Position numbers and translations under genes: made by a program. Source: Tubiluchus corallicola (Eukaryota; Priapulida; Priapulimorpha; Priapulimorphida; Tubiluchidae). From it: a stretch of 64,000 bases of DNA. The stretch lies in contig JAQGDQ010000021.1 in NCBI GenBank assembly GCA_030141605.1, positions 62,001-126,000 on the forward strand, given 5' to 3'. A model generated the notes under the pieces. The model did not search any database. It saw nothing but the letters and a program-made list of their open reading frames with translations, and was not told the DNA's origin. Positions 1-64,000 of this stretch are shown one piece after another. The number at the start of each line of letters is the position of its first letter. Positions within the stretch are counted from its first letter, which is position 1.

Positions 1-2826
1 TTACATGACCTATATGTTGTCCATGTAATAACAATACTAGTAGGTAGAAGAATTTTGACTGGACAAGCCACGGAATGTAGTGCATTAGGAATCCTAGTCC
101 ATACAATGGCATGGAGCATCCGGACAACCAATGATTGGAATGTAACCCACAGCAACCAGTCAGCCAACCAGACGCTAGCTTAACCTGTTAATGCACACAC
201 CGCAAACTTATAATGCACAGCTACACTACAAAACAAAGCAATTCATGGAAATTTGTTATCAATTCTGCTTACAGGAAAGCTCAGCCCACAACTAGTCTAT
301 TAAATTAGCTTTAAAGCATCTAAATAATGTAAAATGTGGTGACAATGACTTTTTTACAGAAATACCCCAAACGAAGAAGTATGCCACTCACAATTAATGG
401 TAGCAAGATTAAAAAATCAGAAATTAAATACATCAATTTAATACTTTATAGGCTACTAAAAAGAGTGAACAAACTGTAAGTAGTAAAATACAAAAATATG
501 GAAGGAAAACAGGCCCATTTTTAGACGCACACAATTATTTAGGAGAATAAAAATTGCAACACTATGCTTCTGTGAAACTGGAGAAATTTTGAGTTCACAA
601 TAATAAATTTCAGTTTCCTGCCGGGCTAACGATTTCATGTAGTTATACTAGTGTCACGATTAGCTTGTTGTACAGTTTATCTGTAATTTTGCTAATGAAG
701 TACAGGACCTACTTTTTGCACAACACTTTTTCAGAAATTCCAGTAAGCAAACGTTGATTTCCAAGTTACGATTTTTAACTATTGTATGGCAGAGAACATG
801 CAACAGTGAAAAATTAATGAAAAAATTCATTAAAAATTAATGAACTTTCGCAATAAACATTCTTTAACATAATGTATACATAAACTGTAGAAAACTTTTG
901 AGTTGCGGTCTAAAATTGGAAACTGTTAGTGACCTTTTTCCTTTAAGTTAAATATTACTATATTTATAGAATATAAGCGATAAAGCTTTATTTTAGATGG
1001 TCAAACTGATTTTTTACCATCTAAAATAAAACCGATTTTACTTGCCTCTACAAAACATTTATTTTGCCCACTCTTCGCACATCAAAGTAGCCTAGTTCAA
1101 AAACACATTTATACTTAATATGATCTATTTCTGTCCAGTTTGATCGCAAATTTAACGATTTTGTTTCAAAGAATAATGAATGTTTTGCAATGATATTTTT
1201 AGCTACTTCCCGCTCATTGCCTGATTGGTCAAGAAACTCAGGTCAAGGTATCGCTTCGCTGTTTGGCATTAGTATCAAATGCCCACTGAAATATGTTTAA
1301 TAAAGGACAGGCGTCTATGGATAAAGAAGCCACTGTAACAGGTAATCACACAAAATATGGGTCCTGAAAACCATGCCAACCAGTTTGTGTGGGCTGTCTA
1401 AGCAGCAGCAAAACAGCGTTTGGTTGCTTGTTTTAAACTCTATAAAACAAGCTCTATAAAACTCAGTCAGGTGCAATACAATAAATATGAGTTTAAATCA
1501 ACAACAGAAACGTTTTTTTAAAAAAAGGCAAAATTCGTCAAGTTCTTGCAGAACTTTGCTAAGATTCACTCGTTCTGGCTAATCCCAGTGCGGGTGTTTG
1601 TGTATGTGGAATTTCGTGGATCTGTTTCAGAGAAAACATTCTGGCGTAAAAAGTAATGTAACCCTATCTTAAACTAACCTACCCGTTTCATTTGAAACGA
1701 ACTAAAGTCTGCGTCCCAATTTTTTGTAGTAATAAACAAAGTACAGTTATTTTCATTGGTTTGGAACAAACCGTTTTTATCAAAGCTAGAGGATTAAAAG
1801 CGCAAGGCAAAGGCTCAACTTGATAAAGCAGGCAAGTTGTGTTAGACGCCACAAGTACAGCAGCAGTACACAGAAGTTTTAGCTATTCACAATCTCAAAT
1901 ACACAACTCCAAGCAAGTATTGTCCAGCCAGGTACAACGAAGCGATCAAAACAATCAGACACATATTCACAAGAAATATTCACACACATCAATCTTATAA
2001 TTCTGAAGAAATAAGACAGCGAACTAGGAAAAACGAATACAAATTTATCTCAAAACAGGCATAAACCAAGTACATCAGGAAATAATAAAAAATCAATAAC
2101 CTATTCTGCAAACCCAGGGATAATGAAGAGTTGGTTATCAATATTATGCAAATGGTGAATAAATGCCACTGTCGTTCTTACTAATATTCATCCAGACATG
2201 CAACATAAGTATGATATCTTTAAATGTATATGGTATGTTCACAAATCACACTATAACTTAAAGACTGTCATAGGATATTCCAGGTGCCAACAGTCAAAAT
2301 AACAATGAATTGACGTGAAACAAGGGTAGTTTTAAGGGAAACAGTTAGTTGATATTGCTAAGGTGTTACGACATAAAAATAATAAAAGCTCCAATTAGAA
2401 AACACTATTTTCAGTGAAGAAAGGCAGTGTATGGGACCATGGGTCATATGGCACAAAATTTGTCCCATTCAACATTCAATGCGGTTTGCAGTTCTAATCT
2501 CTCCTAGCTCATACTCAAGCTTCTACTAAATAAAACTACCCCACTATTAAATGACTTGGTTCAGCAGGAATATCAAAAGAATGTAATGGTCATTTTAAGC
2601 CATTGATCGTATTGACGAGGCTTGCATGCTTCTGTTACATAGCAATTATCAGATTCCTCGCTTATGTTTCTGTCCTTTCTGTTTATTTAGTTCTTAAAAG
2701 CTATATAGGAACACAGTTACTATATAGGAACACTATTTAGTTGGACTGTATATCTTGCACCTGTAGAGTGGATTCCCTTAGCCATCAATATAACAACCGA
2801 ACGATTAAAAATTTGCATTTTCATAC
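1..2826 (-). other. Intron of the PKA-C gene (after exon 3)
   Basis: This stretch follows the splice donor of PKA-C exon 3 on the minus strand. The next conserved kinase exon (the helix C region) was looked for on the minus strand and not found, so it should lie beyond the left edge of the window. The DNA is AT-rich, and I see no exon, RNA gene or clear transposon in it. Confidence 0.6.
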
Positions 2827-2955
2827 CTTCTGTTTATCCAATATTTTCATGGCATAGAAGTCTTTATTCGCTTTATGTTGAACGAGCATGACTCGCCCAA
2901 ACGACCCAGTACCAAGGGTCTTCTTTCGGTCAAATTCATCTAGGCTTGCTGTATT
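2827..2955 (-). CDS. PRKACA/PRKACB-like: PKA catalytic subunit, exon 3 (glycine loop and lysine 72)
   Basis: This is a 129-nt internal exon, phase 0 to 0, of cAMP-dependent protein kinase catalytic subunit, the Ser/Thr kinase released from its regulatory subunits by cAMP. The acceptor is TTTTCTTTTAG and the donor AAG|GTATGA. Its 43 codons run from [15 protein letters not shown] through the nucleotide-binding loop GTGSFGRV and on to AMKILDKQK. When joined to exon 2 and the canonical first exon, the first loop glycine and the ATP-anchoring lysine fall at conventional positions 50 and 72, as in mammalian PKA. The acceptor phase matches exon 2 exactly. The rest of the kinase domain is outside the window, so the gene is partial here. 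The family assignment is secure; whether it corresponds to the alpha or beta vertebrate paralogue is not meaningful in an invertebrate. Confidence 0.97.
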
Positions 2956-3941
2956 CTAAAAGAAAACCAACAATCGATTATTGTCATATGCTCAAAAGAA
3001 GTAGCCTGCACCTTTAAGTTCACCTGCACTGGAGTGTAGCTGCAAAGACTACGTATATTTAAATTTAAAAAATGAAGTGTTCCAAAAAATGATAAAAAAA
3101 TATGATGTGAAATTTTTTATAACACATGTAAGGGACACAGTCAGCAACACCACAAGTCCCACAGAATTCGCAGAAAATGGCAAAATTTAATAAATTTTCG
3201 AAAAATACACATTCTTGTTCTTCCTTCTTGTATTACATTCTTGTATTTAACTCAAAAAACAAAAATGACCCAAAAGAACAAACTTCTTGTGCACATTTAA
3301 TTATGTCTAGTAACCAATAACAAACAAGCTTTTATAAAACTACTAAAGTAAAACTTGTCAGCAAACTATAAGCAGCTTTTTGTAATATAATGTGACAAAC
3401 TCATTTATGTACAGCTCAATTTTTCCATACTATCGAGTCATACTGTAAGAAATAAGAATGAGTTACTGATATTATTTTGGCGTTAAAAAATTACAAGCAA
3501 TGACATTCAAAGCACTGACCCACTATTATAATTTATTATATGACGTCACCAAGGAAATTAATATTTCAGTAAAAGCGCTGCCAATGATCATAATTTATGT
3601 CTTGTGCATCAATTAATTTAACATTTTTGTTTGCATTGCCCAAGCTGAATTAGCAGAGTCTAAACATTACCATCATGCAGCATAGAGTAGACATTTACCT
3701 AATTATAGTTGTGTAATTAGTTTAAAGAATATGTGGTCTAAAATATCAAACTTTGAGAATCCACCTGAGACACAATAGGCAACCTGAACCGAAATTAAAC
3801 TTAGTTAAATACTGAAAAATAGCATGTAAAATAAACTCTAAAAGAAACTACATGACAAATAAAATCGAAAAAACATAACAATTACAAAATAGCAAATAAA
3901 TGTTGCCAATTAAAATAAATTAACCTGCAATTAATTAGGGA

Positions 3942-3987
3942 GCATATGTCAAGTTTCAAAGTATGCATATGTCAAGTTTCAAAGTAT
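3942..3987. repeat. 23-bp perfect tandem duplication
   Basis: Two exact head-to-tail copies of a 23-bp unit beginning GCATATGTCAAGTTTCAAAG lie in the PKA-C intron. They look like a recent local duplication or slippage event with no coding content. Confidence 0.9.
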
Positions 3988-5042
3988 TTCCCTCAAATGA
4001 AAGTGATAAGTCCAATTTTTAGTGATCGATTTCTTAAAGTATAATGTTGGTAAAAGCATAATGTAGATAGTGTATTGGACAATTGAATGTTTCATCCTCA
4101 AAAGTAGTCTAATTAAGAGAAATCTGAGCATTGTATGATCAATTTGTAATCACGTATTTATAAGCGCATACTGTAAGTGCCAAGTAGCCTACACTGTTAT
4201 AGCGCTAGGTATGTTTCACTTAAGATAATTTTAAGGTAACTGTAGCTATTTAAAAATTTGGGCGAGCGAAATGGACAATGGTTGATGCTTACAATTTCCA
4301 CAATTTGCATAGTTTACAATGATTTGAGCAAAAGCAACTGGGTTTAATAGAAATACGAGTGTGCACACTGAGAGTATTTTACATGCAGTTTTTCACATTT
4401 TTTTAGTATAAGCAGTTTTAAAAAACTGCCTTGCATTATAAGTGGTTCAACATCCCTTTCCCAGTTTTCTTGAAATTTTTTAAGTTTTTTGTTTGATTAA
4501 CCTCAGGTTTATCCAGATTTGTTGCCATTAGGTCTAGCCTAGTTTTTGTACATAGGAGATATAGCAATTTGAAGGACTGCACCTAATTTAATACAGGGAA
4601 GAGTATTTCTTTGCTTTCAGTCAGGCTTTCAACAAGTCAGTCCAACTCCACACTTGAAGACAAGAAAAAAATTGACAAACTTTTCACTCAGACTCTTTTA
4701 GGTTATTGATGACATCTGTGGAAGCAGTGCTGTTTAATCTTGACAGGCTACTACTATTAAATAGACAGGGATCACTTCAGGTGTATAATGCGAATTATAC
4801 CATATTAGTTTCAGGCAAATAAACAGTTTTTCAGGTACATCTCATATTAGGAATGGACTAATACTGGATCCCCCCAGGAACACTAAATAATAGGAAGCTC
4901 ATTCATCTTTAACGAATGAAAAGTCTTTTATGAATGAGTAATAATGAACTAGTACTTTTAAACATACATGTACAAGTTGCCTAAAATACCTATATAACAT
5001 TTATATCAAACTGAAAATATGTATTTCAAGTAATAAACTTAC

Positions 5043-5104
5043 GTGTGTTGGGCTGTCCCATTTTTCTCTAAAATCTCGCTGAGCCCGTTCTAAGAACTCC
5101 TTAA
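5043..5104 (-). CDS. PRKACA/PRKACB-like: PKA catalytic subunit, exon 2 (A-helix)
   Basis: This is a 62-nt exon, phase 1 to 0, with acceptor TTTTTACAG and donor CAC|GTAAGT. It encodes (V)KEFLERAQRDFREKWDSPTH, the amphipathic A-helix that packs across both kinase lobes in PKA. The length of 62 nt and phase 1 entry match the equivalent vertebrate exon. Because it enters in phase 1, any alternative first exon must leave one nucleotide of the shared codon; this is the test used for the candidate first exons listed below. It joins exon 3 in phase 0 with no residues missing. Confidence 0.97.
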
Positions 5105-5442
5105 CTGTAAAAATCAAATGTAAATATGTCAACGACTATAATACACAATAATTGATAATACAGAAATAAACTATTTTCATATCTGCAATATTAAAATGCT
5201 CACATACATTACAATATACAGCCATTTTTAGGTATTAAATTTCAACTTATTGCCTACAGAAACCCTGGGCAACAAGTCATAAAGCCATTATCAAAAACTA
5301 GGTTTCAGGTTACTTTACTGAGATTAAATTACATTCACTCCTTGATAATTAATTTAAATGTGTCCTGAGTGGTTACGGACTACAACCAATTGTTCAATCA
5401 AATTCAGTAACTGATACTTGGTTATAGACAATGGGTATACAG

Positions 5443-5929
5443 TAGTGTTGTTCTGGATATCCGATTCGTATCTGAAAATGGTAACAGAAAATGGCGAGAT
5501 TTTACAATTATCCGGTAGTTGTAAAACTTTGATATTCGAAAATATTCGCTATCCAGTTTTTGTAATGTGCAATTGAAAACGGGTTTCGAATAATTTAACA
5601 GCCGAAAATAACTAAATAAAATATTGCCAAAAAACTTAAAGATTGTTTTAGCCTATGTTTGTGTTTTCAAGACGAAAATTTTACACACATCTTTTTTTCG
5701 TTTGCGTATGACAATACGGTGTGTCTTCGGGCAAGGTCATTTAAGATGATAGTCTTTTTTTTCAGACTAATGAAAACGCTAAAGTTTGCAAACATTTACT
5801 AATTTTTCGTTATCCGAACCGATCTGCTTATTCGATCCGAATTTAGCTAACCGGTTATAATCTGAATCTGCAAGTCAATTTGAGGAAGTATTCGATGATA
5901 TCCAGTATTCGCTATCCGGAGCAACACTA
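5443..5929. mobile_element. 487-bp non-autonomous hAT-like MITE with perfect 8-bp TSD
   Basis: The ends are inverted repeats: left TAGTGTTGTTCTGGATA, right (reverse complement) TAGTGTTGCTCCGGATA. The element is flanked by identical 8-bp direct repeats GTATACAG at 5435-5442 and 5930-5937. An 8-bp target duplication is typical of hAT-superfamily insertion. The interior repeats short motifs built on ATCCG/CGGAT and ATTCG and has no useful open frame. It sits in the intron between PKA-C exon 2 and the upstream exons. The TSD being intact argues for a fairly young insertion. Confidence 0.9.
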
Positions 5930-8025
5930 GTATACAGTCCGCCAAGCGAAAGTGTTCAATAAAATGTTCCAATAAAAAGTCATCAACTACTTGAGCTGTG
6001 TTCACATATAACAGTCTCATAGTTAACTGAAACTTATTTAAAGAAATAAAGAAAGAAAAAACTGAAATTTACATGTAGACTGAAACTCGCGGTAGCTTTA
6101 AAAAGTATTGTGACTGTGTGAAAATTAAGAATGTTGGTTCAAAAGCAAATACATGTACACAATTAGGCAACAGGCAAGTAACTCGACTTTCAATTGAAAA
6201 TTTTAAACCATATATAATCAAATAAAAGACGAGTTTCACTTATTCAAAAACAATTAAAGTTATTAAAGTACAGGCATCATAATCTGAACATGTGTTCTAG
6301 TGAACTCAGCTAAGTGGAACTGTTAACACTGTCATCTGGCATAACTTAAAAGTCCCAGCCAAAAAAAAGTGAACACTACCTATCAGTGTTTAAAAAGTTA
6401 CACATCAGCATCACTGAAAAAATCCTCATGCGACTACACACTGATATTAAACAAGCACAACGTAGGTCCTATCTATCAAATCAAAAAAATCAGATTAGTG
6501 AACAAATTTTTGTTGTTAGCGTGTAGACTGAAGAATTTCCACTGTCAAGCACTTTGTCACAACACGATTTGTTCGAACACTAAGGTTGTGGACGCTATCT
6601 CTATAGCAAGCAGTTAGCTTCAGGTATTAGGAAAACCATGCATCCCACAAATTACAAAAATTGAGTTTGCTTCATAATTTCAGTTCAGTCAATAAAGGTA
6701 ACATTGCTTATGACAAACTATCAATTTAAAGCGTCAATTTAAAGTGTTCTATTTAAAGATTTACCATTATTGTAACCCATACCTACTATGAGCTATGGCA
6801 TGTTAAATAAGCACCTTCAAAGACAAGTTCGGTCTGAAATTTATCTACAAAGACATTATTCCTTCAACACAAAGTCTGCATAATAACAGAATTAAGATGG
6901 TGCCAAATACTAGCTGGTCATCAATTATAAAGATTTCTTTGAAAACAAACATTTTTAATATAACTTTAAAATAACATTGTAATATAATGTTGCAATAATT
7001 ATGCGGCTTATATATTGCAAGCGATGCAAAATTCGAAATGCTTCAATTTGAATCTGATTACAAGTCTGTGAATGTTCATAAATTAAGTGTGGTGTAAATT
7101 GTGAAGCATGGAGTATGGAGGACACACAAATGGAGCGCACAAATTTAGGCCTAAAAGGATGTGTAAACTAGTTATTTTCACAGATTTTCTATCAAGACTA
7201 GACTAAAAGTGGCATAATTGAGGATGTAAGCACCAAAATCTATCCGCATAATTATGTCGAACACCTGCACTTTACATGAATGCAAAAGCCTTGTAAGAGA
7301 CATTGTAACAAACCAAAGTGACTTTTTACATTCTTGCAGGCAGAAAACTAGACAAATTTGAATTAAATAGCTGAATTCATGCTGTTAATATCCACTGCAA
7401 AGCAAACCAACCAAGTCAAGCCACTGAGGTCAAGTGTTTGATAAGATGTGTTCCAGTTATTGCTTATTAATTTCAAATGTACTAGATTAATGTTTTCTTT
7501 TCTAGTGTAGTTGCTTTTTAAAGTCATTTTAATCATCTAACTGTTCCTATTATAGTCTTAATATTTAAATTTAAATTAAACAGAATTGTGTTTTGTAATA
7601 CAGCAATATTTTCATTCAACATAACGTGTGAATTTAATACAAACGTGTAAGCAGAAAGTCGTTTAGCATGTGTTCACAACAAGAATAGTAACTATTTGTG
7701 AAAATAAAATTTAAATGTCAGTTGATGAGTAGTGATTTGTTTCCTACATAATGCTACTTGGTAGGTATTTACAAGTTTATAACAATGTGTAGTTCGATTC
7801 TACAGTGAATGAAATTCAATGACTAGGCGATTATTTAACACGTTCTTACGTATTTATAAGGTGTATGTTAGGCCTGGATGATATATTACCTGCATTCACA
7901 CGCTTTGGCACTGCAAACAGCTGCAGCACATACGATGAATGGGTAGAAGTTATAAGCATGCACAGGTAGCACAGGTAGCAAAGTTTGAGATGTTTGATAT
8001 GCGCTATAGTGCAAATCTTACTTAC

Positions 8026-8070
8026 AGAAATGTGAGCAAGTATTACCACCCAAATCACCACCTTTATCAT
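8026..8070 (-). CDS. Candidate 45-nt PKA-C cassette exon
   Basis: A minus-strand candidate exon has a strong acceptor (TTTTTACCCACAG) and a strong donor (TTTCT|GTAAGTAAG). It is 45 nt long and, in the only phase that matches its neighbours (1 to 1), fully open: (D)DKGGDLGGNTCSHF(F) would be inserted between a first exon and the A-helix exon. Vertebrate PRKACB is known to carry small optional exons at this position. The sequence is not recognisably homologous to those. Splice signals and symmetric phase are seen; use in transcripts is inferred. Confidence 0.45.
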
Positions 8071-10503
8071 CTGTGGGTAAAAATATTATTTTAATAACTT
8101 CTATTGCTGTAAGAAAATAATATAGAATAGCACTGAGACAGGTCCAGTTTTTTTTAAAAAATAAACAAACAAAAAGTGTTTTTGAAACAAGAAATTATCA
8201 AAGCGAAATAGTTAAGCTCCAAATTTTTGAAAGGCCCTTGCAACTTAACTGTTGCATATAAAATTAATAAATGAACAAAAACATAAAAAAATGATAAATG
8301 CACTAAACTGCAATGCCTATTCATTCAACAGTTTTCTCACAAACAAAAAAAGAAAAGAAGTAAACTGTAAATTGCAGTCTCAACTGGATAATTTCACATT
8401 GTGCAACTGATTAAAATTTAATTGGACAAAATATGTACAGATGGGTGAGCACTTTCGAATCTTCAATGCTATTAGCCTATTAGCATATACATATGCGCAA
8501 TTTTACAAACTCAGTTTTTCTTATTAGCACGACAAGGCAAGAGCTAAATACTACACAAAGTCTAGGGACTAAAAAGTAATACAACCAAGACTAAAAAAAT
8601 TTAACTATTAAGAAATGGATCTAATCGAACGTAGTTACATCATATGTGTATTACTGCTGTTACAAAAGTGCTGCTGACAAACCACTGGCTTAGCACTATC
8701 ACTGCTGCGTTTACCTGTCTTGAGGATATATTTCTTTATATTAGAATTCCACATGCTCAGTGTCTACAACAGATGTAAAGATCTTTTGTGGTTGACTCTA
8801 CTGCTATATCATAATAGTTTTCCCTCTTCAGTGTAACGACAATTTGACATTTAAATCCTACTATTGTTTTTGCCAGAATAAAACAATACTAATAACTTTT
8901 CTGCGTTCCCATTGAGCTAGTTTCCAGCAATAAAGGATTATAAAAATAGTTTAACAGCGATCATTTTGTCAAAGATTTCAGTCGCAATAATGTGCCAGGT
9001 ACACTGAAGTACACGACATTAATTTTCAACAGTTCTACATTGAACGTCGTGCTACACGGTAATGGTCAACTATATCGTTTTGAAGCTTATCTTAGATGCG
9101 TTCCTGTTGCTGTCAAATAATTATCGCTCGCTTCTGATATAGGTCATGTGTCAGGTGTCTGATATTGATACAGCAATGTAATAAAACCCACGTGCAGCAC
9201 GGCGATATGAAGAGACCTTGGAGAATGTTGAAGACATTTTCAGCAGACTGAAGCCATCGTTGGAGGCTTCTCCAAGCCTGGAAAGAAAGTGGGGGAAAGA
9301 AACAGTCAAATTAAAAGTCCTAGTTAATTTGCGCTTGAACAATTTAAGTCAGGGTGAGCAGTAGTGGACCGCTGAGGTGTCACAGATGCATGTCTTTGAC
9401 GTTCTCATCCTAGATGCGCCCTCGACCAGTGACATCTTTAGTTAATGTAACAGCCTGAAGAAGCTCTTCGTGCCAAAAATAGAACAAAGCCGTAAGTAAT
9501 CGTAGAAAAGTCAAATGCAAAGTGAAAGCAATTCAGGCTCAGAAAAGATGGATTGATGAAATGCCATTTTCAGAGAACCTCGCTGCGTAAATACAGTTCC
9601 AGGTTCTCCGCAGAGAAATGCTGCCTGAGTAACTCATAGATTATGAAGCGCGGTCATAGATATAGAAAATAAAGTGAGGTCTTGAACCAGGTAAAAGATA
9701 ATAAATCAAACAGCTTTGTGTGTTCTGAAGATAGAACGGCTCAGATGACGTGTAACAGTAACAATATCATAATCGTAATATAAAGCCGGCATGAAAGGCG
9801 TTACTATTTACTAGAATTATAAACAATTTAATGAATTTATTCAGTGTACAAAAAAGTTCTCGTTTAATAGTAAGAGACTGTGAAAAGCAAAAATACATAC
9901 AGGAAAGTAAGACTCAAACCAAACAATAAACTGGAGGGTTTGCATTTTCCGTATTACGAAAGAAATGTAATTATTACTAATTAATGGTTATGAAAGTCAT
10001 GAATAATACTGTACTGAAATATAATCAATCTTATATACTACAAAACATAAGACTAATTTAAAAGATGATCAAAAGCTCTTTTTCGTTAAGTAAATGAGTA
10101 ATTTTTTTTTCTCTTTTGACGCTGTTTTAAAAGAAGTTAATCACAAAATCTCAATTTTTAACCAAAAAATTATAAAACCAAGACTCAACTATGCAGTTCC
10201 ACTTGATAAAAACAGTTCTTTACAGGCCTTCCTAACCGACTAACATCACAAGTCTAACCAGAAAGGACATGAATTAGACACGATGTCACTCTTTTCTATG
10301 CTTTCTTTGTCTTGAACCGTAAAGATCGCACGAGCGCATTAATGTCCACTCTTAAGCCAGTGTCGGAGACTCAGAAATCTAAACAGCACACTACAGCGCC
10401 ATCAGAAAAAATCACCGCAATGCAGCAACCCATATGCACGAAACTTTACAGAAAGAAACCTACACTACAATAATACATATAGTAAACAATTAAAAGTCAT
10501 CAC

Positions 10504-10561
10504 CACTTTGACTGTCGTCGCCGCGAGCAAACGGCCACATCAAATTCTTTAGAGCATCCAT
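10504..10561 (-). CDS. Candidate alternative first exon of PKA-C
   Basis: An ATG opens the 19-codon peptide MDALKNLMWPFARGDDSQS and leaves one nucleotide before a GTGATG donor, giving a GTT valine codon on joining exon 2 in phase 1. A textbook TATA box lies 187 bp upstream on the same strand, so the exon would have its own promoter and a 5' UTR of about 150 nt. The peptide lacks the N-terminal glycine needed for myristoylation and carries hydrophobic and aromatic residues that could act as a different membrane or protein anchor. The donor is only moderate. Alternative first exons with distinct N-termini are well established for PKA-C in vertebrates and invertebrates; this one is inferred. Confidence 0.55.
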
Positions 10562-10740
10562 TATGGACCTGCTGGCTGTCACCTAACCATCCTCCTCATC
10601 TTCCAGCATAGGCAGCAGCTCTTCTAACAACTACCCCAACAAACAGCTCCCAGGCTCATTAAGGCTTTTTACCAGCAGTTAGTTTAAAGCACATGCAGCC
10701 AAAGTTCAAAAGCAGATATACTACAGACACGAGTCGGCTC

Positions 10741-10748
10741 TATTTATA
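10741..10748 (-). promoter_or_regulatory. TATA box of candidate alternative PKA-C promoter
   Basis: The minus strand reads TCTATAAATAGAG, containing TATAAATA, about 187 bp upstream of the candidate start codon at 10561. Initiation would be expected near 10715. The surrounding DNA is less AT-rich than most of the intron. Confidence 0.5.
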
Positions 10749-13700
10749 GAGCTCTTCTTGCATCCTGACCTCTAAATAACGCAAAAGAAGGGAGGGAGAA
10801 CATTTGACAGCACGGCCATGTGAGAATGTTTTATACCTTCTGGGAAGCCCAGAAGCCATTTGTAGCATGTTTAAACATTACTCTGGCGTATAATGTTGGT
10901 TAAATCAATTTACTAAATTTTGCATACTACTTTAGACGCCCGCTCAGACCGCGCTGATGAGAACTGATGACGATGGCCCGAAATTATTCTCATTAAGCAT
11001 ACAATTAGTAGTTAATTACCAAATGCTATAAGCACCTTAATTGTTACCCCTTGTCTGTTACCACTGGCCAAAAAAATCGTGTGCTTTGGTAAACTCTACA
11101 GGTATAAACGTACTGTTAAATAAGCCTAATATATCCTCCTAAACATATAATGTCTACCTATGACCTAATGCCTGGATGTGATACTAGGTAAATCAGTCTT
11201 CTACGAATGATGTTTACAATAGAACTATTGACCGACGCAAACACCCAAATCAGAGATCCTAACTGATTAAAGAAATAAGATTTGATTTCCCCAAACAAAA
11301 AATCGAGTGGTCAGAAACCACACTTATCATCAAAAACACGGAGCTATACCAAAAGAATTTACTTGGTGTTACAATCGAACAGTGATTAGCAATGACCCAA
11401 GCAGTTAGTATTCAGTGAAAACTGCTGAAAACAAAAATCCCCAAAACAAGAAAAATAGTTCCGATATTCAAATTTCAATCCGTTAAACTGGTAGAAGGGT
11501 GTTGGTGCTTTTGCGCATAGTGATAGCGCATAGCAAGTGCGTGGCTAGGCAAAAGACAACATTGCCCAATAACCAGTATCTGTTTGACATCATCCCAGAA
11601 AATGGTAATCTTAATTCTCTATACTTACATCTTTCGAGTTTGGCAGCTCCCTCTGGCCTACTATGACTCTGTGTAACAAAATTGCATCAGCCCTTTTTAT
11701 CTCTTTACAAAGAAGTGCATTAATGATCGTTGCTGCGATCAGTTAATATCATTAATGTCATCTCATTTTCGTTAATCTTAATAAATGGCCAAATACTGCC
11801 TGCATTAAATTAACATTATCCACCAATTAGAGTCCTTAATATTAATTAGTAAGTAAGTTAACAATCAATAGGTAATAGTAATTAGAAACAAAAAGGTTCC
11901 AGGTTTATGCACTGCATGGATAATTAGTGATTTTTGTGGCTTAAAGGGTTCTTCACAGACCTATTTAATTTACACGTTGAGGTTGAGGTTGACAGAGCAT
12001 CAATTATAGACAACGAAATAAGCTGGCCCAAATTCACTGTTACACGATCCACTTGAATTCTGCTTTTCTAAGCTTTTCTTGCTTTATGATGATAACCATA
12101 ACCAGCTGTCAATCACATTTTCTGGTTGCACCGTTGTCACGTAAATATAATAACTATTTAAGTGGATGACTTTGATCTCATACCTGTGACATGTTGTATA
12201 TCTTCTTTCTAAAGCCATCATATAGGGAAAGTGTAAAGTAAAGCAAAGTAAGAATGATAATTGATACTCATTTGCCAGTTTCCATGACTTTCACTGCGAT
12301 CGTGTTTGTCACACAAGAGCTACGTTAATGCATTTTCATGCAGGCGACAAAACCCGTTTTAAAAAAAGATCACACATTTTTCATTATAAAAGCAATCGTG
12401 CCAAATAAACTAAGTCACACAAAATTCGATCAGAAATTACTCTAATGCTGAAAAGTTGTTTCGAATTTGTCAACGCAAAATTTTAAATAACGAATAACAA
12501 AAAAATGACAAATAACTCGGCCTCAATGACCTGTATAATTTGCCCACAAAAAATACAGGCCCTAACACAACGTTGATGTAAAAAACTGTTCCGTATTACT
12601 CGTTGTCTTATACACCACCTAGGCCTAGCAAACGGTTTTGTTATAGCCTGTGTGTCGTCGCAGAGTCTTATCAACATAAGTCGTTTAATTTGAATTACCT
12701 ATGCCGAAGTTATTTCATCTTAGGTTCATCTCGCTAACATTAAAGACATTAAGTACAACAATACGAAATCAGGTTAACGACTCAACACTGCTATCGCAGT
12801 GCATCATACCATCATACGCCAAGAATGTACCTAGTACATTTCAAACATGTTTTCCTATTTCTTACGTTTCTTATGCTTGAAGTGACTCACTTTTAGTTTT
12901 TTCTGTATATATATTTAACCTAGCCAGAATTGGGCCTATCTCCATTTGAATAACAACTAATTGCAGTAACTTCAACTTTACAAGGTGCCCTTGAGAAGTT
13001 AACTAAAAATAAATGTATTTTTTCTAAGTAAAACAATAATCCTGTAATTTATCAGATGTCTATTATAAACTCCTCATACATTTGAGGGAAACTAGAAAGC
13101 ATTGCAGGAATGGTAACCCAAGGCTAGAACGACATATAATACAAGAAGCTACCAAGGAGCATTGAGTGCAAGATTTTGCTTTGAAGTCTAACGGCTCTAG
13201 TCTATTCATAGAGTGAGTTCTTATGAGCTGGAATTTGAAAAATTTGAATCACTTGAATAAGACAGCAAGACCAATAATACTTTGCACTCTAGAAACAGGG
13301 CCGGATTTAGACGAAGAGACCATAGGCTGTTACCCTTGTGAGGCCCATCCCAGTCCACCATCCTCAATCACGTCTATGGAAGATGGATGAATTCTACAAT
13401 TCACAGTTCCTCCTAGGATATAAGATGGTATTGTTAAATACCCTAGTTAATAAAAAATGCATAAATGTTAAGAACGCGTCCGCGAGAAGACCATGCAAAA
13501 TCGAAAAATTCCGGCACAAGGCTAGGTAACCGATTCGGACCAAAGTTCGGGTATGAAGTCCACTAGTCACTAGCATTCACTATGTGAATCCGTTTGGTTC
13601 AACTCCTCATAGTAGCAGAGGTACGGCATAGGCTGATTTTCATGAAAAAATATATATTTTCTCTCTATTTTTTACTCATATTTGAAGGATTAGCCATGCA

Positions 13701-15000
13701 GCAACCACTGAGTTTGAATAGATCTGACCCTGCACAGTATTGGATCTTGTTATCTTCTCCAAAATGACTTTTTGACTTTTGTCCCAAACCCCCCTCTTTC
13801 GGCTCTACTGGGGGTCTTTAAGCTCGCAGTACGCACAAGATGCAAATACTCAGTCATTTCAAAGTCTTATATCTCACCCACTGCGGGGGCGGGGACAAAA
13901 ATATCGATATGTATGTGAATAGAGCATCCCATCCCACTATGCTGCAGTGACAATTTCGATGGAGCGAATTTCCACCCTATTGTAAAAGACCCCTGAAAGA
14001 GGCCTATATCAGGGTGAAAATATAGCTAACAACGTTCATCAAAAAGCTTCGTGTAGGTAACCATGAGTTGTCAAATCTTGTCAAAATACTTCAAAACGTC
14101 ACAAATATTCATCTTTGGCAACTAGGGGCCTGGCCAGCACATTGGTTAAACTACCGACAGGATTGGACTCCAGCATTCAAGATGGCGGCCACTGCTGAAC
14201 TAAAATGTTCGTTTTCTGGGCTGTTTTTACCAGTGTTAAATGCGGCATTGTGACTAGTTATCCGCACGAAACGATTATTGTGAATCTATTAGCCTGTACT
14301 ATAGACACTGGACCGCATTTAGAGCGCTTCCATCTTCAAACAAATGAAATATCTACGGAATGGAAATTGCTTCTTGCAAGGACTGGAAAATGTTTTATGT
14401 ATTGTTTATTTTGTATGCTTTGTAAATGTTATGCACAGGTTATTACCTAGTTATTATTCATTGTCTTACATAGGCGTACAAGCCAGGACACAAAGAAAAT
14501 TGCCCTAAATCTGAGCGAATGCCCAAAAATATGGGACAGACTTCCCCCAAAATATAATTTGTCCGGTGATTTTTTGACTGTAAAACATCGAAAATTTTTG
14601 TGCCATTGGCGCAATCATTCAATCACACTATTTGTATTTTTTGTCAGAAGTATCGATTTTGTGCCACAAAAAAATTTGGGCGAAGAACAATTTTCTGAGC
14701 TAACTATCACCGCCATCCCCCTAGAAGCGGCCCATATGCTTATATTGTCTCATGTTTAGACTGTAAGATTTTCGCTTTATCACTTTCCCCATATATATTT
14801 GTCTATATTTCTGTATCTATCTTCTAGTGATAATCTACCTGCATCGATAATTCTTTCTCTATTATTTAGATATTATGGTTTTGATTACATGTACTACTCT
14901 TCAGTGATAGGTTTATGCTGCTACAATAGGAACCGTATTTTGGACTTAGAGAAATTAATTCTGACTGAGTTTTGTAGTTTTTCATTTTTGTACTGATATT

Positions 15001-15529
<529 letters not shown>

Positions 15530-17839
15530 CTGATATTCATAATCTTCTATGTATAGTCATGAAGCTTATTCATATAAAAAGTATAAAAATTAATGGATTT
15601 CTATTTTATATGTATATACCGAATGTTGTCAGATTATTTCGCTAGCAATGACTGTCAGTCTTAACAATCGGTACTTTTTTTCTAATAGAGGGCTTATTGT
15701 TTAGTCTTTCCTGGTAACAATTAGCGATTCAGTGTGTAGAGAATGCCTTGAATCAGGGTCGGACTCGGTACCTGGGGCATGCATATGTCCTGTCCTGAAA
15801 TCCATCAGAAGAGGCAATTATTCATATTTGTAGTCATATGATAATTCCGACATAACTAAACCAATTTAAGATGAAATTCGCATATTTCTAGCAATTTCCA
15901 TGGCAAAGGAATCTATTGCTACTAGGAAATGAGAGCACTAGTCACAGAAAATGCAGGTTAAACGTGGATATATGTTTACTGTCATTTACGACCTGAGCCA
16001 AGTATGTCGACTTTTTCACATGGACGGAATTACTATGGAAAGTAAAAAAGGGTGTTGATATGGCAATTTTTTCTAACAGTGCCCCCTTTATATAATGTCA
16101 TTCATGATATTATCTCGGCTCGTGCGTTTTTATGAAATTTAGAATACAGATTTGTCACTTTTAGTCCAGCATATAGATAGAAAAAGTATTGAAAAACTAC
16201 AAAAAAGGCGAATTTTGCTGATTTTTGTGAAATTTTAAAGTGCCACTAGTAAATACTGAAACAGGCTCCAGCGAATTTTCTTTTTTATATTATTAGTGAG
16301 GATGATGGTTAACATATACATGAAAACCAGAAGTTGTGTAGCCCCGCAGTGGGCGAGTTATGAGCCTTACAACTTAACCTCTCCTTGGACTCTTAACAAA
16401 GAGCCGAATTTAAAAAATCCCGTTCTCTGATACTATTAATAGTATGTCAGAAAAAGTTAGGATATCAGAAGACAATGTCTGGGTCTATGTACCAGCCAAC
16501 TTACATCGACCCATCTATAATAGTTTATACAGGAGAAAAAGTTAAAATAACCCCACAAAATAGCGATTTTTTGCCTCTTTTCAGGTCAATTTCTTGATGT
16601 GGTCATTTCTCTGCCAATAGTAGCTCGATCGATTTGATATCTTGGTTACATGGTTTTGGGGGGTCGCCCTTCATGTTAGAAAAAAATGATAGAAATTTGT
16701 CACCCCTCATGTGCCACCCCCTGCATGGTGCTCTCGCGGACTCGTTCTTAATGTTAAAATAAATATTGAGAGACTTGCAAAAATCGAGCTTTGTGTACAT
16801 TTCACAGAATAAGCAAAAATTTTCAGAAAAATTAACCTGTTAGTTCACTGTTATAATCTAAAAATCTTTGAGCTTACAATTTTTGTTGTCTGCAGAAGTA
16901 TTAAATAAGATGGTCACAGTATGACAATTTTTTATCCCATTTTATATTGTCAATACATACAGCACATTGAGCTCAAGGAAAGTTAAAAATTTCTCACATT
17001 GGTAAACAATCTTCAGATCATATCATACATCCAGCTAATAATTAAAGTCTGCTGATTAGTTTGTTGCATGTTAGAGTGGAAGCTATCCTCAAGTTGAAAT
17101 ATACAGCTTTCTTTTCGTTAATACAATTAATCGTCAACAATTACTAGAAATCAATAATTTAGCGAACATCTACGAGGATATTCTACAAAGAAATCTAAAG
17201 ACTGAAGGCCTGTTTAGAGAATAGAACACACTATGACAATGTAAGTATAAAAAACTTGAGACTGTAACAAGAATATTATACTATATAGTATACATCATTG
17301 TCCGAGGCCACATAGATTTGAGGCCATAGTTTTCAGTCTGTCTAGTCTATAGGTAAATCTGGCCCTGCCTGGAAGAGTAGTCTGCATAATCTTTGTTTCT
17401 CACAAAAAGAAAACCAATCTCTCAACCAGCTCTTTAACTTTTCAACCAAGTGATGCCTTCAGAATAAACCAATGGCAATCCAGGCTGTTTAAGAAAAAAT
17501 GAGACTAGTTATCAAAATTCAGAGTCAGGCTGAAAGTCCGACTGGAAGATTAGCGGCAACCAGAAGTTCCTCTCTCTCTCTCTCTCTTGATGCAACTGAC
17601 CTAGCTGATAGAAAAAAGGATAAAAGGAAAACGACTGACAAAAATGCTAAATCATTAATAACACAAGAATTCTGGTAAATGGATGCAATAGACTACAGCT
17701 AAGCTATTCCCAAATACTTTAAATTCTTTCAAATTAAAATGCTTGGATTTTTCGTCTGAGAAAAAAAGCTGCTAAATATTTGGGTATACACAGCAGAATG
17801 TATTATAAAAATGTTAGGAATAAGTGCATTTTATCATAC

Positions 17840-17900
17840 CTTGAATATCAATATCTTCCTCCTGTCCAGGTTTGTCCATCAAATACAAACACCACGACAT
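17840..17900 (-). CDS. Candidate alternative first exon of PKA-C
   Basis: An ATG opens a 20-codon peptide, MSWCLYLMDKPGQEEDIDIQ, followed by one nucleotide and a GTATGA donor. This phase 1 exit gives a valine and joins the A-helix exon in frame. The peptide starts with a hydrophobic patch containing cysteine at position 4, which could be lipidated, and ends acidic. No good TATA box is seen upstream. It lies just beyond the right end of the decayed transposon, so exonisation of transposon-derived sequence or chance are the alternatives. Confidence 0.45.
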
Positions 17901-18299
17901 CAACTTTGGAGGAGGGGATAAGTATCGTAAAACATGAAAGTCTTCTAACCGCTTTGACAATTAGTTCTCCATAATGAATATTGTCTATGGATTACCAGAC
18001 ACATACATATGGTCAACATTTGCACACACCGTCAGTACAAGATGGACTATTCTTTATCCAGATGATAAGAGATCAGATCAGTTCAAAGTCCCATGGTCAA
18101 CCTAAAAGCCTTTACTAAGCTAAGAAGTAAAAACCGTCAAAGACAGAGGTCGCAGAGGGCTTTAAATAGAATAACATTATGAGAAAGATATCACTTGTAG
18201 CACCCACTGATGAACTAATTTCATTTCCTAGATGTGCTAAATGTCATTAAAAATGATTTATGTCATCAAAACCTTTAAAATTGTTTAAAAACACTAATC

Positions 18300-18480
18300 A
18301 TTAAAAACGTTGTGCACGAATGCTGCAGCACGACCCAAGCAGTTTTTGGCTGTGAAAAAATCGAGAATCTGGTTGAGATAATTAACACACTTCGTGACAG
18401 ACACGGCCTGAAAACGAAAATGCCAAGGAGATGTTCTAGATTGAGGTGTTACAGTCTGAAATGTTATTCTGCTTTCAAGA
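18300..18480 (+). pseudogene. Possible hAT transposase remnant
   Basis: The plus strand, allowing one frameshift, gives KIENLVEIINTLRDRHG followed by LKTKMPRRCSRLRCYSL. The second part loosely resembles the conserved LKxxxPTRWSSRxxSL segment of animal hAT/ZMYM-type transposases. Stops and the frameshift show it is not functional. The resemblance is weak and from memory; a chance match is possible. An antisense open frame over the same bases has no recognisable content. Confidence 0.25.
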
Positions 18481-19249
18481 TGAACAAATAAATTAATGTT
18501 TTGCAAAATTTTAATTGAGTTTTTGACAATCTTTCTCTGACTTAAGTTGTGCACTGTGCAAAGTGGTCTGTCTCAAGTAACTATTTTCAATTTTGATTAC
18601 CATGTATTTACAAATGAGGGTTTTTGTTAATATGAGGCAGAATTCATGGAAATTAATCTGCAAGCACTTGAGCATTGAGGAGCTGCATGTTTGCCGATAG
18701 TGTAATGTAATGTTACTGATAATGTAAGAGTAACTAACAATATAAAATTGAGAATATTAAAATTTTTATTTTGAAGTTGCAAACTTGTAATTAAACATAT
18801 GGAAAATATAACTGCTAGGTCATCATATCCTCAATTGATCAAAGCAGTCCAAAGTTCATTCCCTATAGTTAGCCAAACAAATTCATCATTTCCAATATTA
18901 GACTGCTCACACTTCAGTGATTAACTCAGATTATTTTTTACGTTTTTGCTTAATTTAGAGCCTGAAATTTCAGAAGACAATAATTAGTTATTATAATGTT
19001 GTCGTCAAGATTACTGTTAATGATGACCGGCACAAACCCATTGGTTTTGCAGTTTTTATTAGCCATATATTGAGGAATATCATCTTATGTTTAATGAGGA
19101 TCTGTGAATTGTGGAATTGTAAGCACCAGTGATCATCCTTTGCTTCACTGAATTTTGATTTAAAAGACCTTCCATCGTTCTCTAGTCATAATCGAGAGTG
19201 GCAAATTGGGAAAGACCTCAAAAGTGGAGTAGCCCAAGGACCTCTTTTT

Positions 19250-19265
19250 GTCTAAATCCGGTCCT
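19250..19265. repeat. Isolated hAT-type terminal motif
   Basis: TCTAAATCCGGTCCTA is the inverse of the left terminus at 13,296 and extends into matching subterminal sequence (GGATTTAGAC followed by an AAGAGG-like stretch). It matches that terminus better than the 17,367 end does. It may be the end of a second related element whose partner is lost, or the true right end of a larger composite. Confidence 0.55.
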
Positions 19266-19935
19266 AAACAGTGTTTTCCAACTTTGATACAAGCTTTATT
19301 CAGTCGTTACAACCTAGTCAGTTGGGTTTGATGATTTTGATCAAGACAATATTTTTGCTTTTCTGCAGAGAAATTTGGAAACATATTCGTCAGGAGCTAC
19401 TGGTGTTCTGCTCTTTGTTAAGTATTTGGGACTGTAGAATAGTGTACAACCAGAAATGAATGATTATTAATCTGATTAGTGTAGCTCTTAGCTATTGTTC
19501 TGCCTCTGTGAAAACATACATGTATGGCACTGTTTTACAAAGTACAGAAAATGGTATCACAGTCCTTTTCATTTGTGTGAAAGCATGTAAAACAATCTAT
19601 CACTCTGTTTCATTTGTAACATATAGGATAATTTGTTATGTACTAACTTAGAAGACGATCTTTACGAAAGCATGCAAAACAATGCATTACGTTTTTGTTG
19701 ATATATGTTAAAAGTAAGTGAAACAATCCACTTCATCCTAGAGATCTGCAGTAGTTTGTTTGTATGCAGGTGCATTCCTGAAGCACATTCTTGTAACTTG
19801 ACTGGGATTAATACTATAACTCCCATGTGATTTTAGTGTAATCCATGCGGAAGCAAAAAAATCGGGATTTATTTATAAATGCATGCTAGTCAAGCACGTG
19901 CTAATCAAACCTATTAGTGATGACTCACTACTCAC

Positions 19936-20173
19936 TTATAGGAGGCGGTTCGCTGGATATATATAGCTTAAAGCTGTAAGTGTCGTCCTCCTCGCTATTT
20001 TCCTCTTCTTCATACTCCGAGGAATCCTCTTCATAATCTTCATCATCATCATCCTCTTCTTCTTCGGAACTAGGTTCCCGTTGCTTTGTCGTCTTGGACT
20101 TTGCAGCTGGAATCGTGATATTGACCGTAAACTCATCATCGTCATCATCCTCATATTCGGAGCTGGACGACAT
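19936..20173 (-). CDS. Candidate alternative first exon of PKA-C encoding an acidic leader
   Basis: From an ATG at 20173 the frame runs 79 codons plus one nucleotide to a strong donor (ATAA|GTGAGT). Phase 1 exit gives an isoleucine codon and joins the A-helix exon in frame. The peptide starts MSSSSEYEDDDDDEF, has a short basic hinge (KSKTTKQR) and then a long Glu/Asp/Ser run ending SSEPPPI. Several SSE and SDE-like sites would suit casein kinase 2. A TATAAACA box lies 138 bp upstream. No family is recognised for the leader itself. Low-complexity acidic coding can arise from GAW repeats, but the start, promoter motif, donor and phase all agree. It could instead be the first exon of an unrelated gene. 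Confidence 0.55.
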
Positions 20174-20303
20174 GACAATTCCTTGCGTGATACAAACCAG
20201 ATAAATGCAGATGTGTCTGCCTGCCGAAATGTTTGACAACTGCCTTGTAAATACACAAGTTGGCAACCTTGCCACGGAAAAAGAAAAAGAACGTCAAACT
20301 GGC

Positions 20304-20311
20304 TGTTTATA
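20304..20311 (-). promoter_or_regulatory. TATA-like box upstream of the acidic exon
   Basis: The minus strand reads GTGTATAAACAGCC; TATAAACA would place transcription start near 20,280, giving a 5' UTR of about 105 nt before the ATG at 20173. Confidence 0.4.
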
Positions 20312-21487
20312 CACAATTCAGCAGACACAAATAGCAAGGAAACACAGCTGCTTAATGATTAGATATTATAGTTCTGCGGCTGCAATTGATGATCCAGTCC
20401 TGAGCCTATTATGCAGAGATTTACCAGCACACAAATTGAAATCAAGGCTGAAAGACCAGATCAGACTGGGATAAGAACTGTTCAATTTACACTGGAAGAA
20501 GCCAGCGGGCACAGGAAGCCGTATTTACACATCCCACAGATGAATGTGCCAAATAAATCAGGGAGCCACACAGAACTTGGTGTAGCTTACCAGCGCGCGA
20601 CTTGAGGGCAAACCTCCAGTGACAAGCAAAGTCAACAAGCGATGGTGGTGCTCAGGACAGCCGCAACGATGTGCTGGCCACGTGCACAAATAATGTTCAC
20701 ACAAGATACCCCGCCAGCTGCCAGCCAAAATATAAGTAAGAGAAAAACTCCGGGAAAACTCCTGGTTGCAGTTGCTGCTGCTGTTGTTTCAACACGTTTT
20801 TACTGCACTTTCAGCAAACGATTTAGTTCACAGAAAACTTTTTACGCCCCGTCACCTGTTTTCAAAGTTATACGGCATACTAACTGGAGTTGTTCAAGTA
20901 CTTGCTACTGCAGTGAATATAATCCTTAAACATGCACAGAACTCGACTGCAATTTGTAGGCAACGCTTTGCGTCCAGGCTCCAGCGGTTCAAAAACTGTG
21001 TCAAATTTAACAGTTTCAACAATTCAAAAACGAACGTACAGCAAAGTCAATAGGTTCAATAAATGTAAGGGCCATTTGAATAGTCGAGACAAAATTTCCA
21101 GAATAGATCCAAAACAATAGTTCAGCTAAGCATACTGCATAGCAACCAATTCCTCTTGTGGAAATGCCTTTTCAGGAGATCCAGTTGACCTGGCCAGTAA
21201 AGACAGTCTGTTACAGTAACGGTAACTATTCCCTATTTGACTACACCTAGTGCTCTTTCGGAAGACAGATTTCAGAGCTTTGGAACTCTGGACTTAATCA
21301 TCCGGACCCTTTAACACGAGCATTGGTCTCGCGGAAGCTTCTCTGAATAATCAGTTTCTTCAGTGAAAATTTTCTCCAAGATTCCAATTTCTCTTGAAAA
21401 ACCGTCCTAAGTTAGTACTTTTCGTAGAACTGTAGCAAACTTGTTTATTTTTTAGCCTTATCCGTTGAAAACTCAGTGATTCCATAC

Positions 21488-21514
21488 CTTTACAGCTAGC
21501 ACGCAAGTTCTCCA
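21488..21514 (-). CDS. Candidate 27-nt microexon of PKA-C
   Basis: A good acceptor (CCCGTTTTTGTTTGCAG) and donor (AAAG|GTATGG) bracket 27 nt. In phase 1 to 1 it encodes (V)ENLRASCK, which would insert nine residues ahead of the A-helix. The same donor also ends a different open frame that begins at an ATG at 21583 (peptide starting MCPASVDQWLLKF) in phase 0, which cannot join exon 2 directly. Either use is inferred. Confidence 0.35.
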
Positions 21515-21769
21515 CTGCAAACAAAAACGGGAAACGGACAGCAAGAACTTTAGCAGCCACTGATCAACAGATGCGGGACACATTGAACGCGTTGAAATTT
21601 AATTTTCTCTCACTGTACTCCTCACAGCTGCTGGGTGGGTCATTCTAAACTTCTACAATTTCACAAACTTGAAACCGCCCGATTTCGATTCGCAGGCAAC
21701 TAAAGAGCCACACTTCCAGCTCTGCATGCAACGCTGCACGCCACAGACTAGGCTGCAATGCCGTCTCCT

Positions 21770-21777
21770 TATTTATA
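21770..21777 (-). promoter_or_regulatory. TATA box, minus strand
   Basis: The minus strand reads GCTATAAATAAGG. It lies 194 bp upstream of the ATG at 21583 and about 260 bp upstream of the 21.5-kb microexon. With the boxes at 10.7 and 20.3 kb, it makes three similar minus-strand TATA motifs, each ahead of a candidate 5' exon of PKA-C. Confidence 0.4.
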
Positions 21778-22053
21778 GCAAAGAAAACATCAAGTTAGTT
21801 TAGATTAAACTTTTTAATGCAAACAAATATAATGAAAGCGCAGATTTAAGTGCAATTATTTCACGGCAGATGGTCGGATTGTTTTGCTAAAGAAGAAAAA
21901 TTATTGTTGGATGCGCTTATTGCCAGCCAGTGCTTACGTAAAGAATCTAATTTAATTCGCTGCTATTGCATAAATAAATGCCTTTTTTGACGCAGAGCAT
22001 GAATGAAGAAAACCATGGCCAGTCATTCTGCAACTAACAAAGGAACTACCATC

Positions 22054-22365
22054 TTATAAATGACATCCCTGCCTCGTACGCTTATTTACATGAACTCCCC
22101 ATTTATCGGTAACCAGAGCTGTTTCTTCGTGGAATTCGTGGACACCACGTTTTCCTTTGATAATAAAAATTGACAATTTCGAACATATGGAAGACCAACG
22201 GAATAAGGATAGTTGCTCCGTCCTTAAATCTTTCCGTCCTGTAGCGAAACATTCCCACCTGGCTTTTCTTTTGGGACGCTCTATAGAAAAATCAACGACC
22301 ATAGGGTGAAACCTAAATTCAGATAAGAAATCGCGTCCACTCGAAGACCTGATGTGAATTTTCAT
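22054..22365 (-). CDS. Unassigned 103-codon open frame
   Basis: An ATG-initiated frame (MKIHIRSSSGRDFLSEF...) has a mixed, protein-like composition with a basic segment (ERPKRKARWECF). I recognise no family. It lies within the PKA-C locus on the same strand. Possible donors inside it are weak and mostly in the wrong phase; one (CGTG|GTGTCC) is phase 1. It may be another 5' exon, a transposon fragment, or chance. Confidence 0.2.
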   Translation of the reverse strand: MKIHIRSSSGRDFLSEFRFHPMVVDFSIERPKRKARWECFATGRKDLRTEQLSLFRWSSICSKLSIFIIKGKRGVHEFHEETALVTDKWGVHVNKRTRQGCHL

Positions 22366-23036
22366 GGCAGTATTAAACCATAACCTTTGTAACTGCTTTA
22401 CTTTATCATTATTTTGTAGTGATTAATTTTAAGTGACGTACTTTTTAGAAATTGTATTGGAAACTGCTAGCTACAAGACATTATTTGGAAGCGCTAGTCC
22501 CACAGAAGGTTAGAAGCAGTACCAAACGAAACAACATAGCGGTAACTGGCAACAAATGTGCACACACTTTGCTATGGCATGATGTGCAAAGCAATAAAAA
22601 CAAATTACTGTAACCAAGACTGCCAAAGGACAGCATCCTGTCAACTGTTCAAAATGACTGTCAACTGTACAAAAAGTCCTAACATTCTCTGATTCAAAAG
22701 ACTTCGCGTGCAAATTGCCCCGTGAATTTTGGAATTAAGGTTGAAAATTCAATAATTTAAATGGGCAGAATCCAACAATCTTATACAGTTAAAAACAAAA
22801 CCACCAAGTGAAAAGCCATCCTGACGTAATCGTATTGTGTAAATGCATGACTGAAAATTTCTTAAATGCCCGAAGTACCATAAATGCCAGCTTGCACTCT
22901 ATAACTGGTGGTTTGAACTGAAACATGAGTTACGTGACATCCTGGACTACCATAGACGTTAGCACATCATTTCGTAATTGCCACGTAGCCAACAACCAAT
23001 AACCAAAAATCACTCCAGTCTCACATACTTTCCACA

Positions 23037-23324
23037 AGATCTCGACACCGTGCAGCCAACTTGCTTCGCATTTTCCAGGAGCAAAGCGAGGTTTTAAGAA
23101 GCTGCTACTCCGTGAAACCCAAGAGGCATGGTCGACCATACAGGAAGCACAACTGGCGGCACGGTTAAAGCTTGCAGATTAAGCAAAAGAAAATGTTCCA
23201 AGGTCTTCCTGCCTGGTTCCAGGAGAAAGTTGATGCCGAGGTTAAAGATATACATACACTGGGGTATGGATACAACGCTGTACTTTGTTCTCAACAAGCA
23301 AAGCGCATACTAACTGATCCATAA
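23037..23324 (+). pseudogene. Degraded protein-coding remnant, family unknown
   Basis: Three adjoining plus-strand segments read as coherent protein when one frameshift (near 23,095) and one stop (near 23,180) are bridged: SRHRAANLLRIFQEQSEVL, then KKLLLRETQEAWSTIQEAQ and so on, then LPAWFQEKVDAEVKDIHTLG and GYNAVLCSQQAKRILTDP before a stop. The helical, charged pattern is gene-like and less AT-rich than the surroundings. It could be a retrocopied pseudogene inside the PKA-C intron or an old transposon. I could not name the parent family. Confidence 0.35.
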
Positions 23325-26300
23325 ATATATACATACCACAACACATGAAGAAAAAGCGAAGTTCCACGTAGTAATAGAAGTAGTCCGTGAACATGTATGT
23401 GAAGAATACTCAAAAAGAAATTTGTTTAATAAATTTGCCGTAAGCATGGGCCTAACACAAAAACACATCTAAATGTGACTTTTAGCCAATGCAAGAGATG
23501 CTAAAAATTTGACACATAGTTAATTTTGTTTAATCTGTCCGTAAATATAGAATTCAAAACCAAGAATTTCAAAACTTCCGAGTTCACATTCAACACACAT
23601 TTGTGAAATGGGCCCAATTATTTACAATTAGTAATAATCTCAGGCAAAGACGAAGCCCTTCTAAAGCAACTACAAAAGTAGGGAAATTTTCCTTCTTGAA
23701 AACAGAAAATGAATATTTAACATAAACAAATATCAACCTGTAAGTCATTCAGTGTAGTGCAGCAGCCATCTGGATTCTGGACCATGTCTGTTAGCAAAAA
23801 GTGGCGGTTTATTTGACTTGTAAGTGAAGTCTTAATACATTAGATAAAATAGGAGAGGTTGGAGATCCGCGCACAAACAAACTCTGGTAGTTCAAATATC
23901 TCTGACAAGCTATTTGTAGAGTTAAATGGTATTTTTTGGAAGTTTTGGTGAGGATTTAGGCAGCGAACTGTTGCTGTGATTGAGTACTCAGTCTGAATGT
24001 AATGTTCAGTCTGATAGGGATAATAACAAAGGTGAGGATGATGATAACTGACAATCATGATGTTAATGGTGGTGTGGCTAACAACTTAGCAGGTGATTAA
24101 AACTAATGGAACACTAATAACAATAACTTTGATATTAATGAATGTTCTACATAATGCAAAACTCACTGTTGATCTACATTATATACATTTTTCGCATTCT
24201 AATGCTTGCACAATTGGTATAAATTTTATATTAAATGAATATTAAATATATTAAACAGAGTTAAATTGTAAGAGATGGTCATTCTGGTTCTCGTTCCTAC
24301 ACAACTTTTAATATTTGGCTATTTCTCATATTTAAAAATTACTTTGCTCTCAGTTTCTCACTGAAACACATTAAATTGTTAATCATGGCAGCTCCTGTAA
24401 TTTAATGACTTTAATTAACATTAGCTGTGGAGCCGTTTCATTACTAGAACGTAACATTGTGCCATCCTGTCAGTACTTGGAATTAGTTTTATTGCAATAC
24501 TATCAGTATTAGTTTTTTCACCACTTGTTGCAATATTGCCATTGGCCCCACTCTGGATAAGTGCAAGCTCAATGATGTGGCACCTGAAATTTTTCAGAAA
24601 TTTCACAAAAAATAATAGTATTTTGAGAACAGCAGTAAATAAAGTGCTCTTAAATAATACATCAGTGAAAAGTTCACGTCCTTTAGACACCTCTTTTGAA
24701 ACTTACATGAGGCTTAACTGAATCAACTAGAGGAATCATTACAGCAAATTTCTGGAAAATTTCACAGTACACCAGACTGAGTCTTCTATGCATAAAATGT
24801 AACATTATTTCATTAATTAAGCTAGTTCAACTAAATTAGCAGCAATAGCTAGTTCGTCCAACCTAAACAGATCTGTGGTTCAAACTTCTCAGAATCAAAT
24901 CAACACCTTTACCATTTGTGTACTATAATAAATTACATCTGAATTGTTTTAAAAGTTGTTTTAACAATTCAAAAAAATCAAGTCATATTTCTACAACTCG
25001 GGTCTACAGACATAATGTCATATACTGCTCTAACGGTTCTTTAGAACCAGCTCATCTAGCTTATTATTGGGTACACGGCCTTTATAACAACCACTAGGCT
25101 ACTATCACAGCAATGAGGAATGATGACTGACAGATGAGAAAATCAATAAACATCCTGGCTTCCTTAATGATGTAAACACAGCAGTTGAAGACAGACTGAA
25201 GTGGACTAGCCAACAAGTAATGGCCTGGGATTCCTAATGGTCAGTGCCACTGGCCGCTGCTGACTGGTCAATAATTAACTATTCCCCAAAAAGGCTTCCT
25301 GACACAGACACCGGACCACAAATGAAATAGATAACTATAAGTATATTCTATCCTAAGGATACAATGACAAGGACAACAATCAAACTAGGCATAACTCTTA
25401 GACAAAGTTGCAAAGTTGTTAAAAGCCACGTCATGGAAAAGGTGAAAGCATTTATAACCATTTATAACTTATCAGCATGTAGACATAGTTAAACACGATA
25501 TGATTGAAGACAAATACTTCACAATACAGTGGACCGCAACTATTTTCATTCGTTCACTTTTGACAGATGCTGAAGCTTAACAAAAGTTATGCCATAGTGC
25601 TTTAACTTACCTCTGGGTAGACATATAGACCTTGGTTACGTGGTAAATACATTCTCAACTGTATGTAAGAAGAAACAAATCAGAAAACTAGAATTATTAT
25701 TTACACCAGAATTCTAACCCAGACCTTTTATATTATGTTATGTTATGCTAAAAAAACTTTAAAAAGCTACTGGCCTACTTCAAAGTTCAAATGGCAAAGA
25801 TACGAAAGAATTACAGATTTCAAACGATGCAATAGATGCCATCATTAATATTATGTTAATAAGACTATTTTACCAGAGGACGACCAAGACACTTGGGCTC
25901 GTAATTTCTTAATTTCCGCAGTAGTCTTAAATTCCACAGCCATATTTGAATATTTAAAGCAAAGAAAGGCAATCAACTACTCAGACCAATACAAAAAACA
26001 ATCACTTCAAGATCATCTCGTGTCATTCTAGGTGCCCCTTTATTGTCAAAATCACACTTTATGTACACAAACACATAAGCCAATTATGGGATGTAAGACA
26101 TCAACATCGTTTAAGAAAGAGCAGTTAAAGGAAAACCGGACAATTGTTTAAACTCGATTGTTTTGAACACAGCTATTGCTCAAGTCAGAAATTAACCACA
26201 GTTTGTGCAATGACAACCATTTTCCCTTGCGTTACACTCAAGCAAGTTAGCATAAGTGTTACTGCTTGAACGAAAATGGGCTCTACATCATATGACATCA

Positions 26301-27454
26301 AAAACTAACACTGCAGTTCATGATCGTGCTTATCACGATACCACCTTCTATTTGTCAGCCACACGCATATGACAATAAGGCACCTTTGCCAATCTTAGTA
26401 GATTCACTGAGCCGCGCATAGCTTTGAAAGTTTAACAAATGTGAGTATCTGAGGTAATTATTATTTAATCTAAGCTTTGATTTAAAAAAAGCCATTGTAG
26501 TTTTCAATATCTTAGAGCATTCTTTATTCTGAACAAATGTTTAAACAATCATCCAGTTTTCCTTTAACAAGCAGTTGCAGAGCAGCTAAACTGAAAAACT
26601 ACAATGTCTTGAACTCCATTGACTTTCTTCTTGTAAATGATGCAGTAAACTTATTCAAATGTTGAAGATCTAATGCGGATACTCTGACATCAACCATGGA
26701 AAGCTTTCTTCACTTTAAACCACAGTCCCACCAAAGGCCACACTCTTATTAAACTTTACAAGAACAGCTTTTCAAACACAGAAGTAGATCTACCTGGAAT
26801 TCCCTACAGGAAGAAGCAGTAAGACTAGAACTGATCAAAGGTTCAAAAACACATTAGGTAAGTTTTTATGTAACAGAGGTCTCCTATATTAATATCTTTG
26901 CAGAATAATTAAAGGCAGAGCACATTTCTGTAAATATATATTCATGAAGAGACTTTATGTCTAATGGGTTGATAAATAAATTAGTAAATTCTCATTGTCA
27001 CAGTAGACACTTGTGGTATGCACGACAAGTAGGAATACCAGTTTACCTGCACAGAATTCAATGCACCCAGGCAGGTCACAAAAACATTAAAAAAATGCCT
27101 ACCATTTTTAACAATTTGACAGTGGCTCTCCAAACTATACATTACTATTTAGCAACCTATCACTAATTTTATTATTAGTGATTATTATTTATGATTATTA
27201 GTATCAATAATCTACCTCAAATGCAACGATTTTGCTACTTAACAGGGCTTGTATTACAAGCTTTGCAAACATCTTCGGAAAATATTGTTGTTACGTTGTT
27301 TTGACTTCAACCTCCCTTGAATTGAAAATAAAATGCACGCAACCGACTATGAAAGAAACGCATAATAAAGTCTCACAGGCAATAATCACAGGACGGTGTT
27401 GAAATCTGAACTTAAGTATTTTCAGAAAACATGCAATAAACAGTGCAAGCCTAC

Positions 27455-27500
27455 CATTTTCTGCCGGATCCCCTTTCTTCGACGTTGCAGTATTTCCCAT
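27455..27500 (-). CDS. PRKACA/PRKACB-like: PKA catalytic subunit, canonical myristoylated first exon
   Basis: The ATG at 27500 begins MGNTATSKKGDPAEN and the exon leaves one nucleotide before the donor GAAAATG|GTAGGC. Joined to exon 2 it gives AEN-V-KEFLERA, the exact arrangement of the vertebrate canonical first exon (15 residues, phase 1). Gly2 followed by a small residue at position 6 and KK at 8-9 is the N-myristoylation signature of PKA-C. An upstream GTG codon could extend the frame by one codon, but the ATG is the conserved start. The intron to exon 2 is about 22 kb. No TATA box is seen nearby, unlike the alternative exons. Confidence 0.95.
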
Positions 27501-28655
27501 CACGAAAACGTAGACATTCGCGGCAAAGGCAGTAACGCGACAGATTAAGAGACTTTTACCGGGAATAATCCATAAATGCTATCAATTATTTAATTTTTAC
27601 AATAAAATAAATAGAAATGCCAAATTCTCAACAAGCAACACCCAACAACGCCGAACGACACAGTAGAGCAATCCGCACAAAAATAATGTAAAGATTTTGT
27701 GTAGTTTATTTTCAAATATTCGGTATTTCCGTCTACTCGTACTATTTAACGTAAATGACAAACTAACATCTTTCGATTTTATCGCAAAATCTACTTAAGG
27801 TAGTTCATGCAACAAAAATAAAACATACGCGGATAGGTTTTCGTCATCGCAATTACAGCCAAACCAATTTGTTGCCTCTTGCAGAATTTCTAATATCGTG
27901 GCGACATCTTTTGACGATTACCAAGACTTTCATTCTAACGCGAAAGCGACAAAAAGAACCTTGATGGATTGTTACAAGTCAGATACTGGCATGATCATTA
28001 TGTTTCAATTGCAAAAATTTCAGTATATTTATAGCCTACAGCCATAAAACAATAGGTTTAAGTCTAATTCTAATTAATTTTATGAATCTATATATGTCTG
28101 TGTATAATTTCAGCCCAGTTCCCTGTTGCAACAAGCTTGTCTTTATTGACACACATGATTGTAATGCAAAGGTTACCGAGAAGTCACTGTAATCTAGTTT
28201 AGCCATAAACCCTTAGAGCAATGGTAACGAAAATAGATAAAGGTAGTTTCAGCCTGCCCCAGACACACCCAGCCCTGGTCTCCCCATTATATAATTTATA
28301 TATAATTTCTGACGTAGAGCCATTTAAATGAGATAAATTATAATGGTAGGCCTACGCCTATTTAATTTGTGAATTTTGAAATTCAAGATAGTAATCACTA
28401 TTTTACAAAATTTATTGTTTTCTTACAAATTTCAAGCTTTTATCCCAAAGTGTACGATTTTTAGGTTTTCTCACTATAAATGTGATTAGCTCATGAAAAA
28501 ACTACAAATGTTCATGCAATATATGCAATATTTGTTAGCATGATATGTAACAAAATTCATAGTCATAAGCTGAACAAATTATTGTAACTGTATTGTCAAG
28601 ATTTGACTGGAAAGCGATTAACATTGTAGAGAGATTTTGTTGGCGAACTATACAC

Positions 28656-28930
28656 TAGTGGCGAATCGTAGTAGTGGCGAGTCGTGAGAGGAAGCGAAGT
28701 GACCAGTGGCGAACTGAAATACTTTTGTTAAGTGATAAGGTATTAACATAGTAAATAAATTTAGTTGGCGAATCGTAGTAATGGCGAAACGTAGTAGTGG
28801 CGACATGCAACAGAGGCAATCATAGTAGTGGCGAATCGTAGCAATGGCGAATTCTAGTAGTGGCGAATCCTAGTAGTGGCGAATCGTAGTAGTGACGAAT
28901 CGTAATAGTGGCGAATCGTAATAGTGGCGT
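28656..28930. repeat. 16-bp minisatellite
   Basis: Repeats of GTGGCGAATCGTAGTA and close variants (GTGGCGAATCCTAGTA, ATGGCGAATTCTAGTA, GTGACGAATCGTAATA) run in two blocks separated by an unrelated stretch near 28,720-28,765. The right block is the most regular, and its spacing is 16 bp. Reading frames are interrupted by stops, so it is not a repeat protein. It lies about 1.2 kb upstream of the canonical PKA-C start. Confidence 0.9.
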
Positions 28931-30538
28931 ACTGGGCCCCGGTGGATACCCAATTTTATACGAAAAATCCCCCAAAATAGCAAATGAAATAAAAATTATT
29001 GCAGTGTTTACACTCTACACATGACACGTGGGCAACAGGGTAATTAAATATAACTTTAATAACAACAGATATATATATGCATATGCCTTAAACATATATT
29101 ACCAAAAAATTCAAATTTGCTCCTATGGTGCTGAAACTTGGCGAGAGTGTTGCCAGATACTTGAGTGAGAATTTTTTATGACTTTATTCTTAGTTGATTT
29201 AATAAGCTACTGGAGTAAACGCTAGTCATACTGTAACTGCAACATTCACATCGCTAATTTCGCTTAAAGTTAGTTTTCAACTGTATAAACCAAATATTGA
29301 CCGTCGTAAAAATGCAGTAATTTACACCCGTTACATTCACTGTATTACTGATGTTTGCTATGACCTTCACGCTGTCACCAATAGAGTCATGCAGACTCAA
29401 CCCGTACAGGACTACATGTCACCCATTATATTTTGATAGCAGACAAATTAATAGACGTAACGGTAAATATTTTATTTATGTTATATAGTTCTACTTCTAC
29501 GCTGATAAATCGAGGCGCCTGGTATTATATTCCTGTCCAATTATATTCTGTCACAAGATATCCGTGCGTTATATTTTTCTAGCTAACTTGAAGTGGCTGC
29601 AAAACTGGGGTGCAAACAAAAAGTCTGAAAACGCACACCAACGGGATATGCTGAATTTACTAAAATGTGATTGAAATAAACGAATTCCCACGCTGGGGTA
29701 ATAATGTACTAATTATTAGTATTCATTATATTTAGCATTTTAACACAATTAAAACCACAAGCAGAACATGAAAGTTGCATCGCTTCGCCAAACCTAAAAC
29801 AATTGCGTTCACTTTCATTATGTTTTTATTTAAACTGCTTAGGACTTTGAATGGCAAACCTGCCATCCATTGATCAAAATAGTAAATTATAATATGGCAC
29901 GAACAAAAACCTGTTCGAAGTGCTTTTCACATAAAGCGACTAATACAGAAGCTTCGAAGTAAATTATCACCGCAGAATTATCAGGAGTGTTGTTAGCGTT
30001 AAAGTCGGTTTAATGAGTGTTCTACATTCCTAGCCTTCACAAAACAACTCTTTTCACATAAAAGTCTGTCGTGTACCACAGATGCTTCCACTCAGTCCTC
30101 TCTGTCCTAAAATCATTCAAGTACAGGGAATTCCAAAAGAAATACTAGTTACGCACCAACAAATTAATGCTATAAATTAAATATACTAATTTTATATCAT
30201 AATTATTCAGTAATGTGGTCATATCAGTTACATCGTGGTAGGAAATGGGAATGTAATTAATATTTGCACGTCATTATACTGTCACAATGTAGAAATCGGT
30301 TTATTTTGTCATATTCACAATTAGTCCTGGTCTACTGCAATGTTTTCTTTTGAACACCCTGCATAGATATCGAGAGTGGCGGACATTCACCATTATGCCT
30401 GCGTTGGTCTAATAATGCATAACTATAGTGACAGTTCTCAAAGACTGTTTTTTCTAGCCTCATCAAAAAATTATTCGTTTTATTAACGTGGGGGCTGACC
30501 CGTCAATTCCGAGAATTGATTCGAAACTGTATTCAAAC

Positions 30539-30775
30539 ATGTTTACAATATCTCGATTTTCGTTAAAACAACGAAGAACGAAATATAACGAAGAAACATT
30601 CACTTCAGAAACTAGAATTGCCCAAGACCGTTCAAAACTGATTCACACTGGTTTGCTTCCCAGCGCTTACACTCAAAACAGGCTTGTACAAATTTACCAG
30701 CAAACTAAGCAACAAGAAAACACACAAAAGACTTACAATAGAAATGTTTCTTTGGATCTAAAGCGGAAAAATTGA
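30539..30775 (+). CDS. Unassigned 78-residue open frame
   Basis: From an ATG the frame encodes MFTISRFSLKQRRTKYNEE... and ends DLKRKN followed by a stop. Composition is basic and polar, with a Gln-rich section (QQTKQQENTQ). No domain, signal peptide or membrane segment is evident and no family is recognised. No splice signals clearly define it. It may be a small orphan gene or chance. Confidence 0.2.
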   Translation: MFTISRFSLKQRRTKYNEETFTSETRIAQDRSKLIHTGLLPSAYTQNRLVQIYQQTKQQENTQKTYNRNVSLDLKRKN

Positions 30776-31541
30776 GAATATCCATGCGTGCGATATCATC
30801 ACAAGCGTTTAATCCTACACCATTACAAAAACGACCTCATAGTTTAAAGCTTTAGAGGAAAAACACATACACATAGCCTCAGGTTTTATTGCCATCATGA
30901 AACAGGTTTAATGTAAACTACCAAGCTTGCTGGTATTCAACTTTGCTTTGCATGACTGGTCTTTATAATGTTATACAATTTTTCATTATTTGTAGGTACA
31001 AGCGAAGTGGGCTGTCCTAAAAAGAGGTGATATTATGGCTTTTTTCACCGGGGCTTTCACTCGGATGACGTTGCTAGAGCGCGTTCAAGCTAGGAAGGCC
31101 TCTTAAAAAGTACTACTATTATACCTGTTTTAGCTGACGATAGTTTGGTGATTTATTATTTATTTACAGATAGCCTAGTTATTTGTATGATTCGAAATTA
31201 ATCCGACGCGATGACAACAATAATGACGCGCATTTTTGTGCAAACATTTAGCTATGCTACTCCTGCAAGCTGTTTATGATTAGGTAAAAGCGCAAAATTA
31301 AATAAGTACTACCTCCCTTTGCCCAATTACCCGATAAATAGGTTTGTACCCATATTATCGATCACGAATATTAATTTATTCATTCTTTATTTATTCTTCG
31401 TCTCATCCTAGGTCAATTTATGATTAATTCACCATAGCCAGCTCATCATGAAACAAGCTGTAGATGGATGCTATGGCCGGTCCGAGTGGATGTGCCACTA
31501 AAACTGACATACGTGTTTAATTGTAGTGGTTCTTAACTTAC

Positions 31542-31824
31542 ACAGTTTGTTCCATTTGCGGACATTTGGATTGAGCTCCTGCCGACGGACCAGATCTGAC
31601 AAAGTGCGCATGCTCGTCGGCTCCAAATCAGGAGTCAGGAGGTTCGAGCAAGCTTGTGCAAGTTGGTTAGCGCTTGCTGTCCTCTGTTGCCCGTGCTCGG
31701 CACTCGCTATTCTCTTCTGTCCTTGCTGTCCACTGCCCGATTGATTTACCGTCTGATCATCTGATGACTTGCCATTCCGATCATCGGGTTTCGGCTTTGT
31801 CTTTTTGTCTTTTGTACCAAAAAG
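31542..31824 (-). CDS. Candidate distal 5' exon of PKA-C, or exon of an unknown gene
   Basis: A stop-free 94-codon frame lies between a good acceptor (TTGATTTCTGTTTAG) and a good donor (CTGT|GTAAGT). It reads LFGTKDKKTKPKPDDRNGKS, continues Gln/Ser/Ala-rich (SAEHGQQRTASANQLAQACS) and ends MRTLSDLVRRQELNPNVRKW-NKL. Exit is phase 1, so it could splice to PKA-C exon 2, giving a phenylalanine at the junction. The only in-frame ATG is at 31611, which would give a 23-residue first-exon peptide; used as an internal exon it would enter in phase 0. I know no homologue, and it could belong to another minus-strand gene. Confidence 0.4.
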
Positions 31825-33276
31825 CTAAACAGAAATCAAGGCGAAGTTAGTTAGATCAGCGATTCAATACGATAATTAAAGCTACACCATAGCTGATGGT
31901 AGCTTTTGGGAAAGCTTAGTAACTCTAAAAAACATTTTCCTGTTGTGCAAGTATAGCGAGCGTGTCGCTATCTATTATTGCTAAAAATAAAAGGTGCAAT
32001 AGGTTATACTTAGCACAGACTGTTATCTTACAAAACAGTAGAAGTTATGATAATATAGTGCCATATTCCTATAAGTTTCTGAACTTCGTTCATGGGGTTG
32101 CTTCTTTTGGACTTCGTCCAATTCACGACTGGTGTTCATGCTGTTTAGTTTGTTTCTAGGTAATAGGTAGGCTTATTTCATTAAAAAATCTAGTAGAACT
32201 ACCTTTTTCAGCAATTTTACAGGTACTGATATTACGTGAAATGCACACTAACGCTTTAAGACCAAACACTCAGTTTGAATATTAAATACAATTAGATGTA
32301 CGTTTTTTTTCATTATTGCTCTTTTTCATTAACTCTAGCGATTATAATGTCAAAGATCACCTTTCGGGTATTATATTGACAGATCTGTTTATAGCTGGCA
32401 CCACGATATTATTTCTTGTAAAAACGCTCTAATTTCTTGATAATCCATTCTATTCTAAAATCAGTAATGCTTGGTAATTGGCGAGAACCGAATATTAGTT
32501 AAACTTAGTTTTTTTACTACAAAAATACGAGTTTTAGATACCAAAAGTGTATGCACACCTTGAATTTGAATATTCCCGGGTGGAAATTTTATCAAGATCT
32601 CGACGGCAATGCCCCCTATCCGCTTAAATGAACGGAAGCAGACCGTGCAGTTTTTGATCGTGGACTCATCCCAAATCACTACACGTCTAGATTTTGTTCT
32701 GTTCTTGTTCTTGTTGTTGGGGATGATTTTTGAAAAAAGCCTAAGGCTCCGTGAATTCGCAATGAATTTGAAACTCTTCTCAAGAACATTCTAGAACAAA
32801 TTCCTCATTGATCGACAGAGCCTGATTTTTGATCTGCCATCTTGAATACTAGAAGGCAGCAATAATACTATTGTAGAGAAAAAGGGCTCCACGAATTCGC
32901 AAAGCGTTGCACTAAAGCCCGTGGAATATGCTAGAATGGATTCTGCGTCGATTAACGGAGTCTTATCTTTGATATGCGATCCTAAATTCAAGATGCTGAC
33001 ATTGACGTCATTTCTAATCCAAGATCTTGAATTCAGTGAATCCCTCGACCAATAGTCTGAGTTGAACTTGTTATAACCCAACTTGAACAAAGCTCAGAGA
33101 GCAGATGGTCATGAAAGCTGTCAGATTTTACTTAACTTAAACCTCTCAACCACTTTCCGGTTTCAGGAAGAAACTTTAGTATGTATACTTTTCGCAGGTA
33201 CAGTTCCACAAACCGATGGAAAGCATAGCTAGTTAAGTATAACCACAATAACAGTGACAACTGCTATTATTAGCAG

Positions 33277-33483
33277 GTGACGATGGTGACAACGTTGAGG
33301 ACGACAACAAAGAAAGTGATGATAAGTATGGTGGGGATGATGAAGACGATGATGATGATGATGATGATGACGATAGTAGTAAAAATAATAACGACAGCGA
33401 CAATGATGATATTGGTGTTGATGACGACAGAGAAAATTACAACAGCGATGACGATGATAATGGTGATTATGGTTTCTGGCTTA
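33277..33483 (+). repeat. Degenerate GAT/GAC trinucleotide tract with open acidic frame
   Basis: An imperfect GAY-rich region includes a run of seven GAT codons (33,340-33,372 region). One frame is open and would encode an Asp/Asn-rich acidic stretch ending in a stop near 33,532, preceded by an acceptor-like TTATTAGCAG. No ATG or second exon is apparent. I treat it as a decayed microsatellite. Confidence 0.6.
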
Positions 33484-33970
33484 TAAAGTTCCTAATTACG
33501 AGCGACACAAAGACTTTGACAGTCTGCGTTTGAACGTTTCATAAATCAAAAGCTACAGACTTGTAACGTTTCTTCGAAGAATAAATGGGTTTGCGTTATA
33601 GCCGAAGATCTCGAATGATGAAATTATACATCCATCAGCGCCTAGTGATCTAAATACATGAAAGTAGTTAAACAAGATAAACAAGAAAGCTACCTTTATT
33701 GTCATTCCCTAGTGAAAAATATGGAATGGCAGTAGGAAATTGTGCGAGGAGTTTATAAATACTAATACTGTATAGTCTTATTTTAATGAGATTATTAATG
33801 ATAGACGTTTGTAGCCTTTCATCTTTATCTCCGAGATGAGGTGATGAAGCTTGTAGGTTAATTCCTTATTTCAAACTGCAGATTTTTTACCAACTCAAAT
33901 TATGACTTGGCAGCAATAAGTGTTAATTTTAAAATCTAAGCTGTTTGGAATTTATGTAATATAATTACCT

Positions 33971-34140
33971 TATAAAAAGAAAACCTGATTATCTTTACAG
34001 CTACTATTTAAAATTGTTACCATATACGATAGGTTTGATATCATTTGAATCTTTATATAAAAAGAAAATCTGTACTTCTTTACAGTTACTATTTAAAATT
34101 GTTACCATATATGATAGGTTTCCGTATCGTTTGAATCTCT
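33971..34140. repeat. 85-bp tandem duplication
   Basis: Two adjacent copies (33,971-34,055 and 34,056-34,140) begin TATAAAAAGAAAA and share ACTATTTAAAATTGTTACCA. They differ at a modest number of positions. No coding role is seen. Confidence 0.9.
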
Positions 34141-37100
34141 ACAGATGCAGCATGGCATTGACTGCTGGATTAATATGCTAATTAATTTTCCCCGTTTATA
34201 TTACAAAATCGTGCATTTATTAAAAAAAGTCACTCTCAGCATGTGCTTGTGGCAGGTTGCATAAATTAACATGCATGATTAGACATTCATTATGGCCAAT
34301 GTCGAGTAGCAGCGAAAGAGATTATGAAATCGAAATTTTTGCCGATGAATGCCAATTATTTTCGTATGATTATACCGAGGACGAAGTTATGAAGGGCAAA
34401 CAATGCAATCTAGCTCATTCTCGCCGTAGTTAAGACTAAATATGATGTTTCGTTCAAAAGCGTCCGATCATTTCAAGTTCAAAAAATCAAATTAGAAACA
34501 GACCAGATCGCAGAATTAGACCGTTTAGCATCGTCACATTTTCTGGGTCACTTTTTTAAGAATGCTTTGTCTATTTTTGAGTGCTCATTGTCGCGGTTTT
34601 ATATTGAGCTCTACTACGGGTATTTAAGAGCCTTGGGACTGAAAGAACTGGACATTAAAAAGCGAATATATCTTTATATTTATAGTGCTGGCTTCTCTGA
34701 ACCGCTTCTCGTTCTACTGTAAGTTGCTGCCTATTTTTCGGACATTTAAATTAAAATTGTCTTATCAGCTAATTTCAGTTGGGGTTAATTTTTCCTTGCT
34801 CCGTGAAATAATAACTATTAATGACAAAAGCAGCGCTTGTGGTACGAATTTATATAATAAACAGAAGAGATGGGCAAAAAAACGTAAAATTAGTGCAGAA
34901 TCCGTCATTTCTGACAAGTTAACATTTCTGCCAGCAGCTGTAAATAGTTTGCAGTATTCTTTCTGTATCTATCTACACAAGAAGTCAAGAACTTTATAAT
35001 TGGGTCGTCAACGAAGAGGGTCAGAGTCACGAAACTAGCACGGTAGACAACTGAGATAGTGAGAAGGGGCTTGAAAGTGGCAGACGACGACGTGCCTCAA
35101 ATAATCAAGGACACTAGACGTCGGTCAATTTTTCAATTGCCGTTCAAGTCCTCCTAGGCTTTGAATTAAATTCAATTTTTTTTCTTGAATATTTAGTTAT
35201 TGTGAAGTAGATGTACACATAGAATTTATTAAAAGCTGGGATTTTTTAAGGGCCCGAGTTAGCAGCCAAAATTCATAACAGTGATTAATTCTAAACTAAC
35301 CATTGTCACGACACTTGCTGGGTAGACACCATGAGTAGGGTCTCAGACGTAGAAAAAAATAAATAAAAATAAAAAACTGGGAATATTTTTCGAAAATGTG
35401 AAAATTAAGGCAAACAGCTTTGTTACTCGAGTCGTCACAAAGCGACAACATTAAATAACTCCAAAACTGTAACACGCAGAATCACGAAATTTAAAATTGG
35501 TCACGAGCATCTTGCACACTGATTAGTGGCGCTTAAGTGTAATAATCTATAAGTATTGAGACGAGTTAAACGCACTTCACCAGGTATAGCCAGGTGTAAA
35601 CACGGATACGACGTCACGCTCGCGGATTTAGATCTGAATTCATTCAGTTTTGTTAAAGATAGAGACGTCTTGATTTTAATAGCATCTAACCTAATTAAAT
35701 AAGCGACTCATTCCCTTCTTTTAGTCAATCGTAGAATGTGTAATACACACAATTTCAAAAGAAGAGTTCTGTATATTAATCAGGTAGCATTTCAAATCAA
35801 AAGGGTTTCAGTCTCAGTCTTGTCATCCTGTCTAAAACAGGATAAGCAAAAACTTGGTAGAATTCGGTGGAAAAATTGGCCTCATATCATCCACAGAAGT
35901 TAGCTGCGAAAAACTATAATTATATATCACTTCAAAACAAAAAGAGACGTATGTAATTATTGTTACTATATGTCACAAATCTGCTGACTCATCTGATGAT
36001 ATTGAGCTGATTAAGGAATATATATATAGATAATATAAATATTTTAATTTTGCTTTTATAGAGTTACTACAAACTTGCTGTGTGCAATTCTGTAATAAAG
36101 ATCATAAAATATTTCTACTGCTTCGTACGTCTTTGCACTTTTACGAAACTAATCCACCGATCACGTTGATTGTGTATGTTACCACATGATCAGCGTTCAA
36201 GTTGTTATGCTATGAAATATTTAAAAATTCAAGGGGAGGTGGGTTTTAACAGCAGGAGCTGATATCAAAAACTGTAGAATGTATGTCAGGAGGTGTGTAA
36301 AACGTAGATAGCTGTGCAAAACATTTGAAACCTCGTATGATAGTGTACATAGAATAAATACAGATCAACACTCTCCAGTAAGTCTGGGACCCAGCACTTA
36401 GCGGTAGGATTGGCATAAAGTTCAATATAAAAGTTGTAATTATAATTAAAAGAATTATAATTCTTCAAGTTAAGATGCTCAACAGGTAGAGCTGTTTCAG
36501 CTATGTTTGAATGCGTGTAAATCGTCCCTCAACCAGCAGATGAAATCTCTCCTGCTCAATAAGCACATACAATAACCACTAGACACTCAACCATTCCAAA
36601 TGCATCAGTGCCTAATTACGGTACCATAACACTATGAACACACGACTGGAATGGAACACATAATTTCCTTACATGTATAGATAAAATTTTGATCGCGCTT
36701 TCTCTAATTATGCAGTTGGTAGCACATCAGTTACAATGTACCGCATGTAACGTAAACGTACACGCATGTGTATGTGCGTGCGTGATACATATGTGATTGC
36801 TTATACTACAGCGTTTTACGTAACAGCTGGCACCCTGTTAAAAATTTAGAAAGAAGACACGTAAATAACATACCCAAAATGCTTTTCAGTTAATTCAGCT
36901 AAAATATCGGATCACAACAGAATAGAACGCAATTACAGCATTAAAACCGCATTGTTTACGTTTGAACCTATGTGCACCGTTTGATGAAATGAATTATTTA
37001 GCAAAATGGGAAAATTCTCTGCGTAGTCAAAGGCTTCCTTTGCAGTGAGAGATTCTGCGAATGTCGTTCCTGCGTTGCCATGAAAAATATTGTAAACACA

Positions 37101-37294
37101 TTTGCGGAATCGCGATTCTAATTTACTGAGCCAAGTAGGAAAGGGTAGGAAGCTAAAGTACCTCTTTTATGTACTCTATTTCCTCATTCTGCCTGTCTAA
37201 CCATTTCCACTTTTCCCTTTTCCACTCTCGCTTCCTTCGCTTTTTTCCCATCTCTGCCGTTGCTCCTCTTTCGCTTCTTCTCCTTGTCTCTGTC

Positions 37295-37372
<78 letters not shown>

Positions 37373-38565
37373 TTTTTTTTTCTCTCTCCTCTTTCAGTCT
37401 GCTTCCGTTTCCCTTTCTTTGTCTATTTTTTCTTAACGCCTCTTTCTAATCCTTCTACCCACTCACATTTTTTGTATAAAAAAAATATTTACCTTTTTCA
37501 TCATGACTGTGTTCAAAAAATTCCGTAAGTGTATAAAGCTCTCAACAGTACATAATAATACGCTTTATGGCAAATAATTTAGTGTAAATTACGTCTACTT
37601 TTCTCTACAAAATGAGGGGGTTGGGCTGATTATTGTGCAAAATCTATTGTCATACAAAAAGCCATCATTTGTATTCTTATGACATTTTGAGCCTTTTCGA
37701 ATTGTTTAAGCTGATTTCCTAATTGTTTTCCCCCAAAAGTCCAAATATTTTTCATTAGTCAGAAGATATTGTAACGTCTCTCTACCCTTGTATAATGAGT
37801 ACTTCTGTGTAATGTCAAAGAGGGTACAAAGGCTATGGTCTATGGTTCCGCACTGTGTGCATAGTGATGTGGCAAACAGTTTAGTATAATGCGCATTATT
37901 TATACAAATATTCATTTGCTCAGCAATTTTCATGCATGATATGGTGACTTGAATCCAAAACTATTAATTTTTCAAGTTATATTTGACCGAGAAAAGAAAG
38001 AGCGAAAAGAACTGATCAGAATAGCATACAGGAACCAAGTCTATAACCAGCAACACAGATTTCGGCTCTCTTAATTTTGTTCTCACTGTCAAAACAGTTA
38101 ATTACAACCGTCGGTGACTTGGTTAGCCTTCTACGCGTTAATCAATTTTGCAGTCTGATTGCAGTGCGAAAATATTTTCAGTAGATATTTCACAGAAAAC
38201 AAAAATATTTTCAGTCGTTTTTATGCTAAACTGAACAATTGGATTTAAAGATAAACTAGCTTGTGCTAGTTCAATAGCAATGTTAACAGATGGAGTCACC
38301 AACGCGTAAACACCATACAGTGTTAATAGAGGTCTATTATGCACAATGTACGTCGCCACACCTATCCACCAGTAAGGTGAAACATTATAAGCTGGTGCCC
38401 CTTTAAAAGAGCGAAGTCACCTGTTTGTAAAAACCATTAAATGTTGCCATGACCGGTAGATGGTGCCAGCATGTCAAAGAGCGTTTAGTTTAAACAACTT
38501 ATGTGACCGTGTGTTTGCCTGTACTTTGCTTCCTTACCTGTAATACCTGTCAACGACTCACAAAT
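34141..38565. other. Intergenic region with a (CT)n microsatellite
   Basis: I see no convincing gene. A near-perfect (CT)n run occupies about 37,300-37,370, inside a longer pyrimidine-rich plus-strand stretch. The serine-leucine open frame there is an artefact of the repeat. Confidence 0.6.
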
Positions 38566-38573
38566 TGACGTCA
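38566..38573. promoter_or_regulatory. Perfect CRE palindrome in the LC3C-like gene promoter
   Basis: TGACGTCA, the full consensus for CREB/ATF-family binding, lies 150 bp upstream of the LC3C-like start codon. Full CREs close to promoters are often functional, but another perfect TGACGTCA occurs at about 3,542 in an intron and one near 33,003, so presence alone is not proof. Confidence 0.45.
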
Positions 38574-38722
38574 TTTTACAAGGATTAACGGTTTGAGTAG
38601 TGTCTTGTTTATGACTGCGCGTGTGTAACAAGGTATAGCGGATTTATGAGCAGTTCCCGGAAAGTGTTTGGAAAACGTGTGACGAGTTTTTTTATTTTCG
38701 TGAAGTTATAATTCCGGCCAAT

Positions 38723-38777
38723 ATGCCGGACAAAAACGACCATTCGGGAAAAAGTTTCAAGCAGAGAAAATCATTTG
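38723..38777 (+). CDS. MAP1LC3C-like: LC3C-like ATG8 protein, exon 1
   Basis: The exon carries the ATG and encodes MPDKNDHSGKSFKQRKSF before a phase 1 donor (TTTG|GTAAGT). The basic FKQRKS motif is the start of the first N-terminal helix that distinguishes LC3s from GABARAPs, and it matches human LC3C closely. The nearest candidate regulatory element is the CRE 150 bp upstream. LC3 proteins are conjugated to phosphatidylethanolamine on autophagosome membranes by the ATG7/ATG3/ATG5-12-16 system and recruit cargo receptors. Confidence 0.95.
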
Positions 38778-39162
38778 GTAAGTAAAATTAGCTTTATTTA
38801 ATTGTAATCTTTGCCAATTTAATGAGCCCAGTGTTTTAGCTGATTAATAGGCTTATGCTACTACAAAATAGGCCTAGACTAAAAGGCAGCGATCACCATT
38901 TGTGAATACATTAGTGAAAAAATAACATTACATAAGCGCGCAGTCTAGTAGACCTATTTATTAACGCTATAAACCTAAATGAAAGAACTTTTCGACATAA
39001 ATTTTGAGATCAGTTGTTGTAGAGAAAAAATAGAAAACTAGATTTATTCAATGTGTTTTGACTTCTCAAGTACGCTTGCTTGTAACCGTTTTCAGCTTGT
39101 TATAGCATTACAAGTAACATCTTTCCTGTAACTGTAACAATAAAAGTTTATTTAATTTTTAG

Positions 39163-39218
39163 CAACACGGAAAGAAGAAGTGGCAAGTATCAGAGCAAAA
39201 TTTCCCACCAAAGTGCCC
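39163..39218 (+). CDS. MAP1LC3C-like: LC3C-like ATG8 protein, exon 2
   Basis: A 56-nt exon, phase 1 to 0 (acceptor TTTAATTTTTAG, donor CCC|GTATGT), encodes ATRKEEVASIRAKFPTKVP. This is the second N-terminal helix and linker; human LC3C has a very similar EEVAGIRAKFP segment, which is what points to LC3C rather than LC3A/B. Confidence 0.95.
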
Positions 39219-41122
<1,904 letters not shown>

Positions 41123-41758
41123 TAACTTAATGTTGACTATCAGGTTCCTACGTTGGAAACCTCTAATATTTTTATGCAAAATACAAATTTCCCCACACAA
41201 GCCAATTGCTATTGCAAGATAATGACAAGAATAAGAATGCCAGAGAAATCGAATTCATATAGCTTATCTAATTTTCTGGTCATAGAAGATATCTATTGAT
41301 GTGATACTTGAATCGAGTGAGTTAAGGGAAATAATTTTAAGGAGCTCAAAGGAAACACCTTATTTGTGCGCAACTGTTCTACATGTAGGAGTGTACAGAG
41401 TAAGTCAGCAGGAGAAAGACGAGTACTATTGAGCAAACTGTAAGCACTTCCATTTTCCGTAAAAGTGGCAATGAAGGAGATTTAATGTAGAAATTGACCT
41501 TTGAGGAACAAACAACTGCACGGCGACCCAAAATCAGACCCAACCAGATTGGCAATACAATTTTGCAGTGAATCAAGTGGGTTAGCCCAGATGTGATTCT
41601 TTGTAAAGATATATTAGAATCCAGGAGCATGATAAAAATACCACTTTGTTCTTAGCCACTCTTGTAAGGAAGTTCTCCTACCTAAGATCAGAACACTAGC
41701 CAAAGCCAAATAAGTAATTTCATAGTGCACATTAGAATGTGACATAATTTGATAATAA

Positions 41759-42145
<387 letters not shown>

Positions 42146-42647
42146 TCGGCCGCCACCACTATAATGTGATGTAATTCGGATATAATTGTTGTGTTGAATA
42201 GTTAAGGTGCATTGTTGGCAGCCCACACAGTAACACTGAATGTTGCAACTCTGACTGATAAAATAATTTGAGCAAATCTCTGTAGTTTGTACATAAAGTG
42301 TTAGATGTTTATTACACATAAAAAACTAACATTAGTAGAGTAAGTTGTCATACGAGCATTTTGCTTATGGGGTAAATTCTTGTTTAATAATTATTTAAAT
42401 ATAAAATGTAGTTTTAGAAACCACAATATAATTCGGTATTAATGACTTATCAGTCAAATGGTGCTTTTGTTCAGTGTTTGAAATAACTTATAAAACATGT
42501 TTTCTAATGTTATTGTGCATATTTTTCTGTTCAAGTTCTATACATGTTTTGTAAATAATTGAATGAAGCCCTGTATTGCAATGCTATAGTAGTTATTCAC
42601 GTGAGTAGTCATTTTCTTATTAATGAGTGATATCGGGAATTTACCTG

Positions 42648-42653
42648 AATAAA
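42648..42653 (+). terminator. Poly(A) signal of the LC3C-like gene
   Basis: AATAAA on the plus strand about 500 bp after the stop; a second plus-strand AATAAA lies at 42,722-42,727. Either could end the LC3C transcript. Confidence 0.5.
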
Positions 42654-42737
42654 AAATATTTGACCAAAACCAAAACAGTTTGAACGTTAATGTTTCTGTG
42701 TCAGAATGAAAAAACTTGGAAAATAAATTTTCAAACT

Positions 42738-42743
42738 TTTATT
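42738..42743 (-). terminator. Poly(A) signal of the TALPID3-like gene
   Basis: AATAAA on the minus strand, 330 bp after the TALPID3 stop; another lies at 42,802-42,807. The opposing signals of the two convergent genes are within about 100 bp of each other. Confidence 0.5.
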
Positions 42744-43072
42744 TTCTTCACATGTGCCTGAATGCTATGCAGCAAGAACTAGCAATTTTAACTTTAGTTC
42801 ATTTATTACAAAAACATAAATATCATTAAATATTTTATATCTGATGAGCAAAAAAATCAGCATGGATTAAACATTATTACACAAATGTAATAAAATTATC
42901 AACTCATTACCATAAAACAAGCCAGGAGTCCTGCACGCATAAACTAATACAGCTGTTGCAGTAAAATTAATACATAATTCCGCATTCTTACGGCTTCCAT
43001 CAATGTGACACCTTGCAGTTTCAGAGCTGTGTGCAATGTGTAGAAGACAAGCATATGTGCATATGGGTACAA

Positions 43073-43161
43073 TCAAATATCTTCACCACTGTCCAGAGCA
43101 GTAATCTGCAGACCGGATGTTAAAGACGACTGCTGCATTGCTAACGAGCTTGATTTTGAAC
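43073..43161 (-). CDS. KIAA0586-like (TALPID3): TALPID3-like, last coding exon
   Basis: Acceptor TTACTGCAG, phase 1 entry. It encodes (G)SKSSSLAMQQSSLTSG, then LQITALDSGEDI and a TGA stop. TALPID3 is a centriole distal-end scaffold required for ciliogenesis and Hedgehog signalling. The C-terminus itself is not well conserved; its assignment rests on exact phase continuity with the preceding exons. Confidence 0.8.
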
Positions 43162-44073
43162 CTGCAGTAACACAAGAACACAGCTATACAAAATAAATAT
43201 CAGGCACACCCGGATTAGTAAAATTTAATTACATATGCGTCTATAAAAAAATTAAAAACAAATAACCACGAAGTGCCTTACAAATTAAGTGTGAAACCTG
43301 GGTGAAATGTATCAATAACCTGTAGCTTCCATGCTTAAATCTAGTATTCATATGTTTTCAGTTATCAATGCTATGTTGCCAATGAATATATTGAACAGTT
43401 GCTATTAAACTGTGTAATTTAACATTTCTCAATGCAGAGCACATGAAATGTAAGTTCCATATTTTATAAAAGATTCAGTCATTTTACTGATATTAGGTTT
43501 TAAAAAATAGCTCCACTGGTTCTACGACCAAGTGTCAGGGGTGAGGAGTCTCAATTAGAAAGTGAATTTGAATCAAATGGCTAACCCCATGGGTTTCTAG
43601 AAATTTGTATAGCTAATAACAATTATTGGTATGTAGGTTTAGTTTAATTAAATTAATCAATGACAAAAGATTTTAAGCCAACTATCCTTAAAGCCAACTT
43701 TCAGTAAGAACAATTCTTGCTGTTATGTATCAATATAACGGGGCCATGTTTTCGCTTCCACAAGCTATCATATTGTAAGAACTAACTGGTGTAAGATCCA
43801 TCGTTATATATATATTCAGTGAATCATAACAATGAAAGTCATCTTGTAGATTAAGCACATTAATTAACACACGCGTAACAAGTAAACACAAACACTCAAG
43901 TATTAAACAGCAAGTATGATTTTAGAAATAACATTTCGAAATTAATGATTCTGAATGGTGCAGGTTTGTCCTCGTAGGAAAAACAAACAAATAACCTTAA
44001 AATATTCTTGACACAGCTTATTACCAGAACTTGGTAATAAGTATAGTTACTTTCAACTGAAGACATGACAAAC

Positions 44074-44199
44074 CTTCACTCTGCAACTCATCAGTATCAT
44101 CATCTTCTTCTTTTTTATCTAAAGGAGTTATTCTGATGTGAAGTGGCGTCCTTGGCTGTAATTTTCTAGGACTTAGAACTGGAACGTTTGGTATCGAAT
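44074..44199 (-). CDS. KIAA0586-like (TALPID3): TALPID3-like exon (proline/acidic segment)
   Basis: A 126-nt exon, phase 1 to 1, with acceptor TTTTTTTGTCAG and donor GAAG|GTTTGT. It encodes IPNVPVLSPRKLQPRTPLH followed by an acidic KKEEDDDTDELQSE stretch. Low complexity and disorder are typical of the C-terminal half of TALPID3. Confidence 0.8.
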
Positions 44200-45193
44200 C
44201 TGACAAAAAAATCGAATTGAACTTAAGGGCACAATGGTTAAGTCAGTGAACATGAAACTTTATGAGGTTTACAACTCGAAAACTATAGGGAGTTAGGCAA
44301 CCAGGCTTGGTTTAGATTTGAGATTAAGTGGAATGGAGTTGACCCTCGAATAGAGATCGATGTTTTAAGTCGAATGGAGTAGACATTAATATTCGAGTGG
44401 AGTGGACAGTGACCTTCAGTAGATTGGTTAAGGTCAGAAGCCATTTACAACTCAAAAAACTACAAAAGACGTTTAAAACTCAAAAACCGACGACCAGATC
44501 TTGTCATTAGTAGTGACAATTGATGATTAGTAGTGACTAGATGAAGTGAGGCCCTCCACTAGTTTAAAATTCCATAATTAAGAGTTCCTCCTCTGGAGGA
44601 TGTAAGACACTTTTATTAAATAATGTACTAATTAAAAAAATTATATGAACGACAAATTTTAAAACTATGAAAACTTTTGGAATAACTGAACTTTGTAAAC
44701 ATTTTGTTGAATTACAAGGAATTTTTAAAAAATGAAATCGTAACTTTAACCTTAAAAGTTTAACTAAAAAGACCTCAATAATCTTCATTGCCGCTTATCT
44801 GAGAGGTGTCAATAAAATAATCATGACTAGCTGACAGAGAGTATGCGACTCTTTTAGACCCTCACTTTATATTCATTTAACAGTCAATTACAAAATTAAG
44901 CTACAAATGCAAGTAAGAGCAGTTTTTTAGTACCTCTAGTATTTTAAAAATTTATCAGGACTTGATAATACAGACCCACAATTAATTAAATTTTGATACC
45001 AAACGCGAAACACAGAAAAAGCAAAAAAGCTGGAAAATGGCCTGAATTTGAATCAGAGACCTAAAAAATTGATCAAAAACAAAAAATCATCTAAACATTA
45101 GTTAGAATCACTCTAGTATGAGCGATCTAACATTGACCTGCTGAATTCCATTGGCTGACAATAGAGGATGGACTTGACTAGTGGGGAATATGG

Positions 45194-45355
45194 TGGCCTA
45201 CTGGTTTAAGGCATGTACTTTGTATGCAGAAGGTCGATCCTAAAACAAATTCTGTAAAGGTGCAAAAAATTAATTTCAAAAACATACTCATTGGCCTGCA
45301 GACCTAGGCTTCACCCAGCCTTGTCAACCTACCTAGCCTATAAGTAAATCTGGCC
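45194..45355 (+). mobile_element. tRNA-like SINE head joined to hAT-type tail, in a TALPID3 intron
   Basis: An A box (TGGCCTACTGG, 45,194-45,204) and a B box with one missing base (GGTCGATCC, 45,232-45,240) mark a tRNA-derived SINE head, antisense to the gene. About 100 bp further on, CTATAAGTAAATCTGGCCTG matches the right end of the hAT-type element at 17,350-17,367. It is either one composite repeat or two adjacent fragments. Confidence 0.5.
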
Positions 45356-45402
45356 TGAAAAAACACTTCAAAAACCTTAAAGAGAGACAGAATATTTAAT
45401 AC

Positions 45403-45562
45403 TTGATTTGTTAATGTTGTTCTCTTGGCAAGCAGCAGTGAGTTTAGCAACTGGATCTTCAGTTTTTTCTGTATGAGTTGCAATTGCAGATGCCTTCACT
45501 TCACCAGGAGAAACAAGTGTATTTTTATCACGAGAATCCACACAAAGTGATGTATTATGAAC
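45403..45562 (-). CDS. KIAA0586-like (TALPID3): TALPID3-like exon
   Basis: A 160-nt exon, phase 0 to 1, with acceptor CGTTTCTAG and a weaker donor (TCAA|GTATTA). It encodes VHNTSLCVDSRDKNTLVSPG and continues to ACQENNINKS. No motif is recognised; it is placed by phase and position. Confidence 0.75.
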
Positions 45563-45910
45563 CTAGAAACGTTTACAGCATCAATGAGCCACTTGCAGGA
45601 CAAAAATAAAACACATACCTAGTGGTAAAACTGATTCTCAATTTGATTTGAATTGTAATGCAATAATAAGCATGGTATAAAAGCTGTTGAAATTCTAAAT
45701 TTCTAGCATTCGAATCAAATATGAAGCCAGTGTGTGGGTAATATTTTTAACAATGTTCAGTAGCACAAAAGACACGCAAACAATGAAAGACTTTGTTGGT
45801 ACGAGAATGACAGACTTAGGTAAACTATACTCGGTTTAAAAATTTAGAGCAAAAAAGTGATATTCTTCTTAGACAATTACAGTGCTGGAGAAGCAATACT
45901 GCAATATTAC

Positions 45911-46042
45911 CTGCACTGAGCTGTCATGTAAAACTTCTCCTTCACTTTCATCGGTAGCATTTAGGGGTGCTTGCATGATGCTGTTTACAATTCTATTAAA
46001 TGAAGCATCTGCCAGTCTATCCTTGATCTCACCTTCACTGAG
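45911..46042 (-). CDS. KIAA0586-like (TALPID3): TALPID3-like exon with SEGE boxes
   Basis: A 132-nt exon, phase 0 to 0 (acceptor TCTTATTAG, donor CAG|GTAATA). It opens with LSEGEIKDRL and ends with DESEGEVLHDSSVQ, so it carries two copies of the SEGE-type box that recurs in the C-terminal half of TALPID3 (SEGEI and SEGQV in the human protein). Confidence 0.85.
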
Positions 46043-47179
46043 CTAATAAGACAATAAAACAAAAATTACAGCCTGTTTATACACCGATCAACTTATTAGA
46101 TTTCAAGTCAAATTACGACTTCCAATTAGTTCAATAATAATTTCTTAGCTAGCTAGAATGGGTACTCAGCCGTGGAAGCAATCACTTAGTTTCAGTCCAC
46201 AAGAAAGCCATTTCAAAAACAAAGTGCATTTTATATGAAGCTGCAAAAGTCAGCACAGAGCTTGCATGTGTATGTAGCAAATAGATAAATATTTAACCAC
46301 AGAAGAAGAGGGATGTTCAAAGTGGTTTCCCAGAAAATACCAAGCTTGAAATTATACTAATATAATTACGAAAATTACGAGGTCTGTGTATGTGTGTTGG
46401 TTCTACTGTGTCCTGGCTAATCCACAATTTTTCATTGCCTTCTACTTCAATTAATTAGCCTTTAGGTTACCCTTTGTAAGCATGATATCTTTTAATGCAT
46501 ATGAGTTTTGGCATATTGAGTCTTGTCGGGGATGTTTAATACTATCAAATATATTCATAGGCCAAAAACAGATACCATTAATGGATCTACCATTAAATAA
46601 GCCAACTGCGAAACCAGTTTCTCCAAAATAAACCACAGCCAGGTTTACAGGTGAATTGGTAGATAGGTAGCTTGATGTGCGGATCTTACTAAACCAGTTT
46701 TACTTGGAAAAACTCATTCTTTTGTCTGCAAACTGCCTCTGCATTTCTAAAATGAATGCATGCATGGGTTTGAATTGACTGGCAAAGCTATATAATGCAT
46801 ATTTATTTCTCACTTTGAGGTAGGAAACAAAAATAAAAAAAACTAAAATCCTCTTCAAGTTGCATTACCTTGGAGAACTGAAGAGGCTCATTATATAGCA
46901 ACTAAAATGCAACTGCTTCAACACCTCAGTAATATTATGAGCAATAATATTATTTCTAATCCAATTAATGAGCAATTTTAAAGTGTAGTGGTAAACTTTT
47001 ATTATAAACAATTCGTGTAGAACATTCAACAAGAGAAATGGGACTTACAGCAACATTTTGTCCGCAACATTATAGGACTGACACGTAACAGGACTGACCT
47101 TTTAGGTCCTATTCCTTGAATGAGTCCAAAAATTATATTAGTGAGCGAAACGAGCAGATGAAATAAAAAATTCACTCAC

Positions 47180-47332
47180 TGTTTCTTCCCCTATTCCAGG
47201 CATTTCTCTCAGCGTACTATTAAGGCTTAATGGAGCTGAAGCCAACTTGTGTCGGTGGCCAAATTCAGATGATAATCTTTTTGCAATGACTTCACCCTCG
47301 GAAAGACTGTAACCTACAGTGCTAGAAACTCC
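47180..47332 (-). CDS. KIAA0586-like (TALPID3): TALPID3-like exon with SEGE box
   Basis: A 153-nt exon, phase 0 to 0 (acceptor CTTTTATAG, donor ACA|GTGAGT), encodes GVSSTVGYSLSEGEVIAKRL followed by a Ser/Leu-rich segment. The SLSEGEV box is a third copy of the repeated motif. Confidence 0.85.
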
Positions 47333-48139
47333 CTATAAAAGATGCAAGAGCATTAGAGCATTATGCTAAATTAACTCATTACTATAAAACCAAGTCTGTA
47401 TAAAAGAATAATATATGGAAGAAGTCATATTGTATAATACTATCATGTACCACAACAAAACAAGTTAACCGTATGCAGTGTGCAGATTTTTTTTACTTAA
47501 AATATATATCGACTTTAATGTGAATGGTACTGCGTATAGCACACATAATTTATAATTTAATATGTAGCAAAAAGTTGTATATTTTTAAATGTGCATTTTT
47601 AATAACATGTTAAAAACTTCTAGCATTCATTAGCTCATGAATCTTGTTGAATCATGGCCTATCAAATTTTAAAGATTAAAAATAAAAAATTATTACAAGG
47701 CAATTCATATTCATATCATTTGTCAATACACCCATTTTTACAAAGCACTCGATTTTATCAAAAGGAAAATCCTCATTCTTCAGTTATGTAAATAACATGT
47801 GACACCACCAAGTCATAAAAAAACGAAACTATTATAACAGTCCACTTTAAATTAGAAGTGAGATATTCTTTCAAAGAACATTTATTGCACCAGGTAATTT
47901 AAAACACAGGCATCATAAAACTGCAACAGTTAGTATAAAATAGTTTGATGATCAAAAAATTAATTAAATAAATAAACCTGCACCATAAACTGATGGACTG
48001 ACTAAAGTTTGTTTTCCCAAAACAAAACAAAATTATTAACTGCATTAACACACGTGCACACTTATCCATTAGCTATGTTCACAGCTATCTGTATACAGTA
48101 TTCACACATATCTCTTAACAAATAATAAACAGTCTTAAC

Positions 48140-48302
48140 CTGAGTAGAACTTGTTGTTGTGGTCGATGATGACTGTTCATCTGAACAGATTTCTGGTTCA
48201 GGAGATGGTTGTTGAGGCGGCTCAGGAGACCGAGGTCGAGGAGCTGGAGAAGCGACATCTAGAGGTGTTTCAGATGGTACGTCAATTGGCACAGATGAAG
48301 TA
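48140..48302 (-). CDS. KIAA0586-like (TALPID3): TALPID3-like exon, proline-rich
   Basis: A 163-nt exon, phase 2 to 0 (acceptor TTTCTTTTAG, donor CAG|GTTAAG). The product is Pro/Ser/Glu-rich (PAPRPRSPEPPQQPSPEPE) and then Thr/Ser-rich. It is probably disordered, like the equivalent vertebrate region. Confidence 0.85.
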
Positions 48303-48669
48303 CTAAAAGAAATTTTGAATTGCAGCACATGAAAATATAAAGTTCTTTGCTTAGATATTAACAGATTAACATTTTTACTTAGGTATTTGTAACAACATTT
48401 CTTTTACCTTATAACAAAGTAAAAAATTTCACAGAAAACACTAGAAGTTGATTTCTGAGTTTTTTTAGGTAGTGCTACATTTTAAACAAGCAATAGTACA
48501 GTGGTGCTGAGAACTTTATTACTTTAGCACCACTAGCCAAAATATAAACATACAGGTATATTCACACTACGTTGCTCAGATATTTTCATACTTTATGAAA
48601 ATGCATAGTAATTAGACAGATATCTTGTTATTAAATAAATAGAGTCTGAAAAAGAAAATCTATGCTCAC

Positions 48670-48835
48670 TCTTTGGAATCTTCTGACATTTCCGAAGGCT
48701 GTGTCCTTTTGCTCATTTCAGCATCTGGTTCTGAGGGCACAGGCGTTACAGGTACATGTTGAGAAAGATCAGGCGTTTGCTGAGGTGTGGGCACAGGCAT
48801 GCCGAGGGAACTACTCACAGATGAGTAACTCAATT
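48670..48835 (-). CDS. KIAA0586-like (TALPID3): TALPID3-like exon with PTPxxTP motif
   Basis: A 166-nt exon, phase 1 to 2 (acceptor TTATTTCAG, donor AAAGA|GTGAGC). It encodes LGMPVPTPQQTPDLSQHVPV then TPVPSEPDAEM. The repeated P-T-P signature corresponds to the PLPTPQPTPP and VTPTTTPPP stretches of vertebrate TALPID3. Confidence 0.88.
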
Positions 48836-48963
48836 CTGAAATAAACAATGATTAATCACAAATAAAAGAAGGTTTGCATAAAAAATGAATTTATTTGTTA
48901 AATTTTGTATGATTTGATTGTATGCAGTAGGCAGCTGCAGTACTGCTAATGCTAAAGCATTAC

Positions 48964-49054
48964 CTTCATTTTGTATGGTTTTTTCTGCTGTTGTTTCTTC
49001 ACGCACGAGAGTACGAGGTGTTGGTGCAGGTGTCGACATCACTGTCTCATTTTC
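48964..49054 (-). CDS. KIAA0586-like (TALPID3): TALPID3-like exon with STPAPTP motif
   Basis: A 91-nt exon, phase 0 to 1 (acceptor TTTGGTAG, donor GAAG|GTAATG) encoding ENETVMSTPAPTPRTLVREE and a short acidic tail. It is another P-T-P block directly ahead of the preceding entry's exon. Confidence 0.87.
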
Positions 49055-49741
49055 CTACCAAATTATTCCAAAGTATTTAGAAAAAATAAATAAAAAACAC
49101 AATGAAAACCTTTTATATGGGATACCTCATGCTAGCCATTATAGAATAACAGAAACTGATTTTGGTATAAACAAGTCATTAATTCACAAAAGTGAACAAG
49201 ACTAACATTTCACAAGTGACTGAATGAACAGTCACCATAAGACAGTATTTAAAAATGCAGAACTAATTGATAATGCTTGGTTAATATTAGATCAATTCCA
49301 ATAATTGAAATGAGCCATTTCCTACATGGCTTAGCACATTTCAAGCCAGCTTGCACTTAATAGCAGGGTCTACTTATAATGGTGATGGTTGGGACAGAAC
49401 TGAAACTCTATCACTATCAAGAATAATCCTTTAAAATGATATACTGGCCAAGTGGTGGTATGTTATTCACATTTTTTTGTAAGTGAAATACCCAAAAGCG
49501 GTATAACAGACAAAAACCAACTAAAACAATTTCTCCAGCAGTCACTCACATTTGATGGAAACAAAATAAATAAATAAATGCAGCACTTAGGAGATTCTGG
49601 AAAAGATATTCCATTCCACAAAATCGTTTTTCTGAACTGTGAAATGTCTCGTTACTCGAACAATGTCTTTAAAAGAAGCCGACTACGTTTCTCAGACTAT
49701 TACTTACTCAACACCTATAAATATGTCTGCTCTTTAATTAC

Positions 49742-49893
49742 CTCTACAGCAGAAACTTCGTCTTTCTTAGCAACTGGCGACACAACTTTGTCTTTTTTGG
49801 GAAGTGCCTTTTGACTTGCGGTTTCGTTGAGAATTGACTGTATCTGCTCTAATAGAGCTTCCTTCACAAGACGTTGCAATAAAAGATCTTCAT
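49742..49893 (-). CDS. KIAA0586-like (TALPID3): TALPID3-like exon, helical segment
   Basis: A 152-nt exon, phase 1 to 0 (acceptor TTGCGTTTAG, donor GAG|GTAATT). It begins NEDLLLQRLVKEALLEQIQS, matching in position and pattern the FVNEALAETIAVML helix of human TALPID3, then turns Lys/Val-rich. Confidence 0.88.
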
Positions 49894-50246
49894 CTAAACG
49901 CAAGGAGAAAATGCAAAAGTATTTGCGGCCGGTTACAATAGCCCCAAAAATCTCAAAAAAATTGGATGTGAATTATCGATTGATCATTTTGAGCTCTGAC
50001 TAACAGACAAATGTACAATAGTTTCTAGAACATCAAGATCTCACATATATCACTGAATACAGCACATTAAATTGCATTTTGCAAAAATTATAAAAAGAAA
50101 ATCATTTCCGATTCTACACCCGTTTTCAGTTATCACATCACATTTATCTCAAAAATGCATTTATTTTCCATTGCCTAGTTCACAGAGTCTTCTGTTATTT
50201 ACAAAAATAAAAATATTATAATAGTTTATAAACTGAGATAGCATAC

Positions 50247-50332
50247 TGTATTTATCCGATGACGCAGAAGATTTGAACAATCCTGCAGCATGTGCTTCAC
50301 TAATGACCCGTGCCATGACTTCATTTTCTGCC
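50247..50332 (-). CDS. KIAA0586-like (TALPID3): TALPID3-like exon (EVMARVISE motif)
   Basis: An 86-nt exon, phase 2 to 1. The tryptophan codon shared with the previous exon gives AIEW-AENEVMARVISEAHA, the counterpart of the human IQWVEQEIMSRIISG segment. The donor is TACA|GTATGC. Confidence 0.9.
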
Positions 50333-50844
50333 CTGTGCATACGTAATTATTAAGATTATTGCAGAAAGTGAAGAGTAATGTCAACGTGGCTTTATTTAAC
50401 TGAACGTTTTCTGCAACATCTACAAATACTGATGAAATAGCAGTCCTCTGCCAACACTGAAAACTAAATTGGAAACCTATTTTTGAAATTTTGCATTTCA
50501 TTAAGCATTACACCGTGTTGTCAGAAACTGCTTGAAAATGACTTGTAACCTTATGTTAATCGTATAGAGATTGCATTAGTCAATAAAGCAAATAGTTACT
50601 TCTCCATGCTTAGCAAAAATTAACCTGTTTTAATACAACTAGCAAAACCTAAAGATTGCTTGATGTATCTTTTACAAGAGTCAAGTATTACTGATTTTAA
50701 AATTTGATGCGATGGAACAGATCCCACGCATTAATATTATTTTTAAGGGAAATGTTCCTAGAGTTAACAGCTGATTGTGTAATATGTGTGATCTCCAAAA
50801 TATGACGACTTTCTGTTGTTACAAAACTAAAATAAATTGGTTAC

Positions 50845-51035
50845 CACTCTATTGCTTTATTTCTCACAGCTTCTCTAGTTTTGATTTCATCAGCTAGCAC
50901 ATTGGAAGACGGTGTGGGTTCTGGCTGTTTTTGGGACTGAGATGCAAGTGTGGCAGGAGGGCGTTGACTAGATGGTCGCTGGTATCCTGGGAGAGAAAGC
51001 CCCTTGCCTGTTTGGACATCACCTTTACTTGAAAC
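50845..51035 (-). CDS. KIAA0586-like (TALPID3): TALPID3-like exon
   Basis: A 191-nt exon, phase 0 to 2 (acceptor CATTCAG, donor GAGTG|GTAACC). It is Ser/Pro/Gln-rich (LPGYQRPSSQRPPATLASQ) and ends in a charged helix, LADEIKTREAVRNKAIEW, that continues into the EVMARVISE exon. Confidence 0.88.
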
Positions 51036-51471
51036 CTGAATGCACAGTAAGAAAAATGAGTAGTTTGCGAATAAGGTTTGGATGTAAAAACTAAAAAAAT
51101 ACATTGCACACTGTTAGCATTAAAACTAACACAGCAAATTGTTTGCAAGGGAGCCTAGTACCAAAGTTACCGTAATAAAATAAAATAATGGTAATGGTGA
51201 AGTGAAAAATGGTTACAGTGAATCCTGACATTAGCGAATTTTTTGACACAAAATATGTATCCCAAAGTATAACAGCAATAATTTAAACAAGTAAATAAAA
51301 TAATTAAACGATCCAAAAATCACAAAATACTACCTTGCCAGAATACAAGCTGTGTGACTTACAATTCAAGAATGATTTGAGGACAGTTAATAGGGCAAAT
51401 AGATCTGAGGTTGGTAATATAAATTTTTTAGCACAATTGTTACAAATTAGACAAAAGGAAATGAAGCTCAC

Positions 51472-51561
51472 ATCGTCAGCTGCAACAGTAATTAACCCAT
51501 AGTTCACTTGCTTTCGTGGTGGTAAAACTTTCGATGCAGGAACCTCTAGACTTGGTAATGC
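51472..51561 (-). CDS. KIAA0586-like (TALPID3): TALPID3-like exon
   Basis: A 90-nt exon, phase 0 to 0, encoding ALPSLEVPASKVLPPRKQVN and then YGLITVAADD. Acceptor is TCAATATAG and donor GAT|GTGAGC. The start resembles the VLPSVDID segment of human TALPID3. Confidence 0.85.
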
Positions 51562-51708
51562 CTATATTGAAAATCAAACTAATCAGCTTTTATCAAATTA
51601 ACAATGCTACACAAATGCACTAGGAAACAATATACTACAACACTGCACACAAAAGTATTCGTGTAAAATAGTTTACTTTTCTGTATAATTGAATACGTAG
51701 ATAGTCAC

Positions 51709-52028
51709 CTGAACACTTAGCTTAGGCAAACGGTTCACTGTCACCACGCCAACATTACTTCTTTTCTTTTTCGATGGCGAGGTAGCATGTCTTTTCTGGC
51801 TGTTCAAAGAACTCCTTTCAGAATGTTCCGACGACTGTTGCGAGGGTGGAGGTGTGCGGGATATGCTAAGAGGAAATGCAGACTGAATTGTATCACTGGA
51901 GATGGGATTGGCAACAGGCGTATACACAAAATAATCGTGGGGTTTAACAGCAGGTGCCTTGCAAAATTCCAATGAAGAATCAATATTTTCTGGCAAAGTT
52001 TGTACTTTAGCTGATTTGACTTCGATAC
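51709..52028 (-). CDS. KIAA0586-like (TALPID3): TALPID3-like exon, large
   Basis: The longest exon (320 nt, phase 1 to 0; acceptor TTTCATCAG, donor CAG|GTGACT). It opens GIEVKSAKVQTLPENIDSSL, continues through a Ser-rich region with a basic patch (SPSKKKRSN) and ends VNRLPKLSVQ. The KVKSxxxQT-like beginning corresponds to KVKSIRTQTDF in human TALPID3. Confidence 0.9.
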
Positions 52029-52612
52029 CTGATGAAATAAATTAAAAAAATAGAAAAGACTAAATTGTATTATTAATATATTGGTCTTTGTTCTTATGTG
52101 TTCCTAATTTAATCTTATCTGAATGTGATACAAAAAAAATCGATATTTTGAAAATGACATAGTACTGATAAACGAAGACAACCTAAACAAGAATAAGAGC
52201 AAAGTGCCTAACACAGTACATCTAGATAACAATGTATGTCAACAATATTTCCGAAAAAAATAAGTTTTTTCAAACAGACGGGATTGATGTACATTGACGG
52301 CTCAGCTTCATCCTAGGAATTATACGTGCAGTTACAGGAATTTACAAACTAGAGCAAGTAAGCATGTTTGCTAGAGGTTCAAAATACCTCACTTTGGTTT
52401 GCCTGCACTACTCAGCCAAGCACAGGATCAAGCCTATGCTAACCATGCATTCACTAAAATTATTATATTAATCCACTCAGTCAAGCCTCAATATCCATTT
52501 AAAGATAAACTTGGAATTAATTGCATAAATATGGAGAAAAATTATTAAAAACCCAAAAGTTAACAGTCAAACAGACTTCATTTCATGGATTAAATTGCTT
52601 ACAGCATATTAC

Positions 52613-52733
52613 CGACAGTCGTAGAAGAGGAAGAGATAACAGGCTGTTTATGCTTTGTTGGTGATGTCCAACGGAGATATGGACCTTTGTGATATGTTGA
52701 CCGGTTCCAAGGTTTTACACCTGATTCAATCGC
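52613..52733 (-). CDS. KIAA0586-like (TALPID3): TALPID3-like exon (KGPYLRWTSP core)
   Basis: A 121-nt exon, phase 0 to 1. It encodes AIESGVKPWNRSTYHKGPYL then RWTSPTKHKQ. RSTYHKGPYLRWTSP aligns with RSTLKKGPYLRFNSP of human TALPID3, the strongest single match used for naming this gene. Confidence 0.95.
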
Positions 52734-53110
52734 CTGTTAAAATACAAACTAATACAAGTGGTACAAATAGCATAATTTTGGGTTTTGACATGCTAGACAA
52801 AAAATAGTTCTATGTATAAACAATACTTTCAGAAAATGTGCATCAACAGTAGTGCAAAATGTTGGTTTAAAAATATTATAACATATAAACCAACAAAAAT
52901 GCAATCATTGTTTCTAAATAAGCCAAATTTACCATCAACTTGTCCTTCCAAAAATAAGGAAATTTGCTACGTGCTGTTACCTGAACAAAATGAGTTCACC
53001 AAACATTAGTGACTGATGCTTGTAAACAGTCAGCACCATACCATATCCACAATTGCAATAAATCTGCTATTGCAAAAATTGAACAAAATGAAAAAGTACA
53101 CAAAATGTAC

Positions 53111-53251
53111 CAGCATTGGTTCAGAAGTAGTTGTACTTCTTATTTTGCGGTCTTCTGTTTTGATTGTGGGTCTGTGAAGATCCGCCCGTTTGCCAACATT
53201 AGGTCTCTTTTTTGGTTCCTTTCCCTTTTTGGCTGTACTTTTAAGCGTCAT
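53111..53251 (-). CDS. KIAA0586-like (TALPID3): TALPID3-like exon, basic
   Basis: A 141-nt exon, phase 0 to 0 (acceptor ACATTCGTAG, donor CTG|GTACAT), Lys/Arg-rich (KKGKEPKKRPNVGKRADLHR). An in-frame ATG at its first codon is not a likely start, because the coding chain continues upstream. Confidence 0.85.
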
Positions 53252-53375
53252 CTACGAATGTAAAAATGTATGTAACTGTTATGAGAGTAATTCATAAATT
53301 TGACATGGTAACACATATATTCAGCCATTAAGCTCTTCTCAATTTTTTTGAAGAAAAATGAAAAGATTTAACCAC

Positions 53376-53454
53376 CTGTGATTGTAATTCTTCACTCAGT
53401 GCAGAGATCTGTTGATTAACTAACTCGCGAACATGAATTCTTTCCATGTCAGAC
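53376..53454 (-). CDS. KIAA0586-like (TALPID3): TALPID3-like exon, essential coiled-coil region
   Basis: A 79-nt exon, phase 2 to 0, encoding SDMERIHVRELVNQQISALS and EELQSQ. It matches the human segment [20 protein letters not shown]. This coiled-coil region is the part shown in vertebrates to be required for centrosomal localisation and Hedgehog function. Confidence 0.93.
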
Positions 53455-53757
53455 CTGAAAACAAAAAATGTTAAGATGAATAACTTTTGTAGCAAACAAA
53501 TTTTAAACACTTTTCACTCATTTAAGGTTTCATATCAGAACTGTGCCAAAGGATAGTTGCAGACAGTTTGCTTGCCTGAGCAAACCCTACTAGTTTAGGT
53601 ATTTTAATAATTGAGCTTAATATTTAATCTTTGAGGAAAAATATCTAGAGCTATAATAAGGTAACCAAAATCTTGTTGACAGGAAATTGTACTTAGTAAA
53701 ATATCTACAGCTATAATTTGGTAGAGGATAGCCCGTCATAACGCATGATATACTAAC

Positions 53758-53963
53758 TCATTTCCTGTTATGCTGTCCACATATGAATACCAATCAGATA
53801 GTCTTCTGGCCCGATTGATCCTAGTTAAATTTTCGTCTAGTAGACGGCGCTGCCAATCAAGTCGCTTCAATACGGACTTTGCTTCCATGACATAACTGCT
53901 GGAAGGGGATTCTCTTCCCGCAAAACCAGGCGAAGGATTTTTTTGTTGAGCTAACTTTTTTTG
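53758..53963 (-). CDS. KIAA0586-like (TALPID3): TALPID3-like exon, coiled-coil region
   Basis: A 206-nt exon, phase 0 to 2. It includes AKSVLKRLDWQRRLLDENLT followed by RINRARRLSDWYSYVDSITG, aligning with the [20 protein letters not shown] and YSLINALSTN segments of human TALPID3. This and the next exon form the most conserved part of the protein. Confidence 0.95.
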
Positions 53964-54297
53964 CTGTAAAATTGAAATAGAATAATAATTATTCTTCACT
54001 TAGTTAAATTGTTATTTTAATAATTGAACCACAATTGGCTATAATTTAAAACAAATAGAAAACGAAGTGCAGAAACTTAGATCGAAGTTAACGGGAAATG
54101 TTGGATAATATAGCAAGCAATATTTGTGAGGCCAGGTAATATTTACACCAAATAAAAAAGTTTCATGTTGCATTTGTCAAATATTAGTGCAATGATCAAG
54201 TGCTCTGCGTTGGAACTTCAAGTGAAAGGTCTGTTGGCTTATTCAACTTTTCCGATTATACTTAGACAGTTATCAAAGGAAATACATAGGGAATTAC

Positions 54298-54465
54298 CAG
54301 ATTGCCTTTCACGAGAGCACTTCCCGCCTGACCCGCATTTGATCCGGATGGCACAGGAATCTTTCTTAGTGAAGACTCTTTTCTTCCTGCAGGAGCTTGG
54401 GAATTTTTTTTGGGCAGATTGATATTGTTTTGCTTGGTTGAACGCTTCTTGTTAACTTTCTCATC
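54298..54465 (-). CDS. KIAA0586-like (TALPID3): TALPID3-like exon, basic/serine-rich
   Basis: A 168-nt exon, phase 0 to 0 (acceptor TATTTATAG, donor CTG|GTAATT) encoding DEKVNKKRSTKQNNINLPKK and a Ser/Gly-rich remainder. It is placed by phase and order; no motif. Confidence 0.85.
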
Positions 54466-54701
54466 CTATAAATAAAATAATCAAGTTCCTTATTTGGAAA
54501 ACTTTGCCGAAAGTTAAGTGAAAGAAACACTAGATCACAGAAGCTGCCTATCACGAATGTCTAGTAAACTGTCAAAAAAGTTTGAAAACTTTATAATAAC
54601 TACCAAGAACATGGGAAAAAACAGTAAAATTTACAGAAGAAACTTAACAGAAATTATTATTTTATGGGACTATCAACTTTGTCTGGAAAAAGAAATCTTA
54701 C

Positions 54702-54789
54702 CGTTGATGGCTGTCTTGCATGCCTCATTGTGGGTGCGCTGGCAGGACGTTCAGATAAACTCTTCCGCTGTGCCTGCACATTCTCGAAA
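54702..54789 (-). CDS. KIAA0586-like (TALPID3): TALPID3-like exon
   Basis: An 88-nt exon, phase 2 to 0 (acceptor TTTTGTAG, donor ACG|GTAAGA). It encodes FENVQAQRKSLSERPASAPT and a short basic end. Good splice signals; placed by phase. Confidence 0.82.
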
Positions 54790-55495
54790 CTACAAAACGA
54801 AAAAAATTAAAAATTAGCAGCCATCGTGAAAAAAGAATGTTCACACTAACAGCATTATGCATTTTATCCGAAGTTAAAAATGACAAAAATTTAACCCACC
54901 ACTATTTAATGAAGAAGATGATGAAATTCTGCCAGAACACAATAATAGGATCTAATGGAAAGTTTGATGTACAATATAGGCTTAAATTGGTCTTGCGACA
55001 AAATGAACGCTAATTGAATATGTAAAGCCTTTGACATACAAGGAAATGTTTGACTGCTTGGCCAATCTTGGGACACCCACAGATCTACGAGTCTTTAATG
55101 GGAAAGATCGAAATAGTAAATCGTTGCCACCACAGCAACCTAAACAGCTAGAACTTTTACAGTTTCAGTCGTCAGCCAACAGGTGAATTGATTAATACCG
55201 TTAATACTTTATTATATGAAAAAAATTTGAATGTCCGCTTAGGCTCAAAAACCATATTTTATTTAAACCAAGTTTGGGGCTTCATCAGTTGTAAATGCAG
55301 ATAAAAGGTTAAAAAAAACAGTATATGTAAATAAAAGATAATAAAGCAAGGTAGAAGCTAAAATATCATTGATACAACCAGTAAATGAAAACATTTGGAT
55401 AGTATAGAAAGAAAAAGCAAACAATGTAAACTACACAATTCATCTTTTAAGCATAAAAGTTTAAATAAAGAAAGTAAAATATTAATTAGACATAC

Positions 55496-55530
55496 CTGAA
55501 TTGATTGCTGCAAATTGGAGACTTATATTC
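55496..55530 (-). CDS. KIAA0586-like (TALPID3): TALPID3-like short exon
   Basis: A 35-nt exon, phase 0 to 2, between a pyrimidine-rich acceptor (CCCTCTCAGGTTAG) and a strong donor (TTCAG|GTATGT). It encodes EYKSPICSNQF. Using the AG six bases earlier would bring an in-frame stop, so the second AG is chosen. This is the most upstream exon whose phase chains without a gap to the stop. Confidence 0.65.
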
Positions 55531-55864
55531 CTAACCTGAGAGGGATTTTGTGGATTTATAAATACTGAGATAAGAATAAGCGCCTGCAAGTTCATGAAGA
55601 ATATGTAACGATAAAAAGCTTTTGATTTCTAATCGATTTCTAATGTGGTTAATTAACTTATAATTTCTTGATATTTTTTTCCAAAAGATGAACATACAGT
55701 CTGTTTGAAGTAATGAATTTACCTACACAAATTTTATCTACAGAGTACAGAGTATGCCTATAGAGTATTTTGTAAACTCTATCACACTGAAGATAACTGC
55801 TATATTGCGTAGTCGAAACATTTATCACATTTTTAGTATTTTATGTTTTAAACTTTTCAATACA

Positions 55865-56394
55865 AGTTGATTTCTTTCAATAATTTTGTGGTTGGTGACA
55901 CTAAAAGAATTAAACTTGAACTTAAAAATCTATTAAAACTTACAAAAGAAGAAATATGGCAAAATGTAAACATAAAATTTGAAAAACCCACAAAATTTTC
56001 ATGCTTCACTTCTCAGGTAAGGGAAACAAGTCTTCATTTTAAGTAATCAATTCAGGTATATTTTAATTAATATTTTACTTTCTTTGTTTAAGCATTTATA
56101 CTTAAAAAAGGTGAATCGTGTAGTTTATATTCTTTGCTTTTCCTTTATATACCATCCAAATAATTTCATTCAATTTACTTGTCGTATTAATGATATTTTA
56201 TGTTCTATCTTGTTTATTATCTTACATTTGTATATACCGGTTTTTAACACCTTTGTCTGCATTTTCAGCTAATTGGTACGTTAGGGCGAAAGCTCCTGGA
56301 AAAATCAAATCTGTTTCTTGAGACTAAAGGGGCATTTAAGTTTCAATTCATACAGAAAAGACGACAAGTGTTAGAGCAGCGTTCTCATACTTAA
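55865..56394 (+). CDS. Possible 3' end of an unknown plus-strand gene (two exons)
   Basis: A plus-strand frame (KRIKLELKNLLKLTKEEIWQ to KFSCFTSQ) runs to a consensus donor (CTCAG|GTAAGG) at about 56,023. A second segment begins after TTTTCAG at about 56,269 and reads LIGTLGRKLLEKSNLFLETK, continuing to a TAA at about 56,394. Both are phase 0, so they join cleanly. Composition is helical and basic. I recognise no family, and the exact 5' limit of the first segment is not known. It would lie antisense within the probable TALPID3 gene. Confidence 0.35.
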
Positions 56395-56708
56395 ATGCTA
56401 CCACTTATGTAAACAATGAACACAGCATTCGTGCACTTTTCCGACTGAATGCAACAAAACACAAAAATACTGTGGTAAATTTAGATCGTGCGCGCCAATG
56501 TAAGACGAAAAACTTGAAAATTTAATGAGAGCGAGTTAAACCAACTTAAAATGCAGTAAAACGATGTTCAAGATACACACTTGTTTCCAGACTGTGCACA
56601 GTACTTCACAGTGTGCAAAATATGGCGGTCTGTAAAGTACAAAAGTCTTCTTCACATTCGTACTTCTAAACATACGATAAGAAACACAAAAGGCGACAAG
56701 CAGACCAC

Positions 56709-56756
56709 CTTGCATTGCCTTCTCAACATATACAACGGCAATACCAGAAGGTTCTC
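56709..56756 (-). CDS. Candidate TALPID3 exon (PSGI motif)
   Basis: A 48-nt candidate, acceptor TTGATTTCAG, donor GCAAG|GTGGTC. In phase 1 to 1 it reads EPSGIAVVYVEKAMQ, whose PSGI recalls the SPSGIDSATTV segment of human TALPID3. In phase 0 to 0 it is also open (ENLLVLPLYMLRRQCK), so the frame is not proven. It lies just downstream of a (GT)n/G-run and a CpG-richer area near 57.0-57.2 kb. Confidence 0.3.
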
Positions 56757-56999
56757 CTGAAATCAATGACGCTTGTGTAATGTAACCGCCAGTGTGTGTG
56801 CGTGTGTGTGTGTGTTGGGGGGGGGGGCGGTCACTGGGCTCAATTTGACGAAACGTGACGTAACTCAGCAATGCACTTAACAATCGGTTAAAAACCGCTG
56901 CTAACCGGCTAGGTGGCTAATCAAAAGCTAGGGGACTGAGAGAAAAGACGAACGATTTTTATAGCGCGGCAGAAACATTAGCATTCAGTAATACTGTTT

Positions 57000-59900
57000 C
57001 AAAGTCAGTAATTATTTGCGCCCAACTCTAAAACCTGCACGCTCTCCGCATTTTAAGCACGCAAGCAAAGCCGAGTTGAATACATTTCTGGCGTGAAAGA
57101 CGATAAAGCCAATTACGATGCGCGCGCACAAGCGTGAACCGAACAAATACTAATTATCATACGCATTCATCGCTATTCAGATTACTTTACGAGACAAAAA
57201 TTCTAGATTTCAGTACCCGGAATTATCGCGGCGGTACCATGAACTAGAGAAAGGGTTGTTGTTATGAGTAGCAAGAAATGCATGAAGACCACGTTGTGAA
57301 TAGGCTTGAATGCATAACAGAACAAAATGCAGTTGCAATACAAAATAGTTAAACTAAAATCCTGAAACTTATAAAAAAGGCCAGAGTTTGAAAAGTGACA
57401 AATTACAGAAGTATTGTTATGTATTTAAAAATGGACAAATTCTTGACCAAATCAGTTGGTGAATAGGAAAAGTCTGTAGTGCTACAGCCTCTCTTGTATA
57501 ATTACATGTATTACGTTAGGTGATCAGCTCTGGATAATCTATGAATTCAGTCATAATCTGGCTTAGACTGGTTATGATTGGTCGCATTCTCATATGCGGG
57601 AATGTGACACTTTGTAACCATTTTGTCGTAATGTTTTGCTGGTTCCTTCCCTCTAAAGTCACCAGACATTCAGACAAAATAAACTTGCAGATTTGCTGAT
57701 AAATTGTGTCATTTAAATTTAGTCTTAATATGCATTTTTAGAATATTAACCTTATGATGTTGGCCTTTTACCTCTTCCATGATTACGGAGTCATGTGCAT
57801 CATCCTAATTGTTCTTTTGCATATTTCAATTATTTCTTTCGAACAGAAGCCGTGGTTACTGTGCGAGACATTTTCGCGTGGGTTACTTAAAGAAAAGGCC
57901 AAAAATTCTGGGAGGCTAAGCTTCGTTCAGTGCTCGCGAAAAATGTTAAAACGATTTAGTAATATAACTGTGATAAGCGTCTCGTGTAAGTAGTAAAATC
58001 ACTTTATAAAGTCATGTTCATTTCAAGAAAAGTCACGAAGTCCACCAGTTACATCAGAATTTTTAGGTGAATGGCGGCTACAAATGCGCCTTAAAATTTC
58101 TATACAGCGGTAGCATAAATCAGCTTTATGCTTTATATATAGTTTTTCAAATTTCCTTGTTGCATAAATCCAACGTGCTAAGTGACTTCTCCTTTTCTTT
58201 AAAGTTTAAGTTAGGATATTTCTTTCATTAAATTAACCCCGTACCTCAAGTGTTACACTATACCACCTTAGTTATTACCTTTTCCTATACAAAATGGATT
58301 AGAGATGAGGCTAAAATCTGAAAGGAAAAATTAGCTTGTAGCGTTGAGTGTGATATTAATCTAAACCGTAACACACTCCCTAGACCCTACCAAATATATA
58401 TCAAGGAATTTCAGACACCTTTTTGAGATTGGCCCCTAAATGACGGAAATAGAAGTTGATACTGGAAATCAGTTAATAACTGTTGCCATCTACCGACGTG
58501 TTAATGATTAAACATGAGAACCCAATTTTAATTACAACTGCGGCAGCTGAGTCTGCACGTCTAATGAAACCCGGGCTACACTACATTACAAAAATAACCC
58601 CCAGAAAACCACAAATATTTGTACACAAACATAAACAGTACAAAGTGCGTCCTCTGCTGCTAATAAAATCAATTATTTTTTGGTTAAGGGCAAACATGAC
58701 TTCTACAGTCAGCACTTAGAAAACACACTTGGTATCATCTATACGACATTCTATAATAATTGTAAAATACTCAGATCAGCTACACATATTATTTTGCGGT
58801 TAATTTTGCGTGGTGACGATAATATGCTAGCCTGTATTTTTCATGGTTGTCAGTAATTACATGTATACAGTTTTCTGCTGTGCAACTTTAGTTTTTGTGT
58901 TTTAAAAACGAGACCTCTTGAACAAAGACGTATTATTTACTACATCAAAATGATATACAAAGTATGACACAATTTTGTAATCTGTCGTTTCGCAATTTTT
59001 TGTTTTGCTCTGTGTAGACAGTGAAATTATGAACTGCTGAATGCCCTTTTAATCTCAAAAAGCACAGTTGATTTATTATAGAATAATAAATTACTATTAA
59101 TAAATAATATTACGGTAATAAATAAAATCTGTCTTTTGAGGCTAAAAGAGCACTTAACATTTATTCGTGTAGCAAATTGTAAGTCATGTACAAAATAGTC
59201 AAGGCTTAACATAAGTAAATTAGTTTTGTTAAATTCGACAAAATATTATGCTGTAACAAACTGATTTTGACCTCACAATAACATATATACTAATATAATT
59301 TGCGTATAATAAAAGTTTGCTAGCCATAAACAACGAATATAGCAGTATTCCAATAAGTGTACGACTAGGTTTATGACAGACCCTGTAATATTGTAATACT
59401 GTTGTACTTTTTCTCGCAACATTCAGGAAATAGAAATCCTCAAGCCGTCTGAATACATTAGTACCTAATTCCACACACACACACACATTTTATAATGCAT
59501 TAAAATTCATTAAATTTTCTTGTTTAACTCCGTTCTATAATACTAAATACATTGATCTTAAATCTTGCTATATGACATCATTTCATAATTCTCTTAAAAA
59601 CTCATAAACTTTCTTACGTATACTATTATTTATGCCGTCCACACCAACGACTTCACTCGGGTCTACGCATTTTTATGCTTCGCAGAGCACCGCAAAGTCT
59701 TCCCATGAATGGCGTGACTGATGGGAATGCTGATGCTAAATAGAAACAGTTCTATAATGTGACAAAGACCTGGAGTTGGGCAACAACGCTTTTTATACAA
59801 TCAAAGGTTGGTAGATTTTGGCCAACAATCATAAATATGAGAACAGTGTCAAGCAACAGATGAAACAAAAGACTCAGCATAGGCTGCTGGTGACAGTTCC

Positions 59901-60523
59901 GTCCTTGAAGGTTATATTAAAATCAATAGAAGCCAATTACCGCATTTTTTACAATGAGCTAGTAATCGGCTTCCGAAGTACTCCAAAAAGTGTAAAACTA
60001 TAGAACAGTTATTGAGCAAAACCCGCAAAAAGCAACACGCTCTAAACAACAGCCTTACCAGTTGGACAGCATCAAGAAAAATATGCACAGTACAGGCGAT
60101 ATTAGATTACGATAAGTAGTTTCAATCTATTTAATGTTATTTCTTTGCTTCTTTATATTGTTGTCTGTACTTTTTTTTCCACGGTTTTATAGATAAAAGG
60201 CTGAAATTTGGAAATGGTAAAGATTGTGTGGGTGAAAAACAGAGCACATTCAAAGTAAATTACTAGCATGAAATTCGGTTTTAGACTGACAACTGTCTAG
60301 AAGGGGCAGCAATATAAGCACTCATTTCTTCTCCATCAGTACAAAAGTAGAAAATGCGGGCTATGCTACAAAAACCTAATAGGTTGTTGTGGAACGGGGC
60401 TGCCATCTTGCCACTGTTAACTTCCTAACATTGTGATAAATGTAAAAACAACTTCTCTGCACTAAAATTTTGTTGCACAAAAGTTAGTAAACATGAACAA
60501 CAAAACTCTACCGAGTAACATAC
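57000..60523. other. No gene recognised; probable TALPID3 5' intron
   Basis: AT-rich sequence with a CpG-richer patch at 57.0-57.25 kb, a short (CA)n at 59,473-59,487, and scattered short open frames without splice context or recognisable content. It probably represents intron between candidate N-terminal exons of TALPID3. Confidence 0.4.
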
Positions 60524-60700
60524 CAAATGAAAATCACCATGATTTGCCAAACACGCTATTGTTTGACGTATTGTTTTATGTGCACCAGAAATGCCACATC
60601 TAGAGAAAGTATCGTTGTTAAAAATTCTTGACAAAATATTGAACCTTGATCCAGGGGTCAACAGAGGCGCGTAAAGAGTATCTGGATTCAAGTCTATAAA
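60524..60700 (-). CDS. Candidate N-terminal TALPID3 exon
   Basis: A 177-nt, 59-codon open exon, phase 0 to 0, with an excellent acceptor (CTGCTCTTTTTTGGTCAG) and donor (TTTG|GTATGT). It reads FIDLNPDTLYAPLLTPGSRF and later DTFSRCGISGAHKTIRQTIA. Faint similarity to human TALPID3 (YQPLLENP; then DIFISQYTMGQKDALRTVL) suggests the N-terminal region. The exon itself looks real; the gene assignment is moderate. Confidence 0.5.
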
Positions 60701-61429
60701 CTGACCAAAAAAGAGCAGGATGAGCTCAGCCCACGACTCGCACTTTCAAGGTTGTGAAGAGTATCTGAAGGCTAACATTGGAAAAATATATCATTTTCAC
60801 AACAAAAGCTATTTGGCTTATTCAATTATATATACTGCTAAAAAGCAGCCGCCAATTTAACACCGCTTAGAAAACATGAGCGGGACAGGCACTAACAAAT
60901 TTAGTTGTATTGACTTCTTAACAAGCACGACTAGTGAAGAAGTAACTTGTAGGTATTAAATAGATTTAATTACTACTTACTAATTGCTAATTACCACTTA
61001 TTAAATATATTTATCGGCGAAATACTGGTTTTCCTTTTTTGAAAATTTTAGAAATATCGTTTCATGTTAAAAGCTCGTCAAGAAATAATAATTTTTAAAT
61101 AGGCTAAATTCCTAGGAAGACTGGATGATTTTTCTGTACTACCCCATTTTCTAGTATTGGTAAAAAGTATACATTTTACCACCACTAATACTGCAAAAGT
61201 GTTTCTGATAAAGAAATAATAATTTAAAATCTTAATTAACGGCGGGTGAGCCCAACTATTGATGACATCACAAACTAACATAATTTTCAACATCAAAAAC
61301 ATCCCATGAGTGTATTTGCGAAAACGAAAATTGAAGTACAGTGCTACTGTAAGAGATTCAGTGTGCTGCACTAAAACTCGGCAAGTTTTAAGATAAAGAT
61401 TAAAATTTCAAATTTACCGCTGCACTCAC

Positions 61430-61634
61430 GCATGAACGTGTGCAGTCCGTCAAAAACTAACGCATCTGAATTAAGAGGTACAGCACCCGTCTTTTGTAGA
61501 ATGCGTTTCCGAAATGCAGGTGCTAGAGCCCGTCTAACTAGCGAATGGCGAAATGCATGTAACGGCGAAGAACTAGAGGCGCGAATGCGAAATTGTGTTT
61601 GTGTGGTAATAATTCTTTCACGTAAGCCTGGCAT
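61430..61634 (-). CDS. Candidate first coding exon of TALPID3
   Basis: An ATG frame starting MPGLRERIITTQTQF runs through a basic segment (RRALAPAFRKRILQKTG) to a strong donor (CATGC|GTGAGT), phase 1; a second phase 1 donor lies 10 nt further on. The start resembles MPVKRLREVVSQNHG of human TALPID3. At least one unplaced exon would be needed to link it in phase to the exon at 60.6 kb. It could belong to another gene. Confidence 0.4.
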
Positions 61635-61699
61635 TCTTTAAAAAATATTTTCAGCATTTTAAAGAATGGGTTGTTTAGACCTACAGTTTAACACTGCGT

Positions 61700-64000
61700 C
61701 TGGTTTTGCTTTAAACGAGGATGAGGCACGCCTGAGTTACTAAGAGAAAATACTGATAGCCTGACAGTCTTGAAAAACTGTTTTACTTGGACCGTGAATA
61801 AATTAACCTACATAGTACACGTCTGATATATTTACTCAGGACGTTAATAATCGACAGCTAATAAACAGACACCAAAATGTAGGGCGAGCACACGTGATGT
61901 CTGGTTCAAGCTTCAAGCTGTTATTCTGTAAAAGGTGCGGTGACTCTGATACAGTTAAGATTTTTAAATTTTTAAAATTATATTAATGCTATATAATATC
62001 CACCGGCCCTAATTGTTTTTTTAATGCTGGGCTCAAACGGAATTTTGCAGATTCTGTTCGGTCGAATTTTACACGGGTGCAAATAGAGACGATAACTATA
62101 TTAGCTGTAACTAAGAGAGACGATAACCAAAGCATGCGATGCCATTCATCGACATGACAAGAAGCGTAACTTCCTAGATAAAAACCACTATACGCATTTT
62201 AACTGCTGGTTAGTATTACAGTATTATGCTACTGTGTTTTGTAGGGCGGGCCAAATTACAAGTTTGACATTAACCGTTAGCGCAATTTGGCATTGTTAGG
62301 TCAATTCTGATCTGATTTAGCATGGCACTGGACAGGTCTATAATACAAGTGAAATGCATCAAATACACATCTTAATGTATCATAATGTGACCCGGGTCAT
62401 GATAAAGATCAAATATCGCTAAAACGTCATGATATAAATGGACATAAAAATGCAAAATTTTACTGACACGCTACAGCACTAAACTGACAATGACAAGAAC
62501 ATTTTGTTGTCTAAGTGATAACGTCAGTAGGAAGGCATACACAAAATATTACATGTTATGTAGTTAAAGTTTAACCACTACTCCTGTAACACAAAAAACA
62601 TCAGGATTCAATCTAACAACATTAGCTGTGGCAGTTTAGCAACAAATCAGCGGGCTTTTCCCACTGGCTAGACGATTGTTAGGAAGAAAATTATTATAAA
62701 ATGTTACAAATTATTTGCATTGTGCAAAAAGGCTGATAATAAAGCCCCAGGCTGTTCTTGTTTTTACTATACAGTGAACATACCAAGGAGATTCAATATA
62801 TTGTTTAGTATATTAAACCTCCCTGGAACATACCCACATAATATGGCAATGCAGCAATCTGAATAAAACATTTAGTTCCTAAAACAATAGTTTTTCATGT
62901 AAGTTGGTTTTTATGATACAGCAAGCAAAGGACACAATTTAGATTCGAGTGATGCTTGACGAACTAATCTTTTGCATTCATTACAAATGCATTTTTCTTC
63001 TATTTGTGATATCTAAAACCATCGCCCAAGTAAAATAAAATAAATTCATGAAATATATGATTAAGTAACTATAAATGTATTAATGATAAGAGACATTGGA
63101 CTGCATTATTTGAAATTTGACGCATCTCAACTTATATAAAAGGCGTCGACTCAACCGAAAATCTAAACCATATGCACAAAGAAAACTTTATAATTGCAGG
63201 AAAAGCTAATTAAACTACTGTACAACAGAATCATTAATCTTCGAACATGCACTTTTGAAGTCATAATCATGTTATGTAGTTTTAATTTTATGTGTATTAC
63301 TGAGCTATTACGTTGACATACAGCTAAAGTTTGAAGTATGTTGTGATCCTTAAAGTCAATTTACAAGAAAGACATAAAAGACAACAGCAAATAAAAAGGA
63401 CAAAGTAGGCAAAAAGCTGCAGCAAAGGTTTCACTCCTTTAATGTATTAGACTAGGACCATCTAATCCAGGTAAACAGTATCATACCGAATACAATGCAA
63501 AAACAAGAATTGGTGTGCCTCGAAATTATAGTTCATGATGCGAAAATCCATCATAGTTAACACAATTTTGGATCATAGCGGTTCTACATAATAAATAATA
63601 AAACTATATAATTATAAAGCAATTTGAAGTACTTTATAACTCGTGCATATGTCTGTTACATACCACTACTAAGACTGTATTTAGAAATATTTGTCTCAAA
63701 TTGTGTAATAAATTAATGACCACACAGGAAGGGTTGTATGACCACACTCAGAATGTAATAAAATAAGCGCGTGTCCATGCTCTACATCTACTTAACAGAT
63801 AACAAGAACATTGGGCACTTTAATGTACTACCATTATAATGAAATATTATCAAACACCAATTTTAGCTTTTAAAGGTTGAAAGTAAATCAAAATTTGAAA
63901 CAAACCAAATTAAGCAAACAAGTTTAACAATTTTACATAACAAAAATAACAAAAAAAGCTCATTTATAATAAACGATATTAAGTGGTCAAGTAATATACA
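61700..64000. other. No feature recognised
   Basis: AT-rich DNA with no exon, RNA gene or repeat that I can support; presumably 5' flank or further intron of the minus-strand gene. Confidence 0.4.

Follow-up and report, generated by a model that had tools for sequence, protein, structure and literature searches.

Alternative first exons in a priapulid gene for the catalytic subunit of protein kinase A: a myristoylation-type form and a probable acidic form

Introduction

Which N-termini can one gene for the catalytic subunit of protein kinase A (PKA-C) provide? The N-terminal exons set the myristoylation of PKA-C and the content of its acyl pocket, and hence where the freed kinase acts. The question is raised by a stretch of 64,000 nucleotides from the priapulid Tubiluchus corallicola (the window, positions 62,001 to 126,000 of contig JAQGDQ010000021.1), in which a PKA-C gene on the minus strand is preceded by several open frames that could serve as its first exon. 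We consider it quite probable, judging from the sequence, that this gene has alternative first exons giving an MGN form from 27.5 kb and an acidic form from about 20.2 kb, and that a stretch at 31.6 kb is probably a further 5' exon.

The PKA-C gene and its canonical first exon

Exon 1-1 (27500-27455), exon 2 (5104-5043), and exon 3 (2955-2827, encoding 43 residues), all on the minus strand, give an ungapped alignment with residues 1-79 of PKA-C alpha (E 5.3e-30, gaps = 0). A tblastn search with a human sequence as query located exons 4-10, in the expected order, on the same contig; kinase sequence is thus present across the whole gene. The translation contains both the MGNxxxxK N-terminus and the FxxxW motif, as MGNTATSK and FREKW, that form the consensus used for PKA-C in PMC12608923. 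By its sequence, the locus is a real and ordinary animal PKA catalytic-subunit gene, and the alignment bears out the sequence-only reading, which saw a PKA-C gene and a canonical exon of the myristoylation (MGN) type. This exon (27455..27500) encodes MGNTATSKKGDPAEN followed by V at the junction, an N-myristoylation-type end (MGN..K). Exon 2 (5043..5104) opens at 5104 with TT directly after AG, reads TT and then KEFLERAQRDFREKWDSPTH, and offers a common phase-1 acceptor for first exons. The CpG observed/expected ratio at the canonical exon is 1.92 over 27454-27854, the 100th percentile (rounded) of 400-bp windows.

Farther upstream on the same strand lies a gene at 43-62 kb, tentatively named TALPID3-like, which terminates with a stop at 43073. 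No TALPID3 family of Pfam was found for this gene, either with an X-joined set of six pieces or with ten single pieces.

Phase of the candidate donors

Four minus-strand exons in addition to the canonical one, at 10.5, 17.9, 20.1, and 31.6 kb, had been proposed to end at a GT compatible with exon 2. All four do so: like the canonical exon, each ends one base before GT (phase 1), and the residue formed at the exon 2 junction is V for the canonical, 10.5-kb, and 17.9-kb stretches, I for the 20.1-kb stretch, and F for the 31.6-kb stretch. Each is a frame open to a phase-1 donor on the strand of the gene and 5' of exon 2, the 31.6-kb stretch having no start codon at its 5' end. As evidence for first exons, phase was nevertheless rejected, because phase-1 ATG-open donors are common on this strand: there are 35 of them between 5104 and 32000 on the minus strand (at least 6 codons, donor score of at least 0.5), and also 35 with a minimum of 7 codons. 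Four donors in phase are therefore weak evidence. The 35 frames are about double what shuffles give on average (17.4, sd 3.9), and the remaining five strand/phase classes hold 12-25. Counting frames of at least 19 codons, minus-strand phase 1 has 16, where shuffles average 7.9 (sd 2.9), and four or more such frames occurred in 95% of 200 shuffles. We do not rely on this excess, because the longer frames are nearly as frequent in phase 0 (13 versus 16). High-scoring candidates are enriched in the strand and phase of the gene (8/35 versus 5/90, one-sided Fisher p 0.008), also when the canonical and 20.1-kb exons are left out (6/33 versus 4/89, p 0.024). It is not established that all four proposed stretches are exons of the PKA-C gene.

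A probable acidic first exon with a counterpart in a second PKA-C gene

The alternative first exon at 20.1 kb (19936..20173, minus strand) has 79 codons, is acidic, and ends in TYSFKLYISSEPPPI followed by I at A/GTGAGT. Among 171 ATG-to-donor candidates, its open reading frame has the best coding score (37.6 bits, phase 1; the maximum reached in 200 shuffles was 7.0), and in a ranking of exon-like segments it comes 4th on the minus strand, ahead of PKA-C exons 2 and 3 and in the company of exons from the neighbouring gene. The scoring slightly favours an adjacent GT (last base 19929, phase 2, 41.1 versus 40.4), which is also the one picked in the segment ranking; with the exon ended there, reading would meet a stop in exon 2. 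The peptide gave chance-level matches only in Pfam and PDB (DTHCT at E 0.54, below its cut-off, and one ribosomal protein chain at E 0.56), and elsewhere in the genome nothing matched it below E 0.4.

In a second PKA-C gene of the same genome, on contig C166, exon 1-1 is at 8729, an acidic exon ends at 14591, and exon 2 is at 15348. The acidic exon reads MSSSETDSSEYEDESDEE...TFTWSYSVRNKPSF followed by C, with a GTGAGT donor in phase 1. This MSSS...SSEYED exon is similar to the 20.1-kb one and matches it in place, strand, and phase. A scan of both strands over 163,387 bases gave acidic ATG-open, donor-ended frames of this kind at 3 loci only: the 20.1-kb exon, its C166 counterpart, and a frame continuing into a different kinase domain. 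The local alignment score of the two acidic peptides, which are of low complexity, was reached by 12/2000 shuffles, and the counterpart was not reported by a whole-genome protein search with the 20.1-kb peptide at E up to 1. A conserved promoter for the two exons was considered and rejected: there are short matches at a similar distance from the ATG, but 27% of 500 random window pieces score as well over the 400 bp upstream. The C166 contig has just 8.7 kb upstream of exon 1-1, part of which is an inverted copy. Counterparts of the 10.5-, 17.9-, 31.6-, 25.9-, and 30.7-kb peptides were not found in C166:1-36000.

The acidic frame reaches a TAG two codons past the junction, and the frame in the second gene likewise meets a stop two codons on, as would be expected if it were a complete small single-exon open reading frame (MSSS...PPPISE, then TAG) that is left unspliced. 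We regard this as improbable: both genes show an exact GTGAGT in the sole phase that fits their own exon 2, and both acidic frames lie between exons 1-1 and 2 on the strand of the gene. On this sequence evidence, we take the 20.1-kb exon as a genuine alternative first exon of PKA-C.

The short frames

A possible short first exon at 10504..10561 (minus strand) would encode MDALKNLMWPFARGDDSQS followed by V, and another at 17840..17900 would encode MSWCLYLMDKPGQEEDIDIQ followed by V or, from its second ATG (17879), MDKPGQEEDIDIQ followed by V; both are unproven. So is a further candidate absent from the earlier reading, at 25874..25943 (MAVEFKTTAEIKKLRAQVSWSSS followed by V), which ranks 4th of the 35.

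We see about an even chance that only the canonical and 20.1-kb exons belong to PKA-C and that the peptides at 10.5 and 17.9 kb come from frames left open by chance within a 22-kb intron. There are, after all, 35 such frames in this strand and phase, coding scores are low (a log-likelihood ratio of 2.5 for the 10.5-kb frame, with an equally good frame in 32% of shuffles, and -0.1 for the 17.9-kb frame from its first ATG), and no counterpart of either was found near the second PKA-C gene. On the other hand, the two rank 6th and 3rd of 35 by combined score (the 17.9-kb frame from its second ATG), in a class enriched for high scores. GC content beside the 10.5-kb frame reaches the 98th percentile of the window, against just the 78th beside the 17.9-kb frame. 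TATAAATAG occurs once on the minus strand from 5104 to 32000; it starts at 10748 and precedes the 10.5-kb ATG by 187 bp. The proposed large set of alternative first exons stands in part: the 20.1-kb exon is upheld by its coding score and its counterpart in the second PKA-C gene, whereas the 31.6-kb stretch does not open with a start codon and the sequence support for the 10.5- and 17.9-kb frames is modest, with no counterpart found for either.

The 31.6-kb open reading frame

The 31.6-kb stretch (31542..31824, minus strand), a probable coding exon whose owner gene is unproven, has 94 open codons from a TTTAG acceptor to T/GTAAGT and a coding-like score; no second copy of it turned up. It had been proposed as a plain first exon, which does not hold: its frame starts right after the acceptor without an ATG, and its sole in-frame Met (MRTLSDL...) lies 23 codons ahead of the donor. 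From its sequence, it would either come second among the coding exons or be a short exon that carries a 5' leader. Three upstream partner candidates are listed, the best in phase 0 being MATFNGFYKQ (last base 38421); phase-0 frames in the region upstream are not in excess (2 versus 5.9). The MATFNGFYKQ candidate is about 270 bp from the start of ATG8/LC3, on the opposite strand.

Could the stretch belong to another, unrecognised minus-strand gene? It lies upstream of the canonical exon and starts without an ATG, its peptide has no match among Pfam families (E up to 1) or PDB chains (E up to 5), and no counterpart was found near the second PKA-C gene, where 8.7 kb of upstream sequence is available. 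Against this, the TALPID3-like gene upstream has already ended at its stop, and among the 28 best minus-strand exon-like segments, the only ones from 31.5 to 5.1 kb to exceed a coding score of 2.4 are the 20.1-kb exon and, at the edge, PKA-C exon 2. Exon 2 is therefore the nearest right-phase partner, and we consider ownership by another gene possible but rather doubtful.

Joined to exon 2, the 31.6-kb frame reads RKW-NKL-F, with Trp four residues before the junction residue, the same spacing as that of Trp59 in human Cb2. Trp59 of Cb2 is conserved (PMC5526564). A Trp in this position is found in 3/35 phase-1 frames on the strand of the gene (31.6, 25.9, and 16.7 kb) versus 0/90 in the other classes; this signature was noticed after the fact and is only a hint. 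The segment SMRTLSDLVRR has a hydrophobic moment of 0.82, and a single-sequence structure model places helices at 52-63, 75-84, and 86-93 (mean pLDDT 61.1, pTM 0.21). That the 31.6-kb exon is an invertebrate counterpart, by common descent or convergence, of vertebrate exon 1-L/1-2 (CaL/Cb2), combining a disordered tail and an amphipathic helix with a Trp lid that takes the place of myristate at the acyl pocket, would be a long shot. The vertebrate exon lies between 1-1 and 2, whereas the 31.6-kb frame is 5' of 1-1. A 2017 survey found no 1-L/1-2 homologue in the few invertebrates examined (PMC5526564).

Comparison with known PKA-C genes

The spread of alternative first exons over 26 kb had been thought new. 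This is not borne out, since the literature already describes large sets in C. elegans, in vertebrates, and in invertebrate deuterostomes (PMC9692727, PMC5526564), and the PRKACB gene extends over about 160 kb (PMC3625193). C. elegans kin-1, a single PKA-C gene, has six 5' exons (N'1-N'6) and at least 12 isoforms, the N'1 forms being myristoylated and the N'3 and N'4 forms not (PMC9692727); the likeness to our gene is one of organisation, in the multiple alternative N-terminal exons. Human PRKACB has four 5' exons plus a, b, and c (PMC9692727, PMC5526564), and the vertebrate PRKACA/PRKACB 5' exons comprise 1-1, 1-L/1-2, 1-S, a, b, and c (PMC5526564). As we propose for the present gene, the alternative exons of vertebrates lie 5' of exon 2, with the last codon of exon 1 split with exon 2 (PMC5526564); a long disordered N-terminus comes from an exon between 1-1 and 2; and exons are paralogous across two PKA-C genes. 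However, the long exon here is acidic, with no Cb2-type sequence seen in it, and the apparent sharing of an exon by two genes is in an invertebrate lineage.

The invertebrate deuterostome exons L1, L2, L3, 1V2, 1V3, and p are highly diverse, and three of them are upstream of exon 1-1 (PMC5526564), as the 31.6-kb exon would be; this comparison, too, is one of organisation. Decapods have an MGNxxxxK form and forms that differ solely at the N-terminus (PKA-C1, -CD1, and -CGLY1/2), but their N-termini are glycine-rich or MATL-type, not acidic; PMC12608923 leaves their origin by splicing open. Five peptide strings had no match in the literature text searched; with figures outside the search, they may still be in print. 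The alternative starts described here are a good new example of a principle already known in other animals.

Proposed mechanism and significance

In the model we favour, the CpG-rich start region at about 27.5 kb would give the usual form with its myristoylation-type MGN end, and a second start at about 20.2 kb would give an N-terminus of 79 residues that is acidic, probably disordered, and devoid of the glycine needed for myristoylation. The phase-1 ends of these two first exons would both be spliced to the common exon 2 at 5104; promoter use and splicing we infer. The 31.6-kb frame is probably an additional 5' coding exon, for which an upstream exon or the internal Met would be needed, and the 10.5- and/or 17.9-kb frames may be real short exons. 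In these forms, the acyl pocket would be empty or differently filled, with altered binding to membranes and partners.

If two PKA-C genes of one genome have indeed kept an acidic form that escapes myristoylation, they would offer a natural experiment on the acyl pocket and localisation of the kinase. If the 31.6-kb exon were indeed a counterpart of vertebrate 1-L/1-2, then, taken with the acidic exon common to both genes, long PKA-C forms of that design, lacking myristate, would turn out to predate the vertebrates or to extend beyond them.

The PKA-C genes and their surroundings

The searched genome comprises 343.5 Mb, and the window corresponds to bases 62001-126000 of contig C296. On its minus strand lie PKA-C exon 1-1 at 27500-27455 (MGNTATSKKGDPAEN), exon 2 at 5104-5043 and exon 3 at 2955-2827. 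The 79 residues of the joined exons align with PKA-C alpha without gaps (best E 5.3e-30), which bears out the PKA-C assignment made in the sequence-only reading; exons 4 to 10 are located on the same contig beyond the window. Two alternative copies of exon 5 lie between exons 4 and 6 (C296 from 56154 and 55453, minus strand; 4154-4074 and 3453-3373 of stretch L013). At window positions 28766-28929, lying 1.3 kb upstream of canonical exon 1-1, a 16-bp unit (TGGCGAATCGTAGTAG) is repeated in tandem about ten times. The neighboring genes are an ATG8/LC3-type gene on the plus strand (38723-42145, ATG at 38723), two later exons of which match PF02991 (1e-10 and 2.9e-10), and a long minus-strand gene with its stop at 43073. 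We take the latter to be TALPID3; a Pfam search gave no confirmation of this name. About 270 bp separate the ATG8/LC3 start from an ATG-opened frame on the minus strand whose phase-0 donor is strong.

When the 79 residues were searched against the whole genome, a second PKA-C gene emerged on contig C166 (exon 3, 72% identity, query 34-79). In the stretch examined around it (C166:1-36000), exon 1-1 is at 8729 (MGNSPSNKLSKEGDPEN) and exon 2, with its first codon split, at 15348 (VKDFLERALKEFKERWENPQQ); exons 3-10 are also present on this contig. Exon 5 was seen only once within the stretch searched. Each PKA-C gene has two alternative last exons (C296:43169 and 41918, L014 and L018; C166:24193 and 24885, L016) with differing C-tails, the usual FDDYEEE type versus an APLIP...FIDF/FASF type. 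An inverted copy of the second gene's exon 1-1 lies near the C166 start. The upstream part of this gene may be misassembled, because the contig start (1-4135, L017) duplicates 6383-10540 (L015) in inverted orientation at 98.8%.

Phase-1 donors and short candidate frames

The four proposed alternative first exons, at 10.5 kb (10561-10504), 17.9 kb (17900-17840), 20.1 kb (20173-19936) and 31.6 kb (31824-31542), were said to end at GT donors in the phase of exon 2, and this holds for all four: each leaves one base before GT, in frame with exon 2. By itself, a fitting phase carries little weight as exon evidence, because ATG-open phase-1 donors are plentiful on the minus strand. Between 5104 and 32000, 35 ATG-started frames of at least 6 codons end at a phase-1 donor scoring at least 0.5, and 16 of them have at least 19 codons (shuffles: mean 7.9, at least 4 in 95% of 200). 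Donor, acceptor and start-context weights were generic animal values, not fitted to this genome; training of the codon model used 640 window codons, among them PKA-C exons 1-3 and parts of the neighboring gene but none of the four candidates.

When donor, start context and coding were combined, the 10.5-kb frame ranked 6th and the 17.9-kb frame, taken from its second ATG, 3rd of the 35. Scores of at least 5 were reached by 8 of 35 gene-strand phase-1 frames, and by 5 of 90 frames in the five remaining strand/phase classes taken together (one-sided Fisher p 0.008); once the canonical exon and both 20.1-kb readings were removed, the counts were 6 of 33 versus 4 of 89 (p 0.024). These p values are rough, as there is overlap between some frames and the cut-off was picked while the table was being drawn up. 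This excess suggests, without singling any out, that a few of the 17.9-, 25.9- (25943-25874), 13.3-, 10.5-, 23.0- and 28.3-kb frames are real. No counterparts of the 10.5-, 17.9- and 25.9-kb peptides were found near the second PKA-C gene (C166:1-36000). GC content beside the 10.5-kb frame reaches the window's 98th percentile, and beside the 17.9-kb frame the 78th; the lone TATAAATAG on the minus strand between 5104 and 32000 begins at 10748. An additional exon-like candidate in the PKA-C intron, 9277-9192 on the minus strand, has the top acceptor score (7.0) among the listed segments and a phase-1 donor (MSSTFSKVSSYRRAA/L); as a segment it has no coding signal.

The probable acidic exon and its counterpart

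The 20.1-kb ORF, which starts MSSSSEYEDDDDDEF and finishes TYSFKLYISSEPPPI/A at GTGAGT, is an outlier among candidate frames: its coding score of 37.6 bits is the highest of 171 ATG-to-donor candidates, and none of 200 shuffles exceeded 7.0. Among minus-strand exon-like segments it ranks 4th, amid the neighboring gene's exons and above PKA-C exons 2 and 3, in a ranking tilted toward that gene because the codon model was trained on its exons; the candidate itself lay outside the training set. Counting against the 20.1-kb reading, a rival phase-2 GT 7 bases further along (last base 19929) is slightly favored in both scans (41.1 versus 40.4 in one); its use would give an immediate stop in exon 2.

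Between exons 1-1 and 2 of the C166 gene, on the same strand, there is an acidic ORF that starts MSSSETDSSEYEDESDEE and finishes TFTWSYSVRNKPSF/C at GTGAGT, its donor in the phase of that gene's own exon 2. The likeness of the two peptides is modest by itself, because both are acidic: their local alignment score was reached by 12 of 2000 shuffles, and a genome-wide protein search with the 20.1-kb peptide did not report the counterpart at E up to 1. The joint match in place, strand, start, phase and composition is unlikely to arise by chance. Across 163,387 bases, both strands, ATG frames that reach a donor after 35 or more codons numbered 280, and six rows of these had at least 28% D+E. They come from three loci: the 20.1-kb exon (two), the C166 counterpart (one) and an ORF on another contig, C2309 (three), which continues into a different kinase domain.

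The 31.6-kb ORF

This ORF, bounded by a TTTAG acceptor (31824) and T/GTAAGT (31542), has 94 open codons and no ATG at its start. Its segment ranked 8th on the minus strand, and the scan favored an earlier GT at 31591 (phase 0). In 100 shuffles, no phase-1 segment 60 or more codons long matched its coding score; the whole-genome search reported no second copy (next match E 0.59). Strong amphipathicity marks the stretch SMRTLSDLVRR (moment 0.82), and a single-sequence model places helices there (mean pLDDT 61.1, pTM 0.21).

Splicing to exon 2, if it occurs, would place a Trp four residues before the junction residue, the spacing of Trp59 in human Cb2, the protein of the vertebrate long 5' exon 1-L/1-2. 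Soberg and colleagues describe Trp59 as conserved except in non-teleost fish and propose that it forms a lid over the acyl pocket (PMC5526564, PMC6143667). Several points count against homology with 1-L/1-2: the 31.6-kb ORF sits 5' of exon 1-1, whereas the vertebrate exon does not; the Trp position is common to 3 of the 35 frames, this one included; and the 2017 survey detected no 1-L/1-2-type exon among the few invertebrates examined (PMC5526564).

Alternative N-termini of PKA-C

Neither PDB nor Pfam held a convincing match for the peptides at 20.1 and 31.6 kb, and a literature search covering text and not figures did not find any of five peptide strings. A set of alternative PKA-C 5' exons is not in itself new: such exons are already documented in vertebrates, nematodes and invertebrate deuterostomes (PMC5526564, PMC9692727, PMC3625193); N-terminal variants are also described in decapods (PMC12608923). 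The alternative first exons here would be a further example of an established PKA-C pattern. Under the most likely scheme, alternative promoters would select which first exon is used, and all first exons would be spliced to the one acceptor at 5104. The canonical form would be open to myristoylation; the acidic form would not, because its N-terminus is MSSS. That consequence is supported by C. elegans kin-1, where six 5' exons give rise to at least 12 isoforms: N'1 forms are myristoylated, N'3 and N'4 forms are unmyristoylated, and depleting the N'3 forms causes paralysis and egg-laying defects (PMC9692727). We infer that the acidic form is present as RNA, and is non-myristoylated, in T. corallicola.
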